IMG/VR virus record: IMGVR_UViG_3300008108_000165 | Location: 1-56,269 of that record | Origin: a virus | Reading direction: 5' to 3' (one strand) | Length of the DNA: 56,269 nucleotides | Shown here: piece after piece, positions 1 to 56,269 of the stretch | Numbering within the stretch: position 1 is the first letter of the stretch | Layout of the letters: every line of letters starts with the position of its first letter | Program-made: the position numbers and the translations under genes | Notes under the pieces: model-generated | The model's database searches: none | Told to the model about the DNA's origin: nothing | The model's input: only the letters and a program-made list of their open reading frames with translations

Positions 1-255
1 GCTACTAAATTAAAACAAGCTCATGAATGGTGTAGAAACAAAACTGAGGCTTGGATGCAAAAACGATATAATGTAGTTGTATCAAACACCTTCACTATGG
101 AGTGGGAAATGGATGCTTACTATGAGTTAGCCAAACAATACGGTTATCGAGTACACTCCATTATAGTTGAGAATAGACATGGTGGAGTGAATGAACATGG
201 TGTACCTAAAGATAAGTTAGAACAAATGAAAAATAGATTTGAAATCAAACTTTAA
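1..255 (+). CDS. Polynucleotide kinase-like P-loop protein, C-terminal part
   Basis: The frame is open from base 1, so the 5' end lies outside the window. The visible part (about 84 residues) contains VVVSNTFT, EWEMDAYYELAKQYGY and IIVENRHGG, which I recognise from phage P-loop kinases related to polynucleotide kinase and N4BP2-like ATPases. The Walker A motif would be upstream. Such kinases phosphorylate 5' ends of broken RNA or DNA. An RNA ligase follows 2 kb downstream, which fits a repair pair. Family moderately sure, substrate inferred. Confidence 0.6.
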   Translation, partial: ATKLKQAHEWCRNKTEAWMQKRYNVVVSNTFTMEWEMDAYYELAKQYGYRVHSIIVENRHGGVNEHGVPKDKLEQMKNRFEIKL

Positions 256-265
256 TGTTTGGCTT

Positions 266-290
266 GTCAAAGTAAAGATATTATATTTAC
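266..290 (+). promoter_or_regulatory. Early promoter
   Basis: GTCAA, 15 nt, TTTAC, followed by an A-rich leader ending AAAGGTTATG at the next gene. Confidence 0.75.
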
Positions 291-311
291 AATGTAATAA
301 TAATAAAGGTT

Positions 312-773
312 ATGCAAGAAATTAAACCAACATACGTAACATTTGAGCAGGCTAAATGGCTTAAAGAGAAAGGATTTGATGAAATTTGTTTAGGACATTA
401 TTCGTCAGATGGAGAATTACAAACATTGCAAGATTATTTAAGTCTTGGAGCAGATGTAGAAGAAATGATTAACAAGCCATTTAATGGTATTTCTTATATG
501 AAAACTATGTGTAAAGCACCTGAACAATGGCAAGTAATTGAATGGTTAAGGGTTAATCATGGTATTTGGGTTTATCCTCTTCCAATAGATGATGAAATGA
601 AATTATGGCAATGTAGAATTATTAAAGGTCAACCTTTTAGTAATTTAAAAAATACATTAAAAATAATTAGTCATGGTGAAATTTCTTATAGAGGATTATA
701 TTCACCACAAGAAGCTTACTCAGCAGCATTTGATTACGTTTTAAACAATAATTTAATATGCAAAAATTATTAA
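312..773 (+). CDS. Conserved phage hypothetical protein
   Basis: 153 residues, directly behind an early promoter. The opening (YVTFEQAKWLKEKGFDE) and the stretch EQWQVIEWLRVNHGIWVYP resemble a small soluble family frequent in Bacteroidota phages, with no known function. The C-terminus (YSPQEAYSAAFDYVL) is a typical helical ending of that family. It overlaps the next small membrane-protein gene, so both are probably co-translated. No catalytic motif seen. Confidence 0.7.
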   Translation: MQEIKPTYVTFEQAKWLKEKGFDEICLGHYSSDGELQTLQDYLSLGADVEEMINKPFNGISYMKTMCKAPEQWQVIEWLRVNHGIWVYPLPIDDEMKLWQCRIIKGQPFSNLKNTLKIISHGEISYRGLYSPQEAYSAAFDYVLNNNLICKNY

Positions 774-901
774 ATAGTATTATATTCATATGTGTTATTA
801 CATTAATAGCAAACGTAGTACCAGAATCATTTATATTAAGTATTGGATTCTGGGGAGGTTGGGCATATTGTAAATTACAAGAGAAAGGATATGTATGGTA
901 A
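758..901 (+). CDS. Small membrane protein (47 aa)
   Basis: Starts inside the end of the preceding gene and overlaps the start of the next by 7 nt. Residues 5-37 form one or two hydrophobic segments (SIIFICVITLIANVV, FILSIGFWGGWAYC), then a short polar tail. Function unknown. Confidence 0.55.
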   Translation: MQKLLNSIIFICVITLIANVVPESFILSIGFWGGWAYCKLQEKGYVW

Positions 902-1476
902 ATAATTTTAGACAAATAGTACAACTTTTAAAATTTGATAATGAAGATGATTTCTACCACTTACAAATTCTAAAACGTAAAAAAGAAAATCCTGAGTTAG
1001 GTTCTAACTCCTATGTTATTAGGACTTATTGTATTCGTTCTAAAGAACATTTAGTAGAGAAAATGGATGAGATTATAAGTTTATGTATGCATCACAATGC
1101 AAGAGCATATATTAATCTTAACCGTAGGTCATTTGAACGTGCCGCTTTCCACACTCTAAAAAAGATATCAGACATCATTATGAATCGAGACTATAAATCA
1201 GTTCGTAATGCGTTTGAATCAGTTTGTGGTGAGTATGGTTCTGGTAAAGACAAATATTGGATCATTGATATTGACCCAGAACATTTTGAATTGGCACCTA
1301 CACTTAAAATACATTTAACTGACTTAGACCCAGTTGGAGCTAAAGTACATGCTGAGGTACCTACTAAAAATGGTTATCACATTATTACAACTCCATTTAA
1401 CAAAGCTGAGTTTAAAAAGTTATATCCTGAAATAGATATACATACTAATAACCCAACTATATTATTTTGTAATTAA
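895..1476 (+). CDS. Conserved phage protein, possibly primase-polymerase-like
   Basis: 193 residues, no signal or membrane segment. The motifs ARAYINLNRRSFE, YWIIDIDPEHFE and VPTKNGYHIITTPFN mark a family I have seen in many large Bacteroidota phages. The hydrophobic-D-hydrophobic-D strand (IIDID) followed by a K/H-rich segment recalls the archaeo-eukaryotic primase fold, but that is a fold guess and the usual full set of catalytic residues is not evident. It overlaps the previous gene by 7 nt. Confidence 0.65.
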   Translation: MVNNFRQIVQLLKFDNEDDFYHLQILKRKKENPELGSNSYVIRTYCIRSKEHLVEKMDEIISLCMHHNARAYINLNRRSFERAAFHTLKKISDIIMNRDYKSVRNAFESVCGEYGSGKDKYWIIDIDPEHFELAPTLKIHLTDLDPVGAKVHAEVPTKNGYHIITTPFNKAEFKKLYPEIDIHTNNPTILFCN

Positions 1477-1479
1477 GAT

Positions 1480-1767
1480 ATGTTTAGTATATTCAAATTC
1501 AATTTATTTAAACCCAACGATTGGAAATTAGTCTGGAATGACTATGCAGTATGGAATATATGTGACTCACAAGGTGATTCAATATATGAACGTAAATGTT
1601 CCTATGAAATCTACTACTCTCAGTTTAGAGGGGAATTTAAATTAAAAGCTTCTGGTCACAGAGCAAAAGAACATAACTATTATTTCACAGTAGTTCTTCC
1701 AAAATTTATTGAATGCAATAAAATTATTTTAGCTCATCAAAATAAAGAGGCTACATTTATCGAGTAA
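1480..1767 (+). CDS. Hypothetical protein
   Basis: 95 residues, starting 3 nt after the previous stop, so probably the same transcript. Rich in aromatic residues (NDWKLVWNDYAVWNICDS) and apparently soluble. Not recognised. Confidence 0.55.
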   Translation: MFSIFKFNLFKPNDWKLVWNDYAVWNICDSQGDSIYERKCSYEIYYSQFRGEFKLKASGHRAKEHNYYFTVVLPKFIECNKIILAHQNKEATFIE

Positions 1768-1779
1768 AAATAAAAAATA

Positions 1780-2226
1780 TGAAAACACTTAATTTAACAC
1801 ATCCCAATAAGTCGGATGTACAATTCAAAGTATCTCAGTTTCCGGATGGACAACATTATATTATTTGACCATTTTGACCAAGCAATCCAGAAACTATTTG
1901 GGTTGTTGAAATAAAAAAATTGGCTAAACATTGAACCGTTGTGGAGGTTGAGCTGAAATTGCTTTTATGAAAACTAATAATTTCATTAACCACATAAAGA
2001 TATTACCAGTAATGGTAAACGTATTGTTCCTAATTGAGCACGGGAAGACTGAACAGACGCTAAGAATGAATAAAACTTCCACTACAATAAAAGTAGAACG
2101 GAAAAGTTTAACAGTACAGACAATACGAATGAGCGCTCAGCTAGACCCTACTCTTATGAAAGACTGGCTTCAAGCGGTAAGTAGAAATACGTCCTGTGGA
2201 GTATAAGACAAGAGGGTGCTAAATTG
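1780..2226 (+). pseudogene. Degenerate gene remnant(s)
   Basis: An ORF starting at 1780 reads 29 residues including VSQFPDGQ, which resembles the N-terminus of phage ribose-phosphate pyrophosphokinases, then hits TGA and further stops. Beyond it no frame stays open for a convincing protein; the 79-residue frame from 1967 has no recognisable features. Either a decayed gene or, less likely, an RNA (see the group I intron note). Confidence 0.4.
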
Positions 2227-2234
2227 TTTGGTAT

Positions 2235-2259
2235 CTCAAAATAAAGATGTTATATTTAC
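2235..2259 (+). promoter_or_regulatory. Early promoter
   Basis: CTCAA, 15 nt, TTTAC, 17 nt before the RNA ligase start. Confidence 0.65.
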
Positions 2260-2276
2260 TAAGTAAGAAATAAGAT

Positions 2277-3407
2277 ATGGAAAATTTAAATAGCGTTTGC
2301 TACGTAGCAAAAATTGATGAAATTAAAGCAATTGAAGGAGCCGATAACATTGTACAAGGTGTTATCGGTGGGTGGAATTGCATTATTAAGAAAGGTGAAC
2401 ATACTGCAGGTGAATTAGTTGTAGTAGCAACTACTGATGCTGTTATCCCTCAAGACTTATCAGATAAAATGGGAGTTACTAACTACCTAAGAAAAGGAGG
2501 TAGAGTAAGAACTGTTAAATTAAGAGGTGTATATTCAGAATGTTTAATCATCCCAACTAAATACATTCCAGGATATGGAGACATGTATAAAGAAGGAGAT
2601 GACATGATGGAAAAATTTGGTATCTTCAAATATGAACCACCAGCAGTACAAGTACAATTAGCTTCAGGTCGTAAAATTAAGTACCATCAAAATCCAAACT
2701 TTGGAGTGTACTATAAATTCCCTAACATTAAAAATGTTAAAGGTATATTTACTGAGGAGGATGAAGTTCAAATCACTCGTAAGTTACATGGTACAAATGC
2801 TCGTTACGGTATTGTAAAGAAAACTAAATTATCGTTTTGGGATAAGGTTAAGAAGTTCTTTGGTTTTGCGGATGAATGGATTGAGTATGAGTATGTTTAT
2901 GGTTCACATAATGTAGAAAAAGGCAGTGACTCACAAGGTTTCTATGATACAGATGTTTGGAGAACAATAGCTGATAAATATTTTATTCAAGATAGATTAT
3001 GGTCGTATGTTAAAACATATGGTCCAGAGATTATTGGAAATGGAGTTATATTGTATGGTGAGATTTATGGTCCTGGTATTCAAAAGAACTATGATTACGG
3101 TTTAAAAGAAATTGAATTTGCAGGATTTGATATTGTGGAAAACGGAAAGTACTTAAATACATATTTAGCTGGGTATATGATTGAAGATATGCTTAACTTA
3201 CCTCACGCACCTGAATTATATAACGGTTTATGGTCTCAAGAAATTCAAGACCGTTATACATTCAATAATAATATTGAGGGAACTAAAGTACCACATGAAG
3301 GTATTGTTATTAAACATGTAAGTGGTGATCGTCATAAAGTGGCAAAGTGTATAAACCCGCAGTATTTAATCTATAGTGAACATAATGACGTTGGTGATAG
3401 CCATTAA
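2277..3407 (+). CDS. RNA ligase, DRB0094/Rnl5-like
   Basis: 376 residues. An N-terminal OB-like domain (about 1-130) precedes a nucleotidyltransferase core. Motif I is TRKLHGTNARYG near residue 163 (the lysine is the expected AMP acceptor). Later blocks include ILYGEIYGPGIQ, then HEGIVIKH (motif IV) and HKVAKCIN (motif V). This arrangement matches the Deinococcus DRB0094 (Rnl5) class that seals nicked or 3'-OH/5'-P RNA. With the polynucleotide kinase at the window start it would form a T4-like RNA repair pair. It has its own promoter and a strong terminator. Confidence 0.85.
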   Translation: MENLNSVCYVAKIDEIKAIEGADNIVQGVIGGWNCIIKKGEHTAGELVVVATTDAVIPQDLSDKMGVTNYLRKGGRVRTVKLRGVYSECLIIPTKYIPGYGDMYKEGDDMMEKFGIFKYEPPAVQVQLASGRKIKYHQNPNFGVYYKFPNIKNVKGIFTEEDEVQITRKLHGTNARYGIVKKTKLSFWDKVKKFFGFADEWIEYEYVYGSHNVEKGSDSQGFYDTDVWRTIADKYFIQDRLWSYVKTYGPEIIGNGVILYGEIYGPGIQKNYDYGLKEIEFAGFDIVENGKYLNTYLAGYMIEDMLNLPHAPELYNGLWSQEIQDRYTFNNNIEGTKVPHEGIVIKHVSGDRHKVAKCINPQYLIYSEHNDVGDSH

Positions 3408-3414
3408 ATAAGAT

Positions 3415-3433
3415 GGAGCCCTAAATGGGCTCC
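3415..3433 (+). terminator. Rho-independent terminator
   Basis: Perfect 7-bp stem GGAGCCC/GGGCTCC, 5-nt loop, followed by TTTTATTTTG. Confidence 0.85.
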
Positions 3434-3444
3434 TTTTATTTTGT

Positions 3445-3453
3445 AATATTTAT
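3445..3453 (+). promoter_or_regulatory. AATATTTAT late-type motif
   Basis: Sits 24 nt before the HNH endonuclease start, in the same position class as other late genes. Confidence 0.45.
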
Positions 3454-3476
3454 TATCGCCAAACAATAATATTACT

Positions 3477-4172
3477 ATGATAAATACTAAAAAGACTTGC
3501 AATCAATGTAATCTAGAACAATCTCTTGATAATTTTTATAAGAAAAAAGGTGGTAAATACGGAGTAATGTCTGTATGTAAGTTATGTTTTAAAAATCGAG
3601 TTCAAGAATATCAAACAACAAATAAGGATATAGTTTCGGAAAGACGAAAACAACGTTACTTAGATAATAAAAGTGAATATTCTGAAAGGAATAAAACTAA
3701 TTATTTGAAGAACCAAACTGTAAGAAAAGAAAAACAAAAACAATATAGTGCTCTTAATAAAGAAAAACGAAAAGAGTATAATCAACGTCCTGAAATTAAG
3801 AAACGAGATAATGAGTATAGTAAAGCACACTATAAAGCAACCCCAGAAAAACATTTAGCTAAAAACATAAGATGTTCTATATCTATGAGAATTAAAGAAA
3901 TTGATTCTAAAAAAGACCAAAAAACATTAGATATAGTTGGATTAAACAGTTGGACTGAATTTAAAGAATACATTGAAAAACAATTTACTGAAGGGATGAG
4001 TTGGAATAATTATGGAAATAAAATTGAAACTGATTGGTCAATTGATCATATTATTCCTATATCATCTGCTACTACTTTAGATGAAGTGAAGAAATTGAAT
4101 CACTACACCAATTTAAGACCGTTATGGCATCTTGAAAATATTAAAAAGCGAGATAAAATAAAAAACAAATAG
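3477..4172 (+). CDS. HNH homing endonuclease
   Basis: 231 residues. The N-terminus has a four-cysteine zinc-finger pattern (CNQC near residue 8 and CKLC near 34). The middle is a lysine-rich helical DNA-binding linker. The C-terminus holds the HNH signature IDHIIPIS...YTNLRPLWHLEN followed by IKKRD. This is the usual architecture of free-standing phage HNH endonucleases, which spread by cutting cognate sites. It is a monocistronic unit between a terminator and a merged terminator-promoter, consistent with an inserted mobile gene. Confidence 0.88.
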   Translation: MINTKKTCNQCNLEQSLDNFYKKKGGKYGVMSVCKLCFKNRVQEYQTTNKDIVSERRKQRYLDNKSEYSERNKTNYLKNQTVRKEKQKQYSALNKEKRKEYNQRPEIKKRDNEYSKAHYKATPEKHLAKNIRCSISMRIKEIDSKKDQKTLDIVGLNSWTEFKEYIEKQFTEGMSWNNYGNKIETDWSIDHIIPISSATTLDEVKKLNHYTNLRPLWHLENIKKRDKIKNK

Positions 4173-4202
4173 GGGCTGTCAAAGCCCCTTTTGTATCTTT
4201 AC
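4172..4202 (+). terminator. Merged terminator-promoter
   Basis: Stem GGGGCT/AGCCCC with loop GTCAA, then TTTTG and TATCTTTAC. The loop supplies the upstream promoter box 15 nt before TTTAC. Confidence 0.8.
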
Positions 4203-4215
4203 AAAAATAAAGGTT

Positions 4216-4605
4216 ATGGTATTAATAATAGTATTAATAGGATTAGTTGTAGCAACAATCATTTTCGCAATTAACGAAATAATTGAATTGGAGAGTAAAC
4301 CAATTAAAAAGAAAGAAAAACCATGGTGGGATAGACCTGATCCAAGAATTGATTCTTATACTCGATATGAAGGTATTTTAAGAAAATATAAAAATGATTT
4401 TTCTTCTTACTATATAGAGGTAGATAGAAATAAATTCCCTGATATGAAAGTAGATAAAATACCTTGTGTCCAATCATATAATGATGCTTTAGAATGGGAC
4501 AAAAAAGGTATAGATGGTACTAAAGTTAGATTTTATTTGGATTGGGAATACAACGGATGTACAAGTTGGCAATACCCAGTAATAGAAATTTTTTATCAAA
4601 AATAA
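4216..4605 (+). CDS. Membrane-anchored hypothetical protein
   Basis: 129 residues. Residues 1-20 are a hydrophobic anchor (VLIIVLIGLVVATIIFAI), then a charged KKKEK segment and a soluble domain with many aromatic residues. It is the first gene after a merged terminator-promoter and lies 5 nt before the endolysin-like gene, suggesting a role at the envelope during lysis, but no family was recognised. Confidence 0.65.
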   Translation: MVLIIVLIGLVVATIIFAINEIIELESKPIKKKEKPWWDRPDPRIDSYTRYEGILRKYKNDFSSYYIEVDRNKFPDMKVDKIPCVQSYNDALEWDKKGIDGTKVRFYLDWEYNGCTSWQYPVIEIFYQK

Positions 4606-4610
4606 TAATT

Positions 4611-5198
4611 ATGAAAAACATTTTTAAGATTAATCCAACAACACTTGAACCTCAACCGTTCAATGTACTTAAAAAAGTAATCATTACAACAGCAATCACC
4701 TCAACTATTTTAAGTTCAATATTTTTATATATTGGATATAATTTAGGTAGTGATGTATTAACAGGTTTATCTGAAGAAGAAAAATTAGTTATTATTCAAG
4801 AACACAATCAATTTTCAGAAGAAAAATTAATTGAACAACTAATCGAGTTAAATGTTAAATTCCCTTATATAGTATTTGCTCAATCAAAACTTGAAACAGG
4901 TAATTTTACAAGTAAAATATTCAGGGAGAACTCTAATTTATTTGGGATGCGTGAAGCCAAACAACGAATAACAACAGCTAGAGGTACAGAAAATAATCAT
5001 GCATATTATGCAAGTTGGGGTGAATCAGTTTATGATTATGCTTTTTATCAATGTCGTTATTTATCTAATATTCAAACTGAAGAACAATATTTTCAATATT
5101 TGGGGCAAAGTTATGCTGAGAATCCAAATTATGTTTCAATATTAAAAGATATGATTGTTAAGGAAAATCTTAAAGCACGATTTGGGTTGTCAAAGTAA
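4611..5198 (+). CDS. Glucosaminidase-family endolysin with signal anchor
   Basis: 195 residues from the ATG at 4611. A hydrophobic segment at about 25-45 (IITTAITSTILSSIFLYIGY) could act as a signal anchor. The catalytic domain has FAQSKLETGNF with the expected catalytic Glu, then NSNLFGMR, ARGTENNHAYYASW and YDYAFYQCRYL, the pattern of FlgJ/LytG-type N-acetylglucosaminidases that cleave peptidoglycan glycan strands. Small membrane proteins follow, so this looks like the lysis module. Its last codons (GLSK-stop) double as the next promoter's upstream box. Confidence 0.85.
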   Translation: MKNIFKINPTTLEPQPFNVLKKVIITTAITSTILSSIFLYIGYNLGSDVLTGLSEEEKLVIIQEHNQFSEEKLIEQLIELNVKFPYIVFAQSKLETGNFTSKIFRENSNLFGMREAKQRITTARGTENNHAYYASWGESVYDYAFYQCRYLSNIQTEEQYFQYLGQSYAENPNYVSILKDMIVKENLKARFGLSK

Positions 5199-5213
5199 AA
5201 ATTTTACATTTAC
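5189..5213 (+). promoter_or_regulatory. Early promoter inside a gene 3' end
   Basis: GTCAA lies within the last codons of the endolysin-like gene; TTTAC follows after 15 nt. Confidence 0.7.
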
Positions 5214-5234
5214 ATCATAATTAAAATAAATACC

Positions 5235-5444
5235 ATGGATATAATAAGTGTATTATGTATAACTTACTTAATATTATCAAGTACAATAGGGGCTTGGTGG
5301 ATGGCTAGTATGGATGTAAGTGAAGAAAAAGATCATATAACTTTATTTGTTATATTATGTAATATCTTACCAGCAGTTCTATTTAGTTGGATATTATTTC
5401 CTCTTGTATTAGCTAATAAAATTAAAATTAAAAAATTTAAGTAA
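5235..5444 (+). CDS. Small membrane protein, lysis-module candidate
   Basis: 69 residues with two hydrophobic segments (about 4-24 and 36-60) and a lysine-rich C-terminus (NKIKIKKFK). Its stop overlaps the next ATG by one base. Size, topology and position after an endolysin would suit a holin or antiholin, but there is no sequence match I can claim. Confidence 0.6.
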   Translation: MDIISVLCITYLILSSTIGAWWMASMDVSEEKDHITLFVILCNILPAVLFSWILFPLVLANKIKIKKFK

Positions 5445-5629
5445 TGAGATTATTTGCAGTATTCAGTATGATGCTTTGGTTATGGAAACTTATATACCAT
5501 ACTATGTTTTATGATGTTAGTATATGGTTATTATTTTTCTACTTAGTTATGCTTGCATTAAGTATAGCTTTATATGAATCAACTACAAAAGAAATTAAAA
5601 ATGAAAAGGACATTGAAGAAAAAAATTAA
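5444..5629 (+). CDS. Small membrane protein, lysis-module candidate
   Basis: 61 residues, two hydrophobic segments (FAVFSMMLWLWKLIY and SIWLLFFYLVMLALSIAL), then a charged tail that overlaps the next gene in another frame. Part of the same four-gene membrane-protein run. Confidence 0.6.
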   Translation: MRLFAVFSMMLWLWKLIYHTMFYDVSIWLLFFYLVMLALSIALYESTTKEIKNEKDIEEKN

Positions 5630-5876
5630 AATATTAGATGCTAAAACAACTCCACTTGAAATAATGTTGGAGTCATTAGTCAACTTTAGTTGGGGATTTT
5701 TAGGTAATAGTATAGTATTATTTATATCTAAACAAATAGACACTCTAATATCATTTATTTTAAATAGAGAAAAATATGAAACTAAATTAGGTAAGTTTAT
5801 TGTATTACCATTTGCTGCAGCATTAGGTGCTTATAGTGGTTATTTATTTTCAAAATGGTTATCAACAATTATATGA
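5601..5876 (+). CDS. Small membrane protein, holin-like candidate
   Basis: 91 residues from the ATG at 5601, overlapping the previous gene. A charged N-terminus (KRTLKKKIK) is followed by two hydrophobic stretches (WGFLGNSIVLFISK and FIVLPFAAALGAYSGYLF). TGA overlaps the next ATG as ATGA. Topology resembles phage holins; assignment is positional. Confidence 0.6.
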   Translation: MKRTLKKKIKILDAKTTPLEIMLESLVNFSWGFLGNSIVLFISKQIDTLISFILNREKYETKLGKFIVLPFAAALGAYSGYLFSKWLSTII

Positions 5877-6205
5877 GAACAATATTATTTATTTTACTAA
5901 CATTAGTTAGTTTGCAATCAATAGCATTACCGCCTGATATATTATCAGGTAAACAGGATTATTACATTGCTCCAATTAAATTAAAGATGAATCATGAAGA
6001 CAAAAACACAGGAGCACTATATGTGGTTGCTGGGGTGATGTTAACAGGGATTGGGATAATAAAAGAATACACCCGTGAACCATACCCAAACCATTCAACA
6101 AGTATAAACTATAATCCTGAGGCTCCACAAGTATTAAATTATCTACTTATAGGCTCAGGTTTAGGGTTTACAGGTTATGGAATTAAATTATTAATCAAAT
6201 TTTAA
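5873..6205 (+). CDS. Exported or membrane protein
   Basis: 110 residues from the ATG at 5873. The first 18 residues look like a cleavable signal peptide (TILFILLTLVSLQSIA). Two further hydrophobic segments (ALYVVAGVMLTGIGII and YLLIGSGLGFTGYGIKLL) lie in the mature part. Could be a spanin-like or periplasmic component of the lysis module; not recognised. Confidence 0.6.
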   Translation: MRTILFILLTLVSLQSIALPPDILSGKQDYYIAPIKLKMNHEDKNTGALYVVAGVMLTGIGIIKEYTREPYPNHSTSINYNPEAPQVLNYLLIGSGLGFTGYGIKLLIKF

Positions 6206-6207
6206 AC

Positions 6208-6330
6208 ATGGTTGAGAGTGTCTTACATTTATTAGGTATATGTCCAGATTCGTTTACTCATTATGATGCTATTGATTTTATAGTCTGTAATTTTAATGAG
6301 TTAAAAAACTTATTTTGGAGGGCAAGATAA
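6208..6330 (+). CDS. Small hypothetical protein (40 aa)
   Basis: ATG 3 nt after the previous stop; the end overlaps the next early promoter (GGCAA at 6321). No features beyond a cysteine-containing hydrophobic N-terminus (SVLHLLGICPDSF). Confidence 0.4.
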   Translation: MVESVLHLLGICPDSFTHYDAIDFIVCNFNELKNLFWRAR

Positions 6331-6345
6331 AAATCGTATATTTAC
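6321..6345 (+). promoter_or_regulatory. Early promoter overlapping an ORF end
   Basis: GGCAA, 15 nt, TTTAC; the upstream box lies in the last codons of the 40-residue ORF. Confidence 0.7.
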
Positions 6346-6364
6346 ATCGTTAAATTTAAAAAAT

Positions 6365-6547
6365 ATGAAATATATTATTATCTGGGTGTTATTAACCGCA
6401 TTATTAGTTGTAGGTGAGATTCGTTGTATTTACAAAGCAATAACATGTAACTGGGAACCTATTGGTAAAGCAGAAATTATTTATTCAGGCGCAGCTGTAA
6501 CGGGATTAGGTTGTATTATTGGTTGGATAAATATTGAGGATAAATAA
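6365..6547 (+). CDS. Small membrane protein (60 aa)
   Basis: Two hydrophobic segments (YIIIWVLLTALLVVGEI and IIYSGAAVTGLGCIIGWI). Expressed from the promoter 20 nt upstream. Unknown function. Confidence 0.6.
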   Translation: MKYIIIWVLLTALLVVGEIRCIYKAITCNWEPIGKAEIIYSGAAVTGLGCIIGWINIEDK

Positions 6548-6549
6548 AT

Positions 6550-6909
6550 ATGAATTGGTTAAAAAAATTATTTAGAAAAAAGCAAAAAGAAGAACAACCT
6601 CTACCTGCTAAAAAGGATAAAACTACATCTAAATATTATAAGTATTCAACACCTCCTGCCTCTGATTCTATCAATATAGGTTCATCAAACGATATATTGG
6701 ATCCATCAAATTTATTGAATCCATTAAATCCTGTAAGTCCTATATCTATTTGGAATAATGATAATGATTCACATAGTAATGAACAGACAAATGATTATTC
6801 ATCACATAGTGACTCTAATTCATATGGTAGCTCGGATTCATATAGTAACTCAGATTCGACAAGTTACGATAGCAGTTATGATAGTAATTCATCTAGTAGC
6901 GACTGGTAA
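6550..6909 (+). CDS. Ser/Asp-rich low-complexity protein
   Basis: 119 residues. A basic N-terminus (NWLKKLFRKKQKE) leads into a Pro/Asn linker and then a C-terminal half that is almost entirely Ser, Asp, Asn and Tyr, ending SSSSDW. Similar basic-head, Ser/Asp-tail proteins recur in Bacteroidota phages; the tail is presumably disordered. Role unknown. Confidence 0.65.
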   Translation: MNWLKKLFRKKQKEEQPLPAKKDKTTSKYYKYSTPPASDSINIGSSNDILDPSNLLNPLNPVSPISIWNNDNDSHSNEQTNDYSSHSDSNSYGSSDSYSNSDSTSYDSSYDSNSSSSDW

Positions 6910-6911
6910 TT

Positions 6912-7157
6912 ATGCCTACATTTGAAGGAGTTGAAATAACTACTATCATAGATGTTGATTTTGAAGTATTCTGTGGTACATGTGGTGAAGGATTATGTTA
7001 TGAATCAAATACTAGACGTAGTCGAAATAGAGGGTATGCTCAAGTAGAGGTAAATGTTTGTCCATCATGTATTAAGGAGAAAAACAATGAAATAGAAGAT
7101 CTCAAACTAGAAATATCCAGGTTAGAAGAACAAATAAGTAAACTTACTGATGAATGA
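6912..7157 (+). CDS. Zinc-ribbon plus coiled-coil protein
   Basis: 81 residues. CGTCGEGLC near residue 22 and CPSCI near 52 form a CxxC/CxxC zinc site; residues 55-81 are a heptad-like coiled coil (DLKLEISRLEEQISKL). Probably a small nucleic-acid or protein adaptor. Overlaps the next gene by 8 nt. Confidence 0.65.
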   Translation: MPTFEGVEITTIIDVDFEVFCGTCGEGLCYESNTRRSRNRGYAQVEVNVCPSCIKEKNNEIEDLKLEISRLEEQISKLTDE

Positions 7158-7341
7158 TCCTAATGAAGATATACCTTACGAAATACGTAAGCAATGGTTT
7201 AATGAAAATCCATCATCTAAATGGCCTAAATTAGATCAAGAAGAAATAGATAAACCTCGCTCAAAACGAGGCCGTAAGCCTAAACCATCAAAACGTATAG
7301 TTCAAGATAAACAAGAACATTATAAATGGTGGAGAACATAA
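7150..7341 (+). CDS. Small basic protein with AT-hook-like core
   Basis: 63 residues. KPRSKRGRKPKPSKR (about 36-50) contains the R-G-R-K-P core of AT-hook minor-groove binders. Otherwise short and polar. Overlaps the gene before. Confidence 0.55.
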   Translation: MNDPNEDIPYEIRKQWFNENPSSKWPKLDQEEIDKPRSKRGRKPKPSKRIVQDKQEHYKWWRT

Positions 7342-7342
7342 T

Positions 7343-7513
7343 ATGACAACAGATAATAAAATACAAGATGCCATACATGAGTTTGGCGCAAACGTAGTTC
7401 ACGAAGTAATTGAAGTTGTATCTGTATCAGATGCAGATGGTGCTTATACCCTGTTCGAAGATATGGGTATGTTTGATCACCAGGCGTGTGTTGAAATGTT
7501 ATATTTCGAATAA
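7343..7513 (+). CDS. Small conserved phage protein (56 aa)
   Basis: Starts 1 nt after the preceding stop. Reads an acidic soluble protein (NVVHEVIEVV, DADGAYTLFEDMG). I recall similar short orphan proteins in large phages; no function known. Confidence 0.55.
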   Translation: MTTDNKIQDAIHEFGANVVHEVIEVVSVSDADGAYTLFEDMGMFDHQACVEMLYFE

Positions 7514-7569
7514 AGAAACTGTGCTTTGTTTGTAGCACATGTGTTTTAGTTTTTAATTGTGTAAGATTA

Positions 7570-7599
7570 GGATCGTCAAGATCCTTTTCTTATCTTTAC
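7570..7599 (+). terminator. Merged terminator-promoter
   Basis: GGATC/GATCC stem, loop GTCAA, T-run, then TATCTTTAC 15 nt after the loop box. Confidence 0.75.
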
Positions 7600-7602
7600 A
7601 AT

Positions 7603-8163
7603 ATGAAAAAGATTTTAGTAATACATCCTGATGATAGGTCAACTGATTTTTTAAAACCAATATACGAAAAACTACCTAACATAACTGTTATTACAGGTGG
7701 TGTGTCTTATATGGATATTAAACATCTAATAAAAGAACATGATCAAGTAATGATGATGGGTCATGGTTCACCTTATGGTTTATTTTCAATGGGTAAATTC
7801 CCTAAGTCAGGTGGTTATGTTATTGACTCAATGATGGTTGATTTATTAAGTGAGAAAAATGATAATGTCTATATTTGGTGTAATGCTGATCAATTTGTAG
7901 ATAAATACAAATTAAACGGAATATACTCAGGTATGTTTATATCTGAAGTAGCGGAAGCAGAATATTGTGGTTTACCAGGTACAGAACAAACTGTAGTAGA
8001 TGAATCAAATAATACGTTTGCTGAGATATTAGGTAAACAACTACTAATGGAAACATCACTCGAGCGGGTATATGATAATACTAATCAAGCGTATCGTGAA
8101 TTAGCTCAATCAAATAAAGTTGCTAAGTATAATCAAAATAGATTTTATTACGCGTTAGATTAG
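7603..8163 (+). CDS. Conserved phage protein with His-Gly/Cys arrangement
   Basis: 186 residues. QVMMMGHGSPYGLF (about 47-60) and VYIWCNADQF (about 89-98) place a His-Gly and a Cys at the ends of predicted strands, as in caspase-like (clan CD) folds; GMFISEVAEAEYCGLPG follows. The family is widespread in large phages without an assigned role. The protease idea is an inference from the dyad only. The start lies 4 nt after the -7 box, so the mRNA is probably leaderless. Confidence 0.65.
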   Translation: MKKILVIHPDDRSTDFLKPIYEKLPNITVITGGVSYMDIKHLIKEHDQVMMMGHGSPYGLFSMGKFPKSGGYVIDSMMVDLLSEKNDNVYIWCNADQFVDKYKLNGIYSGMFISEVAEAEYCGLPGTEQTVVDESNNTFAEILGKQLLMETSLERVYDNTNQAYRELAQSNKVAKYNQNRFYYALD

Positions 8164-8187
8164 GCAAAGTAAAGATATTATATTCAC
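8163..8187 (+). promoter_or_regulatory. Early promoter overlapping a stop codon
   Basis: GGCAA starts at the last base of the upstream TAG; TTCAC follows after 15 nt. Confidence 0.7.
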
Positions 8188-8207
8188 ATTAATAAATAAA
8201 TAAAGTT

Positions 8208-8360
8208 ATGTATAAATGGCTAGTATCATTCAATACACCTTCATCAGGTGCTATTGCACTTAAAGAAACAGTAGAAGCAACACAATGGCAGCATGCCAAA
8301 ATGATGTTGGAATCTAAGTACCCAGGAATCAGAATACTAAATTACACACCAGTCAAATAA
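8208..8360 (+). CDS. Small hypothetical protein (50 aa)
   Basis: Begins MYKWLVSFNTPSSGA and contains a helix around QHAKMMLESKYPG; looks like one compact alpha/beta unit. First gene of a four-gene overlapping run ending with the WCT-domain protein. Confidence 0.55.
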   Translation: MYKWLVSFNTPSSGAIALKETVEATQWQHAKMMLESKYPGIRILNYTPVK

Positions 8361-8361
8361 T

Positions 8362-8508
8362 ATGAGTAAGTCAAGTCACAAACTACGCTTTGAAGCTCTA
8401 CAAGGATGGTTAGAGCAAACTAAAAAGAACGCTAAATATGGTAAACCAAAACGCGTTATTATTGATGAGGATGTTGATATTCAATGGAAACCAAAAAAGA
8501 AATATTAA
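8362..8508 (+). CDS. Small basic protein (48 aa)
   Basis: Lysine-rich, soluble, with a helical first half (LRFEALQGWLEQTKKN). Overlaps the next gene by 25 nt in another frame. Function unknown. Confidence 0.45.
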   Translation: MSKSSHKLRFEALQGWLEQTKKNAKYGKPKRVIIDEDVDIQWKPKKKY

Positions 8509-8696
8509 CATCTTTTAGAATCAGATATACTCCAGATAATCTGTTAAAATGTCAACTTAGTTACTCACTCAAATCAGTAATAGTTGAAAATAAACATATT
8601 GTCTGTGAGTTAACTGATATGCAAGCTGATTTTGTGCGAACTAATCAACTTAAACTAAACTACATTAAAAAATATATACTAAACACCCAATTATGA
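8484..8696 (+). CDS. Small hypothetical protein (70 aa)
   Basis: Reads METKKEILTSFRIRYTP and ends LNYIKKYILNTQL; the stop overlaps the ATG of the next gene. No recognised motif. Confidence 0.5.
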   Translation: METKKEILTSFRIRYTPDNLLKCQLSYSLKSVIVENKHIVCELTDMQADFVRTNQLKLNYIKKYILNTQL

Positions 8697-9655
8697 GTAA
8701 AGCTAAAGAAGCCAAAAAACAAAATCTATTTTTAAATACTACATTAATGGATTTGATAACATTATTAGACCCATCAGGTAAGTCTAAATATATTAATTTA
8801 TTTGTTGGTTCTATTAAGGAAAAGATGGAACATGACATAGATAAATTAATTGTAGAACATTTTAAAAAAACAGGATTTGAGTGTCCTCAAGCATTACTCG
8901 AATACGACAATATTACTAAACGAATATGGGTGGAGGTGTTATATAATATATTAAATGTGAGTGATATTAGTATATTATATAAATTTCATGATTTGAATGA
9001 AAGACAATTAATTAAAAATAATGATATATCCCAATATAAAACATTAGGTGATTTAACTAATGTAGTTAATATAGCTGAGTTAAAGTTGCAAGATGTATCA
9101 TTAGATAAACAGATTACTATTTTAAATTCGGATGATGAATGGTTAATAATTAGACCACTAACACACCAGGCTTCTATTAAATATGGTTATGGAACTAAAT
9201 GGTGTACATCTATGAAAAATGAGTATGATTATTTCAGACGATATTCAACACGAGGTATATTAATATATTGCTTAAATAGAAATACAGGCGATAAAGTAGC
9301 ATTCTTTAATAATTTAGACCCTGATTATGATAGAGAAGCTAGTTTTTGGAGTGCTAAGGATGAACGTATCGACTCAATGGAAACGGGATTACCATCGTAT
9401 GTAATAGATATAATCAAAACACAAATGGCAGAGCGAAAAACAAACGTTGAACTTCAGAGTGATGAAATAAGAAGATTTGAAGATGAGTATATACAGTCAA
9501 TATATAAAGAAAGAGAAATGCTTGAACCAACAGAGGAAAGAGCAACACGTGTAGAAAATCCAGTTGAGGTAGCACGAGAACATCTCCAACAAGCAATAAG
9601 TCAATGGGCTAATCAACCTAACAACGATACTGACGATATTATTGCAGAAATTTAG
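8693..9655 (+). CDS. WCT-domain phage protein
   Basis: 320 residues. The diagnostic block is YGYGTKWCTSMKNEYDYF (about 163-180), then ILIYCLNRNTGDKVAFF. An upstream segment (LLDPSGKSKYINLF, NDISQYKTLGDL) is also characteristic. These gKWCT proteins are common in large phages and have no known role. A second, much longer protein with the same WC block is at 44.4-47.1 kb. The C-terminus is a charged helical tail. Confidence 0.7.
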   Translation: MSKAKEAKKQNLFLNTTLMDLITLLDPSGKSKYINLFVGSIKEKMEHDIDKLIVEHFKKTGFECPQALLEYDNITKRIWVEVLYNILNVSDISILYKFHDLNERQLIKNNDISQYKTLGDLTNVVNIAELKLQDVSLDKQITILNSDDEWLIIRPLTHQASIKYGYGTKWCTSMKNEYDYFRRYSTRGILIYCLNRNTGDKVAFFNNLDPDYDREASFWSAKDERIDSMETGLPSYVIDIIKTQMAERKTNVELQSDEIRRFEDEYIQSIYKEREMLEPTEERATRVENPVEVAREHLQQAISQWANQPNNDTDDIIAEI

Positions 9656-9666
9656 ATAATTGGTTA

Positions 9667-9691
9667 GGCAAAATAAAGTTCGTACATTTAC
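9667..9691 (+). promoter_or_regulatory. Early promoter
   Basis: GGCAA, 15 nt, TTTAC, then a typical CACAATTAAAATAAAGG leader. Confidence 0.8.
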
Positions 9692-9712
9692 ATCACAATT
9701 AAAATAAAGGTT

Positions 9713-9880
9713 ATGCAAACAATAGAAATAATAGCAATGATATGGGCTGTAATAATATCATTTTATGCCTTAATAGCTAAAGTGAATGGTGTAAATGTAT
9801 TAAGTTTATATCTTATTAAGTTCATATCGTTTATAACTTTTATATGGTTTGGTTATAAACTAATATTATTAATACCTTAA
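9713..9880 (+). CDS. Small membrane protein (55 aa)
   Basis: Almost entirely hydrophobic, two predicted spans (IIAMIWAVIISFYALIA and FISFITFIWFGYKLILL) joined by a short Asn-Gly loop. Directly behind a strong early promoter. Confidence 0.55.
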   Translation: MQTIEIIAMIWAVIISFYALIAKVNGVNVLSLYLIKFISFITFIWFGYKLILLIP

Positions 9881-9883
9881 AAT

Positions 9884-10366
9884 ATGAAAAACATACACTT
9901 ATTACCAACAGAAAAACCAAGTAGGTTGGTTAAAATTTATAGTGATATTGAAAGAAATAACTTCACTATAAAATTAGATGCAGAGGTAAATGATTCTTTC
10001 AAGGAATATGTGAATATATACATCACTTCTGATGAAGAAATTAAAGAAGGAGATTGGTGTTATCAAGTAGAATTGAATGATAATAAAGTTGATAAATGTT
10101 ATGATATTACATTGTATCATACTTGGACAAACAATGGAGTTGATAAAACCAGAAAATTTAAAAAAATAATCCTAACAACAGACCAAGACTTAATCAAAGA
10201 TGGTGTACAAGCTATTGATGATGAGTTCTTAGAATGGTTTGTTAAGAATCCGAGTTGTGAGTATGTTCCAATTATTACAACAATAGTTTTAAATGAGTCT
10301 ACCTATAAGACAAACATTGGCTTTGAAAGTTGGAGAAAAGAAGAACCTAAAAAAGAAACACTTTAA
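9884..10366 (+). CDS. Conserved flavobacterial phage/host hypothetical protein
   Basis: 160 residues. The frame words NIHLLPTEKPSRL, IYITSDEEIKEGDWCY, KKIILTTDQDLIKDG and WFVKNPSCEYV are hallmarks of a family I know from Flavobacterium genomes and their phages. Function unknown, but it is one of the better taxonomic hints in the window. It lies 3 nt after the membrane gene. Confidence 0.75.
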   Translation: MKNIHLLPTEKPSRLVKIYSDIERNNFTIKLDAEVNDSFKEYVNIYITSDEEIKEGDWCYQVELNDNKVDKCYDITLYHTWTNNGVDKTRKFKKIILTTDQDLIKDGVQAIDDEFLEWFVKNPSCEYVPIITTIVLNESTYKTNIGFESWRKEEPKKETL

Positions 10367-10378
10367 ATTTTAAATAAA

Positions 10379-10450
10379 ATGGTAGTATATGTTAATGGAA
10401 TTAAATGTTATACTTTAGAACAAATAAAGTTAGCATTAAAAAGAAAATAG
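10379..10450 (+). CDS. Tiny ORF (23 aa), uncertain
   Basis: ATG 12 nt after the previous stop, reading VVYVNGIKCYTLEQIKLALK, a plausible beta-hairpin plus helix. Too short to be sure. Confidence 0.3.
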   Translation: MVVYVNGIKCYTLEQIKLALKRK

Positions 10451-10478
10451 GTTTGATATTTACCTTTGTGATTAAAAG

Positions 10479-11290
10479 AAGACTAGGACTACGAGTGTGT
10501 AAAGTCTTATTAATACTGCTAGTAGTAGTGTACGCAGCTTCACACATAATTCACATAAAAAGTTGTAGTAATATAAATCCAAAATAGACATTGTTATTCA
10601 ATGTTGATAGTTTGGTTCTCTTGTCTGTTTACATAAAAACATATTGAGAATAGTATTACTACAAATTGTGTTGTTTCTCTGATTTGAGATAAGAGAAAGT
10701 TGCAGTAAGCCTAGTGAATGTGCGGACTAGTTCAACACAAAAATATCAAAATCTCTATCTAATTGTTTTGTAAAAGTTCACGTCAAGTCGTGGTTGTTGG
10801 TTATAAAGTAATCAGTGATGGTGTAGGTAGCACGTTACAAAACATTAGATGATATTCTATACCAATAATAGCATATAGCTTGAAAGAACATTACATTGGT
10901 AGAAGGTATTAAGTCATTGTGAAAATACTATCCCACTAATGTATGTTATACTTGATATAACTGTTAGGATTGTAGATGAATGGAGTATATAACCTAAGTA
11001 ACAATGTACTGTGGCAGCATATAAGACTAGCAAGAGTTCCAGTAGTTGAAATACTACAACGGTGTACAGCAAAGTGTCCTCTATATGCCTCAAACATAGT
11101 AATATGTTTGTAGTAGTTTTGTTGGTAAAACTTTAAGTGTAACAAAACATTGTGCAAAATCCTTGTGGTGAAGATTTAATAAGAAAAAACTGTAGAATAA
11201 AATCTACTAATGTATGAAGTTCAAAACTATACCAATTAATAAAATATTGAATGTATAGAAGTTTGTTTTGTAATACATTATATTTAATTA
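10479..11290 (+). ncRNA. Large structured non-coding RNA candidate
   Basis: About 0.8 kb without a convincing gene but dense in complementary segments. Hand-found stems: AAGACT/AGTCTT (10479/10503); ACATTG/CAATGT (10588/10599); a three-way junction 10666-10740 closed by TTGTGTTG/CAACACAA with inner TTTCTC/GAGAAA and CTAGT/ACTAG; TGTTTTGTAA/TTACAAAACA (10764/10835); TACCAAT/ATTGGTA (10860/10895); GTTATA/TATAAC (10945/10956); GTAGT/ACTAC (11042/11053); CAAACATA-GTAA-TATGTTTG (11091-11110, GNRA loop); GTTTTGTT/AACAAAAC (11116/11141); CTATAC/GTATAG (11227/11253). A second copy of TGTTTTGTAA at 11264 could compete for 10835. Size and phage/tRNA context recall ROOL and GOLLD RNAs; class identity not established. 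A -7-like TATTTAC lies at 10457. Confidence 0.6.
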
Positions 11291-11313
11291 TTAACAATTT
11301 AAACTAAAACAAT

Positions 11314-11490
11314 ATGATAACATTTTTATGGATGCTATATTTAGCATTGACTTTACTTTTTACTATAAGTATTACATATCAAGTACTAATAAATTTAGTT
11401 CATAAACAAAAAGATGATACTTATAGTTTTATAATGCGTTTAATAACTTGTTTATTATGGTCTATTTGGTATTTTTATTATTTAAATTGA
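11314..11490 (+). CDS. Small membrane protein (58 aa)
   Basis: Two hydrophobic segments (LWMLYLALTLLFTISITY and LITCLLWSIWYFYYL) separated by a polar HKQKDDTYS loop. Leader is A-rich. First gene after the structured RNA region. Confidence 0.55.
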   Translation: MITFLWMLYLALTLLFTISITYQVLINLVHKQKDDTYSFIMRLITCLLWSIWYFYYLN

Positions 11491-11491
11491 T

Positions 11492-11941
11492 ATGAAAAAG
11501 ATAACAGAAAAAACAATCCTTAAGCAAGGAGACAAGGAATTTCAACCAGTAGAAGCTGATGGAATTATTTACTGGGTTGGAAAAGAAGGTTTTGCTATAG
11601 CATCTTCAAAATTAATGACAGATGATATACCTGTTATTAGTTTGGATAGTTATGTTAAAAGATTAGCTGAAAGTAAGTATGAACTACAATCAAAAGCATT
11701 TGAAAACTCAACTGAAATGTTTCCATTTAATGATTCAGAATTATTAAAAGCTGGATTTATTGATGGTTACAAATCAAACCCTAATCAATACACTCAAAAA
11801 GATATTGAGAAAGCTATTGATTTGGCAAGAGAGGAAGATGGTTTTGAGTTTACATTAACTAAAGAAAAAATTTTACAACAAATCAACTCCATTTCAGTAA
11901 TTGAAGTAGACGAACAATTTAACATTATAAGCTATGAGTAA
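11492..11941 (+). CDS. Conserved hypothetical protein
   Basis: 149 residues. Opens with a beta-rich segment (FQPVEADGIIYWVGKEGFAIASS) and continues helical (LLKAGFIDGYKSNPNQYTQKDIEKAIDLARE). The second part matches a family found in Flavobacteriia and their phages. Overlaps the next gene by 8 nt, a pairing I have seen in those genomes. Function unknown. Confidence 0.65.
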   Translation: MKKITEKTILKQGDKEFQPVEADGIIYWVGKEGFAIASSKLMTDDIPVISLDSYVKRLAESKYELQSKAFENSTEMFPFNDSELLKAGFIDGYKSNPNQYTQKDIEKAIDLAREEDGFEFTLTKEKILQQINSISVIEVDEQFNIISYE

Positions 11942-12185
11942 CACAAAACAAACAGCCGTAGATTTTCTAATTGAATATTTTGATGCAATATTAGGAGTAT
12001 ACATACCTAATGAAAAAATTCCGCAAAATATTATTCAACAAGCCAAAGAAATTGAAGAACAGCAACACAAAGAAACATTTAAACAATCAAGACAGGCTAA
12101 AATATTTGAAAAAGATATGCCACCTGTTTGGGAATCATTTGAACAATATTACAAAAAAACTTACAAACTCGGAGGTAACAAATGA
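11934..12185 (+). CDS. Conserved small hypothetical protein
   Basis: 83 residues (QTAVDFLIEYFDAILG, IIQQAKEIEEQQHKETF), a helical protein of a type common in Flavobacterium genomes as the partner of the preceding gene. Role unknown. Confidence 0.6.
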   Translation: MSNTKQTAVDFLIEYFDAILGVYIPNEKIPQNIIQQAKEIEEQQHKETFKQSRQAKIFEKDMPPVWESFEQYYKKTYKLGGNK

Positions 12186-12230
12186 AAAAAATGAAACGTG
12201 ACAAAGTAGACGGAGGTAAATAAGTTGGTT

Positions 12231-12256
12231 GGCAAAACTATCGTTCGTACATTTAT
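12231..12256 (+). promoter_or_regulatory. Early promoter
   Basis: GGCAA, 16 nt, TTTAT, then CACAATTAAAAATAAAGG leader. Confidence 0.65.
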
Positions 12257-12278
12257 ATCACAATTAAAAATAAAGGTT

Positions 12279-12647
12279 ATGAATAAACGCGAATTTATAT
12301 TAAATACCTTAATTGGGTATAAAAATAACCCAGAAACATGCGCATATGAAAATGATAGATGTTTATATTTAACATCTGACGGGCGAAAATGTGCTGTTGG
12401 TAAACATTTAAAAGAAGGTGAACATCAATATTGTCATGGGGATGTAGATATTTTATTATATGACTATAATAGTGATGATATATTCACTGATGAAGCCAAG
12501 CAATATGATTTATCAATAAGAGAGTGGGATCTAATGCAGAAATACCACGATTATATTGCTCAAGATAAAAATATAAGTAGGTTGAATAATATTGTTACAT
12601 CTTTAGAAGAGATAACTAAATTATCGTTCCCCGAACTAAAATATTAG
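12279..12647 (+). CDS. Conserved hypothetical protein with Cys/His residues
   Basis: 122 residues from the ATG at 12279, chosen because it follows the promoter leader AAAGGTTATG. Contains CAYENDRCLYLTSDGRKCAVG and GEHQYCHG. The phrase RKCAVGKHL is typical of a small phage/bacterial family of unknown function. The C-terminal half is helical. Confidence 0.6.
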   Translation: MNKREFILNTLIGYKNNPETCAYENDRCLYLTSDGRKCAVGKHLKEGEHQYCHGDVDILLYDYNSDDIFTDEAKQYDLSIREWDLMQKYHDYIAQDKNISRLNNIVTSLEEITKLSFPELKY

Positions 12648-12656
12648 AAATCATAT

Positions 12657-12778
12657 AGTCAGGTGGTGGAATTGGTAGACACACCCTTAGTAATGGGGAT
12701 TCAACTCAATGTACAAATGTATGAGAGAAACTATTACCGTAGATATATTGAACACAGGTTCGAATCCTGTCCTGACTA
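12657..12778 (+). tRNA. tRNA-like gene with long central region
   Basis: Acceptor AGTCAGG/CCTGACT, type-II-like D-arm GTGGAATTGGTAGACAC and T-arm ACAGG-TTCGAAT-CCTGT are all intact. The stretch between D-arm and T-arm is about 75 nt, and by hand I find only a CCC/GGG stem with a 7-8 nt loop around TTAGTAAT, not a clean anticodon arm. CCA is not encoded. Anticodon undetermined; could be a tRNA with an insertion or a tRNA-like decoy. Confidence 0.5.
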
Positions 12779-12804
12779 CAAAATGATTTATTAATTAAAA
12801 TAAA

Positions 12805-13194
12805 ATGAACGCTTTAAAAATTGAAACAAGAAAACAAATTGATCTAGGAGATTGGGATAATCTAGTATCTGAGCATTATGGTAAAATTTATAGTTTTCAA
12901 CAACAAGATGATTGTAAAGAAAGAGGTATTGAAACTATAACAGTACCATGTGAACCAGAAGATTATGAAAACGATTCAATTCCATTTGTAATTAACGGAG
13001 ATGAAATGGGTGTTAGTTTTAAAACTTGGTTAGAAACATCACCTGAAGACACTAAAAAAGAATTTACTGATTCTTGGGGGAATAATTTATTTTGGGATAG
13101 AAATTTTTATCCTCACGTGAGTATGATTATAAATGATCTACACGCAAAAGGAATTCTACCTGAAGGTGAATATGATATTAAAATAAATTGGTAA
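12805..13194 (+). CDS. Hypothetical protein
   Basis: 129 residues, acidic, soluble, with several tryptophans (LGDWDNLVSEHYG, SWGNNLFWDRNFYPHV). It lies between two tRNA-like genes. The start ATG follows an A-rich leader. Not recognised. Confidence 0.6.
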   Translation: MNALKIETRKQIDLGDWDNLVSEHYGKIYSFQQQDDCKERGIETITVPCEPEDYENDSIPFVINGDEMGVSFKTWLETSPEDTKKEFTDSWGNNLFWDRNFYPHVSMIINDLHAKGILPEGEYDIKINW

Positions 13195-13203
13195 TCAAAT
13201 TAC

Positions 13204-13301
13204 AGTCAGGTGGCGTAGATGGTGAAACGCAGAGCGGATGTGGATATCGCTTACTTTGAGACCACATAAAAAGGATACAGGTTCGAATCCTGTCCTGACT
13301 A
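13204..13301 (+). tRNA. tRNA-like gene
   Basis: Same acceptor and T-arm as the gene at 12657. D-stem GCG/CGC. An AGCGG/TCGCT stem with a 9-nt loop (ATGTGGATA) is the best anticodon-arm candidate, followed by a CTTT/AAAG variable-arm stem. An ATGTGG/CCACAT pairing competes with it. The loop is two bases longer than normal, so decoding identity is unclear. Confidence 0.5.
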
Positions 13302-13317
13302 CAAAATTGAAAAGAAT

Positions 13318-13416
13318 ATGAAAAACGATAACTTAAAAACAACAATCGGGTTAGTATTGGCATTGGCATTAGTATATGTTATAGGTCAGATATTACTTAG
13401 AATGAATTTAATTTAG
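13318..13416 (+). CDS. Small membrane peptide (32 aa)
   Basis: One hydrophobic span (IGLVLALALVYVIGQILL) between two tRNA-like genes; its TAG overlaps the first bases of the next tRNA-like gene. Confidence 0.4.
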   Translation: MKNDNLKTTIGLVLALALVYVIGQILLRMNLI

Positions 13417-13605
13417 TCAGGTGGCGAAATTGGTAGACGCTACGAGTGGGTGTTACACTAATACATCCGTAACTAAGGTATGACTCTATGTGGGTGGCTG
13501 AACGTACTGCAAACGGTGTGATAATTCTGGGCTTGAATCCAGTGTATCCTACTACAAGCCTTTGATTAATGACCACATTTACAGGTTCGAGTCCTGTCCT
13601 GACTA
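13415..13605 (+). tRNA. Very long tRNA-like gene with a second T-arm-like hairpin
   Basis: The ends again form AGTCAGG/CCTGACT, D-arm GCGAAATTGGTAGACGC and T-arm ACAGG-TTCGAGT-CCTGT, but the element is 191 nt. Inside lies a T-arm look-alike CTGG-GCTTGAAT-CCAG followed by CCTACT, which can pair with AGTGGG upstream. This suggests a tRNA inserted in a tRNA, or a fused pair. Anticodon not resolved by hand. Confidence 0.4.
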
Positions 13606-13621
13606 CAAAACAAATTTGATT

Positions 13622-13646
13622 GGCAAAATAAAATTATTACCTTTAC
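13622..13646 (+). promoter_or_regulatory. Early promoter
   Basis: GGCAA, 15 nt, TTTAC, then CACCACAATTAATAATTAAGG leader. Confidence 0.8.
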
Positions 13647-13668
13647 ACCACAATTAATAATTAAGGTT

Positions 13669-13869
13669 ATGAATAAATCAGAACAAAACAAGGCAAAGGT
13701 ACAAAACATCATCAAGATGTTAAACGAAATAAACGTTGATGGTGAAACAATGGAATATATCCTCAACCAAGTGGGTATGGAACAACAAATGTTGAAACAA
13801 TTAATAATGAGTTCACCAATTGAATGGTCGATTAGATTATTAAACGAGAAAGTAAATTTACCTAAATAA
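13669..13869 (+). CDS. Small helical protein (66 aa)
   Basis: Reads NKSEQNKAKVQNIIKMLNEI then METMEYILNQVGMEQQM-like helices (exact text at residues 27-45) and LIMSSPIEWSIRLLNEK. Probably a three-helix protein. It is the first gene after its promoter. Unknown function. Confidence 0.55.
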   Translation: MNKSEQNKAKVQNIIKMLNEINVDGETMEYILNQVGMEQQMLKQLIMSSPIEWSIRLLNEKVNLPK

Positions 13870-13936
13870 TGCGAGGCGGAGTAAAGAGATAGATATAAGA
13901 ATAAATAGACGAATAATATCCAGTAATAAACAAGAT

Positions 13937-14110
13937 ATGAAAATCAAAGAAACATATATTGTGTGGAGTGAGAGATTTAATCAATTGGTTAAACTCCATT
14001 ATACCACATACCGAGATGGTAGCGGGGCTAGATACTTCATCGAAGTGAACCTAAATATAGTTGCAATAACCATAGATGAAGCCCACGAATTATTAGACCA
14101 ATATAATTAA
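13937..14110 (+). CDS. Small hypothetical protein (57 aa)
   Basis: A beta-rich start (KETYIVWSERFNQLVKL) and a C-terminal helix (DEAHELLDQYN). Precedes the DUF1737-like gene by 11 nt and likely shares its transcript. Confidence 0.5.
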   Translation: MKIKETYIVWSERFNQLVKLHYTTYRDGSGARYFIEVNLNIVAITIDEAHELLDQYN

Positions 14111-14121
14111 TAATCAATAAT

Positions 14122-14298
14122 ATGGAAATTCATAGCGATTATAAAGTAATTCGAACAACATTATTATCCGAGCTGGAGAAGGATGTTAATACATATCTCA
14201 ATAAGGGATGGCAACTACAAGGAGGAATATCAACCGTAATGGGTCATGGCGACACCCAACATTATTTACAAGCCGTTTGTATTAAACGAGAAGTATAA
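14122..14298 (+). CDS. DUF1737-like protein (58 aa)
   Basis: YKVIRTTLLSELEKDVNTYL, then NKGWQLQGGIS and HYLQAVCIKRE: the e-V-n-x-GW-x-x-GG...YxQA pattern of the DUF1737 family of short proteins found in bacteria and phages. Function unknown. Complete, usual length for the family. Confidence 0.75.
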   Translation: MEIHSDYKVIRTTLLSELEKDVNTYLNKGWQLQGGISTVMGHGDTQHYLQAVCIKREV

Positions 14299-14409
14299 TT
14301 ACTCACAAAAATAAATGCAAAATATCGCGTAAAGATGCGCAAAAAACGCAAGTAAATGATATGATGTGAAAATTTGTTAAGTGTGAACTAAGTGATGGAT
14401 GTGTGGAAA

Positions 14410-14436
14410 CCGAAACGAGAGTTTCGGGCGCCCGAA
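14410..14436 (+). other. GNRA hairpin overlapping a perfect palindrome
   Basis: CCGAAAC-GAGA-GTTTCGG is a 7-bp hairpin with a GNRA tetraloop; its 3' arm overlaps the 14-nt perfect palindrome TTCGGGCGCCCGAA. It is GC-rich against the AT-rich background, in a 300-nt gene-free stretch (14299-14615). Confidence 0.6.
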
Positions 14437-14573
14437 AAGTGAGTTTAGGGTGATAGGTGGAATGAGTTTAGGGAATGGTTGGGGCGAGGCGTGGCGTGGG
14501 TCAGAAAATTGTGCACACCACACACCTATTTCACAACGACTCATATATCCAGATATACTTTCTCGCGTGTCTT

Positions 14574-14597
14574 GGCACAATTTTTGCTTAAATTTAC
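14574..14597 (+). promoter_or_regulatory. Early promoter
   Basis: GGCAC, 14 nt, TTTAC, then CACCACAATTAA leader. Confidence 0.65.
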
Positions 14598-14615
14598 ACC
14601 ACAATTAAAAAAACA

Positions 14616-14894
14616 ATGAAACCAACTAAAGAACAACGTAAGCACGTGTATAATTGGATGTTAAAACAATTAAATGATGGTTGTGTCAGTCCTTTTTTGT
14701 GTAATCTTTTAGATGATTATAACGAAACTTTTATCAAAAATTTTGTACTAATTGATTTTCCTGAATTGGTTAGACAGCGACAAGGAGATCGTTGTGCTTG
14801 GTTTTTTGAAATAGACGGTATTGTGGATTACCACGAAATACGCATCCGCGTATTAAATAACGCATTGATTTATTTAAACACTGAAATAGTATAA
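14616..14894 (+). CDS. Small paralogous protein A
   Basis: 92 residues. Shares its plan with the next gene: EQRKHVYNWMLKQLNDG, FLCNLLDDYNE, FPELVRQRQ. So this is a tandem duplication. All-helical, soluble, function unknown. Confidence 0.6.
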   Translation: MKPTKEQRKHVYNWMLKQLNDGCVSPFLCNLLDDYNETFIKNFVLIDFPELVRQRQGDRCAWFFEIDGIVDYHEIRIRVLNNALIYLNTEIV

Positions 14895-14896
14895 TT

Positions 14897-15247
14897 ATGA
14901 ATAATACATTAGGTTGGAAAACAGATCACTCAGCATGTATCCTTGAGGAACAACGCCTACACGTGTACAGATGGATGTTGAAGGAAATATTAAATGGTAA
15001 TACTACCGGCGAGTTTTTGTGTCATTTGTTGGACAAATACAACGAACAACACGACACCAATTACAAATTGGATCAATTCCCCGAATTGGTTATGCAGCGA
15101 CAATCAACTTATAGTTGGTGGGGTGGAATAGGGGATAAAAACAAATACAAATACCTCAACAAAAAACATGGGATGGATAGTTTTAAAGACCGAATGAAAT
15201 TCCGTTCATATGTTCTGTCGGATGCAATAGAATTTTTAATGGATTAG
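14897..15247 (+). CDS. Small paralogous protein B
   Basis: 116 residues. EEQRLHVYRWMLKEILNG, FLCHLLDKYNEQ and FPELVMQRQ align with the preceding gene; it has an extra N-terminal leader and a YSWWGGIG insert. Starts 2 nt after paralog A. Function unknown. Confidence 0.6.
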   Translation: MNNTLGWKTDHSACILEEQRLHVYRWMLKEILNGNTTGEFLCHLLDKYNEQHDTNYKLDQFPELVMQRQSTYSWWGGIGDKNKYKYLNKKHGMDSFKDRMKFRSYVLSDAIEFLMD

Positions 15248-15254
15248 TTAGGAA

Positions 15255-15279
15255 GGCAAGGCTTTTTACGTACCTTTAC
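15255..15279 (+). promoter_or_regulatory. Early promoter
   Basis: GGCAA, 15 nt, TTTAC. Confidence 0.75.
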
Positions 15280-15300
15280 ACCATAATTAATAACAAACAT

Positions 15301-15564
15301 ATGTCTAAAGTACAAATCAGATCAATTTTTGAACAGATTTCAGAAATTGTTTTCAACACAGCCGATTTAGCTATTGCTAAACAAAGCACTATTGAATTTG
15401 TTTCATCAAAAACTATCAACGACAAAGACAAACAAGCTATTTTATCCAGTATCAATGGTTGTACTACAATCACTAAATTTCAGATGTATGTAGCTAACGC
15501 GTTACTTAAGTATGAAGGATTAGGGGCGGATAGGATGGCGAAGGAATATAAGCCTCGCGTATAA
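15301..15564 (+). CDS. Conserved small phage protein
   Basis: 87 residues. Helical; DKDKQAILSSINGCTTITKF and QMYVANALLKYEGLG match a family I recall from several Bacteroidota phages, of unknown function. It is flanked by its own promoter and a strong terminator. Confidence 0.6.
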   Translation: MSKVQIRSIFEQISEIVFNTADLAIAKQSTIEFVSSKTINDKDKQAILSSINGCTTITKFQMYVANALLKYEGLGADRMAKEYKPRV

Positions 15565-15599
15565 CGCAAAGCAAATACGTAAAAAACACTATTGAATAA

Positions 15600-15618
15600 G
15601 ACAACCACTCCGGTTGTC
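15600..15618 (+). terminator. Rho-independent terminator
   Basis: GACAACC/GGTTGTC stem, 5-nt loop, then a run of seven T. Confidence 0.85.
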
Positions 15619-15625
15619 TTTTTTT

Positions 15626-15873
15626 GTCTGCACATATGTATTGTCGTTCAAGCAGCAAATTCGATTGGTAGCCCGTGAGTTACCCAACTTAGTAGCACAG
15701 CCCTTTGTAGCACCGCAAACAGTTATAGCTAGAGAGCAAATAAATATACAAACACTTCTTTAAAAGACCTAGCATTTTTGTGCAGGCTATCTTTGTGCTC
15801 GGCACAGCTTTTTTCGTATCTTGTAGCCAATGCTTTTTTATCACAAATTTTTTTGCAACAGCACTTGTTGAGA
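15626..15873 (+). other. Gene-free stretch
   Basis: About 250 nt between a terminator and a promoter. No ORF of note on either strand and no long perfect hairpin found by eye. GTAGC recurs several times (15668, 15691, 15707, 15821 areas). Nothing else recognised. Confidence 0.4.
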
Positions 15874-15898
15874 GGCAAAGTCCAAAGCATATATTTAC
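15874..15898 (+). promoter_or_regulatory. Early promoter
   Basis: GGCAA, 15 nt, TTTAC, long A-rich leader ending AAAGGTTATG. Confidence 0.8.
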
Positions 15899-15926
15899 AT
15901 CATAATAAAATTAAATAATAAAGGTT

Positions 15927-16181
15927 ATGTCAACAGAAAACACAGCAGTTGCTACTGCAACTAAAAAAGTAGGTCGTCCGGTAGTAGAAGGTTCAAAGCG
16001 TCAAGCACAAATGGCTGCTCGAGCAGAACGAATCGCAAACGGAGTAGAAATTAAACGTGGTCGCCCAGCATCAACCACTTCAAAACGTGCAATTAAAATG
16101 CAAGAACGTGCAGAACGAATCGCTCGTGGTGAGAAGGTAGGGCCGGGTCGCCCAAAAGTAAAAGTTGAGGCTGCCGCTTAA
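15927..16181 (+). CDS. AT-hook DNA-binding protein A
   Basis: 84 residues. Three G-R-P cores (KVGRPVVEG, KRGRPAS, GPGRPKV) are separated by two copies of a basic helix (KRQAQMAARAERIANG and KRAIKMQERAERIARG). The repeated hook-helix layout suggests a phage nucleoid-associated protein that binds AT-rich DNA in the minor groove. Codons are more GC-rich than in neighbours, possibly for high expression. Own promoter and a very strong terminator. Confidence 0.7.
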   Translation: MSTENTAVATATKKVGRPVVEGSKRQAQMAARAERIANGVEIKRGRPASTTSKRAIKMQERAERIARGEKVGPGRPKVKVEAAA

Positions 16182-16197
16182 GGTAGCTTTTTACTAG

Positions 16198-16229
16198 ATC
16201 GCCTGCGGACTTTTTGTTCGGCAGGCGAT
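16198..16229 (+). terminator. Strong rho-independent terminator
   Basis: ATCGCCTG/CAGGCGAT with inner CGGAC/GTTCG, then T7G. A TATATTTATC box follows directly, perhaps serving the next gene. Confidence 0.9.
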
Positions 16230-16259
16230 TTTTTTGTATATTTATCTAAAATTTTTACC

Positions 16260-16496
16260 ATGAAAGATAAAATAATAAAACACCTAGCAAAGGCTAAAGA
16301 GGAAATCGATAATATCCTAGATGAAGCCATGTTAAATGCAACCAACATCGAAAATATCGATCTAGAGTATATGGGTCAGCAAGTTGATGATCTGATAGTT
16401 CAGCTAGAGGAAATAGACGATATTGAATTTACCCCAGAAGAGGAAGATTTATCGTGGATGGATGACGATGATGAAGATTACGATGATAACTACTAA
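16260..16496 (+). CDS. Acidic small protein (78 aa)
   Basis: A helical N-terminus (IIKHLAKAKEEIDNILDEAM) and an extremely acidic C-terminus (SWMDDDDEDYDDNY). It sits between the two AT-hook genes; an acidic partner or DNA mimic is conceivable but only from charge and position. Confidence 0.6.
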   Translation: MKDKIIKHLAKAKEEIDNILDEAMLNATNIENIDLEYMGQQVDDLIVQLEEIDDIEFTPEEEDLSWMDDDDEDYDDNY

Positions 16497-16501
16497 TACA
16501 G

Positions 16502-16522
16502 AGCGCTCGCATAATGAGCGCT
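16502..16522 (+). terminator. Rho-independent terminator
   Basis: AGCGCTC/GAGCGCT stem, 7-nt loop, ATTTTTG. Confidence 0.85.
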
Positions 16523-16538
16523 ATTTTTGTCTAACGAT

Positions 16539-16730
16539 ATGACTAGAACCAAGTGTAATAAATGCTCAAAGAATTTTTTGTCGTATGATCCTGGGGATCT
16601 TTGTCCGGCGTGTGGGGAGGGATGGCTGCTTTCCTCTAGATGGTCCGGAGGGTCTAGCACCCCTAAAAAGGCCCCTTTAGCCGATAGTAAATTTTTTAAA
16701 CAGCGAAGCACAAAATTTAGTGTTAGATAG
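16539..16730 (+). CDS. Small zinc-ribbon protein (63 aa)
   Basis: CNKCSKNFLSYDPGDLCPAC is a classic CxxC-CxxC zinc ribbon, followed by a Ser/Gly- and Lys-rich tail. ATG at 16539 preferred over an upstream TTG. The last base overlaps the next promoter. Confidence 0.65.
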   Translation: MTRTKCNKCSKNFLSYDPGDLCPACGEGWLLSSRWSGGSSTPKKAPLADSKFFKQRSTKFSVR

Positions 16731-16754
16731 GCACAATTCTTTTTGTATATTTAC
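16730..16754 (+). promoter_or_regulatory. Early promoter
   Basis: GGCAC, 15 nt, TTTAC, then CACCACAATTAA leader ending AAAGGTTATG. Confidence 0.8.
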
Positions 16755-16780
16755 ACCACAATTAAAAAAAAATAAAGGTT

Positions 16781-17206
16781 ATGAAAAACGGATTAGAATT
16801 ATTCAATGCAATGAAAGCAGAAGCTAAAGCATTAGGAATCGACATCAAAGGTATGAAAAAAGCAGAAATCGAAGCAGCAATTGTTGCGGCTCAAGAGAAA
16901 TTTGCTGAACAAAACAGTGATGATGTTGAATCACAAACAGAAGTGGTTATTAGTATCACAAATGAAGGTGTTACTAAATCAACAAGACCTGGTCGCCCAG
17001 TAAATCCTGACAGTGTTAGACAAAAAGTACTTGCTGAGAAACAGAAATTACGTGAAGCAGGTTTGTTGAGAAGGGGACGTCCGGCAGTAGAAGGATCAGC
17101 TCGACAAGCTCGAATGCAAGCTAGGGCAGAAAAATTAGCTGCAGGTATTCCAATTAAACCGGGCAGACCGAAAATGGTTAAACCTGAAGAAGTTAAGGCA
17201 GAATAA
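16781..17206 (+). CDS. AT-hook DNA-binding protein B
   Basis: 141 residues. The N-terminal third (FNAMKAEAKALGIDIKGMKK, then AEIEAAIVAAQEKF) looks like a SAP/HeH-type helical DNA-binding unit. The C-terminal part has three G-R-P hooks (RPGRPVN, RRGRPAVEG, KPGRPKM) around RQARMQARAEKLAAG, clearly paralogous to the protein at 15927. Likely another chromatin-like protein. Own promoter and terminator imply separate, strong expression. Confidence 0.7.
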   Translation: MKNGLELFNAMKAEAKALGIDIKGMKKAEIEAAIVAAQEKFAEQNSDDVESQTEVVISITNEGVTKSTRPGRPVNPDSVRQKVLAEKQKLREAGLLRRGRPAVEGSARQARMQARAEKLAAGIPIKPGRPKMVKPEEVKAE

Positions 17207-17236
17207 GTTGTTATTAATTGTTGTTTGTTATACAAG

Positions 17237-17257
17237 AGCGCTTCGTAATGAAGCGCT
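17237..17257 (+). terminator. Rho-independent terminator
   Basis: AGCGCTTC-GTAAT-GAAGCGCT, then TTTTTG. Confidence 0.9.
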
Positions 17258-17265
17258 TTTTGTTT

Positions 17266-17290
17266 GTCAAGATTTTTGTATTATATTTAC
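17266..17290 (+). promoter_or_regulatory. Early promoter
   Basis: GTCAA, 15 nt, TTTAC, only 3 nt before the next ATG, so the mRNA is likely leaderless. Confidence 0.75.
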
Positions 17291-17293
17291 ATC

Positions 17294-17470
17294 ATGAAAA
17301 CGATTATAATAAAGCTATTCATAATAGTGTGTTGTGGTGAATACAGTAATGGAAATTACCACTACGAAGCTAAATCAACAAGTGACACTTCAACATATAG
17401 TGTTTACAGCACAACTAAATACAATGTTGGAGATACGATTCAATATAAATTTGTTGGTTTGTCAAAGTAA
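17294..17470 (+). CDS. Small possibly exported protein (58 aa)
   Basis: A short hydrophobic N-terminus (TIIIKLFIIVCC) precedes a Ser/Thr/Tyr-rich mature part (TYSVYSTTKYNVGDTIQYKF). The C-terminal GLSK-stop is spelled by the next promoter's GTCAAAG box. Lipid attachment at the Cys pair is possible. Confidence 0.5.
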   Translation: MKTIIIKLFIIVCCGEYSNGNYHYEAKSTSDTSTYSVYSTTKYNVGDTIQYKFVGLSK

Positions 17471-17485
17471 TTGTGTTATATTTAC
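17461..17485 (+). promoter_or_regulatory. Early promoter inside a gene 3' end
   Basis: GTCAA within the final codons of the preceding ORF, 15 nt, TTTAC. Confidence 0.75.
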
Positions 17486-17507
17486 ATCACAATTAATAAA
17501 TAAAACA

Positions 17508-17702
17508 ATGAAAGCTTCAGAATTAATTAGTCAATTACAAGAATTGATTGACAAAAACGGTGACAAAGAATTAGTATTGAGAGTAACTGATCATACTGAT
17601 TGGGATTATCATTTCGAATTTCCTGACTTCGAATTAGACGAAGTGTATGATGAAGATGATGATTTTGAAGGTGAATATTTTGTTTGTCATCAGAGTATTT
17701 AA
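17508..17702 (+). CDS. Small acidic conserved phage protein (64 aa)
   Basis: KASELISQLQELIDKNGDKE followed by LVLRVTDHTDWDY and an acidic DEVYDEDDDFEGEYF tail. Similar short proteins beginning MKASELI are frequent in phages; function unknown. Confidence 0.6.
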   Translation: MKASELISQLQELIDKNGDKELVLRVTDHTDWDYHFEFPDFELDEVYDEDDDFEGEYFVCHQSI

Positions 17703-17712
17703 AATAATATTT

Positions 17713-17742
17713 GGGTAGTCAAGACTACCCATTTATTTTTAC
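17713..17742 (+). terminator. Merged terminator-promoter
   Basis: GGGTAGTC/GACTACCC with GTCAA at the tip; TTTAC after 15 nt. Confidence 0.75.
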
Positions 17743-17764
17743 ATCACAATTAATAACAAATGAT

Positions 17765-17944
17765 ATGAAAAATAATTATCTAATTTTTCCAAATCCAAAT
17801 GACGTGTATTCTAATTTAACTACTACATGTACTAGAGAAGAGTTAAATAATGTTCTAATTGAACTAGAATTGATAGAACCTAATGATCATTATTCAAATT
17901 GTGCTTGGGTAATATTTGAAAACGGAATAATGGTTCAAGGTTAA
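17765..17944 (+). CDS. Small hypothetical protein (59 aa)
   Basis: Reads YLIFPNPNDVYSNLTTTCTR and HYSNCAWVIFENGIMVQG. Compact, soluble, with two cysteines. Expressed from the merged element upstream; unknown. Confidence 0.5.
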   Translation: MKNNYLIFPNPNDVYSNLTTTCTREELNNVLIELELIEPNDHYSNCAWVIFENGIMVQG

Positions 17945-17951
17945 TTAAATT

Positions 17952-17983
17952 AAGGCTCGTCAGAGCCTTTTTTATATATTCAC
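17952..17983 (+). terminator. Merged terminator-promoter
   Basis: AAGGCTC/GAGCCTT, loop GTCA, T-run, TTCAC 15 nt after GTCAG. Confidence 0.8.
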
Positions 17984-18005
17984 ATCACAATTAATAATTA
18001 ATCAT

Positions 18006-18197
18006 ATGTCAGATTTTAACGTAACAAAATTAGAAAATGGTGATTTCGAAGTAACAAAATCACATCAAAAACAAGCAAACTTATTATATGTAGTTTGGGT
18101 ATTGTTTGTTGTATCAGTAGTGTTAATGTCGATGTCTTGTTCAACAAATAAATCGACCTTCAAGACAGCTCGTTATTGTAAACATCAAATGTATTAA
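18006..18197 (+). CDS. Membrane protein with lipobox-like Cys (63 aa)
   Basis: A 25-residue polar N-terminus, one hydrophobic span (LLYVVWVLFVVSVVLMSMSC), then a basic tail with a second Cys (TARYCKHQMY). The SMSCS ending looks like a lipobox, but the long N-terminal polar stretch argues for a plain anchor. Confidence 0.55.
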   Translation: MSDFNVTKLENGDFEVTKSHQKQANLLYVVWVLFVVSVVLMSMSCSTNKSTFKTARYCKHQMY

Positions 18198-18201
18198 CGT
18201 T

Positions 18202-18297
18202 ATGAGTAACTATAATAAATTTAATCAGCAAGTAGAAGATTTTATAGGTTATTTGTTAATAGCACTATTTATTTTTGCTATAATAATATCTATATAA
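18202..18297 (+). CDS. Small membrane peptide (31 aa)
   Basis: Polar start (SNYNKFNQQVEDFIG) and one hydrophobic helix to the end. Lies 4 nt after the preceding stop. Confidence 0.4.
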   Translation: MSNYNKFNQQVEDFIGYLLIALFIFAIIISI

Positions 18298-18306
18298 ACG
18301 TGGTTA

Positions 18307-18331
18307 GTCACAATTCATATATTATATTTAC
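18307..18331 (+). promoter_or_regulatory. Early promoter
   Basis: GTCAC, 15 nt, TTTAC. Confidence 0.7.
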
Positions 18332-18350
18332 ATCGTAATAAATAAATGAT

Positions 18351-18494
18351 ATGAACGATATTAAAAATGTAGATGATTTAATTAAAGTCTTATTAGAAAA
18401 TCTAGAGTTAGCTTACAAATTAAAGTTTGAAGGTGAAAATGAAACACAAGACTTAGGTAGTTTAATAGATAGTTTAAATGATCAGTTTAGGTAA
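18351..18494 (+). CDS. Small helical acidic protein (47 aa)
   Basis: NDIKNVDDLIKVLLENLELA and LGSLIDSLNDQFR helices; follows its own promoter and ends at a merged terminator-promoter. Unknown. Confidence 0.5.
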   Translation: MNDIKNVDDLIKVLLENLELAYKLKFEGENETQDLGSLIDSLNDQFR

Positions 18495-18500
18495 GTAGGG

Positions 18501-18532
18501 GTGGTGGGTCAAAACCCACCACTTATCTTTAT
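18501..18532 (+). terminator. Merged terminator-promoter
   Basis: 9-bp stem GTGGTGGGT/ACCCACCAC; GTCAA spans the tip; TTTAT after 15 nt. Confidence 0.8.
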
Positions 18533-18550
18533 CTCATAATAAACAAAGCA

Positions 18551-18697
18551 ATGAAAATAATAATTCAAACTATAATAATGATAGGATATGTAGGAATATA
18601 TCCACGAGAACTACAAATACTAGCACCATCTGTATTTATGATAATAGGGGTATTAATTTATATCTTAACTGAAGTAGTATATAATAAATTAAAGTAA
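18551..18697 (+). CDS. Small membrane protein (48 aa)
   Basis: Two hydrophobic segments (IIIQTIIMIGYVGIY and SVFMIIGVLIYILTEVVY). TAATG overlap with the next gene suggests coupling. Confidence 0.5.
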   Translation: MKIIIQTIIMIGYVGIYPRELQILAPSVFMIIGVLIYILTEVVYNKLK

Positions 18698-19092
18698 TGA
18701 AAATAATACTAACAAACGAAGAATCGGAAAAAATATTCCACAATGCATTATGTAATGGATTACCTTACATCCACGGGTATGGTCTAACTTTAGAGGCAGA
18801 CAAGCAAGATTATAAAGCCGCTAGTCAAAAGCTCAAATCAGAAAAACCGAATGAATTGATCTGCTATGAGGATATTTTATTAAAAATGCTTCAAATGGGC
18901 TATAAATTAACTCTAGTGGATGAAGAAGGAGATGGTGCTTACACTAGCGAAATAGGAATAAATGAGGTACACGAGCGAGTTCAACTAGCACCAGCAAGGA
19001 ATTTAATTAATACATTAGATGAGACGGACGATGCTGAGGATGCAGATATAATAATTCAAACCGTATTCTTTAATGAAGTAATATTTGGATAA
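18697..19092 (+). CDS. Conserved phage/Bacteroidota hypothetical protein
   Basis: 131 residues. FHNALCNGLPYIHGYGL, YEDILLKMLQMG, LTLVDEEGDGAYT and QTVFFNEVIFG are signature phrases of a family common in Bacteroidota phages and mobile elements. No enzymatic motif. Coupled to the membrane gene upstream and closed by an 8-bp hairpin. Confidence 0.7.
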   Translation: MKIILTNEESEKIFHNALCNGLPYIHGYGLTLEADKQDYKAASQKLKSEKPNELICYEDILLKMLQMGYKLTLVDEEGDGAYTSEIGINEVHERVQLAPARNLINTLDETDDAEDADIIIQTVFFNEVIFG

Positions 19093-19118
19093 GTAAAATC
19101 TGCGATTTAAACGTCTTG

Positions 19119-19144
19119 GCGCATGCAAATATATAAGCATGCGC
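19119..19144 (+). terminator. Terminator hairpin
   Basis: Perfect GCGCATGC/GCATGCGC stem with a 10-nt AT loop, followed by TCTTTATTTT. Confidence 0.8.
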
Positions 19145-19159
19145 TCTTTATTTTCGAGC

Positions 19160-19340
19160 GCTAAAGATCGCGCGTATGCGAGTTTAAACAATAGAATATA
19201 TGCTAGCCGGCGGTCTGAAAAAAGGGACTAGCTTTTGCAGGCGCTAGCGGCCCGCCGGCGGAATGACAGCGGAATGGCCCCATGCTAGCCGCGGTCCATG
19301 CGCGGGATGCGTTTGGTACAAAAGCCAATGTTACGTATTC
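19160..19340. other. GC-rich island with spaced GCTAGC sites
   Basis: A short GC-rich patch in an AT-rich genome, with no convincing gene. GCTAGC occurs at 19202, 19243 and 19284, exactly 41 nt apart; CCGGCGG occurs at 19207 and 19254. Could be a replication, partition or protein-binding site, or foreign DNA. The following 19341-19505 holds nothing I recognise. Confidence 0.5.
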
Positions 19341-19505
19341 ACAGTTCGCACACACCTCTCGCCCATCGACAATATATACGTATATCCCCCAACTCTTGTG
19401 GTCGCATTTTCGGTTTAACCCCTTTTGGGATAAATTGCAAGATGTCAAAGAACTCTTTTAAACAGATCTTTTATGTCGACAAAAGTATATACTTATATCT
19501 GTGTG

Positions 19506-19596
19506 AGGCTGGTATGGGTCTCGAACCCATTTAAGAGATATTTCTAATCTATCCCTACGTACCGTCCCACTGTGAAGCCGTTTACAGTGACCAGCC
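19506..19596 (-). tRNA. tRNA-like gene with an extra hairpin
   Basis: On the minus strand: acceptor GGCTGGT/ACCAGCC and T-arm ATGGG-TTCGAGA-CCCAT are perfect. A stem GGATA.../TATCTC around ATTAGAA could be an anticodon arm with anticodon TAG (Leu). An additional CACTGT/ACAGTG hairpin sits just after the acceptor. Different acceptor from the other five, so an independent tRNA lineage. Confidence 0.5.
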
Positions 19597-19601
19597 ATTC
19601 G

Positions 19602-19710
19602 TAGTCAGGACAGGATTCGAACCTGCAAACACTCCATCGGGTATTTTAAGACTAAGCCAGAGATAAACTCCTATGCTGGTCTGATTTGGCTACCATTCCG
19701 CCACCTGACT
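19602..19710 (-). tRNA. tRNA-like gene with long central region
   Basis: Minus strand: acceptor AGTCAGG/CCTGACT and T-arm CAGG-TTCGAAT-CCTG as in the plus-strand copies. The centre holds a nested CCAG/CTGG hairpin inside AGAC/GTCT and a second AAATAC/GTGTTT stem. No clean anticodon arm by hand. Confidence 0.45.
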
Positions 19711-19715
19711 ATTTC

Positions 19716-19850
19716 TTATTTTACTTCTCTTATACGAGAAATATCAGTTTTTAATTTTTTAGCTGCTTTTGTTTTATTCCAAGCTTTAATTGTTTTAGTT
19801 GGGTTATCTATAGAACGATATTCAATTTTACTTTTTATTAATCTTTTCAT
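19716..19850 (-). CDS. Small basic protein (44 aa)
   Basis: Minus-strand ORF between two tRNA-like genes: KRLIKSKIEYRSIDNPTK, TIKAWNKTKAAKKLKTDISR. Strongly basic and helical, suggesting RNA or DNA binding. Same unit as the tRNA-like genes. Confidence 0.5.
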   Translation of the reverse strand: MKRLIKSKIEYRSIDNPTKTIKAWNKTKAAKKLKTDISRIREVK

Positions 19851-19865
19851 AACTTTAAATCTTAG

Positions 19866-19967
19866 TAGTCAGGACAGGACTCGAACCTGTATGAAGAGAT
19901 TAATTTTTGTGGTATAAGTTTCTCTTCTAACCAACAATTAGCGTCTAACCAATTCCGCCACCTGACT
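19866..19967 (-). tRNA. tRNA-like gene, possible anticodon GTT
   Basis: Minus strand: acceptor AGTCAGG/CCTGACT, D-arm GCGGAATTGGTTAGACGC, T-arm ACAGG-TTCGAGT-CCTGT. CTAA-TTGTTGG-TTAG gives a 7-nt loop with GTT (Asn). A 7-bp GAAGAGA/TCTCTTC arm with a 21-nt loop lies in the variable region, far longer than in a normal tRNA-Asn. The most tRNA-like member of the set. Confidence 0.6.
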
Positions 19968-20006
19968 ATATATTTGTATATACTTATTATCTTATTTAAC
20001 GTAGGT

Positions 20007-20031
20007 GTAAATGTAAGAAGGTTTCCTTGCC
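20007..20031 (-). promoter_or_regulatory. Minus-strand early promoter
   Basis: On the minus strand GGCAA, 15 nt, TTTAC (a second GGCAA lies 5 nt further upstream). It points toward the tRNA-like cluster. Confidence 0.7.
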
Positions 20032-20036
20032 TTGCC

Positions 20037-20045
20037 AATATTTAT
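20037..20045 (+). promoter_or_regulatory. AATATTTAT late-type motif
   Basis: 5 nt before the ATG at 20050; divergent from the minus-strand promoter. Confidence 0.55.
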
Positions 20046-20049
20046 TAGT

Positions 20050-21351
20050 ATGAAAATAAAAGAAATACGTCAAATAATTCGTGAAGAATTAGAATATGTT
20101 CTTAGAGAACAAATCGAAGAAGATGATATTATGGATCAATTAAAATACCAATTGGCAAAAGTTGGCATTAATAAAACTAATCCTGGTGTTTTTCAGTTAG
20201 TAGATAAACGTAAATCTGTTAAACCTAATACCATCACGTATATGTCTGTTGATAAAACAGGTGAAATTAAACCTGGAGATAAAGTAGATGAGGGTTTGAA
20301 AGACAAAATTATGGCTGGTGTAGTGTGTACTATATTAGCAACAGGTATGGTTTCATGTACTAAAGAAGACACCGCAGGTTTTGGTTATAATGTAGCTTCA
20401 AGATCAACTGAGTATACCTTAGGTAAAGGTACTCCAAATAAAAAAATTACTATTAATACACCAACAGGAGATGAAGAGCATGAAGTTGACTCAACAATGG
20501 GTGATACTAAATTTTACGGTGGTAGTCAACCGTTAAAATTTGGTAGACCAATGACTCCTACTGAAGCCTTAATTATAAAAATAGGTCATGCTTATCAATC
20601 AGAAAAAAGCATGAATAATAAAAAGGGTACACCTTCTAATAAAAGATGGGATTATGATCCTGAAAATGCTGAGATAACTGGTGGTGGTAGAATGTACCAA
20701 GACAATAAAACACCTTTTGATAATGCTCGTCAACATCCATTATGGAAATTAGGTTTAGAAGCTGCTCAAAAGGCAGGTAAAGATGTTCAAGCTTTATTAC
20801 AAAAAGCTGATCAAGAAGTACAAGATCAAAATTGGATACAAGAAAATACTAATTCTTCAGTTAATATTAATGGTAAAACAATTAAAAATGCTATCCAAAA
20901 CGGTGATAAATCTTATACTGTTACATATAATGATGGTAGTAAAGATACAATAGCTGTTAGTAATGATGATTGGGATGTAGTTAACGCTTCATATAAACAA
21001 AGCATGAATGAAGAATTTAGTAGAATGAAAAAATTAGCGGGTATTATTAAAGAGAATTACGAATACGGCCCAGCATGGGTTAATTTAAACTCTCCTAAAG
21101 CTAAGATTTTAACAAATGTTTACTATATTGGAGATAATGCTTATGGAGATTTAGCCCAATATAAAGGGGAAGCTGTTCCTTCATATGAATTACCTGGATA
21201 TACTTTATCTCAAATAAAAAAAGAGGGAGATGGTTTCTTATATATCAAAAAAGGAGAAATAGGATGGTACGAAGAAGAAGAAGAAGAATTTGAATCATAT
21301 GATGAAAATAGTACAACACGTATAAAAAAAGAATATATTGAACTTATATAA
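20050..21351 (+). CDS. Large phage protein with capsid-targeting-like N-terminus
   Basis: 433 residues from the ATG at 20050. The N-terminus ([20 protein letters not shown]) fits the (L/I)xE-ending helix shared by many late genes here. Around residues 86-105 an unusual internal hydrophobic segment ends in a lipobox-like TGMVSC. Near residue 322 a second motif reads [16 protein letters not shown], also seen in phage proteins as an N-terminal tag. It may be a polyprotein cut by the prohead protease. The C-terminus is acidic ([13 protein letters not shown]). Function unknown. Confidence 0.65.
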
Positions 21352-21363
21352 AATAACATTTAT

Positions 21364-21393
21364 AGACAGATTCATAGCCTGTCGCTCGTAAGA
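21364..21393 (+). repeat. 30-nt dispersed repeat, copy 1
   Basis: Identical to 50041-50070. Contains a GACAG/CTGTC hairpin with a 9-nt loop, then GCTCGTAAGA. Lies between two late genes. Confidence 0.75.
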
Positions 21394-21411
21394 TCAAAAT
21401 TGGATACAATA

Positions 21412-22119
21412 ATGAAAAAAAAGTTTAAAATTAAATTAGAAGATAAAGCTGCTTTTATTAATCGCCTTGAAAAATTCGGAGTAAATGTTGATACATTTAA
21501 TATTCAAGATAATAAATTAGATGGTACATTTACTATTGAGTTAGATGTTCCTGAAGAAATAACATTAGCTAAAAAGGTTATAAGTAAATCTAAAGGTATA
21601 GATCAAGTTAAATCAAATATAAAAGAGGTGGAAAATCCTAGGGATGTTATAAAAATGGATGTACCTTTATTTATTCGCTTGCTTGAGTATGCTCGTGAAG
21701 ATGCTAAAACAGATATGGACTTACATGATGTTTCAGAAAATATTATATCATTATCAACTGAAGGTCGTGTGTTAAGTATGGCCGATTATAATAAAATTAT
21801 GATTAAAAAGATGCAAGAAAATTTTAATCCTGATGATTATGAGTGGGAAGAAGAATATGATCCCAAAATTTTAAGAGTTAAGGGTAAAATGGATCAGAAT
21901 AGTTATATTGATTGTGATATTTTAACTATTAATGGGGAAGAAACAGAGCTAAGATTTCACGTAGTTCCAGATTCTGTAGAAGAGGGATATGCTGTTTGCG
22001 AGGCTGACGATGGAGATATAATTTATACTATGGATTGTAATGTATCTTATTGGGGTATGGATGGATATAGAATATACGATATTGATGAAGAATCATTAGA
22101 CTATCATGTTAATAACTGA
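21412..22119 (+). CDS. Hypothetical acidic protein
   Basis: 235 residues from the ATG at 21412. The first 75 residues look like a ferredoxin-like alpha/beta unit (KKFKIKLEDKAAFINRLEKF, TFTIELDVPEE). A helical middle and an acidic beta-rich C-terminus follow. Preceded by the dispersed repeat. Overlaps the next gene by 14 nt. Not recognised. Confidence 0.6.
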   Translation: MKKKFKIKLEDKAAFINRLEKFGVNVDTFNIQDNKLDGTFTIELDVPEEITLAKKVISKSKGIDQVKSNIKEVENPRDVIKMDVPLFIRLLEYAREDAKTDMDLHDVSENIISLSTEGRVLSMADYNKIMIKKMQENFNPDDYEWEEEYDPKILRVKGKMDQNSYIDCDILTINGEETELRFHVVPDSVEEGYAVCEADDGDIIYTMDCNVSYWGMDGYRIYDIDEESLDYHVNN

Positions 22120-22294
22120 GGTAAAAAATAATTTAATTAAAATATTTCCTAATCATGAACTACAAATTACCGAATATATAGACGGGATTGCTGATTATGA
22201 CTGTGAAAAAGCATATGATAATATTACCATTAGTGAATTAGAGGATGATTTTAAAATTTTTCTTAGTTTTTACAGAGAAGATTTGGATATCTGA
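22106..22294 (+). CDS. Small acidic protein (62 aa)
   Basis: Starts within the preceding gene. LITEVKNNLIKIFPNHELQI and an acidic C-terminus (SELEDDFKIFLSFYRED). Unknown. Confidence 0.5.
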   Translation: MLITEVKNNLIKIFPNHELQITEYIDGIADYDCEKAYDNITISELEDDFKIFLSFYREDLDI

Positions 22295-22424
22295 AAAAAT
22301 TTTGGTAACTTTATACCTACGGGGTTAGGGAGAAAAGGGTAGGGGATGAGAGAACGGGTGCAAACGTTTGTACAAACGGTGGGAATGGGAAAACCCGTAT
22401 ATTTATATATAAACATATACAATT

Positions 22425-22634
22425 ATGAGATTTAAAAATCAAGTTATAGACGGCTTAGTACAAGCCCAAAACATTGGACAAAAATTACAACTTCAAATCA
22501 ACCGCGGTATGTCTCAAGAAGAAGTATTAGATACTGTTGAGCAATTAAAAAATCAATTAGAAAAAATTAAAGAACTAGTTAGCGTTGAGGCTGACGATTT
22601 TGATTTTAATTTTAATCAATCATATAACGGGTAA
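22425..22634 (+). CDS. Small helical protein (69 aa)
   Basis: A coiled-coil-like sequence (ALVQAQNIG region, then EEVLDTVEQLKNQLEKIKEL) with an Asn/Phe-rich acidic tail. Preceded by a TATATTTATATATAAAC stretch that may hold its promoter. Unknown. Confidence 0.55.
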   Translation: MRFKNQVIDGLVQAQNIGQKLQLQINRGMSQEEVLDTVEQLKNQLEKIKELVSVEADDFDFNFNQSYNG

Positions 22635-22636
22635 TT

Positions 22637-22909
22637 ATGGAAATATTTTTATGGGTATTAGGAATACACCTAGTTGAATTACTAGGTGTAGGTGTTTATC
22701 TTTTAATTAAAAAGAATTCAACCCTTGAAAAAGTTATCACTCAACAACAACAATATATAGAAAATATAGATTTTGTTACCTCTCAGTTAATATCCAGTTT
22801 ATCCAAAATAGATCAACGTATGTATGTTGATGGCGATGTAGAATTGGAGGAAATATTTACTAATGTAAATGAACTAAAAGAACTTCTAGAAAACATTTCT
22901 GGAAAATAA
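22637..22909 (+). CDS. Membrane-anchored coiled-coil protein (90 aa)
   Basis: An N-terminal span (IFLWVLGIHLVELLGVGVYLL), then a cytoplasmic-type helical region with Gln-rich heptads. 2 nt after the previous stop. Unknown. Confidence 0.55.
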   Translation: MEIFLWVLGIHLVELLGVGVYLLIKKNSTLEKVITQQQQYIENIDFVTSQLISSLSKIDQRMYVDGDVELEEIFTNVNELKELLENISGK

Positions 22910-22947
22910 TTTGGCTTCCCTATTTTTCCTTATTACAATTGTAATTA

Positions 22948-23649
22948 ATGGAAACTAACAAAAACAATACACCCAGCGTATATTTTAATCAAGAAACTGA
23001 GGATGCTATTCTTGAATTTTTATCTACTTCAGACGAAATAGAGAGAAATAGAATTTATAATGATAAAATTAGGTATGCATTTTATAAATTAGCTGAAAAT
23101 ATTATACATACATTTAAATTTTATTATACAGATATAAATACTATTGAGGAACTAAAACATGAAGTAGTTACATTCTTATTAGAAAAACTTCATTTATATT
23201 CTCAGGGAAAAGGTAAAGCATATTCCTATTTTGGAACTATAGCAAAGCGTTACCTAATCATATATAATAACAACAACTACAAGAAACTTCAGAAACATGC
23301 CGAAATGGATGAAATTGAGGAGGATAAATCTTATCTTGATAAAACGTTAAAAGAGGCCGAAGAAGATATTGGATTAGATACGTTTATAGATTTATATATT
23401 AAATATATAGATAAACATTTGTATAAATTATTCCCTAAATCTCAAGATGCTAAAACAGCAGATGCTATTATGGAACTATTTCGTAAACGAGAATCATTAG
23501 AAATATTTAATAAAAAAGCATTATACATTTATATCCGTGAAATAACAGATGCCTCTACTCCTCAGATTACAAAAGTAACCAAAAAACTAAATACTGTTCG
23601 TATTAAACTATATAACGAATACTACAGAAATGGTCATATAACTTTCTAA
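22948..23649 (+). CDS. Late-transcription sigma factor (T4 gp55-like)
   Basis: 233 residues. The region YAFYKLAENIIHTFKFYYTD, then ELKHEVVTFLLEKLHLY and GKAYSYFGTIAKRYLI, is the sigma region-2-like core of the phage family annotated as RNA polymerase sigma factor for late transcription. The C-terminal PQITKVTKKL segment is also typical. In T4, gp55 binds core RNA polymerase and reads the late -10 box (TATAAATA) with gp33 and the sliding clamp. Here it precedes the tail module and could read the AATATTTAT motif. Confidence 0.8.
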   Translation: METNKNNTPSVYFNQETEDAILEFLSTSDEIERNRIYNDKIRYAFYKLAENIIHTFKFYYTDINTIEELKHEVVTFLLEKLHLYSQGKGKAYSYFGTIAKRYLIIYNNNNYKKLQKHAEMDEIEEDKSYLDKTLKEAEEDIGLDTFIDLYIKYIDKHLYKLFPKSQDAKTADAIMELFRKRESLEIFNKKALYIYIREITDASTPQITKVTKKLNTVRIKLYNEYYRNGHITF

Positions 23650-23656
23650 TTGTATT

Positions 23657-23665
23657 ATATTTATA
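23657..23665 (+). promoter_or_regulatory. TATATTTAT late-type motif
   Basis: 14 nt before the first gene of the tail module. Confidence 0.5.
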
Positions 23666-23678
23666 TTAAACAATAATT

Positions 23679-24068
23679 ATGGCTACATTCGATGACATAA
23701 CATTATTTGGTCAAACATCTTTATCAGATATATTTAAACAAATACATAAAAACAATAAAGCTGTTGATAATCAAATTAACGAACTTATAAATGCTCTAAA
23801 ACCTTTAGCATCATCTAACGCAGGTTCTGCTGTAATGTTAATGCCTACTGTGAAAGATTTAATTGATGTTAACGTAAAGAATAATGATCAATTAATTAAA
23901 ATGGCAGGTATTGCTCAAAGAGCATCTAATAATACAGGAAATACCAATGATAGTTTAATAGATATGAGTGAAATTCAATTATTATTGGAAGAGCAAAATG
24001 CTATAAAAGAAGAAGGTAATAAATTATTAGAAACAGCTAGTAAAGATTTACAAAAACGTTTAGAATAA
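23679..24068 (+). CDS. Small probable virion protein
   Basis: 129 residues, helical, with Asn-rich segments (KQIHKNNKAVDNQINELINA) and a C-terminal coiled coil. First in the baseplate cluster, ending 1 nt before the spike-like gene. Probably structural by position. Confidence 0.5.
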   Translation: MATFDDITLFGQTSLSDIFKQIHKNNKAVDNQINELINALKPLASSNAGSAVMLMPTVKDLIDVNVKNNDQLIKMAGIAQRASNNTGNTNDSLIDMSEIQLLLEEQNAIKEEGNKLLETASKDLQKRLE

Positions 24069-24069
24069 A

Positions 24070-25287
24070 ATGGCTTTAAAATACGGTTTAAAAGGTAGTA
24101 ACCAAATTAGTAATCCTGTAAAAAATAAAACTACAGGGAAAAATAATGGTACTACTCCTATATATGGAAAAATATTTGGAGTAGTTAATGGTATAAATCT
24201 ACCTACAGTTAAAATGTACGAAAAAGCAAATAAACGAATAGGGGCTGTATTCTATAAAGATTATTATGCTAGTAGAATTGAAGATGGAAGTTTAACAGAT
24301 GATTTTTTAGACACCTGTAATATAGCTTATCCATTTTATAGTAATATTCAAGATTATCCTTTATTAAATGAAATAGTTCTTATATTACAAGGAACATCTA
24401 TAGGTTCACAAGTAAAAAGAGATATAAAATCTGATATACCTTATTGGTTATGTACAATTAATCTTTGGGGAAATAGTGAGCAAAACGCTCAATCTTCCAA
24501 CGATGGTACTCCTTTAGGAAAAACATATAATGAAAACGGAAATATAAAAAATTTAATATCTTATGAAGGAGATTATATATTATCTGGTCGTACAGGCCAA
24601 TCAATTCGTTTCGGTAGTACCGTTGGATTATATAGTAATCCTGATAACCCAAATTTTAACGAATGGAGTAAAGTAGGAAATAATGGAAGTCCTATAGTAA
24701 TTTTATCTAATGGTTTAAATTTTAACAGCAAACCACAAAGTTTATACTCAGAACAAATAAACAGGGATGCTTCTTCAATTTATTTAACTTCTACTCAGGC
24801 TTTACCTATAGAATTAGATTCTAGTGGTTTAAAGTCACCTTTAATAGGTGAACCAGTTTTACCTGATACTTATAATAATTCACAAGTAATATTAAATGGT
24901 GATAGAATATTAATTAATTCTAAAAAAGATGAGGTAATGTTGTTTTCTAAAACCAACACTATTTTGAAAGCGAATGGAATTAACTTAGTAGGAAATTCAA
25001 TAGAATTAAAATCAAATGATATATATTTAGGAAATAATGGAAATAATCTACCTGATGAACCTGTTTTATTAGGTTTTAAAGTAATAGATTTATTATCAGA
25101 GTTAATAGAAGCTATACAAACATTTACTACTAATACTTCTCCATCAGTTGATAGTACGGGGGCTCCCATTGCTGCTTTAAAATTAGCAGCTGATCGTCTT
25201 AATACTGATTTGGATAAAGTAAAAGATATGCTTAAATCTGAAAATACTGATAAATATATAGCTTCTAATCAAGTATTTGTATCATAA
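24070..25287 (+). CDS. Baseplate spike/hub-like protein
   Basis: 405 residues. The N-terminal half looks OB-fold-like (GKIFGVVNGINLPT...IGAVFYKDYY). Residues about 275-330 are a run of short strands (GDRILINSKKDEVMLFSKTN, ILKANGINLVGNSIEL) typical of the beta-helix of gp5-like central spikes. The C-terminus is helical. With gp25- and gp6-like genes following, it likely forms the membrane-piercing spike or a hub. Exact ortholog not assigned. Confidence 0.6.
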   Translation: MALKYGLKGSNQISNPVKNKTTGKNNGTTPIYGKIFGVVNGINLPTVKMYEKANKRIGAVFYKDYYASRIEDGSLTDDFLDTCNIAYPFYSNIQDYPLLNEIVLILQGTSIGSQVKRDIKSDIPYWLCTINLWGNSEQNAQSSNDGTPLGKTYNENGNIKNLISYEGDYILSGRTGQSIRFGSTVGLYSNPDNPNFNEWSKVGNNGSPIVILSNGLNFNSKPQSLYSEQINRDASSIYLTSTQALPIELDSSGLKSPLIGEPVLPDTYNNSQVILNGDRILINSKKDEVMLFSKTNTILKANGINLVGNSIELKSNDIYLGNNGNNLPDEPVLLGFKVIDLLSELIEAIQTFTTNTSPSVDSTGAPIAALKLAADRLNTDLDKVKDMLKSENTDKYIASNQVFVS

Positions 25288-26492
25288 TGAATGTATCATC
25301 TTTAATATCACCCGGAATAAATAAAACTTTATCTACTACAGGTTTACCTAATGCTTTTGGTGATCAAGTTAAAGAAGCAGCAAAGAAAAAAGTAATATCG
25401 GCTGCTTTAGGGCAAACTCAAATACTTCAACAAAAATTAGAAGATACAATAAAGAAAAAATTAGAACTAGAAGTAACACATAAATCTAATCTAAATAAAT
25501 TAGAAAATCAATACCAACCTAAACCCCCAACTAAACCTACATTAACTGAAGAAGAATACAAAGAGGCAGTAGCAAATGAAAATGCTAGATACGCTATTGA
25601 AAAAGAATCATTAAACAAACAACAACAGGATACTGAAAACCAAATTCAAAGTATTAATAAAGATCCTAAAAAGAATAAAAAAGATAAGCAGAAAAAACAA
25701 AAAAATAAACAACAAAGAAAAGATGCTAAAAATAAAGCTAATAAAACTAAAGCTATTTCATCTTTAATTAGTAGTACAAGTAAATCATTTGCTCCTCTTT
25801 TAATATTGAGTGGAACTATTCTTATTTCTAAATTAGCGGTACAAAATAGTAATCTTCGAACTTTAGTAGATGAAACTAATAATATAATAGATAATGCTCA
25901 AACACCCGAAGAATTAGATAATGCTAGAGTAAGTCGTAATTCTGCTTATAACGTGTTAGATAATAATGAAAGAACAGTTATTAATATTCAAGAAAGATTA
26001 CAAATTATCCAAATTATAATTACTGTAACACAAATATTAATTCCTTTATTGTTTTTAAACCCAGCACCTCCTTTACCTTTAATTGAAGAACTCCAGAAAA
26101 AATTATCATTAGCTCAAATTGTATTAGCTTTATTAACTTCTCTTTTAATTCCTGTAATTAATGAATTGAATGAATTGAAATCTCAATTAAAAGAAATAGA
26201 TAATAAATTAGATTTAGAAACAATAAATTCGAATTCTTTAGATAGTCTTAATTCTTTACTGAATAGTATTAAACAACCAAAAGATGAAATTTACAAAGGA
26301 TTTAGGTTAAGAATTAAAGAAGACCAAGATCCTCGCACATTTGTAAAAGATAGTATTAAACGTCATTATGCTGTGGCTTTAGATAAAGATAATGTAGAAG
26401 TAATTAAAAGTGATTATTCATACACATTAGAACCACAAATATTAATAGATCAATTAAAAATAATTATAGATCAACGAAATTTACAAGCTTAA
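25287..26492 (+). CDS. Baseplate-region coiled-coil and membrane-segment protein
   Basis: 401 residues. A Lys/Gln-rich coiled coil (about 50-150) precedes hydrophobic stretches (PLLILSGTILISKLAV; IIITVTQILIPLLFLNPAPP; IVLALLTSLLIPVI) and a soluble C-terminus (DEIYKGFRLRIKED). Such a mix suits a tail protein that inserts in the host membrane, or a small tape-measure-like factor. Start overlaps the previous stop by one base. Confidence 0.5.
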   Translation: MNVSSLISPGINKTLSTTGLPNAFGDQVKEAAKKKVISAALGQTQILQQKLEDTIKKKLELEVTHKSNLNKLENQYQPKPPTKPTLTEEEYKEAVANENARYAIEKESLNKQQQDTENQIQSINKDPKKNKKDKQKKQKNKQQRKDAKNKANKTKAISSLISSTSKSFAPLLILSGTILISKLAVQNSNLRTLVDETNNIIDNAQTPEELDNARVSRNSAYNVLDNNERTVINIQERLQIIQIIITVTQILIPLLFLNPAPPLPLIEELQKKLSLAQIVLALLTSLLIPVINELNELKSQLKEIDNKLDLETINSNSLDSLNSLLNSIKQPKDEIYKGFRLRIKEDQDPRTFVKDSIKRHYAVALDKDNVEVIKSDYSYTLEPQILIDQLKIIIDQRNLQA

Positions 26493-26501
26493 AATATTTA
26501 T
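26493..26501 (+). promoter_or_regulatory. AATATTTAT late-type motif
   Basis: 4 nt before the next ATG. Confidence 0.6.
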
Positions 26502-26505
26502 ACGT

Positions 26506-26847
26506 ATGAATGTAAAAACATTTAAAAAATTAATAAAAGAGGCAGTAGCTGAAGCAGTTCGTGAAGAATTACATGCTATCTTAAATGAAAATAATCCAAC
26601 AAATCCATTACAAGAAAGTAAAACATTCAATTTTACTAGTAATGATGTCCCAACAGTTGGTGATGTAAGATCCCAATTAAGAAATAAAATGGGAAGTATG
26701 TTTGGTTTTGAACAACCAGTAGTATCTAATAATGGAGTACCACTAGTAGTTGATTCAACTAATGAAAATCCATTTGCTAATTTTATAATGGATGCAGCAT
26801 TGAGTATGACTGCTCAAGATAAAGCTGGTTTAAGTAATTTAGGATAA
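26506..26847 (+). CDS. Putative internal head protein with capsid-targeting-like leader
   Basis: 113 residues. N-terminus KTFKKLIKEAVAEAVREEL, then HAILNENN: an amphipathic helix ending in LNE, the shape of a T4 prohead-protease site. The rest (DVPTVGDVRSQLRNKMGSMF) is short and soluble. Has its own late-type motif despite lying inside the baseplate cluster. Internal-protein role inferred. Confidence 0.55.
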   Translation: MNVKTFKKLIKEAVAEAVREELHAILNENNPTNPLQESKTFNFTSNDVPTVGDVRSQLRNKMGSMFGFEQPVVSNNGVPLVVDSTNENPFANFIMDAALSMTAQDKAGLSNLG

Positions 26848-26848
26848 T

Positions 26849-27259
26849 ATGCCAATACCTCAGATAACACGTGTAGACCCCTTAGATTTGCAAAAAAACA
26901 TTGCTATTGGGGTATCTTTACCATTTAATGGACCTGGGGTATTTAATAGAACATACAGCACTAAAGATCAAATAAAGTCCAATGTTATTAATCTTTTACT
27001 TACTAATAGAGGTGAAAGAATAATGAATCCTAATTTTGGAGCAGATATAAAAGATTTATTGTTTGAGGGAATGACAGATAGTCTTAAAACAACAATTACT
27101 GATAGAGTAGCTACTTCGTTTTCAACTTATATTCCGCAAGCAACACTGGACAATGTTGATGTTATTTTTAGTGAAGATACAAACACAATAAATGTAACAG
27201 TTAACTATACCCTAAATACATCAGGAACTTCAGATCAAGTTATTATAGAATTTCAATAA
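26849..27259 (+). CDS. Baseplate wedge protein, gp25-like
   Basis: 136 residues, the normal family length. NLLLTNRGERIMNPNFGADI (about 49-68) followed by KDLLFEG is the diagnostic block of gp25/W-type baseplate proteins, whose EPR-like core joins wedge proteins and triggers sheath contraction. C-terminal strands (INVTVNYTLN) complete the fold. One nt after the preceding stop. Confidence 0.9.
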   Translation: MPIPQITRVDPLDLQKNIAIGVSLPFNGPGVFNRTYSTKDQIKSNVINLLLTNRGERIMNPNFGADIKDLLFEGMTDSLKTTITDRVATSFSTYIPQATLDNVDVIFSEDTNTINVTVNYTLNTSGTSDQVIIEFQ

Positions 27260-27261
27260 AA

Positions 27262-29085
27262 ATGGCAAATAATATATCATATATAAATAAAAGTTTTAGT
27301 GATTTTAAATCTAATTTAATAAATTACGCTAAAACATATTTTCCTAACACATATAACGATTTCTCAGATGCTTCGCCTGGAAATATGTTTATTGAATTAG
27401 CATCTTATGTAGGTGATGTAATGTCATTTTATTTAGATACCCAAATTCAAGAAAATTTTTTATTATACGCTAAAGAAAAAGAAAATTTATATGCTATGTC
27501 TTATGTCATGGGATATAGACCAAAAGCATCATATGCTTCTTCTGTTGATGTAGATGTATATCAAATAATGCCTTCTACTATAAATGTAGTAACAGGTGAA
27601 ACAATCCCTAACAACAATGTATATGGGTTAATTATACCTGCTAATACTAATATTAGATCAGCCTCTACTGGATTAAATTTTATAACAACCGAAATAGTAG
27701 ATTTTACTGATTTATCAAATGCTGAAATAAGTTTTATAGACAGTAATTTCTTTTTAATTAAAAAAACAACAAAAGCTATATCAGCCGAAATAAAAACATC
27801 TACTTTTACTTTTACTACTCCTCAAAAATTTCAAACTATTACATTAAGTGATACTAATATATTACAAATATTAGATGTAACAGGGAGTGATAGTAATCAA
27901 TGGTACGAAGTACCTTATTTAGCCCAAGGAACAATATACCAAAAAATAGCAAATACCGGTTCTGATGCTTCTCAAGTACCTTATTTATTGCAATTACAAA
28001 GAACTCCAAGACGATTTGTATCTAGATTACTATCAGACAACACATTACAATTAGAATTTGGAGCAGGAATATCTAATAGCTCAGATGAAACTATACTTCC
28101 TACACCTGATAATATTCAGTTAGGATTAGTTCCTGGAATATCAGATTTATCTAATAACTATAACAAAGCCTCTATATTTTTTACTAGAGAATATGGCTTA
28201 GCACCATCTAATGGGACTTTACAAGTCAGATATTTAGTAGGAGGTGGAATATTATCTAACGTACCATCAAATGATTTAACACGTATAGACACAGCTGGGG
28301 TTTATTTTAAAAACGGTACACCACCTGGTATAGGTTTGCCTACTCAGGTATTACAAAGTGTAGTTAGTAATAACCCTAATCCAGCTACTGGTGGTAAAGA
28401 TGGAGATCAAGTTGAAGAAATCAGAAATAATGCATTATATGCATATTCATCTCAATTAAGAGCAGTAACTAAAACAGATTATATAGTTCGTGCATTATCT
28501 TTACCATCCGAATACGGAAGTATAGCTAAAGTATATGCCACACAACCATTATCATCTGATAATAGTAGTGGTATATCTAATCCATTAGCATTAGATATGT
28601 ATATCTTAGCATACAATTCTGATAAACAATTAATTAACGCTACAAATAATCTTAAAAATAATTTATCTTCTTACATCAACGAATATAGAATGGTAACAGA
28701 TGCTGTTAATATTAAGGATGCTTTTTATATTAATATAGGTGTTAATTTTGATATAACAACTGTAGCCGGTTCTAATAATAATGAAGTAATTAATAATTGT
28801 ATATTAGCTTTACAAGACCACTTTAATATAGATAAATGGCAGATAAATCAACCTATTATATTATCAGATATTACATCTAAATTATTAAGAGTAAGAGGTG
28901 TACAATCTGTGGTTAAAGTTGAAATAATAAATAAACAAGATAGTACAGGAACTAATTATTCTATTTATGGATATGATATTCCTGGGGCTACAAGTAACGG
29001 AGTTATTTATCCTTCATTAGATCCATCTATTTTTGAAGTTAGATATCCTAATACAGACATACAAGGAAGAGTAGTAATACTTTAA
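27262..29085 (+). CDS. Baseplate wedge protein, gp6/baseplate-J-like
   Basis: 607 residues. N-terminal FPNTYNDFSDASPGNMFIEL and YVGDVMSFYLDTQIQENFL are the classic gp6 opening. Later blocks (QVEEIRNNALYAYSSQLRAV, TKTDYIVRALSLPSEYGSIA) match the baseplate-J domain. gp6-type dimers form the inner baseplate ring with gp25. Complete; two nt after the gp25-like gene. Confidence 0.9.
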   Translation: MANNISYINKSFSDFKSNLINYAKTYFPNTYNDFSDASPGNMFIELASYVGDVMSFYLDTQIQENFLLYAKEKENLYAMSYVMGYRPKASYASSVDVDVYQIMPSTINVVTGETIPNNNVYGLIIPANTNIRSASTGLNFITTEIVDFTDLSNAEISFIDSNFFLIKKTTKAISAEIKTSTFTFTTPQKFQTITLSDTNILQILDVTGSDSNQWYEVPYLAQGTIYQKIANTGSDASQVPYLLQLQRTPRRFVSRLLSDNTLQLEFGAGISNSSDETILPTPDNIQLGLVPGISDLSNNYNKASIFFTREYGLAPSNGTLQVRYLVGGGILSNVPSNDLTRIDTAGVYFKNGTPPGIGLPTQVLQSVVSNNPNPATGGKDGDQVEEIRNNALYAYSSQLRAVTKTDYIVRALSLPSEYGSIAKVYATQPLSSDNSSGISNPLALDMYILAYNSDKQLINATNNLKNNLSSYINEYRMVTDAVNIKDAFYINIGVNFDITTVAGSNNNEVINNCILALQDHFNIDKWQINQPIILSDITSKLLRVRGVQSVVKVEIINKQDSTGTNYSIYGYDIPGATSNGVIYPSLDPSIFEVRYPNTDIQGRVVIL

Positions 29086-29091
29086 AAATAC

Positions 29092-29123
29092 GAAGAGGGC
29101 AAAACCCTCTTCTTTACGTTTAT
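29092..29123 (+). terminator. Merged terminator-promoter
   Basis: 8-bp stem GAAGAGGG/CCCTCTTC with loop CAAAA; GGCAA to TTTAT spacing is 16 nt. Confidence 0.75.
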
Positions 29124-29138
29124 AAAAATAAAAAGGTT

Positions 29139-29786
29139 ATGAAAAAAATTATTTTGTTTGCTTTATTAAGCATTAGTTTGTTTTCTTGTACTAAACAAGA
29201 AGAAGAAGGAACTTACCCCTGTTTAAATGGAAATTGTGAAGGATATTTTTATATCTCCGGTCCAGGACAAGACTCTATAGATAATAATGGTTATCATCAT
29301 GTAAAATATATTGGACTTAACTATTTTACAATTAGAGGAGAATTATCAGAATTATCACCAGAATATATCATAAATGGAGTTCCTTTAATAGAAGTAGGAT
29401 TTGATTCCGATTATTTTGTATTATTTGATACTGTTAGATATAGATATCCAGTATATTCCTTTTTAGGATTATATACAGACAAACGTTTTAGAGACCCTAT
29501 TCCTATAGGAACACGTATATATACTATGGTTAGTCTATCTGATTTTATGTCTCCTACTAATATTGTTGGTTATCAAATACCTAAAAAATTTACAGGATGG
29601 GAAAAACCATATGCCCGTACTATGTTAGCAGTATACAGTAAATATACATACCAGCCAGGCGTTAATATATTTTTAGATGATGAAATGATTGGAGATACTG
29701 CTACTATTTTTATGAGAGTAGTTTTTAATAGTGATTTTGGTCGTCAAGAAATTAAGAATTACGAGATGAAAGTAATTTTTGAATAA
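29139..29786 (+). CDS. Surface-type lipoprotein
   Basis: 215 residues. The signal peptide (KKIILFALLSISLFSC) ends in a lipobox Cys at residue 17, followed by TKQEEEG: the acidic cluster that exports lipoproteins to the outer surface in Bacteroidota (LES). The mature part is beta-rich. It has an early-type merged promoter although it lies inside the tail module. It could alter the infected cell surface, for example superinfection exclusion; that is inference. Confidence 0.7.
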   Translation: MKKIILFALLSISLFSCTKQEEEGTYPCLNGNCEGYFYISGPGQDSIDNNGYHHVKYIGLNYFTIRGELSELSPEYIINGVPLIEVGFDSDYFVLFDTVRYRYPVYSFLGLYTDKRFRDPIPIGTRIYTMVSLSDFMSPTNIVGYQIPKKFTGWEKPYARTMLAVYSKYTYQPGVNIFLDDEMIGDTATIFMRVVFNSDFGRQEIKNYEMKVIFE

Positions 29787-29799
29787 AACATGTATATAC

Positions 29800-29808
29800 C
29801 ATATTTAT
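29800..29808 (+). promoter_or_regulatory. CATATTTAT late-type motif
   Basis: Upstream of the gene at 29829. Confidence 0.5.
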
Positions 29809-29828
29809 AGGAAATAAATCTTATAATT

Positions 29829-30419
29829 ATGGCATACACAAAAGAACAAATTGAAGCCGCTGTAAAAGCAAAAGGTTATGTATGGTTTGAAGGAGCAAAA
29901 GACTATGACTTAAATATAGTTGGAGTTAGAAATTCAGCAACTGGTAACAAGGTTACTAATGTGTTTGATGACGTAATGACTGTATCCTATAAAGTAGGTG
30001 GTAATTGGGTGATCAAACAATGGGCTTGTACAACTGATCCTGGTACTAAAGGCGTAAAACAATTTGGTAATGTGAATGGTGTTGCTCGTTTAGTTGAAGG
30101 ACAATATCGTGGTTCACATACACTTGGTTTACATCAAGGTAAATATGAAGCATTAAGACAAGCAAAACCAGTTAAAGTATATCGTGATGCTAATAAAGAT
30201 ATGACTTATGATGAAACTAAAATTCAAGAGGGTATCTTTGGTATCAACATTCACAAAGCTGGTGTTGATTCAACCTTTGTTGAAAACTGGTCAGAAGGTT
30301 GCCAAGTATTTAAAAGAGCAGCTGATTTTGAAGCATTCATGGTAATTGCTCGTGAAGCAGCAAAGATTCATGGTCCCTCATTTACTTATACTTTAATTGA
30401 AAGTTCAGATATAAAATAA
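29829..30419 (+). CDS. Peptidoglycan-active enzyme, L,D-transpeptidase-fold candidate
   Basis: 196 residues. GINIHKAGVDSTFVENWSEG followed by CQVF near residues 138-162 gives the HxxG...SxGC pattern of YkuD-like and related cell-wall enzymes. YRGSHTLGLHQGKYEALRQA is another family block I recall from phage lysins. Probably cleaves or edits peptide cross-links during entry or release. Its place among tail genes favours an entry role. Catalytic Cys and His present; specificity unknown. Confidence 0.6.
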   Translation: MAYTKEQIEAAVKAKGYVWFEGAKDYDLNIVGVRNSATGNKVTNVFDDVMTVSYKVGGNWVIKQWACTTDPGTKGVKQFGNVNGVARLVEGQYRGSHTLGLHQGKYEALRQAKPVKVYRDANKDMTYDETKIQEGIFGINIHKAGVDSTFVENWSEGCQVFKRAADFEAFMVIAREAAKIHGPSFTYTLIESSDIK

Positions 30420-30481
30420 TGGAAGAAGATTATCCTGATTTTATAGATAATTTCGATATGTAAATAAAAATTTATAACTGC

Positions 30482-30490
30482 CATATTTAT
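30482..30490 (+). promoter_or_regulatory. CATATTTAT late-type motif
   Basis: 18 nt before the next start. Confidence 0.5.
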
Positions 30491-30508
30491 ACGTATAAAA
30501 TTATATTT

Positions 30509-31600
30509 ATGGCAGTTTATAAAATATTTCCTGAAAAGAGTGCTACTATATATTCTTACTATCCTAATCTTAATTCAGGATTAGATGAAATATTAGAATT
30601 AAGTACATTCTATACTGTAACCGGTACTAATGAAGTATCACGTATACTAATAAAATTTCCACAAAATGAGCTTACAGATGTAATAAATAATAAAATTTCA
30701 GGAAGTACATATGATGCTTACTTAAAGTTAAGTTTAGCATATGCCAATGAAATTCCATTAGATTATACAATATATAGTTATCCTATATCGGGAAGCTGGA
30801 ATATAGGAACAGGTAAACTTGCTGATTCTCCTATAACTACTGATGGAGTTAGTTGGAAATATAAAAATGAAATAAGTGGAAGTACATGGTTTGGTGTAAA
30901 TTTCCCTGCAGAAACAACAGGCTCATATAATGGATCTAACTTAGGTGGTGGTTTGTGGTTTACTGGTTCATATGAATCAAGTCAATCCTTTAATCATAAT
31001 ACTTCTAAAGATATAGAATTAAAAGTAACAAATACGATAGCAGGATGGATAAGCTCATCAATTCCTAATGAAGGATTTATAATTAAACACTCAAATTTAA
31101 TAGAATTTACCACAGCATCTAAATTTGAAACTAAATACTTTTCAGCAGAAACTCATACTATATATCCACCTTGTTTAGAAATAAGATGGAATGATACTAT
31201 ATATACTAGTTCTTTATCTCAGGTAACATCTGATTTAATAGTAGCTACAATAGCTAATAACCAAAGCGAATATCAACAAGACTCAATACAACGTTTTAGA
31301 GTAAACGTAAGAGATAAATTTCCTGCTAGGACTTTTCAAACAGCTTCCGTATATTTAAATAATAAAATATTACCTACTTCTTCATATTGGGCTATAAAAG
31401 ATCTAGATACTGAAGAAATAATTATTGATTTTGATACAACTTATACAAAAATAAGTGCTGATAATCAGGGTAATTATTTTGATGTTTATATGAATGGTTT
31501 ACAACCAGAACGTTATTACCAATTACTGATAAAAACAGTACTAGCTAATAAAGAAGTTTTAGTTTTAAACCAAGATTATTATTTTAAAGTTATACGATAA
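30509..31600 (+). CDS. Tail/baseplate structural protein
   Basis: 363 residues, beta-rich. The opening YKIFPEKSATIYSYYPNLNS and SRILIKFP resemble the DNRLRE-type beta-sandwich modules of adhesive structural proteins. C-terminal strands end in DYYFKVIR. The stop overlaps the next start. Position between gp6-like and a giant structural gene suggests an outer wedge or fibre-attachment component. Confidence 0.6.
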   Translation: MAVYKIFPEKSATIYSYYPNLNSGLDEILELSTFYTVTGTNEVSRILIKFPQNELTDVINNKISGSTYDAYLKLSLAYANEIPLDYTIYSYPISGSWNIGTGKLADSPITTDGVSWKYKNEISGSTWFGVNFPAETTGSYNGSNLGGGLWFTGSYESSQSFNHNTSKDIELKVTNTIAGWISSSIPNEGFIIKHSNLIEFTTASKFETKYFSAETHTIYPPCLEIRWNDTIYTSSLSQVTSDLIVATIANNQSEYQQDSIQRFRVNVRDKFPARTFQTASVYLNNKILPTSSYWAIKDLDTEEIIIDFDTTYTKISADNQGNYFDVYMNGLQPERYYQLLIKTVLANKEVLVLNQDYYFKVIR

Positions 31601-31944
31601 TGTCAAAAATTTCTATACAAAAACAGGTATTTAATAAAAATAATTTTCCTAAAGTAGTAGATACTCAATTTAGCCAATTAATTAATACTAATCAGGCAGA
31701 TGATACTCCTACTTTCACATTGGAAGATTTTTTTACATTATATGAACAATTATTTTTCCAAATACCTAAAGAAGGTGATTCTGATTCTCACCAATATATT
31801 TTAGAAAGAGAAGCAGAATATTTAGGAATTAATTTAAACACAGAAGACGTTCAAGCTTTATTAGCTGAAATAACATCTTTAAGACAGGAAATATTAACAG
31901 CTCAACAAACAATACAAACATTAACAACAGGTTCAAATGGCTAA
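31600..31944 (+). CDS. Small tail-module protein
   Basis: 114 residues, mostly helical with a C-terminal coiled coil (ALLAEITSLRQEILTAQQTI). Overlaps both neighbours. Likely a chaperone or small structural subunit. Confidence 0.5.
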   Translation: MSKISIQKQVFNKNNFPKVVDTQFSQLINTNQADDTPTFTLEDFFTLYEQLFFQIPKEGDSDSHQYILEREAEYLGINLNTEDVQALLAEITSLRQEILTAQQTIQTLTTGSNG

Positions 31945-34900
31945 TAATATTCAAATTATAGGAAATATTACGGATATAGATATTATTGATAGATACCAAT
32001 CAGATGATATTAGACTAATAGGAGTAGGAGAAATTCAAAATTATTTTGATCCTAACGTTGATTATGTAGAATATTTCATATATGATATTAGTGGTACCTC
32101 TTTACTAGATGTAAATTATTCTTACACTAAGTACAAACTCCCAACAGATTCAGGATTAACACCATCTGTTGTTCCTGCTCCCAATACTGAAAATCAAATA
32201 ACTGATAGTAATATAGGAGTATTAAATTCTAACACTCCTAATACTGGGTCTTCATTTACCTCTATTGAAATCGATCCTGTAAAAGATTTACAAGAAGCAG
32301 GATACAAATCGGGTGAGTTTAAAACACAATATAATTTCTTTAAAAATAAAGTAGGTTCACCAAATGATACGTTTTTCTTAAAAAGAATATCAGCTGATAG
32401 AACCGAAATTAGTATATCTTCTACTTCTAAATCTAATGATGAAATAGAAACTATTGCTAACGATTTAATAAATGAAATAAATTCCTCTCCTTATTTTGTT
32501 AATTATCTTATTAATTTTGGTTTAAATACTCAAGTAATAACAGTAAATATAGCTTTAGATAAAATAGAAGAAGGGTACGAAATTTTATTTAAATTATATG
32601 ACCCTTTACCAGATAATATAAATGAAAAAGCAAATTTATGGGTAGTTGAGGAAAAAGTAAACCCATATATTTTTAATATTAATTTAGATACATTAATTTC
32701 TCCTCCAACACCATTAATGTTAAGAGGGGCTAATTTTAATATCCCTATTTCTAAAGATATAAATACCATATCTACACAATACTCAGGATATAATAACTTA
32801 TTCACATCATTACAAGCTACTCAGTCTAATACTTATAATAAACTATTAAATTCTTTAACATCAAATAGTATTGATATAAATGTTGACTATACTGATTATA
32901 ATAATTTTAGTTTTTTTGGTTCAGTAGAACAACGTTTAGTAGGATTTTACAATAAAGTAAAAGAAATAGAAGACTATAGTAATATAATATTAAATTATTC
33001 ATCTAGTGCTTCATTTAATCCTTATCTTCAATTAGAGATTAATAGATATTCTTCAAGTATTAGTAATATTATTTCTAATTTTGATGGGTACGAAACTTAT
33101 CTTTATTTTGAATCTACATCATATGCGTGGCCTAAATCAACATCTACACTTCCTTATGTGTTGTTTTCAACCAGTTCAATATCAGCATCTATATGGTATA
33201 ATAGTGCTATAGAATCGGCTTCTTTATATGATGAACTAAATTCAAACAACTTAATTAATGGGATACCAACATATTTAAGAGATAATCCAGATAATAACCA
33301 ATATTTAATTTTTTTAAATATGATAGGTCATTATTTTGATAATATTTGGATTTTATTAAAATCAATAACAGACATCAATTTAGCTAATAATAATCCAAAT
33401 AGAGGTATATCTAACGATTTAGTTTATTATGTTTTAAAATCTCTAGGAATAGACTTATTTAATAGCGCAGAAGGAGATAGTTTAGAACAATACATAGTAG
33501 GTAATAACACTGGTAGCTTTATGTACAGTGGGTCACTAACAGATTTTTCAGCTACAAGTAGTTATTTAAATAATATTCCTAGAAAAGACTTAACATATGA
33601 ATTATATAAACGAATATATCATAATTTACCTTTACTAGTTAAAACTAAAGGTACAACTGCTGGTTTACAAAATATTGTAACTACATTTGGTATTACTAGT
33701 AGCATATTAAACGTTAAAGAATATGGTGGTGAGTTAAAGTCTGAATATTTAAAAGGATATAGCAAAAATAAAATTAGGGTAAGTGATGTTATTTCTACAG
33801 GTAGTGTGTTATCTCCTTTAACTACTATTCAACAAATTCCTACATCTTCAAACGAATATTTAGATAATGATTTACAATTTGTAGATATATCATTTTCACC
33901 TCAAACACAAATAGATTTATATGTTTCTCAATCTATATCTTCTAATAACCCATCATGGGATATGGATGAATATATAGGGGATCCTAGACAACAATATTAC
34001 AATACTTATCCCGATTTAGATAATCAACGTAAAATATATTTTGAACAAGGAACAGGCTCATACGCTGGGTTTACTTCATCATATTTAGATTATAATGGTT
34101 TTATTCGTTTAATTCAGTTTTTTGATAATTCATTATTTAAAATACTAGAAAGTTTTACACCCGCTCGAACTAGTTTATCTACAGGTATAACAATAAATTC
34201 ACCTGTATTAGAACGTAATAAATTTGCTTACGCTAATCCTACTAATAGTACAACTGAAAGTATATATGAAGCTGAAATTACTAGTGGAAGTATAGGAACA
34301 GAGTATGGATTTTTATATGATAATTTATCAGGTGATAAATCGGCATACTATAGTGGAGAATTAAGTGGTAGTGGAATTAATTTATATGATACTTATTTTA
34401 TACCTAGTAATGAAAATCCATATTTGGTGGGTATAGATATTTGGAATTCACAACATAATATTACTGAAAGTATAAGTCTTGAAAAATTTGCTTTATCTGA
34501 TTATAATGTATTATTTAATAATGTATCTAGTAGCGTAACTTCAAGTACCAGAAAAATAATAGAAAACCCAGGACTTCCAGATGCTATTTTAGAACAAAAA
34601 ACAAGTTCTATTTCATCGTCAGCTGAATTACAAGATTCTTATTTATCATTAACATCATATAAAAATTCTAGATATGATGGTTCAAAAATAATATCATCAA
34701 GATATAATGAATATACTAATGGTGACTCAGGTTCTTATGGTAAAACATCAGCTATTGATAAATACTATACATACTTCTTAACATTTAAAGAAATTAGAAA
34801 CGCTTATCCTGAGTTAGTAGGTAAATCTACATTATGGCTTAATAGTTTAGTTGACAAAGATGGAAACCAATTAGCAGTTAATTCTGATACTAGTTCAAAC

Positions 34901-35704
34901 TATTATTATAATTTGATATATAACTTTGGTAAAGACAGTGTTGTAAATTTACAAATAACAACATTACCCTCAGGTTCATCTCAAAACGATTTAGACCAAA
35001 CAACCACAGTGTACAGACCAGCTTTATTATGGCCTAAAGTTATACTAACTAATGAAGCTAATAGTACTTTATTTCCTAATGGAAGTACAACTTTTACTGT
35101 AGCTTCTATGTCATTTGTAGATAAAGTTTCTAATAAACTTAGAATGTCTCCTCAAGCATGGTATATATCTAGTAGTAATGATAGAAATGTAATATTAGGC
35201 TCAGTAGAACTGATAAATATATATCTAACTTCAAGTTTTGCTAGACAATTCCAAGTTCCTGGAGGATTAAATCAATTTCCATATTATCAGTTTAGTCAAG
35301 ATGTTACATCTGCTAGTTTTGGTGGTTACAGTGTTAATAATCAATATGATACTCCTATACCTTTAGAATTTAGAGTAGGTCAAGAAATAAGATTTAATCA
35401 AGATGAATCACAGGTATACACTGTAATCGGTGTGGAAGTTCCACAAGCTCCATTTTCTGTATCTACCAGTGGTTCAATAAAATTAACTTTAGATAAAGAT
35501 ATTGATTCTTCAATAACAAGTTCATTTCAAAATAGAGGATTTTTATTAAGAGAAAACCAAATAGATCCATCTAAATTAGTGATAAACGCTCCTAAATTAG
35601 TTGGAGGAGCACCAGGATATTTGACCCCACAATATATAACACCAGAATTAGCTACTAATTTAAACGGTGTTGTTGAAACTTTAAAAGAAAACGGAATACT
35701 ATAA
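31937..35704 (+). CDS. Giant baseplate/tail structural protein
   Basis: 1255 residues, Ser/Asn/Tyr-rich. A central helical segment (ELYKRIYHNLPLLVKTKGTT, then AGLQNIVTTFGI) resembles tail proteins of large phages; the rest is beta-rich and repetitive in composition. Size and position after gp25/gp6-like genes fit a gp7-like outer wedge, but I do not see a decisive motif. Overlaps the previous gene by 8 nt. Confidence 0.6.
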   Translation: MANNIQIIGNITDIDIIDRYQSDDIRLIGVGEIQNYFDPNVDYVEYFIYDISGTSLLDVNYSYTKYKLPTDSGLTPSVVPAPNTENQITDSNIGVLNSNTPNTGSSFTSIEIDPVKDLQEAGYKSGEFKTQYNFFKNKVGSPNDTFFLKRISADRTEISISSTSKSNDEIETIANDLINEINSSPYFVNYLINFGLNTQVITVNIALDKIEEGYEILFKLYDPLPDNINEKANLWVVEEKVNPYIFNINLDTLISPPTPLMLRGANFNIPISKDINTISTQYSGYNNLFTSLQATQSNTYNKLLNSLTSNSIDINVDYTDYNNFSFFGSVEQRLVGFYNKVKEIEDYSNIILNYSSSASFNPYLQLEINRYSSSISNIISNFDGYETYLYFESTSYAWPKSTSTLPYVLFSTSSISASIWYNSAIESASLYDELNSNNLINGIPTYLRDNPDNNQYLIFLNMIGHYFDNIWILLKSITDINLANNNPNRGISNDLVYYVLKSLGIDLFNSAEGDSLEQYIVGNNTGSFMYSGSLTDFSATSSYLNNIPRKDLTYELYKRIYHNLPLLVKTKGTTAGLQNIVTTFGITSSILNVKEYGGELKSEYLKGYSKNKIRVSDVISTGSVLSPLTTIQQIPTSSNEYLDNDLQFVDISFSPQTQIDLYVSQSISSNNPSWDMDEYIGDPRQQYYNTYPDLDNQRKIYFEQGTGSYAGFTSSYLDYNGFIRLIQFFDNSLFKILESFTPARTSLSTGITINSPVLERNKFAYANPTNSTTESIYEAEITSGSIGTEYGFLYDNLSGDKSAYYSGELSGSGINLYDTYFIPSNENPYLVGIDIWNSQHNITESISLEKFALSDYNVLFNNVSSSVTSSTRKIIENPGLPDAILEQKTSSISSSAELQDSYLSLTSYKNSRYDGSKIISSRYNEYTNGDSGSYGKTSAIDKYYTYFLTFKEIRNAYPELVGKSTLWLNSLVDKDGNQLAVNSDTSSNYYYNLIYNFGKDSVVNLQITTLPSGSSQNDLDQTTTVYRPALLWPKVILTNEANSTLFPNGSTTFTVASMSFVDKVSNKLRMSPQAWYISSSNDRNVILGSVELINIYLTSSFARQFQVPGGLNQFPYYQFSQDVTSASFGGYSVNNQYDTPIPLEFRVGQEIRFNQDESQVYTVIGVEVPQAPFSVSTSGSIKLTLDKDIDSSITSSFQNRGFLLRENQIDPSKLVINAPKLVGGAPGYLTPQYITPELATNLNGVVETLKENGIL

Positions 35705-35711
35705 TATTTAT
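35703..35711 (+). promoter_or_regulatory. AATATTTAT late-type motif
   Basis: Overlaps the end of the giant gene, upstream of 35733. Confidence 0.5.
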
Positions 35712-35732
35712 AATAAGTAAAATATATACAAA

Positions 35733-36389
35733 ATGGCTATATTAAATCCTACAACAATAACAGTAGACGCAATTTTAACAACAAAAGGACGCCAATTATT
35801 GGCTCGCAATGATGGATCATTTCAAATCACCCAATTTGCATTAGCAGATGATGAAATTGATTATACATTGTATAACCCTGATCACCCATCGGGATCATCA
35901 TATTATGGTCAGGCTATTGAAGCTACCCCTGTATTAGAAGCTATACCTAATGATACTCAAATGATGCGATATAAGTTAGTAACACTTCCACGTGGAACTG
36001 CTAAACTACCTGTTATCAATATTGGTTATAATAGTATTGTTATTAAGCAAGGAGCTTCATTAACAATTACTCCTCAAACTTTAAATTATTTAGGAGCAAC
36101 AAGTACATTTGAAAGTAGTGGATATACAGTTACAGTAGCTGATGGTAGATTATTATCATCTTTCCAAGGTACAGGTATAACTACAACTACTCCGGGTACT
36201 AATAATTTGAATACAACTACGGGTGCTACTTTATCTGTAACCCAAGTAGGAACTTCATTTACTATTACCGGTACAACAATTAATACGTTATATGGTACAA
36301 CATTAACATCATTGACTACAACAATTACAGTAATAGGTAGAGATAGTGGAGCTAGAATTACTATTCCTTTGGTTGTAAATAAAATCTAA
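35733..36389 (+). CDS. Virion structural protein
   Basis: 218 residues. The N-terminal block TKGRQLLARNDGSFQITQFA, then LADDEIDYTLYNPDHP, is a conserved start of structural proteins in large Bacteroidota and marine phages. The C-terminal half is a Thr/Gly-rich beta domain (Ig-like). Probably a tail-fibre or appendage protein. Confidence 0.65.
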   Translation: MAILNPTTITVDAILTTKGRQLLARNDGSFQITQFALADDEIDYTLYNPDHPSGSSYYGQAIEATPVLEAIPNDTQMMRYKLVTLPRGTAKLPVINIGYNSIVIKQGASLTITPQTLNYLGATSTFESSGYTVTVADGRLLSSFQGTGITTTTPGTNNLNTTTGATLSVTQVGTSFTITGTTINTLYGTTLTSLTTTITVIGRDSGARITIPLVVNKI

Positions 36390-36401
36390 AAATAATTAAA
36401 T

Positions 36402-37391
36402 ATGTCATTTATAAGATACGCACAAGACGATTCAGTAGTAAGTTCAGAAACCGTAGTAAGAGGTTTATTTAGTGGTGATGCTAATACATTATCTACATTT
36501 TTCACAGCAAGTAGTGGAAATACAGAATATTATTTAAATGTATATGATTTAGCTACTACTAATCCGTCATCTTCTATTCAATTTACAATACAATACGGTA
36601 ATTTATACGGATCTGGTTCTGCTTTAATTAATTCATCAGTGACAGGTTCATCTCCTAGTCGCATTGTTTATGGACAATATAGAAATTTAGTTTACGGTAC
36701 TGAGACTGTAAATTTTAGTTTTGATGGAACTACTACAGCAGAAGATATATATGTAATTAATTACTCGAGAGCTAGATATAAAGAATCTTTACTTCCTGGG
36801 GCCTTAAATATAAGATTAAGATCAGGTAGTGCACAAATGTTTTTAACAGATGATAGCAATGAATCTAGTACTGCTAATTTTATTGGGGAAAATAGATATT
36901 ACAACATAATTAGTGGTAGCAATGGATCAGCTCATACTCCAAGTGCTGCTTCAACCTACTATGGATTTATGTTTCCTGATTTAAATATTGTAGTTTTAAA
37001 AGCAAGTGGTTCAAATTCTGTAGATTCTTTTGTAGCCCCACTTGTAAAATCATTAGCTAATAATAATAATCAAGGTAAATTATATTCTTCTATATCAGCA
37101 TCCGGAGCAGCAGGAAATGCAATGACTGCTAAATCAGCAGAAACTGTATCATCTCGTTATTTCTTTACTCGTGTAAAAAATAGTGAATTTAATTATACTA
37201 CTAATCCATCTATTATAGATTCAAATGGTAATTTACTTTATACTAGTTTGGTTAATAATCCACAAACATACATCACAACTGTAGGATTATACAACGATAA
37301 TAATGAATTATTAGCAGTAGCTAAATTATCAAGACCATTGGTAAAAGATTTTACTAAAGAAGCTTTAATTCGTGTTAAATTAGATTACTAA
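36402..37391 (+). CDS. Tail structural protein, paralog 1
   Basis: 329 residues, beta-rich, Ser/Asn-rich. Its ending (TTVGLYNDNNELLAVAKLSR) matches the next gene's (TSIGLYNDEDDLLAVAKFAK), so the two are diverged paralogs. VKNSEFNYTTNPSI likewise pairs with VKESEFNASYNPSI downstream. Likely subunits of one appendage. Confidence 0.6.
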   Translation: MSFIRYAQDDSVVSSETVVRGLFSGDANTLSTFFTASSGNTEYYLNVYDLATTNPSSSIQFTIQYGNLYGSGSALINSSVTGSSPSRIVYGQYRNLVYGTETVNFSFDGTTTAEDIYVINYSRARYKESLLPGALNIRLRSGSAQMFLTDDSNESSTANFIGENRYYNIISGSNGSAHTPSAASTYYGFMFPDLNIVVLKASGSNSVDSFVAPLVKSLANNNNQGKLYSSISASGAAGNAMTAKSAETVSSRYFFTRVKNSEFNYTTNPSIIDSNGNLLYTSLVNNPQTYITTVGLYNDNNELLAVAKLSRPLVKDFTKEALIRVKLDY

Positions 37392-37399
37392 TAAAATGC

Positions 37400-38419
37400 A
37401 TGAGTGCTTTCAAACAGCTTTACAAATCAGATATAACAGTAACTCCTTACACAGCTAATAAGTTATGGTCGTTTTCTTATACTAGTATCCCTAACGATGG
37501 TTATATAACATATTACATAGGTACTAATACTCCTTTTTCAATTAGTGGTTCAACCACAACTAATGGAGAATACCAATCTTCTATATATGCTGTAGCTAAC
37601 CAACTTTATTATCAATCATATACCAGTTCATTAAATACCCAATCGTTAGCAGTTTCTATATATTATGAATCAGCATCATCCCAAAGACCTACTTCATCTT
37701 ATTACAAATACCAAGAAGGTAATACCATCAAAAATTTTCCTTCAGGTGCAGGAGATAGGATAGGTTTATTAGGTGTAAGTAGTGATTTATACGGTAACAA
37801 TATTTTACCTTATAGTATTAAAATATCATCTTCTTTAGTAACAATAATTGATGATGGAAATGGTAACTTATACGATGTAACCTATCTCCCTACATTATAC
37901 GTAGATAGTCTATATGTAAATCCATATTATGCTATATCTACAGGATATATATCATCTAGTTATCTTACATCATCATATTTAACTGAGAACGGAAGTGATT
38001 TTACTCCAATTCATATAGGTAATATATTTTATGGACAGGGAATGTTTGTCATAACTAATAATGATTACATTAACTTTTTAAGTTCTCCTATAACTTTAAC
38101 TAAAGTTGAATTTCAAAATAACTACAATATTTATGAAACTGAAGTAAGATGTATAGTTAAAGAAAGTGAATTTAATGCTAGTTATAATCCATCTATACAG
38201 GAGGGAGTAATAACAAGCGCAAGTATATCTGGTTCTGTATTTTATTTTAATGATGGAACTTTAAAAGATTTTGCAACAGGCTCAGACTTTTCACCTTATG
38301 TTACTTCTATTGGTTTATATAATGATGAGGATGATTTGTTAGCTGTAGCTAAATTTGCTAAACCTTTACTTATATCTCCAAATACAGATATGACTTTTAT
38401 AGTTAAATATGATATTTAA
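37400..38419 (+). CDS. Tail structural protein, paralog 2
   Basis: 339 residues, sharing the C-terminal third with the preceding gene. N-terminal half is Tyr/Ser-rich beta structure. Its 3' end overlaps the kinase-like gene by 11 nt. Confidence 0.6.
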   Translation: MSAFKQLYKSDITVTPYTANKLWSFSYTSIPNDGYITYYIGTNTPFSISGSTTTNGEYQSSIYAVANQLYYQSYTSSLNTQSLAVSIYYESASSQRPTSSYYKYQEGNTIKNFPSGAGDRIGLLGVSSDLYGNNILPYSIKISSSLVTIIDDGNGNLYDVTYLPTLYVDSLYVNPYYAISTGYISSSYLTSSYLTENGSDFTPIHIGNIFYGQGMFVITNNDYINFLSSPITLTKVEFQNNYNIYETEVRCIVKESEFNASYNPSIQEGVITSASISGSVFYFNDGTLKDFATGSDFSPYVTSIGLYNDEDDLLAVAKFAKPLLISPNTDMTFIVKYDI

Positions 38420-38948
38420 AGAATTAAATATAAAACAAAAAACAAGAATAGGATCAGGTACATACAAGGATGTATATGATCTAGAAACATACCCTGGTTT
38501 TGTTGCTAAAATATTTAGTCCATTAGAAAATGAAGTAGTATACGACGTACAAGAAGAAGAAGAAAAAAGTAAAAAATATCCTGAATTGTTTACCCAAATT
38601 AAAAAAGTAGACTATAAAAAAGGATATATGGTTCAAGAAAAAGTTAATGTTGATTCTTTTAGAAATGATGTTGATAAACTTAAAGAAGAAATAATGTTTG
38701 AAGCTCCTAGTTTTAAACCAATAGATATTGTTTTTTATTTGTTTCGTCACTTAAGAGATAATAATAAAGAAGCTATAAAAGTTATTAAAGATATTTTAAA
38801 AGATAACAATAATAAAAAATTTTACAATAAATTAATTACATATTTATCTAAGTTATCTAAAGTTAAAAGAGAGATGTATGGAGTAGATGTACATAGAGAA
38901 AATTTTGGATATGATAAACAAGGTAATATAAAAATGTTTGATATATAA
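38409..38948 (+). CDS. Protein-kinase-like fold protein
   Basis: 179 residues. RIGSGTYKDVYDLE gives a glycine-loop-like start, VAKIF a beta-3 lysine, and GVDVHRENFGYDKQGNIKMF followed by DI ends with the D-x-H-x-x-N catalytic loop and a final Asp like the DFG Asp. It stops right after that Asp, so it is a minimal N-lobe plus catalytic-loop kinase lacking the rest of a C-lobe. Could phosphorylate a host factor, or be a pseudokinase bound to the virion. Overlaps genes on both sides. Confidence 0.6.
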   Translation: MIFKELNIKQKTRIGSGTYKDVYDLETYPGFVAKIFSPLENEVVYDVQEEEEKSKKYPELFTQIKKVDYKKGYMVQEKVNVDSFRNDVDKLKEEIMFEAPSFKPIDIVFYLFRHLRDNNKEAIKVIKDILKDNNNKKFYNKLITYLSKLSKVKREMYGVDVHRENFGYDKQGNIKMFDI

Positions 38949-39409
38949 TGAACATAACAGAACCAGTTTTGACCGTTGAGGATTTAATCAACGATGAAAG
39001 TTTCGATCCAACCCAATATGAAGGGTATATTTACATGACTACTAATTTGGAAACAAATCGTAGTTACATTGGTAAGAAAAATTTCTTCCATAAGAATAAT
39101 GTTAAGTTAGGTAAAAAAGAATTAGCAGCTTTACCTGTAACACGTGGTAGAACTAAACAAACTAAATTAGTAGTTAAACCAAGTGATTGGAAAACATACT
39201 ACGGCTCAGCTAATGAAATAAAAGAAGATCTTAAAAAATATCCTAAAGATAAATTCGTTCGAGTAATATTGAAACTTTGTAAATCAAAGAAAGAACTAAC
39301 ATATTTTGAATGTAAATACCTATTCCAATATGGTGTGTTAGAAGATTCATCACGATGGATTAACGATAATATTCAAGGACGTTTTTTTACTAAAGATTTG
39401 GTAGGCTAA
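38948..39409 (+). CDS. GIY-YIG-type endonuclease (SegE-like)
   Basis: 153 residues. YEGYIYMTTNLETNRSYIGK and KPSDWKTYYGSA mark the GIY-YIG fold, and ELTYFECKYLFQYGVL supplies the conserved Glu region. Comparable T4 Seg proteins are free-standing homing endonucleases. Start overlaps the kinase-like stop by one base. Confidence 0.75.
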   Translation: MNITEPVLTVEDLINDESFDPTQYEGYIYMTTNLETNRSYIGKKNFFHKNNVKLGKKELAALPVTRGRTKQTKLVVKPSDWKTYYGSANEIKEDLKKYPKDKFVRVILKLCKSKKELTYFECKYLFQYGVLEDSSRWINDNIQGRFFTKDLVG

Positions 39410-39433
39410 GTAAAGTTTGTATCTTCCAACAAA

Positions 39434-40387
39434 ATGGAAAATCAAGCTTTATTAATATTACTAGAATCAGTACTAGGTAAAGGACATCCTACTAGTAAGG
39501 GCAATGTAGCATTTCATTGTCCTTTTTGTCATCACCATAAACGCAAATTAGAGGTTCAACTAGATACTAATGATAAAAATGAAAATCCATGGCACTGCTG
39601 GACATGTCCTCCTACTAATAATTCAAAAGGTAAAACTATAAAATCATTATTAAAGAAATTAGATGCGCCTGATGATAAAGTAAAAGAATTAAACCTAATA
39701 ATCAAACCAGGTAAAGTAAAACAAATAGTTGAACAAACAATAAAATTACCTGATGAATTTATCCCTCTTTATAATGTTAATACATCAGATAAATCCATAA
39801 GATTAGCCGCAAGACATGCGATTAAATACATTAAAAGTAGAGGATTGACGGAGGTTGATATTTTAAAATATAACATTGGATTTTGCGCAGAAGGCAAGTA
39901 CCACGACCGAGTAATAATACCTTCATATAATGAATCAGGCCAATTAAATTATTTTATAGCACGTGACTACTCAGATACTTTAGGAAGAAAATATGATAAT
40001 CCATCAATACCTGTTAAAGATATAATTGGTATGGAGTTATATGTTAATTGGAGTGCTCCTATTGTTTTAGTTGAGGGTATGTTTGATTTTCTAACAATTA
40101 AACGTAATTGTATCCCATTATTTGGAAAGGTGATACATGAAATATTAATGAAAAAATTAGTATCATCTGATGTACAAAAAATATATATAGCTCTAGATAA
40201 AGATGCTATTAAGGACGCTTTAAAACATTGTGAAACATTAATGTCTTACGGTAAAGAAGTATACCTAGTTGAATTAGATGGTAAAGATGCTAATACAATT
40301 GGTTTTGAGAATTTTCTCAATATTATAGAAAATACATTACCTCTTACATTTCAAAGCTTATTAGAGAAAAAATTAAATAATATATGA
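39434..40387 (+). CDS. DNA primase, DnaG-type
   Basis: 317 residues. An N-terminal zinc-binding domain (FHCPFCHHHKRKL near 28 and WHCWTCPP near 54) is followed by a Toprim domain with IVLVEGMFDFLTIKR (catalytic Glu) and IYIALDKDAIKDA (DxD-like). This is the short phage DnaG layout that makes RNA primers for lagging-strand synthesis with the replicative helicase. The helicase-binding region is minimal. Overlaps the next gene by 4 nt. Confidence 0.85.
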   Translation: MENQALLILLESVLGKGHPTSKGNVAFHCPFCHHHKRKLEVQLDTNDKNENPWHCWTCPPTNNSKGKTIKSLLKKLDAPDDKVKELNLIIKPGKVKQIVEQTIKLPDEFIPLYNVNTSDKSIRLAARHAIKYIKSRGLTEVDILKYNIGFCAEGKYHDRVIIPSYNESGQLNYFIARDYSDTLGRKYDNPSIPVKDIIGMELYVNWSAPIVLVEGMFDFLTIKRNCIPLFGKVIHEILMKKLVSSDVQKIYIALDKDAIKDALKHCETLMSYGKEVYLVELDGKDANTIGFENFLNIIENTLPLTFQSLLEKKLNNI

Positions 40388-41172
40388 TAGATAAAAATCT
40401 AAATGTGATCAAGGATCCAAAAATTAAACGTATTGTACAGTACAGTGAAGACAACAAACAGATTAATATATTAGATCAACGTTTCTATAAACGTAACGAC
40501 AAGTATTACCCTTCAGTATCAACTATTTTAAATTATTTCCCTAAAAATCAATTTTTCCACAATTGGTTAAAAGATGTAGGACATAATAGTGATATCATTG
40601 CTTCTAAAGCAGCAGCTGAAGGTACACAAGTACACAACGCTATTGAAAAATTTATTAACGGTGAGGAAATAGTATGGATTGAGGAAAATGGTTTTGTAAA
40701 TTATAATTTAGATGTTTGGAAAATGATTTTACGTTTTACTGAATTTTGGAACCGTGAAAAACCAGAATTAGTAGCAGCTGAATACCACTTATTCTCAGAC
40801 CAACATCAATATGCTGGTACAGCCGATTTAATAGTAAGATTACGTGATAAACTATGGTTACTTGATATTAAAACATCTAATTCATTACATACTAGCTATG
40901 ATTTACAGTTAGCTGCTTACACTAAAGCATGGAATGAGACCCATGATGAGCAGGTAACAAATACTGGTATAATATGGTTAAAAGCAGCTACTCGTGGTGA
41001 GGATAAAAAAGGTGAAAAAATACAAGGTGCTGGGTGGCAGTTAAAGGTAATAGGTGATATCGATAAAAACTTTGAAATGTTTACCAAAGTATACGATATA
41101 TACAAGTTAGAAAATCCTGATGATGCTCCATACAGTCAATCGTTACCTACATCGGTTAAATTAGTAGAGTAG
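40384..41172 (+). CDS. PD-(D/E)XK nuclease (RecB/Cas4-like)
   Basis: 262 residues. GTADLIVRLRDKLWLLDIKT (about 140-159) has the D...(D)xK catalytic pattern, and YDLQLAAYTKAWNE is the QxxxY block of RecB-family exonucleases. HNAIEKFINGEE provides the upstream His/Glu. Likely a recombination or DNA-end-processing exonuclease; coupled to the primase by ATGA overlap. Confidence 0.8.
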   Translation: MIDKNLNVIKDPKIKRIVQYSEDNKQINILDQRFYKRNDKYYPSVSTILNYFPKNQFFHNWLKDVGHNSDIIASKAAAEGTQVHNAIEKFINGEEIVWIEENGFVNYNLDVWKMILRFTEFWNREKPELVAAEYHLFSDQHQYAGTADLIVRLRDKLWLLDIKTSNSLHTSYDLQLAAYTKAWNETHDEQVTNTGIIWLKAATRGEDKKGEKIQGAGWQLKVIGDIDKNFEMFTKVYDIYKLENPDDAPYSQSLPTSVKLVE

Positions 41173-41181
41173 TATATTTAT
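41173..41181 (+). promoter_or_regulatory. TATATTTAT late-type motif
   Basis: 4 nt before the ATG at 41186. Confidence 0.55.
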
Positions 41182-41185
41182 ATAC

Positions 41186-42689
41186 ATGAAAGTAAATGAA
41201 ATAGATGTATTTAGTAAAAAATGGTGGGAGGAGAAATTACAATTAAATGAATCTCCTCCCAATAATTTTGAAAATGACAATAATCACCAATATGTTGAGG
41301 ATAATTTAAGTGCCTTAAACAAAACGGCTTTAATATTTAATTTCCCAGTAGAGGATCTACAGTTAGCTTTTAACGGTGCTTCTGATTTAGTACTAACAGA
41401 TGATGTTTGGTCTAAATTAGAAAATAGTAATTCATATAATATTCAAAGTTTAGGACAAGCTTTGTTATACGCTAAAGAAAATAAAATAGATACTGTTCCA
41501 TATTTAAAAGCTATTAAAAATTTAGAACCACTACCTAAAGCATTAATATTAAATTATGATAGTGATAAATACTATTTAGTAAATGGTGAATTTGTATTGT
41601 CTTTGCACAAAGCATTAAAACATTATATGGGTATATGCTGGAGATAGAAATACAGCAGATATATTTAGAACACTAGCACATGAATTAATCCATCGTAAAC
41701 AAGAAGAAGACGGTAAGATAAATTACGAAAGTGGTGAAACAGGTAGTGATATTGAAAATGAAGCTAATGCTAAAGCCGGTGTGTTTTTAAGAGACTTTGG
41801 AAAAAAGTATGATGGTATATATGATACTCCTATAAAGAAATTTATTAAAGGTAACATAAATGAAGTAAAAATTCAACCAGCTGGTATTAATTTTACTTTC
41901 CCATTTTGGATTACTAAACAAAATAAATCACAAGCTCCTTTTATAGCGGATCAACTTAATAAACAAGGATATACGTTGAAAGGTGATAAATTCACAGAAG
42001 AAGATATTACATTTAATATTCCTACAATATTAGATTACGACAGCAATTATAGAGACCAACCAGAAAGAAAAATATTAAATACATACTCTCCATCAAGTGA
42101 AGTTAAAATTCAACCGCCACTTACTTATAAAAAAGCATATGGTGAAGTTCATTCATACAATGAAATGAAAAAATGGCAAGAACAAAATGGCGAATTACCT
42201 AGCCACTTTTTAGTAGATCGTACTAATAACACAGTATTAGCTGGTTTTCAAGCTATGAATATTCCTAAATGGGCATGGGATTTACAAAATGATAATAATA
42301 TGTTTGCTTTAGCATCTAAATCATCTATAACAAATCCACCACCTTATTTAAATAATCCTAATATAGATGTAACTAACCCGGCTTCATGGGGTGATATAAA
42401 TAAAGTTAAAAAATACATAAAAAATAATGTAAATGAAGTAAAAATTAAAAATCCTGTTGTTGATTTAGACCAAAAAATAAAAGATATAGCTGATAATATT
42501 ATTGATTATATAGAATTTTTATATGATAGGGGTGATAAAATTGAGTCTAACAAATTAAGTGAAACCATGGATAATATTGAAAGAGCGTATAAATTCGATT
42601 ATTCTGATTTATCCTTAAAAAACATGAACTTTAAAAAGAAAATAGAACTTTATAAAGAACTTAAAGATATACAAGAAGAATTAAAATAA
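41186..42689 (+). CDS. Zinc metalloprotease-like protein, disrupted by a +1 frameshift
   Basis: The first frame (41186-41647, 153 aa) and the second (open from about 41629 to 42689) together read one protein of about 500 residues. The join is at a GGG run (41629-41631); dropping one G gives HYMVYAGDRNTADIFRTL, then AHELIH, a HExxH zinc site absent from the first frame. The N-terminus carries a leader ending LQLNE. Later, INEVKIQP and VNEVKIKN repeat a cleavage-like INE|V unit. Could be natural decay, a programmed shift or an assembly indel. Confidence 0.6.
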
Positions 42690-42695
42690 ATAGTT

Positions 42696-43283
42696 ATGAA
42701 TAATGAATCGTTATTAAAAAAAGAATTTAAAGGTAAAGATGTACAGCGAATGCGTAACATCATTACCAAGAACTATACAGATAAAACAACAACACAAATA
42801 GGTTATACTAAAGAACAAGTAGATCATAAAGAAGGTGATGTATGGGAAGAAAATGGTAAAACATGGACTATCAAAAATGGTATAAAAATGACCATAACTA
42901 AACTAGATTTAGTTAAAAGTACACTACAAATGCCACTGACTTGCCCAGAATGTAAACGAGCAATGAATAAAGGCCGTTTAGATAAGCATATGTATGGTAT
43001 CCATAAAAAGTGTTCTGATTGCGTTATATCGCATGAAACCGAGCTAAAACGCACAGGTAAATTTGAGGAATACCAAAAGTCTATACTATCTCGAGGTGTT
43101 GAATACCATATCAAGGAAATGGAAGATATTCTATTGGAATTATCATTAGGAATAAACGAAGGATCGTTCGTAACTGAAAACGGTGATATCGAGGAATGGA
43201 AAGGTAAAGGTATAGATGAGCAAGAAATAATCAAAGATATACAGGAATATATACAAAAATTGAAAGATAGTATGGTTTCTTAA
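42696..43283 (+). CDS. Zinc-finger phage protein
   Basis: 195 residues. TCPECKRAMNKGRLDKHMYG, then IHKKCSDC contains CxxC with a following H...H and CxxC, a C2H2/ribbon-like metal site. FKGKDVQRMRNIITKNYTDK and QVDHKEGDVWEENGKTWTIK form a conserved start I recall from large phages. Probably DNA- or protein-binding; function unknown. Confidence 0.65.
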   Translation: MNNESLLKKEFKGKDVQRMRNIITKNYTDKTTTQIGYTKEQVDHKEGDVWEENGKTWTIKNGIKMTITKLDLVKSTLQMPLTCPECKRAMNKGRLDKHMYGIHKKCSDCVISHETELKRTGKFEEYQKSILSRGVEYHIKEMEDILLELSLGINEGSFVTENGDIEEWKGKGIDEQEIIKDIQEYIQKLKDSMVS

Positions 43284-43290
43284 TATTTAT
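43282..43290 (+). promoter_or_regulatory. AATATTTAT late-type motif
   Basis: 4 nt before the ATG at 43295; overlaps the preceding stop. Confidence 0.6.
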
Positions 43291-43294
43291 TACT

Positions 43295-43537
43295 ATGATT
43301 AAATTAGCTAACATATTAAGCGAAGACTACGGTGGTAAAGGTGAAATGGTTTTACCTCCAAACCATAAAGCCGGTTTAAAAGTACCTAAAGGCGGTTCAT
43401 GTTGTGCTAATTGCAAGTGGTGGAACCCAGAACAACAAATATGTAATAGTAAATATTATCAAGAATGGGCCGGTACTAACACTATTCCATACGCTGCTGA
43501 TGAATATTGTACTAATTGGTGGGAACCTATAAAATAA
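43295..43537 (+). CDS. Small four-cysteine, HiPIP-like protein with (L/I)xE leader
   Basis: 80 residues. After a leader IKLANILSE the protein has GGSCCANCKWWNPEQQICNS and, near the end, AADEYCTNWWEP. The C-x2-C...C...C spacing with flanking tryptophans resembles high-potential iron-sulfur proteins or a small zinc fold. The ILSE|D leader suggests packaging in the head. Cofactor not proven. Confidence 0.6.
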   Translation: MIKLANILSEDYGGKGEMVLPPNHKAGLKVPKGGSCCANCKWWNPEQQICNSKYYQEWAGTNTIPYAADEYCTNWWEPIK

Positions 43538-43539
43538 CC

Positions 43540-43548
43540 AATATTTAT
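43540..43548 (+). promoter_or_regulatory. AATATTTAT late-type motif
   Basis: 4 nt before the ATG at 43553. Confidence 0.6.
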
Positions 43549-43552
43549 AAGC

Positions 43553-43966
43553 ATGATTAAATTATTAGACATATTAAACGAAATGCTAACTGAAAAGAAG
43601 CTATGCCCTAAAGGTAAAGCTTACTATAATCGTCGTATAGCTGCTGGTGAAAAACCATCAGCCTATTTATCAGGACGAGCAGTTAAAGTATGTAAAGGTT
43701 TAATGGAAGAAGATGACTTAGATCTACATGAATCATTACGCGATTGGTTTGAAAAAGAAGATTGGGTGCGCATTGACACAGCAGGTAATATTACAGGTCC
43801 TTGCGGTACAATGAAAAAAGGTAATAAAACAACACGTTGTTTACCTCGTGCTAAGGCAAATAGCTTAACTAAAGCAGAACGCGCTGCTACTTCACGAAAG
43901 AAAGCAGCATCAAATAAACAATTTGTTCCTAACACTAAAAAAGCTAAAGTAAGGCTGAACAAATAA
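43553..43966 (+). CDS. Basic DUF5872-like protein with (L/I)xE leader
   Basis: 137 residues. The leader IKLLDILNEMLTEK contains two candidate LxE sites. Then KGKAYYNRRIAAGEKPSAYL, and a second unit LRDWFEKEDWVRIDTAGNIT with GPCGT, which I associate with DUF5872. The C-terminus is strongly basic (TKKAKVRLNK), as expected for DNA-bound internal head proteins. Confidence 0.65.
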   Translation: MIKLLDILNEMLTEKKLCPKGKAYYNRRIAAGEKPSAYLSGRAVKVCKGLMEEDDLDLHESLRDWFEKEDWVRIDTAGNITGPCGTMKKGNKTTRCLPRAKANSLTKAERAATSRKKAASNKQFVPNTKKAKVRLNK

Positions 43967-43969
43967 AAT

Positions 43970-44389
43970 ATGAAAACAATAAAATTAAAACAACTTATCC
44001 GTAATGTAATTAACGAAGCTTTCTTTATAGGCGAAGACGATATAGATGAATACGATGTTGAAAATGAACAAGATATAAAAGAATTTGTTCAATTCATGCG
44101 TGAATATCAACAAGAACTAAACGAAGCAGATTGTGATTGCATGTTGGAAGCTAAATACCAAGGTCGCACAGTACCTTTAGGTAAACCAATGCGTGGTGAT
44201 AGTAAGAAGTTTAAAGTATATGTTAAAAATCCTAAAACGGGCAAAGTAGTTAAGGTTAACTTTGGCGCCAAAGGAATGAATATAAAAAAGAACAACCCAG
44301 TTAGACGTAAAGCATTTAGAGCTAGACATAACTGTGACAACCCAGGACCACGTACTAAAGCTAGATACTGGAGTTGTCGCAAATGGTAA
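43970..44389 (+). CDS. Basic conserved phage protein with (L/I)xE leader
   Basis: 139 residues. Leader KTIKLKQLIRNVINE, an acidic spacer, then the conserved domain YQGRTVPLGKPMRGDSKKFK, VYVKNPKTGKVVKVNFGAKG and RARHNCDNPGPRTKARYWSC followed by RKW. This highly basic domain is widespread in large phages of aquatic bacteria. Packaging in the capsid with DNA is plausible. Confidence 0.65.
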   Translation: MKTIKLKQLIRNVINEAFFIGEDDIDEYDVENEQDIKEFVQFMREYQQELNEADCDCMLEAKYQGRTVPLGKPMRGDSKKFKVYVKNPKTGKVVKVNFGAKGMNIKKNNPVRRKAFRARHNCDNPGPRTKARYWSCRKW

Positions 44390-44400
44390 TGTATTAATAT

Positions 44401-47106
44401 ATGGACCCTGACAGTAAAAATAAAATTAATGACCTGGAGAAAAAAGTTTTTAAGCAACCTAGCAACATTCTGCCTAATGGCGGCGATGTTTTTCAATCCT
44501 CTTGGATTCGACATATTATTCAAACTAGTAATGACGTTGACAGGTTCCTATTGGATTACGGATTTGCTTTTTTACCTAGCTGCGGGGTTATTTCTTGGAT
44601 TATATTTCTTATTGCGGATGAAGATATAAAAAAAGCTATTGAAACTTTTGATACCAAATTTAAACAGGATCCTAATGTAACTGAAAAAGATTTAAGAAAA
44701 TACTCTTTAACCCAACTATTAAAATTAATTTCAGCTAAACCTGGTTTTGAAAAAGGAACAGCAGAAAAAAAGATTGAAACTACTCCTGATATGGTTTATA
44801 ATGAGGATGGTATAATCATATACAGTGGTGATGTTGAAGATAAATGTATAAAATATGGGGCTGGGGAAAGATGGTGTATTACTAAAGGATCCTATGGTAA
44901 TTATAGATTTGATCCTAGACGAGGTTATCCTATATTCTATTTAGTAAGAAACACTAACCTACCCAATAGTGATCCTCTTAGTTTTGTTGCTATTCAGGTT
45001 AGAAATGATGGACAGTATGTTTACACTAATCGTTTAAATAACCCACATGAATCCGAGGAAATGTCATTTGATGAGTTAGAAAATGAGATTCCTTATTTAA
45101 GCTCAATAGAAAATTTAAAAGGTATTCTTAAATATATCCCACCTAACATAAAGGAAAAAAATAAAGAACAAAAATTTAAGAATGGTATACCATTCAATGA
45201 ATGGTCTAATGATTTAGATTTTAATGATAAAAAACTTTATTTATCTATAAGAGGTCCTATAGTAACAAAGGAAGGTGAATATTATAACAGAGGTCAACTA
45301 TTTAGTAATTTATCTACTGAAGCTTTTGTAACTAAAGTTCTTCCTAAATATGATAAGTTAACTGAATGGTTATTTCAAAACCCATGGATATTTCGTTTTA
45401 ATATTCTATTAAATAATATAGAATTATTTAAACCACCATACCAAAAATCATTATTAGCTAAAGTAAATAGTCCTGGTCATCCTATAAACGTTACTGGTGA
45501 AGATATATTAGGTAGAAAATTTGATTTTAATATTAGTAAAATATTAGTTAATACTAATAAAATACCTAATAGCAAAGAATATAATTTTTATGTAACTGAA
45601 AACGGAAATGCTATAGTAAATATAGGATATGATAGAACTGGAGTGGAGGTAGATGTCATTACTGAAGATGAAACATATAAAGATATTAAATTATCAAAAA
45701 GAACCCAAAAATATTTATTTGATTTTCCCGGAATAGTTAATATACCGTTAGATTCATTAGCTCGTGCTATACAAGTTAATGATTTAGATAGTGATAAGAT
45801 TACAGATGTAATAGATGCTGCTAGAAAATCTAATGATACTTCAAAGAAAATTATAAAAGTAGGTAATACCGAGGTACTTTTTGATACATCAGGTAACCTA
45901 TTAAAAACATATCAAATTGAAAATAATAGTATTAAACCCGTTGATAAAGATAATGAAGATGTAATTAAAGCTACAAATCAATTTATTGAAGATGCTAGTT
46001 CAAATGAAGAAATACAAGATAATTTAGTATCCTCTATTTTAAGTAGAAGACCAATGTTTAATAACGAAATTTCATCAAAGATATTAGCAAATACCCCTAA
46101 AGATAAATTAACTAGAGGTTTAGAAGGTGTAGTTTCTTACAATAATAATTTATATTCTTTTGTTCTTCCTGAAAGTTTTGAATTTAAAGGATATAAAGCA
46201 ATAAATGGAAGAATGACAGACACATCGCTAGGCAATAACCCAGAAATGGGAGTCGCTTATAGAGAATTCTTAAAAAACAATAACGTAGAATTAACTAACA
46301 ATATGATTACTAACTTGTTTGAAAGAAATAGATGGAGAACACCTTATTCTACTAAATTAACATTTGCTAGTACTCCTGATTTACCATACGCTGAAGGTTC
46401 TACATATAGATTAGTAGTTAATGATGGTAAAATATACATTGTAAATACAGCAAACCCAGCTGAAAGCTTTAGAATTTCAGAAAAAACAGGAAGAATATTG
46501 TCAGCTAGACCTCCTAGATCAACAACACCTCGCCCAACACCAGCTCAATTAGGAGCAGGTGAACGAGTACCTATAGCTGGAGCTGGAAGAAGAGGAAGAC
46601 CAGTTGGAGGAACTAATAGACCTATTGAAGGTAACATAAGTGATGATTTAACTACTACTTTAACAAATAGTAATTTATTAGATTCATTTAACCAATTACC
46701 TATCAATATTCGCTCTAGATTCTTTGGTGATTCAACTAGAGGAAATTTACGTAATGATAGAGGAGTATCACGCCGCGATAACCTATTAGGTAATTTAGGT
46801 CACGTTGATTATGTAAGAATAGTAGGTCCAAGCGCTATATATGGTATCCAATTAGAATCAGGAAACGTAGTAGCTTCATTAGTAGCTCAACCAGGTAATA
46901 GCCACTGGTTATTAACTCAAAACGGAGCATTCCAATTAGATAGTCCAGCTAACTTGGTAGACGCATTAAGACAACGTAACTTAACGGAAATGCGCGATTA
47001 TATAGTTAATGAATATATAGAGCGTAGTCCTGAAAATATTGATGAATTAAAGGACACCATTAGAAAACATATTTTAAAGAAGCCATTGCTGATCGTATCA
47101 AAATGA
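44401..47106 (+). CDS. Long WC-domain phage protein, start uncertain
   Basis: Open for 901 codons from 44401. Convincing protein begins at about 44616 (ADEDIKKAIETFDTKFKQDP). The block YGAGERWCITKGSYGNYRF parallels YGYGTKWCTS in the protein at 8693. Middle and C-terminal parts are beta/alpha with a Pro/Arg/Gly-rich linker (RPPRSTTPRPTPAQLG). The first 75 codons overlap a better hydrophobic ORF, so the N-terminus may be lost or misframed. The C-terminus carries a possible -1 frameshift signal (see findings). Confidence 0.6.
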   Translation: MDPDSKNKINDLEKKVFKQPSNILPNGGDVFQSSWIRHIIQTSNDVDRFLLDYGFAFLPSCGVISWIIFLIADEDIKKAIETFDTKFKQDPNVTEKDLRKYSLTQLLKLISAKPGFEKGTAEKKIETTPDMVYNEDGIIIYSGDVEDKCIKYGAGERWCITKGSYGNYRFDPRRGYPIFYLVRNTNLPNSDPLSFVAIQVRNDGQYVYTNRLNNPHESEEMSFDELENEIPYLSSIENLKGILKYIPPNIKEKNKEQKFKNGIPFNEWSNDLDFNDKKLYLSIRGPIVTKEGEYYNRGQLFSNLSTEAFVTKVLPKYDKLTEWLFQNPWIFRFNILLNNIELFKPPYQKSLLAKVNSPGHPINVTGEDILGRKFDFNISKILVNTNKIPNSKEYNFYVTENGNAIVNIGYDRTGVEVDVITEDETYKDIKLSKRTQKYLFDFPGIVNIPLDSLARAIQVNDLDSDKITDVIDAARKSNDTSKKIIKVGNTEVLFDTSGNLLKTYQIENNSIKPVDKDNEDVIKATNQFIEDASSNEEIQDNLVSSILSRRPMFNNEISSKILANTPKDKLTRGLEGVVSYNNNLYSFVLPESFEFKGYKAINGRMTDTSLGNNPEMGVAYREFLKNNNVELTNNMITNLFERNRWRTPYSTKLTFASTPDLPYAEGSTYRLVVNDGKIYIVNTANPAESFRISEKTGRILSARPPRSTTPRPTPAQLGAGERVPIAGAGRRGRPVGGTNRPIEGNISDDLTTTLTNSNLLDSFNQLPINIRSRFFGDSTRGNLRNDRGVSRRDNLLGNLGHVDYVRIVGPSAIYGIQLESGNVVASLVAQPGNSHWLLTQNGAFQLDSPANLVDALRQRNLTEMRDYIVNEYIERSPENIDELKDTIRKHILKKPLLIVSK
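44429..44629 (+). CDS. Small membrane protein (66 aa)
   Basis: TWRKKFLSNLATFCLMAAMF then FNPLGFDILFKLVMTLTGSY and LLFYLAAGLFLGLYFLL: two clear spans with a polar middle, a pattern I recall from other large phages. It overlaps the first part of the 901-codon frame; both cannot be ordinary genes over this stretch. This one looks more protein-like. Confidence 0.55.
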   Translation: MTWRKKFLSNLATFCLMAAMFFNPLGFDILFKLVMTLTGSYWITDLLFYLAAGLFLGLYFLLRMKI

Positions 47107-47516
47107 TAGATGAAGCTGGTGATATTGCTGCTTTAGAAGCAAAAATCAGAAAAGTAGAAGAAGATATCAAAGATGCTATGGCGGTTAAAGCGTCATTAAC
47201 CTCTATGGAAGGTCTAAAATACTATGTTAACCCAGAAATCATCAGTGATATGATGGATGATATGGAAGCTAGTATTAAAGAATTACAAACCAAGAAAAAA
47301 GATCTAGAAGACCAGAAAAAAGCAATGGATAAAAATTCTAAAGGTCCTAAAAAGTCTGAAAAAAAAGAAGATAAAAAAGAAGTAAATGAGCGTAAATTAA
47401 CTACTAAAGAAAAAAACAAAAAAGAAAAAGTAGTTAAATCGATGAAAAAAGATTTTGGAGGATCTAAGTCTGATATGTACGCTATAGCTACTAGCGTTGC
47501 TAAAAAATCAAAATAA
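47103..47516 (+). CDS. Coiled-coil protein, possibly expressed by frameshift or coupling
   Basis: 137 residues from ATG at 47103 (ATGA overlap). Upstream codons in this frame read ILKEAIADRIKM before the Met, a likely true N-terminal extension ending in LKE|A. Body: coiled coil (AALEAKIRKVEEDIKDAM, ASIKELQTKKKDLEDQKK) and a very basic C-terminus ending GGSKSDMYAIATSVAKKSK. Related phage proteins start with such leaders. Confidence 0.6.
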   Translation: MIDEAGDIAALEAKIRKVEEDIKDAMAVKASLTSMEGLKYYVNPEIISDMMDDMEASIKELQTKKKDLEDQKKAMDKNSKGPKKSEKKEDKKEVNERKLTTKEKNKKEKVVKSMKKDFGGSKSDMYAIATSVAKKSK

Positions 47517-47517
47517 T

Positions 47518-47868
47518 ATGGACTCTATAAAAAGAATGCAGCGATTAGCTGGTTTACTAACAGAATCATTAGATCCTGTAGGTAAAGAAGATGCGGATAT
47601 AGATAATGACGGTGATACAGATAAAACAGATAAGTATTTACTTAAACGCCGTAAAGCAATATCTAAAAACCTTAAAGAAGGCGACCATGAAGTATCTATG
47701 GCTCAGAATAGCTTAGAGGCAATAGCTAAAGCAGCAATGGAATTATCTCAAAAGATAGGAAATGTAGAGCGCAATATACCAGGTTGGATTCAAGACCATA
47801 TAACAAATGCTGAAAATTACATTGAGCAAGCCGCTCAAGGTTTTCATGAACTAAAAGATGATGAATAA
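47518..47868 (+). CDS. EF-hand-like phage protein with (L/I)xE leader
   Basis: 116 residues from ATG at 47518. Leader DSIKRMQRLAGLLTE, then DADIDNDGDTDKTDKYLLKR, an EF-hand/dockerin-type calcium loop (DxDxDG). EGDHEVSMAQNSLEAIAKAA and NIPGWIQDHITNAENYIEQA are family hallmarks from large phages. Probable packaged protein, calcium binding inferred. Confidence 0.65.
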   Translation: MDSIKRMQRLAGLLTESLDPVGKEDADIDNDGDTDKTDKYLLKRRKAISKNLKEGDHEVSMAQNSLEAIAKAAMELSQKIGNVERNIPGWIQDHITNAENYIEQAAQGFHELKDDE

Positions 47869-48412
47869 AACATTATTATTAGAAAAATATATTAAGAAAG
47901 CTGTTCGTATGGCCTTAAAGGAAGAAGAACAGCAACAAAAACGAGCTGAGAAAGCGATGTACTTTATACATCGTTTTCCTGGTTTGAAAAAAACACTAGA
48001 AGAACTAATGTCTCCTGCTTTTGGAAGGTATATATCTGATGTCTCTTTAATAGCACCTAAACCTACTACATTTGGTATAGGACTAATTAATGGACAAGAT
48101 TTTACAGTAACATATTTAGGAAAAAATAATTTTTCTGTAAAAGTATCAGGTAAAAAATATAATCCTATTAATATAGGAGAATCTGAAAGAGCATCACAAG
48201 CAATAGCTGATTTACTTGAATTAAATTATGCTCCTAAAGAGTCTACAGAAGAATTAGCATCTCAACGTGATGCCGATATTAAAGCCGATCTAGAAGGAGG
48301 AAGTACACCTCCATCTATTCCTACACCACCTTCTCCTGGAGAAACACCAACCCCTGAAGAAGAACCTACCCCAGAAGAAACACCAACTCCTGAAGAAGAA
48401 CCTGCTGCTTAA
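47858..48412 (+). CDS. Putative internal protein with Pro-Glu repeat tail
   Basis: 184 residues. Leader NKTLLLEKYIKKAVRMALKE, a central alpha/beta domain (FGIGLINGQDFTVTYLGKNN), and a tail of TPTPEEEP-like repeats that is probably disordered. Overlaps the previous gene by 11 nt. Internal head role inferred from the leader. Confidence 0.6.
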   Translation: MMNKTLLLEKYIKKAVRMALKEEEQQQKRAEKAMYFIHRFPGLKKTLEELMSPAFGRYISDVSLIAPKPTTFGIGLINGQDFTVTYLGKNNFSVKVSGKKYNPINIGESERASQAIADLLELNYAPKESTEELASQRDADIKADLEGGSTPPSIPTPPSPGETPTPEEEPTPEETPTPEEEPAA

Positions 48413-48422
48413 AATTTGGGTA

Positions 48423-48446
48423 GGTAAAAAATAAGTTATATATTTA
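48423..48446 (+). promoter_or_regulatory. Weak early-type promoter
   Basis: GGTAA, 15 nt, TTTA, before the exonuclease gene; both boxes are imperfect. Confidence 0.45.
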
Positions 48447-48459
48447 AAAAAAAACACTT

Positions 48460-49197
48460 ATGAGTAAGATCAAAAGACTCTTTTTTGATATTGAAACTAG
48501 TCCTAATATTGGATTATTTTGGACAGCTGGTTATAAACTAAGTATAGGTCACGACAATATTATAAAAGAACGAGCAATCATATGCATTTGTTATAAATGG
48601 GCAGATGAAAAAGAAGTTCATTCATTGACATGGGACGCTAAACAAAATGACAAAAATTTATTAGAAAAATTCATTAAAATAGCTAATGAAGCTGATGAAT
48701 TAGTAGGACATAATGGAGACAAATATGACTTACCTTGGGTTAGAACTAGATGTTTATATCACGGTATTGATTTATTTCCTACTTATACCACTATAGATAC
48801 TTTAAAGTATGCGCGTTCTAAATTCAAATTTAATAGCAATAAACTCGATTATATCGCGCAATTTTTAGGCTTAGGAGCCAAAATCAGCACAGGGTTTAAC
48901 TTATGGAAAGACATTGTTTTAAACAAAGATAAAAAAGCAATGGATCAAATGGTTGAATATTGTAAAGGTGATGTAATTTTATTAGAAAAAGTATATAATA
49001 AACTAGCACCCCATTTTCCTGAAAAAACACACGTTAGTGAAGATAAAACAGATTGCCCTACATGCGGCTCAAGCAAATGGTCATTCTCTAAACGCAGAAT
49101 GTCAGCATTAGGAACAGTTCGTGTACAAATGCAGTGTAAAAAATGTGGCCGTTATCATACAGTGTCTGAAAAAATATATGAATCTGTAACAGCATAA
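48460..49197 (+). CDS. DnaQ-like 3'-5' exonuclease with zinc ribbon
   Basis: 245 residues. RLFFDIETSPNIGLFW gives the DxE of exonuclease motif I; ELVGHNGDKYDLPWVRTRCL is motif II with the conserved Asp; MVEYCKGDVILLEKVY fits motif III (Y...D). The C-terminus has CPTCGSSKW and CKKCGRYH, a zinc ribbon. A DNA/RNA exonuclease or proofreading-like enzyme of the RNase H superfamily. Confidence 0.8.
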   Translation: MSKIKRLFFDIETSPNIGLFWTAGYKLSIGHDNIIKERAIICICYKWADEKEVHSLTWDAKQNDKNLLEKFIKIANEADELVGHNGDKYDLPWVRTRCLYHGIDLFPTYTTIDTLKYARSKFKFNSNKLDYIAQFLGLGAKISTGFNLWKDIVLNKDKKAMDQMVEYCKGDVILLEKVYNKLAPHFPEKTHVSEDKTDCPTCGSSKWSFSKRRMSALGTVRVQMQCKKCGRYHTVSEKIYESVTA

Positions 49198-49205
49198 TAT
49201 TTATT

Positions 49206-49230
49206 GGCAAAGTAATTTTATTACCTTTAT
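49206..49230 (+). promoter_or_regulatory. Early promoter next to a late-type motif
   Basis: GGCAA, 15 nt, TTTAT; AATATTTAT lies immediately upstream at 49196-49204, so this gene may have both promoter kinds. Confidence 0.65.
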
Positions 49231-49241
49231 AAAAAAGTAAA

Positions 49242-49679
49242 ATGAACCGCACAACACTACGCACACTAATAAAAGAGGCTATTCGTAAAACTCTTAAAGA
49301 ACAAGAAGATTTAACCCCTATAGACCCAGGACCTGGACAAGAGCCAGCAAATGTTCCTACTTCAGATGAAGCACCATCTGAAGCTGAAACTCCTGAAGCA
49401 CCATCAGGAAATATCAGCAAAGAAGAAGCTAAACAGTTGGTTAAAGGTACTAAAGGTAAATTTTTTACTGTTACATTTATTAAAAAAGATGGAACAGAAC
49501 GAGTAATGAATGCTCGTTTAGGTGTTAAAGCTTATCTTAAAGGCGGTGATTTACCATATAACCCAGATGAAAAAGGATTAATTCCTGTATATGATATGAA
49601 AAATGGTGGTTATAGAATGGTAAACGTTAATACCATTAAAAAATTAAAAATAGGTAATAACGAATATAACGTACAATAA
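49242..49679 (+). CDS. SH3-like phage protein with (L/I)xE leader
   Basis: 145 residues. Leader NRTTLRTLIKEAIRKTLKE is the clearest example of the shared helix. A Pro/Glu/Ser linker leads to a small beta-barrel-like domain (GKFFTVTFIKKDGTERVMNA, then GYRMVNVNTIKKLKI) seen in many phages. Probably packaged; function unknown. Confidence 0.65.
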   Translation: MNRTTLRTLIKEAIRKTLKEQEDLTPIDPGPGQEPANVPTSDEAPSEAETPEAPSGNISKEEAKQLVKGTKGKFFTVTFIKKDGTERVMNARLGVKAYLKGGDLPYNPDEKGLIPVYDMKNGGYRMVNVNTIKKLKIGNNEYNVQ

Positions 49680-50035
49680 TGGAGTTAGTAGGTATTTTAA
49701 AAGAAAATAAACAAATTTATTATTTAGAATTAATTCCTCTAGATAATAAAACTAAAGTTAAGGAAATAGAAAAACAAATATCTAAATTACAGGCTTTAGG
49801 AGCTAATATGAGTGCAATCGATATGAAAACTTTATATAAAAATATAAAGCGATTTTTTGTTGGGAAATATAAAGATGGTAGTGATATTCCTACACCATAT
49901 ACTGATAAAAGTGAATTATTTAACAACCAATATGATACTAAAGCTACAATATTTACTAAAGAAGAAGCAGAAAAACGCAAAGCCTTTATAGATAAGTATG
50001 TAAAAGATTGGATTGTAAATATAAAAACAGTATAA
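49679..50035 (+). CDS. Hypothetical protein
   Basis: 118 residues, one-base overlap with the previous stop. A beta-hairpin start (GILKENKQIYYLELIPL) and a charged helical rest. Not recognised. Followed by the dispersed repeat and a strong terminator. Confidence 0.55.
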   Translation: MELVGILKENKQIYYLELIPLDNKTKVKEIEKQISKLQALGANMSAIDMKTLYKNIKRFFVGKYKDGSDIPTPYTDKSELFNNQYDTKATIFTKEEAEKRKAFIDKYVKDWIVNIKTV

Positions 50036-50040
50036 CATTT

Positions 50041-50070
50041 AGACAGATTCATAGCCTGTCGCTCGTAAGA
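50041..50070 (+). repeat. 30-nt dispersed repeat, copy 2
   Basis: Identical to 21364-21393, with TAACATTTA also shared just upstream. Confidence 0.75.
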
Positions 50071-50090
50071 GATAAAATAATATGGAAGCT

Positions 50091-50118
50091 GTGGCTCCGA
50101 TCAAAAGATTGGGGCCAC
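50091..50118 (+). terminator. Strong rho-independent terminator
   Basis: 12-bp stem GTGGCTCCGATC/GATTGGGGCCAC (two G-T pairs), AAAA loop, TCTTGTTTTG. Confidence 0.85.
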
Positions 50119-50131
50119 TCTTGTTTTGAAA

Positions 50132-50156
50132 GTCAAAATAAAGATATTAAATTTAT
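50132..50156 (+). promoter_or_regulatory. Early promoter
   Basis: GTCAA, 15 nt, TTTAT, 6 nt before the FAD-protein start. Confidence 0.7.
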
Positions 50157-50162
50157 AAAATT

Positions 50163-50681
50163 ATGGATAAAAAAATAGTAATAGTAGGTAGTGGAGTAGC
50201 AGGTATTAGTGCTGCATTAAAATTAATAGATAATAACTACCCAGGAGAATTAATTACCATTATAGATAAAGGTAATGATCCTTATGTTCGTAAACCAGAA
50301 GAAGTAATGACAGGATTTGCAGGAGCTGGAGGATTCTCAGATGGTAAACTTACTTATCATACATCAATTGGTGGTCAATTAAGTAAATATTGTGGTGAAG
50401 AAAAAGCTTATGATTTAATGGATCAATCTATTGAAATGTGGAAACGCTTCCATCCAGATCCATCTAAAATAATGTACTCAAATCCACAATCTGAACCGGA
50501 TTTTATTAAACCTTATTTTGGTCTTCGTTTATTTCCTGTTTACCATATTGGTACAGATTATTTACACGAAATAGGAAAACGTTGGTATGATTATTTAGTT
50601 GATAAAGGTGTTAAATTTGTGTGGGAGACTGAGGTAGAGGATATTGACTTTGAAACTGGGGAAATAATATTAAAAGATTAA
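50163..50681 (+). CDS. FAD-dependent dehydrogenase, N-terminal half
   Basis: 172 residues. KKIVIVGSGVAGISAALKLI is a dinucleotide-binding Rossmann start, and TGFAGAGGFSDGKLTYHTSI is characteristic of the COG2509 type of FAD-dependent dehydrogenase. It ends abruptly at ETGEIILKD, where the family continues with the block found at 51806. So it is the first part of a gene split by an inserted segment. Substrate unknown. Confidence 0.75.
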   Translation: MDKKIVIVGSGVAGISAALKLIDNNYPGELITIIDKGNDPYVRKPEEVMTGFAGAGGFSDGKLTYHTSIGGQLSKYCGEEKAYDLMDQSIEMWKRFHPDPSKIMYSNPQSEPDFIKPYFGLRLFPVYHIGTDYLHEIGKRWYDYLVDKGVKFVWETEVEDIDFETGEIILKD

Positions 50682-50688
50682 TATTTAT
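50680..50688 (+). promoter_or_regulatory. AATATTTAT late-type motif
   Basis: At the very start of the insertion, before the gene at 50703. Confidence 0.55.
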
Positions 50689-50702
50689 ATTAAAACATAA
50701 TT

Positions 50703-50933
50703 ATGAAAAAATCTGAATTACAACAAATCATTAAAGAAGAAATACAAAAATCCCCTCAATATGTAGCCGACAAACTGTGGGATAAATTTAATGGAAATTT
50801 TGAAAAAATAGATAGATATATTGACGGTAAATTGTTAAAAAATATAAATAGATCTAAAATTTCTGTTGATAAAGTTGATAACATGGATAAATTTTGGAAA
50901 GAAGTATATAGATTAATATCTAATAAACTTTAA
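50703..50933 (+). CDS. Small protein with (L/I)xE-type leader helix
   Basis: 76 residues: KKSELQQIIKEEIQKSPQYV then a helical domain (LWDKFNGNFEKIDRYI). Lies inside the insertion that splits the FAD gene. It has its own late-type motif. Unknown. Confidence 0.55.
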   Translation: MKKSELQQIIKEEIQKSPQYVADKLWDKFNGNFEKIDRYIDGKLLKNINRSKISVDKVDNMDKFWKEVYRLISNKL

Positions 50934-50960
50934 TTTTCTTAGATTTTTTCTTAGATTTGT

Positions 50961-50969
50961 AATATTTAT
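50961..50969 (+). promoter_or_regulatory. AATATTTAT late-type motif
   Basis: 5 nt before the ATG at 50975. Confidence 0.55.
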
Positions 50970-50974
50970 AATCG

Positions 50975-51118
50975 ATGGGACGTATCAAAAAATATCAAAC
51001 AGAAGATGAACGTATTCTCAAACAACGAGAATATAGTAAGAAATATTACTGGTCTAATAAAGAAAAAATCGATGAAAAACTTAAACAAAAATACCACGAA
51101 AAGAAAACAAAACAATAA
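50975..51118 (+). CDS. Short basic ORF, endonuclease-associated (47 aa)
   Basis: GRIKKYQTEDERILKQREYS, then KKYYWSNKEKIDEKLKQKYH: a Lys/Tyr-rich helical stretch like the DNA-binding regions that accompany phage HNH endonucleases. Overlaps the GIY-YIG gene. May be a remnant of another mobile gene. Confidence 0.5.
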   Translation: MGRIKKYQTEDERILKQREYSKKYYWSNKEKIDEKLKQKYHEKKTKQ

Positions 51119-51809
51119 TTTTATAGTTTATATTCATATACGACCTGATATAAATGAACCATTTTATGTTGGAAAAGGAGTACCTGGAAGAGAAATTAGA
51201 ACATGTGGTAGAAATCAATACTGGCATAACATTATAAATAAAAATAATGGTGTGTTTGAACCTAAAATACTATTTGAAGGATTAACTGAAGAGGAAGCAT
51301 TGTTAAAAGAAAGAGAAATAGAATTGGATTTAAAAAATAAAGGTTATATATTAGCTAATATAGCTGAATGTGGTGTCAAAGCTGGTACTACTGGAATGAA
51401 GCATTCTAAAGAATCTAAACATAAAATGAGTGAATATTGGAAACAATATTACAATGAAAATCCTAGCCCTAAAAAAGGTATTAAGATGAGTAAGGAAAGT
51501 AGTGAGAAGAAAAGTAAGTCTATGATGGGTAAAAAAGTTAAATTAGGTGTAAAAGAATCTGATGAAACTAGAAAAAAGAAAAGTATTGGAATAAAAAACA
51601 GAGATCCTAAATGGATAGAAAAAAGAAATAAATCTATGGGTGATAAACTTAAAGATTTAAACATTTATACTTTTCAACATTTAGAAACTAAAGAAATTTT
51701 TAAAGGTACTAGAAAAGAATTTGAAAATAAATTTAATTTAAATGGTGGAAGACTTAGTCAATTAATTAATAATAAAGTTTTAAAATATAAAAATTGGATA
51801 AAAATATGA
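51072..51809 (+). CDS. GIY-YIG homing endonuclease with NUMOD repeats
   Basis: 245 residues from ATG at 51072. The catalytic domain reads FIVYIHIRPDINEPFYVGKG (GIY-YIG variant), followed by the conserved Arg and Glu regions (LLKEREIELDL). Three NUMOD3-like units follow (GMKHSKESKHKMSEYWK, GIKMSKESSEKKSKSM, GVKESDETRKKKSI), then a NUMOD1-like C-terminus (LNGGRLSQLINNK). The stop overlaps the start of the FAD C-half (ATGA). Confidence 0.85.
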   Translation: MKNLNKNTTKRKQNNNFIVYIHIRPDINEPFYVGKGVPGREIRTCGRNQYWHNIINKNNGVFEPKILFEGLTEEEALLKEREIELDLKNKGYILANIAECGVKAGTTGMKHSKESKHKMSEYWKQYYNENPSPKKGIKMSKESSEKKSKSMMGKKVKLGVKESDETRKKKSIGIKNRDPKWIEKRNKSMGDKLKDLNIYTFQHLETKEIFKGTRKEFENKFNLNGGRLSQLINNKVLKYKNWIKI

Positions 51810-52603
51810 GAAAAATAAAATTTGACACTTGTATAGTAGGTACAGGTAAAGCTGGAATAGACTTTTCAGCTAAGCTAGCTCAGAAATATAATTTACCTAC
51901 TGAGCAAAAGTCGGTCCAAATAGGCTGTAGGTTCGAGGCACCACAAAAATACTTCCAGAAATTAATTGATGTAAGTTACGATTTTAAACTATATCAAAAG
52001 TTTGACAATGTGTCGTTACGTTCATTCTGTACTAACAATAACGCGGCTTATGTAGCAGTAGAAGAAACGTATGGTGATATAACATATAATGGCCATGCTA
52101 AAAAAGGTGAAGAATTTCGCAATGACATGACTAACTTTGGCATCTTAATGGAAATTAAAGGTATTGAAAATCCATTTGAATGGTCACGAGATGTTGTTAA
52201 AAAATGTAATATAGTAGATGGTCAAACAAAGGAAAAAATAGGAGGAATATATTATTCACCAAATCAAACAAGACAACCATCTAATACCTCTGAGGGTGAA
52301 AGAGTTAAATCTCATCAAGCTCATGAACATGTATTACCTATAATAAGAGAAGCATTCGGTGGGTATTTTGAATACATTGAAAACTTCATTGACCAAATGA
52401 ATAAAGTATTCGAATTTGGTGATGATTGGGGTATGTATATTCCTGAAGTAAAATATCTATCTCCTGAACCATTAGTAAATTATAAAAACTTAGCATTAGT
52501 TGATTATCCTAACGTACACTTCGTAGGTGATGCTTTAAGTGCTCGTGGAATTACAGTATCAGGAGCGCATGGGATATATGTTGCTGAATATTTATTAGCA
52601 TGA
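51806..52603 (+). CDS. FAD-dependent dehydrogenase, C-terminal half
   Basis: 265 residues. Starts with KIKFDTCIVGTGKAGIDFSA and ends with VHFVGDALSARGITVSGAHG, then IYVAEYLLA, the flavin-binding C-terminal motif of the COG2509-type family. Together with 50163-50681 it rebuilds one full-length enzyme. The ATG is supplied at the exact end of the homing endonuclease, so the two halves may be made as separate polypeptides. Confidence 0.75.
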   Translation: MRKIKFDTCIVGTGKAGIDFSAKLAQKYNLPTEQKSVQIGCRFEAPQKYFQKLIDVSYDFKLYQKFDNVSLRSFCTNNNAAYVAVEETYGDITYNGHAKKGEEFRNDMTNFGILMEIKGIENPFEWSRDVVKKCNIVDGQTKEKIGGIYYSPNQTRQPSNTSEGERVKSHQAHEHVLPIIREAFGGYFEYIENFIDQMNKVFEFGDDWGMYIPEVKYLSPEPLVNYKNLALVDYPNVHFVGDALSARGITVSGAHGIYVAEYLLA

Positions 52604-53262
52604 AACCTGTTGCTTTAACGCTATCATCTAGGATACCATTCGGTAAATATGAAAACCGATTGGTATCCGATATATTAATATCTGACCCAAGATATCTAAA
52701 GTGGTTGTGGGTTGAGAAAAAAGCGATTGCTCCTGATACAGCATTGGAACAACGACTAAGATTAACCCCGTCAGATTTTGCGGTAGCAGGAATGAAATTA
52801 CCTAAAGCTAACTTAAAAGAAAATATGAAAGTAAAACAATTACGCGAAGCTATTCGCCAAATTATTCGTAAAGAATTAAACGAAAACCAGCCAGCTAAAT
52901 CACCAACACCTTCTCGCCCAGAACCAACTACTCTTCCTAAACCAGGAGTAGATAAACCTGATGAAAAACGCAGAAGAATAGGAAATCCAGATGTAAAACC
53001 TGCTCCTAAAAATTTAAAGGAAGAGGAAATGATAGATAAAATTACAGCTCGTTTTATGAAGGCTAAACAAATAAACGAATTGCTTACTTTAGACGATTTA
53101 GAAAAATTATCTCCGAAAAATAAGCCCGCATATACTGATGAACAAATTAGTAAGATGACATTAAAACAAGCTGAATTAGCTTTAAAAAAAGGAATATGGG
53201 ATGTACCTCAAAATAAAAAAATTAGGGCTAAATTGCTATCTAGAATTAAATCACTAAAATAA
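52600..53262 (+). CDS. DUF3820-like domain fused to a leader-type protein
   Basis: 220 residues. Residues 10-40 (RIPFGKYENRLVSDILISDP, then RYLKWLW) match the small DUF3820/exonuclease-X C-terminal-like domain. From Met 76 (KVKQLREAIRQIIRKELNE) a standard (L/I)xE leader begins, then a Pro-rich linker and a basic helical domain (ISKMTLKQAELALKKGIWDV). Either a fusion or two products, with an internal start near 52825. Confidence 0.65.
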   Translation: MKPVALTLSSRIPFGKYENRLVSDILISDPRYLKWLWVEKKAIAPDTALEQRLRLTPSDFAVAGMKLPKANLKENMKVKQLREAIRQIIRKELNENQPAKSPTPSRPEPTTLPKPGVDKPDEKRRRIGNPDVKPAPKNLKEEEMIDKITARFMKAKQINELLTLDDLEKLSPKNKPAYTDEQISKMTLKQAELALKKGIWDVPQNKKIRAKLLSRIKSLK

Positions 53263-54194
53263 TGAAAAAAAGTTTACTAGAAGTAGAATACGAAGATATA
53301 TTTAAACCTGAAACGATGGCCGCCTTAAAAGGTAAATCAGGTGAGTCATTGCGCGCTATGTTAGGTAATAAAAATCTAATGCAAACAATGATGCGTTCTC
53401 AGGAACTATTAAATCAAATTATAGCAGCTGAGTCTGATTATGAAGTAGAACAAAACGATGATGGTCCCGATGAAGATGAAGACGAAACTCCTGTAGATGA
53501 AATACCATCAACTGATACTAAAGCTATGGAGAAAAAACGCCGTATAATCAACGGTATCACCCAAGGTGCTTCAGTACGTGGAACATTCGGATTTTTATTA
53601 TTTAGAGAACATTTAGATGATTTAAACCCAGAATTAGTCGAAAAATATAACGAGATTATGAAATTAGTCTTCGGTATATATGATGACGAAAATGCAATTG
53701 CTATGTTATTAGCGGCTGTTGGTCAAAAACAAAACATATCAGGTGGTTCATCAGAAATGGTATATAACGAAGAAGATGATCAATTCATTATTAAAGCTAG
53801 AGCTATATGTTTCCCTATGTTATTCCATGAAATCGTAAAAGGATTATATGAAATCGTAGGAACAGAAGGATTTGGTTCAGATAAAGAAGCAAACAAAGCT
53901 GTAGTTAATGCTGTAGATAGAGTATCAAATGAACCTCGTGATTTTCAATATGGTAAATTTATATATGATGCTTTATCGAATCTATATAACCAAAGCAATA
54001 TAGACGATGCTAGAGTTAGAGAATTATTCTTTACAGAAGTATACAGATTAGATGATAGAGAATTTATTATGTTCATTGAAAACTTATTAAACAATAAATT
54101 AAGTCCTACCCAAAAGAAATGGGCATCTGATACAATGAGAGAAATTGAATCTGACCTAAAGAAAGATGATACTGGACTTTCTGGCTTGGATTAG
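53262..54194 (+). CDS. Conserved large-phage protein
   Basis: 310 residues. Short leader KKSLLEVEYEDIF, an acidic linker (DDGPDEDEDETPVDEIP), then a helical domain (FIIKARAICFPMLFHEIVKG, VRELFFTEVYRLDDREFIMF). I recall related proteins in marine and Bacteroidota phages as structural or unknown. One-base overlap with the previous gene. Confidence 0.6.
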   Translation: MKKSLLEVEYEDIFKPETMAALKGKSGESLRAMLGNKNLMQTMMRSQELLNQIIAAESDYEVEQNDDGPDEDEDETPVDEIPSTDTKAMEKKRRIINGITQGASVRGTFGFLLFREHLDDLNPELVEKYNEIMKLVFGIYDDENAIAMLLAAVGQKQNISGGSSEMVYNEEDDQFIIKARAICFPMLFHEIVKGLYEIVGTEGFGSDKEANKAVVNAVDRVSNEPRDFQYGKFIYDALSNLYNQSNIDDARVRELFFTEVYRLDDREFIMFIENLLNNKLSPTQKKWASDTMREIESDLKKDDTGLSGLD

Positions 54195-54231
54195 TGAAAA
54201 AAGTATATTAACTTTCGAAAAAAAGTAAGAT

Positions 54232-54474
54232 ATGACAAAAACACTAAGAACAGGAGACGGAACTATACTTTATTATAGTAACACAGATGGAGTAAATAAA
54301 CTTCACAATTGGGATGGACCAGCATTTATACCTCAAGGTAACATGAAATTAGCAGAATACTATATCTACGGTATTCAATACACTAAAGAAGATTGGATAG
54401 ATCGTAAACGAGATACTAATGGTTTACCATGGTTTAAAACAGCTATTGGTAAAACAGTAGGTGCAAGAGTTTAA
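54232..54474 (+). CDS. Small conserved phage protein (80 aa)
   Basis: LHNWDGPAFIPQGNMKLAEY, then YIYGIQYTKEDW resembles the short HREDGPA...YYxNG-type repeat proteins of phages, which form antiparallel beta units. Function unknown. Confidence 0.6.
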   Translation: MTKTLRTGDGTILYYSNTDGVNKLHNWDGPAFIPQGNMKLAEYYIYGIQYTKEDWIDRKRDTNGLPWFKTAIGKTVGARV

Positions 54475-54480
54475 AAGATT

Positions 54481-54511
54481 AGGGTCGTCAAGACCCTTTT
54501 TTTATCTTTAT
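54481..54511 (+). terminator. Merged terminator-promoter
   Basis: AGGGTC/GACCCT, loop GTCAA, T-run, TATCTTTAT; 3 nt before the next ATG. Confidence 0.8.
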
Positions 54512-54514
54512 AAC

Positions 54515-54745
54515 ATGAAACAATTCACACGAACATATACAGATGATGATGGTACTACTTATATTTGGAAATATGATCTAGACAAATTTAGTAGAGGACC
54601 AATAGAAACTACAGTCAATTATTCTAAAGAATCATTATCTGAAGGAGGAAAAACAAAAAACAATAAAATAGATCAAAAATACCTTAACCCAGCAAACGGA
54701 AAGTACGTTGGGTATGGCAGAGCAAAATCATTAGGTTTAATATAA
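54515..54745 (+). CDS. Small hypothetical protein (76 aa)
   Basis: Beta-rich start (FTRTYTDDDGTTYIWKYD), basic C-terminus (DQKYLNPANGKYVGYGRAKS). ATG at 54515 follows the -7 box by 3 nt, so probably leaderless. Unknown. Confidence 0.55.
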   Translation: MKQFTRTYTDDDGTTYIWKYDLDKFSRGPIETTVNYSKESLSEGGKTKNNKIDQKYLNPANGKYVGYGRAKSLGLI

Positions 54746-54748
54746 AAT

Positions 54749-55270
54749 ATGAAAATAGGATTAGCAGGAACAGTTAGTGTTGGTAAATCAACACTTGTAA
54801 AAGCTCTAGCAGAATTAGAGCAGTTTAAAGATTATCATGTAGCTACAGAACGTAGTAAATATTTGCGTGATCAAGGAATAGCATTAAATGATGATTCAAC
54901 AACTAAAGGTCAATTTGTATTTGCAGCTGAACGTAGTTTAGAATTAATGCATGAAAATTTATTAACTGACAGAACAATATATGATGTGTGTGCATTTACA
55001 TTAAGTGCTAAATCAATTGGTTATAATGATAAGATTAAATTAATCGAATCATTTGTTACTATAAGAAATGACTATGATTTAATAGTGTATGTATCACCTG
55101 AGGGTGTTGATATTGAAGATAACGGTGTTAGGACAACAGACGCTGAATATCGTATAAAAATAGATTTTGCTATTCGCGGATTATTAAAAGAATACCCACC
55201 AGTAAAATTAATAGAAGTTAAGGGTTCAACAGAAGAACGCATCAATTTAATACTTTCCCAAATAAACTAA
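54749..55270 (+). CDS. P-loop nucleotide kinase / NadR-like ATPase
   Basis: 173 residues. GLAGTVSVGKSTLVKAL carries a Walker A motif, VATERSKYLRDQG a lid or substrate region, and LLTDRTIYDVCAF a Walker-B-like DR site. This layout matches the AAA_28/NadR-type small kinases of phages, which phosphorylate nucleosides or nicotinamide riboside. Substrate not deducible. Confidence 0.75.
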   Translation: MKIGLAGTVSVGKSTLVKALAELEQFKDYHVATERSKYLRDQGIALNDDSTTKGQFVFAAERSLELMHENLLTDRTIYDVCAFTLSAKSIGYNDKIKLIESFVTIRNDYDLIVYVSPEGVDIEDNGVRTTDAEYRIKIDFAIRGLLKEYPPVKLIEVKGSTEERINLILSQIN

Positions 55271-55277
55271 TATTTAT
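55269..55277 (+). promoter_or_regulatory. AATATTTAT late-type motif
   Basis: Upstream of the gene at 55303; overlaps an alternative ATG at 55276. Confidence 0.5.
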
Positions 55278-55302
55278 GTATACAGAAATAAACGCAAATA
55301 TA

Positions 55303-56235
55303 ATGACCCCTAAACAAATCCGTGCTTTAGTTAAAGAAGTAATATTAGAAACAACTAATGCTATTATATCTACCAAAACAGGTACTAAAACAATCCCATA
55401 TAAAAATGCTAGCGAGTTAAATACTTTAAAAAACGATCCTAACATTAGTAGTATTGAAACTACAGGTGGTCAAAAAATTAAAGAAATGGCTCGTAAAGCT
55501 AAAGGATATCAAATTGTAGATCCTGAGTTTAACACCACCCCATATGCTAACAAAATAGTAAGTGGTGTTTCTATGGCTACCATCATTGATTATATTAAAG
55601 AAAATCCGGGTGTAGAGAAAAAAGATATACAAACACAATTTAACTTCGTACGTCCTCAAATAGCTAATGCATTGATGAATGGTCTAAAAGATGCTGGAAT
55701 TATTGCTAAAATGGGTGAAATAGCAGTGGACGATGAAACTGGAGAAGTAACAGTAACTGACGAGCCTGAAACTCCAACATCACGAGCAGGTGCTGAAGAT
55801 TTCTTTGTTGGTAATAGAACAGGTAATTTCTTTTCATCTGGTGAGCCTAGCTTAACGGATGATGAAGATGAAATGGGCATGCCTGAAGAACCAGAAATAC
55901 CTGAACTACCAGCTGAGATTCCTCAATCAATAGGAGGTATGGCCGATGAAGATTATAACGCTTGGATGGAATATTCTAAATTTAAAGAACGTTTAGCTAG
56001 AACTAAAAGTGCTTTAATGCAAGCTAAGAAAATGGGTAGAAGCAGAGATGATTTATCATCTGGGTCAGATGAAATAGAACGTTTAGCTAAATTAAAAGCA
56101 TCATTAGAACAACGTATGCAAAATGTTATTGATTCTAGCGAATATGTTAAAAATAAGATAGAACAAGAAAAAAATGCTCCATCTGAAGATGAAATAATGG
56201 AGCGCTTTCAGAAATTAGCGAATATTATAAAATGA
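55303..56235 (+). CDS. Putative internal/structural protein with (L/I)xE leader
   Basis: 310 residues if started at ATG 55303 (TPKQIRALVKEVILE leader); an upstream ATG at 55276 would add nine residues. A central winged-helix-like segment (IIDYIKENPGVEKKDIQTQF) is followed by an acidic Pro/Glu linker (MGMPEEPEIPELPAEIP) and a coiled coil. DNA binding plus packaging is plausible. Confidence 0.6.
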   Translation: MTPKQIRALVKEVILETTNAIISTKTGTKTIPYKNASELNTLKNDPNISSIETTGGQKIKEMARKAKGYQIVDPEFNTTPYANKIVSGVSMATIIDYIKENPGVEKKDIQTQFNFVRPQIANALMNGLKDAGIIAKMGEIAVDDETGEVTVTDEPETPTSRAGAEDFFVGNRTGNFFSSGEPSLTDDEDEMGMPEEPEIPELPAEIPQSIGGMADEDYNAWMEYSKFKERLARTKSALMQAKKMGRSRDDLSSGSDEIERLAKLKASLEQRMQNVIDSSEYVKNKIEQEKNAPSEDEIMERFQKLANIIK

Positions 56236-56269
56236 CAAACAAATTAATTTGGTTATTAATAGGAATAGT
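56232..56269 (+). CDS. Partial gene, membrane-type N-terminus
   Basis: ATGA overlap with the preceding stop; reads MTNKLIWLLIGI and runs off the window. Confidence 0.45.
   Translation, partial: MTNKLIWLLIGI

Follow-up and report, generated by a model that had tools for sequence, protein, structure and literature searches.

The locus and its non-coding RNA

The DNA analyzed here (the window, 56,269 nucleotides) is an IMG/VR virus fragment of 56 kb from a freshwater phage. This phage is a myovirus, and its baseplate wedge protein shares 46% identity with the counterpart in Flavobacterium phage immuto. Its plus strand harbors a structured non-coding RNA of ~735 nt (Table 1). A sequence-only reading of this DNA had placed a structured RNA at 10479 to 11290; the RNA is there, but those boundaries did not hold, as conservation gives 10447 to 11182, both ends being approximate and inferred, with UUAGGUU at the 5' end and the hairpin P10 at the 3' end. 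In a sibling record (G001, 171 kb), the RNA is 100% identical and a 127-nt stretch, 11200 to 11326, is missing; since the RNA ends at ~11182, this deletion falls outside it. TGTTTTGTAA does recur at 11264, but the proposal that this copy can compete for the same partner was unsupported, as the repeat lies outside the RNA and inside the stretch absent from the sibling.

Coding signal was absent in all six frames, with codon scores negative over nearly all of 10450 to 11300, and the neighboring genes gave positive scores by the same scoring. The earlier statement that there is no credible gene was therefore borne out on both strands, and a conserved open reading frame occupying the region, which would have refuted the RNA, is not there by codon scoring. 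Coding, pseudogene and intron readings were rejected on the negative codon scores and the lack of an Rfam match. The region contains seven perfect stems of at least 8 bp within ~90 nt, against 1.9±1.3 in 200 dinucleotide shuffles (maximum, 6). Folding energy gave a z of about -2 to -3 for the whole region, -3.9 for 10562 to 10850 and about -4.3 for two subdomains; by itself, this is weak-to-moderate evidence, since some coding stretches reach a z similar to that of the whole region. We no longer read TACCTTTG as a TAnnTTTG promoter, since it belongs to the RNA and is conserved with it.

Table 1. Features of the RNA, the window and RNA-carrying records (window positions unless a record is named; slashes separate helix arms)
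Feature	Position	Strand	Observation
Structured non-coding RNA	10447-11182	+	Conserved blocks in homologs; no coding frame; sibling deletion 11200-11326 outside
PK2, 5' strand UAGGUU	10448-10453	+	Proposed pairing with AACCUA (10991-10996), 5' end to 3' module
5' module	10453-10749	+	Closed by P0 (10453-10461/10741-10749); P0 A-U to G-C in L163 and L158
P1	10468-10554	+	10468-10474/10547-10554, variable inner hairpin; covaries
P2	10563-10664	+	10563-10573/10654-10664, 11 bp, variable inner arms; conserved, 9 homologs; domain z -4.3
P3 and P3a, three-way junction	10666-10740	+	P3 10666-10673/10733-10740, in 9/9; P3a hairpin 10674-10680/10692-10698
PK1	10686-10755	+	P3a loop GAGAU (10686-10690) with AUCUC (10751-10755); pseudoknot candidate
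P4, long-range stem	10757-10850	+	10757-10762 and 10764-10773 with 10835-10850; invariant in 8 homologs; z -4.4
P5	10860-10901	+	10860-10866/10895-10901; ACCAA/UUGGU in 8 homologs
P6 and inner P6a	10915-11006	+	P6 10915-10920/11001-11006; C-G to U-A in L148
P7	11017-11088	+	11017-11023/11082-11088; 8 homologs, two pairs with two-sided changes, zero mispairs
P8, 8-bp hairpin, GNRA loop	11091-11110	+	Two-sided changes at 5/8 pairs; loop GUAA or GUGA
P9	11116-11148	+	11116-11123/11141-11148; GTTTTG/CAAAAC vs GTTGTT/AACAAC, two two-sided changes
P10, terminal hairpin	11157-11177	+	3' of conserved AUUGUGC; two-sided changes at 6/7 pairs
tRNA-like genes	12657-12778, 13204-13301, 13415-13606	+	
tRNA-like genes	19601-19710, 19865-19967	-	
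~50-70-nt repeat	9653-9722, 12218-12287, 13608-13677, 258-307, 5181-5230, 17454-17502		
GOLLD in carriers of the new RNA	G059:290088-290486, G060:140928-141354, G061:29192-29618, G057:1635-2020		
Shared protein of unknown function	L211, L230, L319		16, 634 and 630 nt downstream of the RNA

Homologs define a modular RNA family

The family comprises ~11 independent members with collinear blocks and helices in common, namely, the window phage, the isolate Leptolyngbya phage Lbo-JY46, whose accession is PP438436.1, and a further nine contigs or pairs of contigs of up to 310 kb. Searching with a gapped version of the 10-bp P4 stem uncovered L148, L163, L158, L155, L153 and L161. Single-sequence covariance models confirmed these matches, as did blastn and nhmmer blocks in collinear order; the 5'-module single-sequence model gave E values of 1e-11 to 1e-14 against its best homologs. 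Block scans contributed further members, two adding L211 and L230 and a third L313/L315. A blast of L230 led to Lbo-JY46, positions 8411 to 9003, an unannotated intergenic gap. When named phages were compared with the region by blastn, only chance-level pieces were seen, except for one short true piece in Lbo-JY46 that was recognized as genuine only later. A model of the 3' core (R3, P7 to P10), built from seven sequences, scored all seven, with 126.6 bits for the window, and found two members outside its training set, L155 (82 bits, E 6e-20) and G057 (78 bits, E 3e-20), the latter being the remainder of the L158 contig. Searches of eight named large phages with the same model, immuto and Mel-JY01 among them, gave zero matches. 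Two GC-rich 16-mers matched only the sibling record and chance sites, and the one match in a scan of bacterial genomes lay in coding sequence and was rejected. We are nearly certain that this is a real, conserved, structured RNA family that is new to Rfam; it is not described in the open-access literature searched, subscription papers being outside the scope.

The RNA consists of a 5' module (P0 to P3a) and a 3' module (P4 to P10), either of which occurs alone, and in both a conserved core carries outer arms that vary freely. L313/L315 have only the 5' module, and the 3'-core model found nothing elsewhere in these records. L155 and Lbo-JY46 have only the 3' module, and the RNA of L161 stops past P5.

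Conserved helices and covariation

As seen in Table 1, the RNA is built of helices P0 to P10 plus P3a, which recur across members in unchanged order. The 8-bp stem closing a three-way junction (P3), the 10-bp long-range stem (10764-10773/10835-10844, in P4), the 8-bp GNRA hairpin (P8, loop GUAA) and the 8-bp stem P9 had all been named by the sequence-only reading and are present, whereas the 11-bp stem P2 was missing from its list. P3 and P4 are conserved in the homologs with zero contradictions. P1 varies between GTGAATTA/TAATTCAC and a 13-bp GTGGACTATAAAG/CTTTATAGTCCAC in L313, with a single C-C mismatch in L163/L158, and the outer pair of P2 changes from U-A to C-G in the latter two. P3a shows two-sided changes at 5 of 6 pairs. 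P4 closes a variable multi-branch region with an inner length of 61 to 98 nt; the invariance of P4 and P5 is no proof of pairing on its own. P6 is lost or substituted in both L153 and L161 and unassigned in L319, P9 could not be assigned in L148, and P7 is flanked by the near-invariant GUGGCAGCAUA and UAUGCC.

A lack of compensatory changes in homologs had been set beforehand as a refuting result; such changes were seen at P8 and P9. In a composite of 92 pairs and seven sequences, 98.3% of cells were paired, and two-sided changes occurred at 22 of the 92 pairs, compared to 8.6±2.0 in shuffled controls (0/500) and 0 to 4 in slid controls. However, the helix arms of the composite were hand-extracted from anchored segments, which biases it towards pairing. 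P8 may therefore be regarded as the best and least biased covariation test, given its ungapped 33-column alignment of eight sequences, with 100% pairing, two-sided changes at five of eight pairs, 0/500 shuffles and a loop that is always GNRA.

Two long-range contacts, PK1 and PK2, are candidates only. For PK1, a GAGA or GGGA loop with a UCUC linker was found in 9/9 homologs having the 5' module, without covariation, and it thus remains a candidate. For PK2, TTAGGTT is matched by AACCTAA in L211 and L230, 6 of 7 positions agree in the window, and the pairing is visible in L148 and weaker in L163 (the sites in L148 and L334 were read by eye). Among members with a single module, the strand has drifted in the 5'-only L313 (CTTGGTT) and the 3'-only L319 (AATCTAA), but not in L155.

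Comparison with GOLLD, ROOL and other large RNAs

None of the 4227 families of Rfam 15 matches the RNA. A cmscan of the RNA region at E<=10 gave no GOLLD or ROOL match, and OLE, HEARO and group I and II introns were likewise unmatched; a covariance-model check against the first four had been proposed along with the suggestion of a new ROOL/GOLLD-like class. That suggestion was correct within the limits of sequence evidence, with homologs in phages and often beside tRNAs, and ROOL/GOLLD-like behavior (abundance, oligomers) is an inference; the traits at issue are a 14-mer RNA cage for GOLLD and, for ROOL, an octameric cage and very high abundance. With OLE and HEARO the likeness is one of size class only, and no Rfam match links them to the RNA. 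OLE and HEARO RNAs occur in genomic settings other than that of the new RNA.

The GOLLD model (RF02032) had no match in the window, and the same search returned 315.7 bits in G059 and 238.9 bits in G060/G061, away from the new RNA, as well as a match of 134 bits in G057, below the Rfam cut-off and again away from it. GOLLD at other sites in these carriers means that GOLLD and the new RNA are separate genes in one genome. GOLLD co-occurs with the new RNA in four carriers, and its model found none in 30 related records without the new RNA; the association is no more than suggestive, because G060 and G061 are almost the same and many of the 30 records are mere fragments. The ROOL model (RF03087) matched 0 of 13 carrier records at E<=10, a weaker test than that for GOLLD, as the named control genomes held no ROOL; cmscan of the individual loci gave no ROOL match either.

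GOLLD and ROOL are found in phages near tRNA islands and form RNA-only cages by cryo-EM, their function being unknown (PMC12286853). In GOLLD, the 3' region is universally conserved and the 5' region less so; ROOL, carried by phages and prophages, has pseudoknots and one variable linker region (PMC12286853). The new RNA resembles GOLLD as a large phage RNA with many helices, often near tRNAs, and also has a conserved 3' and variable 5' plan (the 3'-only L155 and L319, variable 5' arms), but its conserved motifs and sequence differ. It resembles ROOL (about 570 to 660 nt) in size, phage carriage, tRNA proximity, pseudoknots (candidates only in the new RNA) and a variable region, but its modules can stand alone and the ROOL model is unmatched in carriers. 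The same setting, similar size and shared 3'/5' plan would also fit a very divergent branch descended from GOLLD or ROOL and past the reach of the Rfam models. We consider this improbable, because neither model matches in the RNA or the window under the searches above and the GOLLD model does detect real GOLLD (316 and 239 bits) elsewhere in carriers.

Distribution among related phages

Close relatives of the window phage were collected via the baseplate protein. The RNA was absent from them in a nucleotide search (50 records) and in model searches (38), siblings included, with only the sibling G001 matching; G011, at 14.9 bits in the model search, was taken as chance. In G005, one of these relatives, the flanking genes are there but the RNA is not. 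As the closest phage relatives lack it, the RNA is dispensable. This patchy distribution, with G005 and the lone modules, could point to a ribozyme or a mobile self-processing element, such as a decayed intron, moving between phages. Such an origin is unlikely, however, as there is no intron or ribozyme family match and no catalytic signature, the RNA is intergenic rather than intragenic, and no linked endonuclease gene was noticed.

Other features of the window also occur in relatives. A repeated sequence of ~50 to 70 nt (TTGG...TTCGTACATTTATATCACAATTAA...AAGGTTATG) lies directly upstream of small genes and is probably a shared promoter or leader. Further long ORF-free stretches (0.5 to 1.3 kb) were observed in the window at 13870 to 14376, 18198 to 18696 and 19535 to 20031, and in relatives at L124:4844-6134 and L115:5009-5804.

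Neighboring tRNA and protein genes

tRNA or tRNA-like genes lie within 1 kb of the RNA in seven phages, at 0 to 9 nt in three. L148 has a tRNA-Ile 33 nt upstream and a tRNA-Met 0 nt downstream, L155 a tRNA-Arg 7 nt downstream and L313/L315 a tRNA-like gene 8 to 9 nt downstream; in L230, L158, L163 and L211 the distances are 123 to 850 nt. No such gene was found within 2 kb in L153, L161 and L319, nor within about 1.4 kb in the window, where the nearest tRNA-like gene is 1.5 kb away. This proximity suggests, by inference, that the RNA may mature together with tRNAs.

The five tRNA-like genes of the window have a common acceptor stem and T arm (AGTCAGG...GGTTCGARTCCTGTCCTGACTA) and long, different, non-tRNA middles, and none of the five was detected by ARAGORN in normal mode. 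The same T arm and acceptor is present in up to 9 copies per genome, in 18 of the 28 phage records searched, and these genes thus have the look of a tRNA-mimic family that has expanded. At 2277 to 3407, the window encodes a phage RNA ligase with a PHA02142 OB-fold domain, which might act on the tRNA-like genes.

A protein of unknown function (motif LTGREIEEIWRKE...NQKQFK) is common to three loci and 31 to 37% identical among them; a cyclic-phosphodiesterase reading of this gene was weak and was dropped. Its position 16 to 634 nt downstream of the RNA, together with genes within tens of nucleotides downstream in several loci, raises the possibility of a long regulatory leader acting in cis. Yet the downstream features vary among homologs (tRNA-Met, tRNA-Arg, tRNA-like genes, various ORFs), which makes a leader very unlikely.

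Interpretation

Overall, these results demonstrate a large, conserved and structured non-coding RNA, one of a family of modular RNAs that large tailed phages carry and Rfam 15 lacks. Stems arising by chance in AT-rich intergenic sequence, or in a dead gene, have only the moderately unusual folding energy in their favor, and this reading is already refuted by the conserved homologs and compensatory changes. As a whole explanation, we prefer a phage-tRNA-linked, self-folding RNA that serves as an oligomeric particle or RNP scaffold in the niche of GOLLD and ROOL, with a probability of roughly 0.75; expression and oligomers are inferred.

According to this proposal, one transcript would carry the RNA together with neighboring small genes and tRNA or tRNA-like genes of the phage, for which there is no transcript evidence. 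It might then be excised beside tRNAs, with tRNA-processing enzymes setting its ends, as inferred from the 0- to 9-nt spacing in three phages. The RNA would fold unaided into its core, the part supported by covariation, with PK1 and PK2 probably joining the ends. Finally, by analogy only, it could build up in the course of infection, either as an RNP scaffold or as a homo-oligomeric particle of RNA. Whether it works in a GOLLD/ROOL-like manner, as a particle or scaffold made during infection, appears to us an even question, with function and expression inferred by analogy. More tentatively, and at somewhat less than even odds, it may form a giant phage RNA class of its own, the third and unrelated to the other two, self-assembling into a protein-free particle and used alongside GOLLD and phage tRNAs within one infection, with modules as separately inherited blocks. 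The particle reading would rest on analogy alone, as there is no direct evidence of proteins, ligands or oligomers of the new RNA.

To our knowledge, giant phage RNAs such as GOLLD and ROOL are extremely rare, and what they do is still unresolved. With the new RNA, the number of such classes would rise to three. An unrelated class in the same niche, in some cases sharing a genome with GOLLD, would indicate that this niche is real and convergent, and the natural 5'-only and 3'-only forms, together with the isolate phage Lbo-JY46 (3'-only), make structure and function directly testable.

Follow-up and report, generated by a model that had tools for sequence, protein, structure and literature searches.

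Short removable leaders may direct otherwise unrelated proteins to the head of an immuto-like, T4-related phage

The internal proteins of phage T4 carry a capsid-targeting sequence of roughly 10 residues, and the prohead protease gp21 cuts after its (L/I)xE end. T4-like phages vary in the sequences of the IPI, IPII, and IPIII leaders, so a close sequence relation is not what defines such a signal. Mutagenesis of T4 IPIII showed that hydrophobic residues at positions 4, 7, and 8 and the glutamate at position 10 matter for targeting and processing, while aspartate at position 10 permits targeting without processing; gp21 also degrades T4 core proteins (PMC9026906). In the giant phages phiKZ and SPN3US, many head proteins are cut after E by a gp21-related protease and are thought to be ejected (PMC10052503), and an N-terminal segment of phage P1 DarB is sufficient for head entry (PMC9024508). 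Polyvalent proteins (Iyer et al. 2017) are predicted to be injected and contain ART, GNAT, peptidase, and other domains (PMC5512222).

The stretch of DNA analyzed here (the window; 56,269 nucleotides) is a near-identical piece of the 171.7-kb genome of an immuto-like, T4-related water phage (G001), whose hosts are probably Bacteroidota bacteria. Compared with G001, it lacks 60 to 204 bp at each of positions 41618, 44616, 47073, and 53441, and four leader-type proteins are therefore truncated in it (intact G001 lengths: 569 amino acids [aa] for the protein at 41186, 870 aa at 44401, 158 aa at 47103, and 344 aa at 53262). At least 11 window proteins begin with a short amphipathic helix that terminates in (L/I)xE. 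The initial annotation had read such leaders as the mark of a candidate capsid-targeted, injected protein set, and every leader that it quoted was found at its place in the window. We consider it likely that these leaders act as those of the T4 internal proteins do, targeting the cargo to the capsid and then being cut off, and that the cargo is packaged and ejected with the DNA into the host. The best reading of the locus is an expanded, modular T4-style capsid-targeting system, in which the same kind of removable tag probably directs about twenty otherwise unrelated proteins to the virus head. It shares with the T4 system the short N-terminal leader, an S77 protease, the gene order gp20-x-x-21-x-23, and a predicted cut after (L/I)xE. 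Unlike T4, which has a handful, these phages have roughly 10 to 26 leader proteins per genome; the leaders fall into at least three classes (10, 12 to 20, and 16 to 20 residues), some are internal, and the cargo is largely unrelated to the T4 internal proteins. Many candidate head proteins and a gp21-related protease predicted to cut after E also recall phiKZ and SPN3US, but most SPN3US propeptides have 111 to 254 residues and another motif, whereas the leaders here have 7 to 22 residues and are exchangeable. The putative signal is N-terminal, as in DarB, where it lies within the first 30 residues.

For a quantitative assessment, a leader model was trained on four other genomes and applied to the window-containing phage with a threshold score of 9. 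Eleven window proteins exceeded it (20050, 26506, 43295, 43553, 43970, 47518, 47858, 49242, 49679, 50703, and 55303), including the one at 49679, though it was absent from the initial list; a twelfth, at 47103, does so only in G001, where it is intact, the window copy having lost its N terminus. Most positions of that list held, whereas 41186 and 53262 score below the threshold and 52825 had to be corrected to an in-frame ATG inside an open reading frame (ORF). Cross-validated matches were compared with shuffled N termini of unchanged composition and numbered 21 versus 2.1 in G001 (200 shuffles, maximum of 8), 19 versus 1.3 in G004, 26 versus 1.6 in G005, 10 versus 1.1 in G006, and 11 versus 1.4 in immuto, an 8- to 16-fold excess across the five related genomes. 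The unrelated Bacteroidota phage phi14:2 (30% GC) gave 0 matches versus 0.6 in shuffled N termini. No match was found in a tblastn search of phages with 20-residue leaders, queries that are too short for this program. When trained only on these phages, the model placed the T4 gp24 propeptide (MAKINELLRE↓, where the arrow marks the cut) first of 268 T4 ORFs (score of 14.5) and T4 Alt third (9.3). The T4 IPI, IPII, and IPIII leaders scored low (−14 to 0.7) and showed no close sequence relation; therefore, the detailed specificity differs.

All features of the window described here lie on the plus strand. The class I leaders fit the T4 IPIII register (hydrophobic 4/7/8, E10), a register that the longer classes II and III do not match. 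They are MIKLANILSE↓ (43295 to 43324; ORF 43295-43537, 80 aa, Cys-rich; score of 21.0) and MIKLLDILNE↓ (43553 to 43582; ORF 43553-43966, basic, +15; 22.7), and the body family of the latter also occurs behind other class I leaders. Class II comprises MKTIKLKQLIRNVINE↓ (43970 to 44017; ORF 43970-44389, basic, +11; 21.6), MMNKTLLLEKYIKKAVRMALKE↓ (47858 to 47923; ORF 47858-48412; 23.6), whose family contains 22 distinct leader proteins, MNRTTLRTLIKEAIRKTLKE↓ (49242 to 49301; ORF 49242-49679; 17.8), MKKSELQQIIKE↓ (50703 to 50738; ORF 50703-50933; 19.2), and MTPKQIRALVKEVILE↓ (55303 to 55350; ORF 55303-56235; 11.4). In the last case, the predicted cut site is kept in 82% of 50 homologues, and a class III-like IMERFQKLANIIK lies at the C-terminal end. 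The class II leader MKVKQLREAIRQIIRKELNE↓ (52825 to 52884) starts at codon 76 of ORF 52600-53262, and four relatives (L280, L265, L258, and L272) have a separate gene starting at the equivalent site. Class III is represented by MDSIKRMQRLAGLLTE↓ (47518 to 47565; ORF 47518-47868; 21.9), and the protein at 49679 has the short leader MELVGILKE↓ (49679 to 49705; ORF 49679-50035; 12.6), with MIKLVNIIQE↓ in a homologue. Below the threshold, the protein at 41186 carries MKVNEIDVFSKKWWEEKLQLNE↓ (41186 to 41251); its close homologues keep LxE while the P2 residue varies, and others begin MNLGQYLxxxLLE↓. A possible 7-residue leader, MKKSLLE↓ (53262 to 53282; ORF 53262-54194), has an LLE that is identical in the full-length homologues listed. 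Two further cargo candidates are best judged from G001. In the protein at 44401 to 47106, the true N terminus, MNNIHILIEYIVSNWPFLNE↓A, was lost to a 159-bp gap at 44616; LxE is found at the aligned position in 8 of 9 homologues and LxE↓A in 7 of 9, and the predicted structure of the 870-aa protein (pTM of 0.44) gave no meaningful PDB match. The intact copy of the protein at 47103 to 47516 starts MKLNSSLVKQLIKEAIADRIKMIDE↓AGD (G001 score of 10.4), and its homologues keep IDE/INE↓AG.

The bodies behind the leaders are diverse. The metalloprotease-like, EF-hand, and basic DNA-binding proteins that the initial annotation had proposed were borne out in part, with functions that remain predictions: the intact protein at 41186 carries the zincin motif HELIH, the protein at 47518 contains an EF-hand-like loop (DIDNDGDTD), and those at 43553 and 43970 are basic. 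After removal of some clearly spurious above-threshold matches (e.g., a helicase cluster in L173), about 100 unrelated body families (a 98-family set) were found behind leaders in related loci, many of them confined to one or a few relatives. Their domains include GNAT, SET, NT5C, zeta-like kinase, nucleotidyltransferase, ART-fold, and zincin-like domains, among them enzymes that modify proteins or nucleotides. As the initial annotation had suggested, the leaders can be aligned across related phages, and they are exchangeable. In individual cases, they are exchanged before homologous bodies exactly at the predicted E↓ junction: the body of 43970 stands behind MIKLIDILNE↓ in L132 and behind MKVTELKQLIKEVIAE↓ in L282, and the body of 49242 follows the class III leader MEMINEIKRMQKLAGILKE↓ in L155. 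Evidence for swaps comes from such cases only; when all pairs with unlike leaders were put through an automatic test of the junction, the result was unclean because similar helices still align across the leader. A pairwise site-retention test with few low-identity controls was weakly favorable. Some gene fusions carry leaders inside the protein, at module borders. ORF 20050-21351 (433 aa) joins two leader modules, with a class II leader of 20 residues at 20050 to 20109 (cross-validated score of 14.4) and an internal class III leader of 17 residues at 21004 to 21054; a homologous fusion (L011, 2138 to 4105) has the modules in the opposite order.

A gp21-like prohead protease, which the initial annotation had expected in the flanking genome, is present there. 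A peptidase S77 (gp21-type) gene lies at positions 167474 to 167977 of G001, 8 kb past the window end and between gp20- and gp23-like genes (E = 1.8e-32, above the Pfam cutoff). The domain exceeded the cutoff in 5 of the 9 records searched, the other 4 being fragments, and a prohead protease is annotated in Mel-JY01 and in immuto (Flavobacterium phage immuto_2-6A, laboratory host LMO8), where it is gp070; the leader proteins of immuto are among gp080 to gp095, gp113, gp114, gp230, and gp231. The motifs GELDHP and GISSRG align with T4 gp21. A peptidase S77 search confined to the window gave no match, as the head cluster is not part of it. The gp23 propeptide cut of T4, SFLTE↓A, aligns with QLVVE↓A, QLVTE↓A, and QIVSE↓A, so that all five phages have V-x-E↓A where T4 has L-T-E↓A; the P3 residue being V, and not strictly L or I, counts against the proposed specificity. 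In G001, the virion-gene arcs hold a disproportionate share of the leader genes (19:4 versus 96:158; P = 3.6e-5). These genes are scarce in the early region and have a candidate late-promoter motif, ATATTTATA, in common.

Three other explanations have to be weighed. The leaders could be chance or compositional products, as N termini rich in lysine, leucine, and glutamate are frequent in AT-rich genomes. Composition-preserving shuffles, however, yield 1 to 2 matches against the 10 to 26 seen, and the empty result for AT-rich phi14:2 and the scarcity of leader genes in the early region also render this account highly improbable. We regard it as quite unlikely that the leaders are uncut helices docking on one common virion component (core scaffold, portal, or tail hub) and that LxE merely marks the helix end. 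Their amphipathic spacing would suit such a role, as would the unprocessed but targeted D10 form of T4, and a baseplate-operon protein strongly conserves a leader-like helix, MNVKTFKKLIKEAVAEAVREELHAILN(E) (26506 to 26586; ORF 26506-26847; score of 14.7). The latter is the weakest of our cases because of its location and because the final E is replaced by D in some homologues. Yet bodies are exchanged exactly at E↓, fusions retain internal leaders at module borders, and the gp23 cut site is conserved together with a gp21-type protease. The cargo could also be scaffold or core material that is cut in the prohead and then discarded or inert, without delivery to the host. In the head clusters of G001, G004, G005, G006, and immuto, the protein at the gp67/68 position does have a leader in front of it; the G001 copy has a domain of about 75 residues inserted precisely at the border of leader and body. 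Degradation of the T4 core by gp21 offers a precedent. A pure scaffold or core role is nevertheless unlikely, since the roughly 100 unrelated bodies include enzyme domains and many occur in one or a few relatives, an accessory rather than a structural pattern.

For the preferred reading, removable targeting leaders, a predicted role in targeting and cleavage is well supported by sequence, and docking to the prohead, actual leader cleavage, packaging, ejection, and the role in the host are what we infer. The phage would produce the cargo alongside its virion proteins, and the N-terminal helix would dock it on the assembling prohead core. The S77 protease would then cut the leader off behind (L/I)xE. 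The bodies released in this way would remain inside the head until infection, when they would exit with the DNA by way of the tail, perhaps to act in the host as early takeover or counterdefense proteins. A literature search found no virion proteomics for this phage lineage.

Phage proteins injected with the DNA act ahead of phage gene expression and are difficult to find. We lean slightly toward a general protein-loading platform in immuto-like phages, with a few interchangeable tags, about twenty effectors per virion, and a pool of some 100 or more families, the content of which changes from one relative to the next; injected early effectors would therefore be discoverable from sequence alone. 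If the tag is indeed recognizable and removable, the search for injected proteins becomes a sequence scan, which would supply an extensive list of candidate proteins for host takeover and counterdefense in phages of freshwater and marine Bacteroidota, and the T4 targeting sequence would represent a widespread modular loading system and not a T4 peculiarity. Under this platform reading, the effectors include ADP-ribosyltransferase-like, acetyltransferase, SET, kinase, nucleotidyltransferase, and metallopeptidase proteins. The best PDB matches of an ART-like cargo, L227, are all Tpt1/KptA (ART fold), a similarity that is suggestive only because of its E value of 0.15. Whereas polyvalent proteins join many domains per chain, the cargos here are mostly separate short proteins with one kind of tag and occasional fusions, such as L143 (SET plus an ART-like domain) and L160 (ART-like plus an HExxH-type motif).

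A T4-style capsid-targeting system is, with good probability, the best-supported reading of the leaders, the short N-terminal amphipathic helices ending in (L/I)xE; cleavage of the leaders and packaging and injection of the proteins behind them are inferred by analogy with T4. T4-style capsid targeting as such is already known; for this lineage, we found no description of it in the literature searched.

Judged by its predicted gene set (baseplate, primase, terminase, and gp20-, gp21-, and gp23-like genes), the phage is a T4-related myovirus. Flavobacterium phage immuto, through which a Bacteroidota host may be inferred, has a baseplate wedge protein with 46% identity to the one encoded in the window, and Microcystis phage Mel-JY01 has one with 44% identity; relatives are encoded in >300 IMG/VR stretches. 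Small gaps excepted, the window, a virus record of 56,269 bases, matches positions 102895 to 159517 of G001, a 171,732-bp IMG/VR contig, at 99.94 to 100% identity. Compared with G001, it lacks 204 bp at 41618, 159 bp at 44616, 60 bp at 47073, 101 bp at 53441, and 32 bp at 5740, by which several ORFs are truncated or shifted; these gaps reflect either assembly collapse or real deletions.

The initial annotation had made its proposal of T4-like, injected proteins depend on a prohead protease, and G001 indeed encodes one (S77) outside the window. The window itself contains no S77 protease because it stops 8 kb short of the head cluster. An S77 protease over the Pfam cut-off occurs once in G001 and once in each of four other long records; the gene, labeled head maturation protease in PHROGs, adjoins those for portal, terminase, and major head protein. 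T4 gp21 aligns with it at the GELDHP and GISSRG motifs. In each of the five phages, the T4 gp23 propeptide cut, SFLTE↓A, has an aligned counterpart: QLVVE↓A, QLVTE↓A, or QIVSE↓A. The protein in the gp67/68 position, between portal and protease, has an LxE-ending leader followed by a conserved body in 5/5 genomes, with a domain of about 75 residues inserted between the two in G001.

Leaders fall into class I (MIKLxxILxE, 10 residues), class II (MKKSELRQIIKE(EIxxVLNE), 12 to 20 residues), and class III (MKKQINEIKRMQxLAGLIxE, 16 to 20 residues); FSKxWWxxxLxLxE and MNLGQYLxxxLLE share the ending, and immuto adds NFDLKKFLVENKLTxNSxLLKE. All leaders quoted in the initial annotation were recovered in the window, and eight served as seeds for a 16-position model, cross-validated by holding out each of five genomes in turn and training on the other four. 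N-terminal matches in the five genomes numbered 21, 19, 26, 10, and 11, versus 2.1, 1.3, 1.6, 1.1, and 1.4 for shuffled N-termini and 0.5 to 2.0 expected from the model's density within proteins; the four genomes other than G001 are the cleaner tests, since the seeds come from the window. Mel-JY01 has 5 matches (versus 0.9), and phi14:2, a Bacteroidota phage of the Crassvirales with 30% GC, has 0. Two virion-gene arcs of G001, delimited by our own reading of gene content, hold most leader genes (late to early, 19 to 4 for leader genes and 96 to 158 for the rest; Fisher p=3.6e-5), and the four early matches look spurious.

When 268 T4 ORFs were scanned with a model trained only on these phages, the gp24 propeptide MAKINELLRE ranked first and Alt third; both are gp21 substrates in T4 (PMC9026906). 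Mutagenesis of T4 IPIII assigned residues 4 and 7 mainly to targeting and residues 8 and 10 to processing (PMC9026906), a layout that class I leaders share by position (L4, I7, L8, and E10 in MIKLLDILNE). Despite this likeness, IPI, IPII, and IPIII differ from the leaders of these phages in scoring low with the model.

In related loci, 387 different leader proteins group into 112 body clusters; 98 cargo families are left once obvious false matches and very short bodies are removed, a number that varies with the threshold and with simple ORF calling. Pfam domains behind leaders include GNAT (2.9e-11), zeta toxin/P-loop kinase (8.8e-10), SET (2.6e-8), NT5C (4.7e-5), and cytidylyltransferase-like (4e-5), and the intact 41186 protein carries the zincin motif HELIH. 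For a set of proteins with the pattern YHxT...SFTRN...EER, whose domain begins right after LxE in loci L227 (LLNE↓), L158 (ILGE↓), and L160 (TLSE↓), the best PDB matches of an AlphaFold model are all ART-fold Tpt1/KptA enzymes, none individually significant. Alt, which T4 injects, is an ADP-ribosyltransferase (PMC9026906, PMC5512222), and this type of cargo is therefore in keeping. Small kinase-like proteins (GSGxYKxVY ... ENFGY ... DV/DI end) occur at 38409-38948 in the window, L103:11346-11936, and L083:3366-3806; some have leaders, and one in the window has none.

Leaders and bodies are exchanged between loci. Both MKTIKLKQLIRNVINE↓ in the window and MIKLIDILNE↓ in L132 precede the body AFFIGEDDIxEYDVE, and its counterpart in L282, AFYIGEDDIEEYDVE, follows MKVTELKQLIKEVIAE↓; in L155, a class III leader precedes a body of the 49242 type. 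Among homologues of the 870-aa protein (44401), LxE is kept in 8/9 and LxE↓A in 7/9, the leader itself being varied. ORF 20050 is a fusion with a class II leader at its start and a class III leader at residue 319, and internal leaders occur in further fusions (L011:2138, L155:4558, and 52600). At G001:34191-34924 and G001:143891-145600, LAGINE↓VKI(E/Q) is seen at N-termini and NINE↓VKIQ and NVNE↓VKIK inside the 41186 protein, a pattern suggestive of internal cut sites.

An apparent FAD-dependent dehydrogenase gene lies in two parts (50163-50681 and 51794-52603) on either side of the leader gene 50703 and a gene for a homing endonuclease (51006); Rfam detected no intron there at gathering score. 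As counted on the G001 data in which the motif was discovered, (A)TATTTAT precedes 22/37 late genes with their own upstream gap versus 9/66 early genes (p=3e-6), and lies within 50 nt upstream of 9/19 late leader genes, 24/90 other late genes, and 11/140 early genes. TATTTAT is a candidate late promoter. Six ORFs in the window, including five leader genes, have it starting exactly 11 nt upstream of their ATG (at 20039, 26495, 41175, 43284, 43542, and 52589), and mRNAs starting from it are possibly almost leaderless. The T4 late box, TATAAATA, has TATTTATA as its reverse complement.
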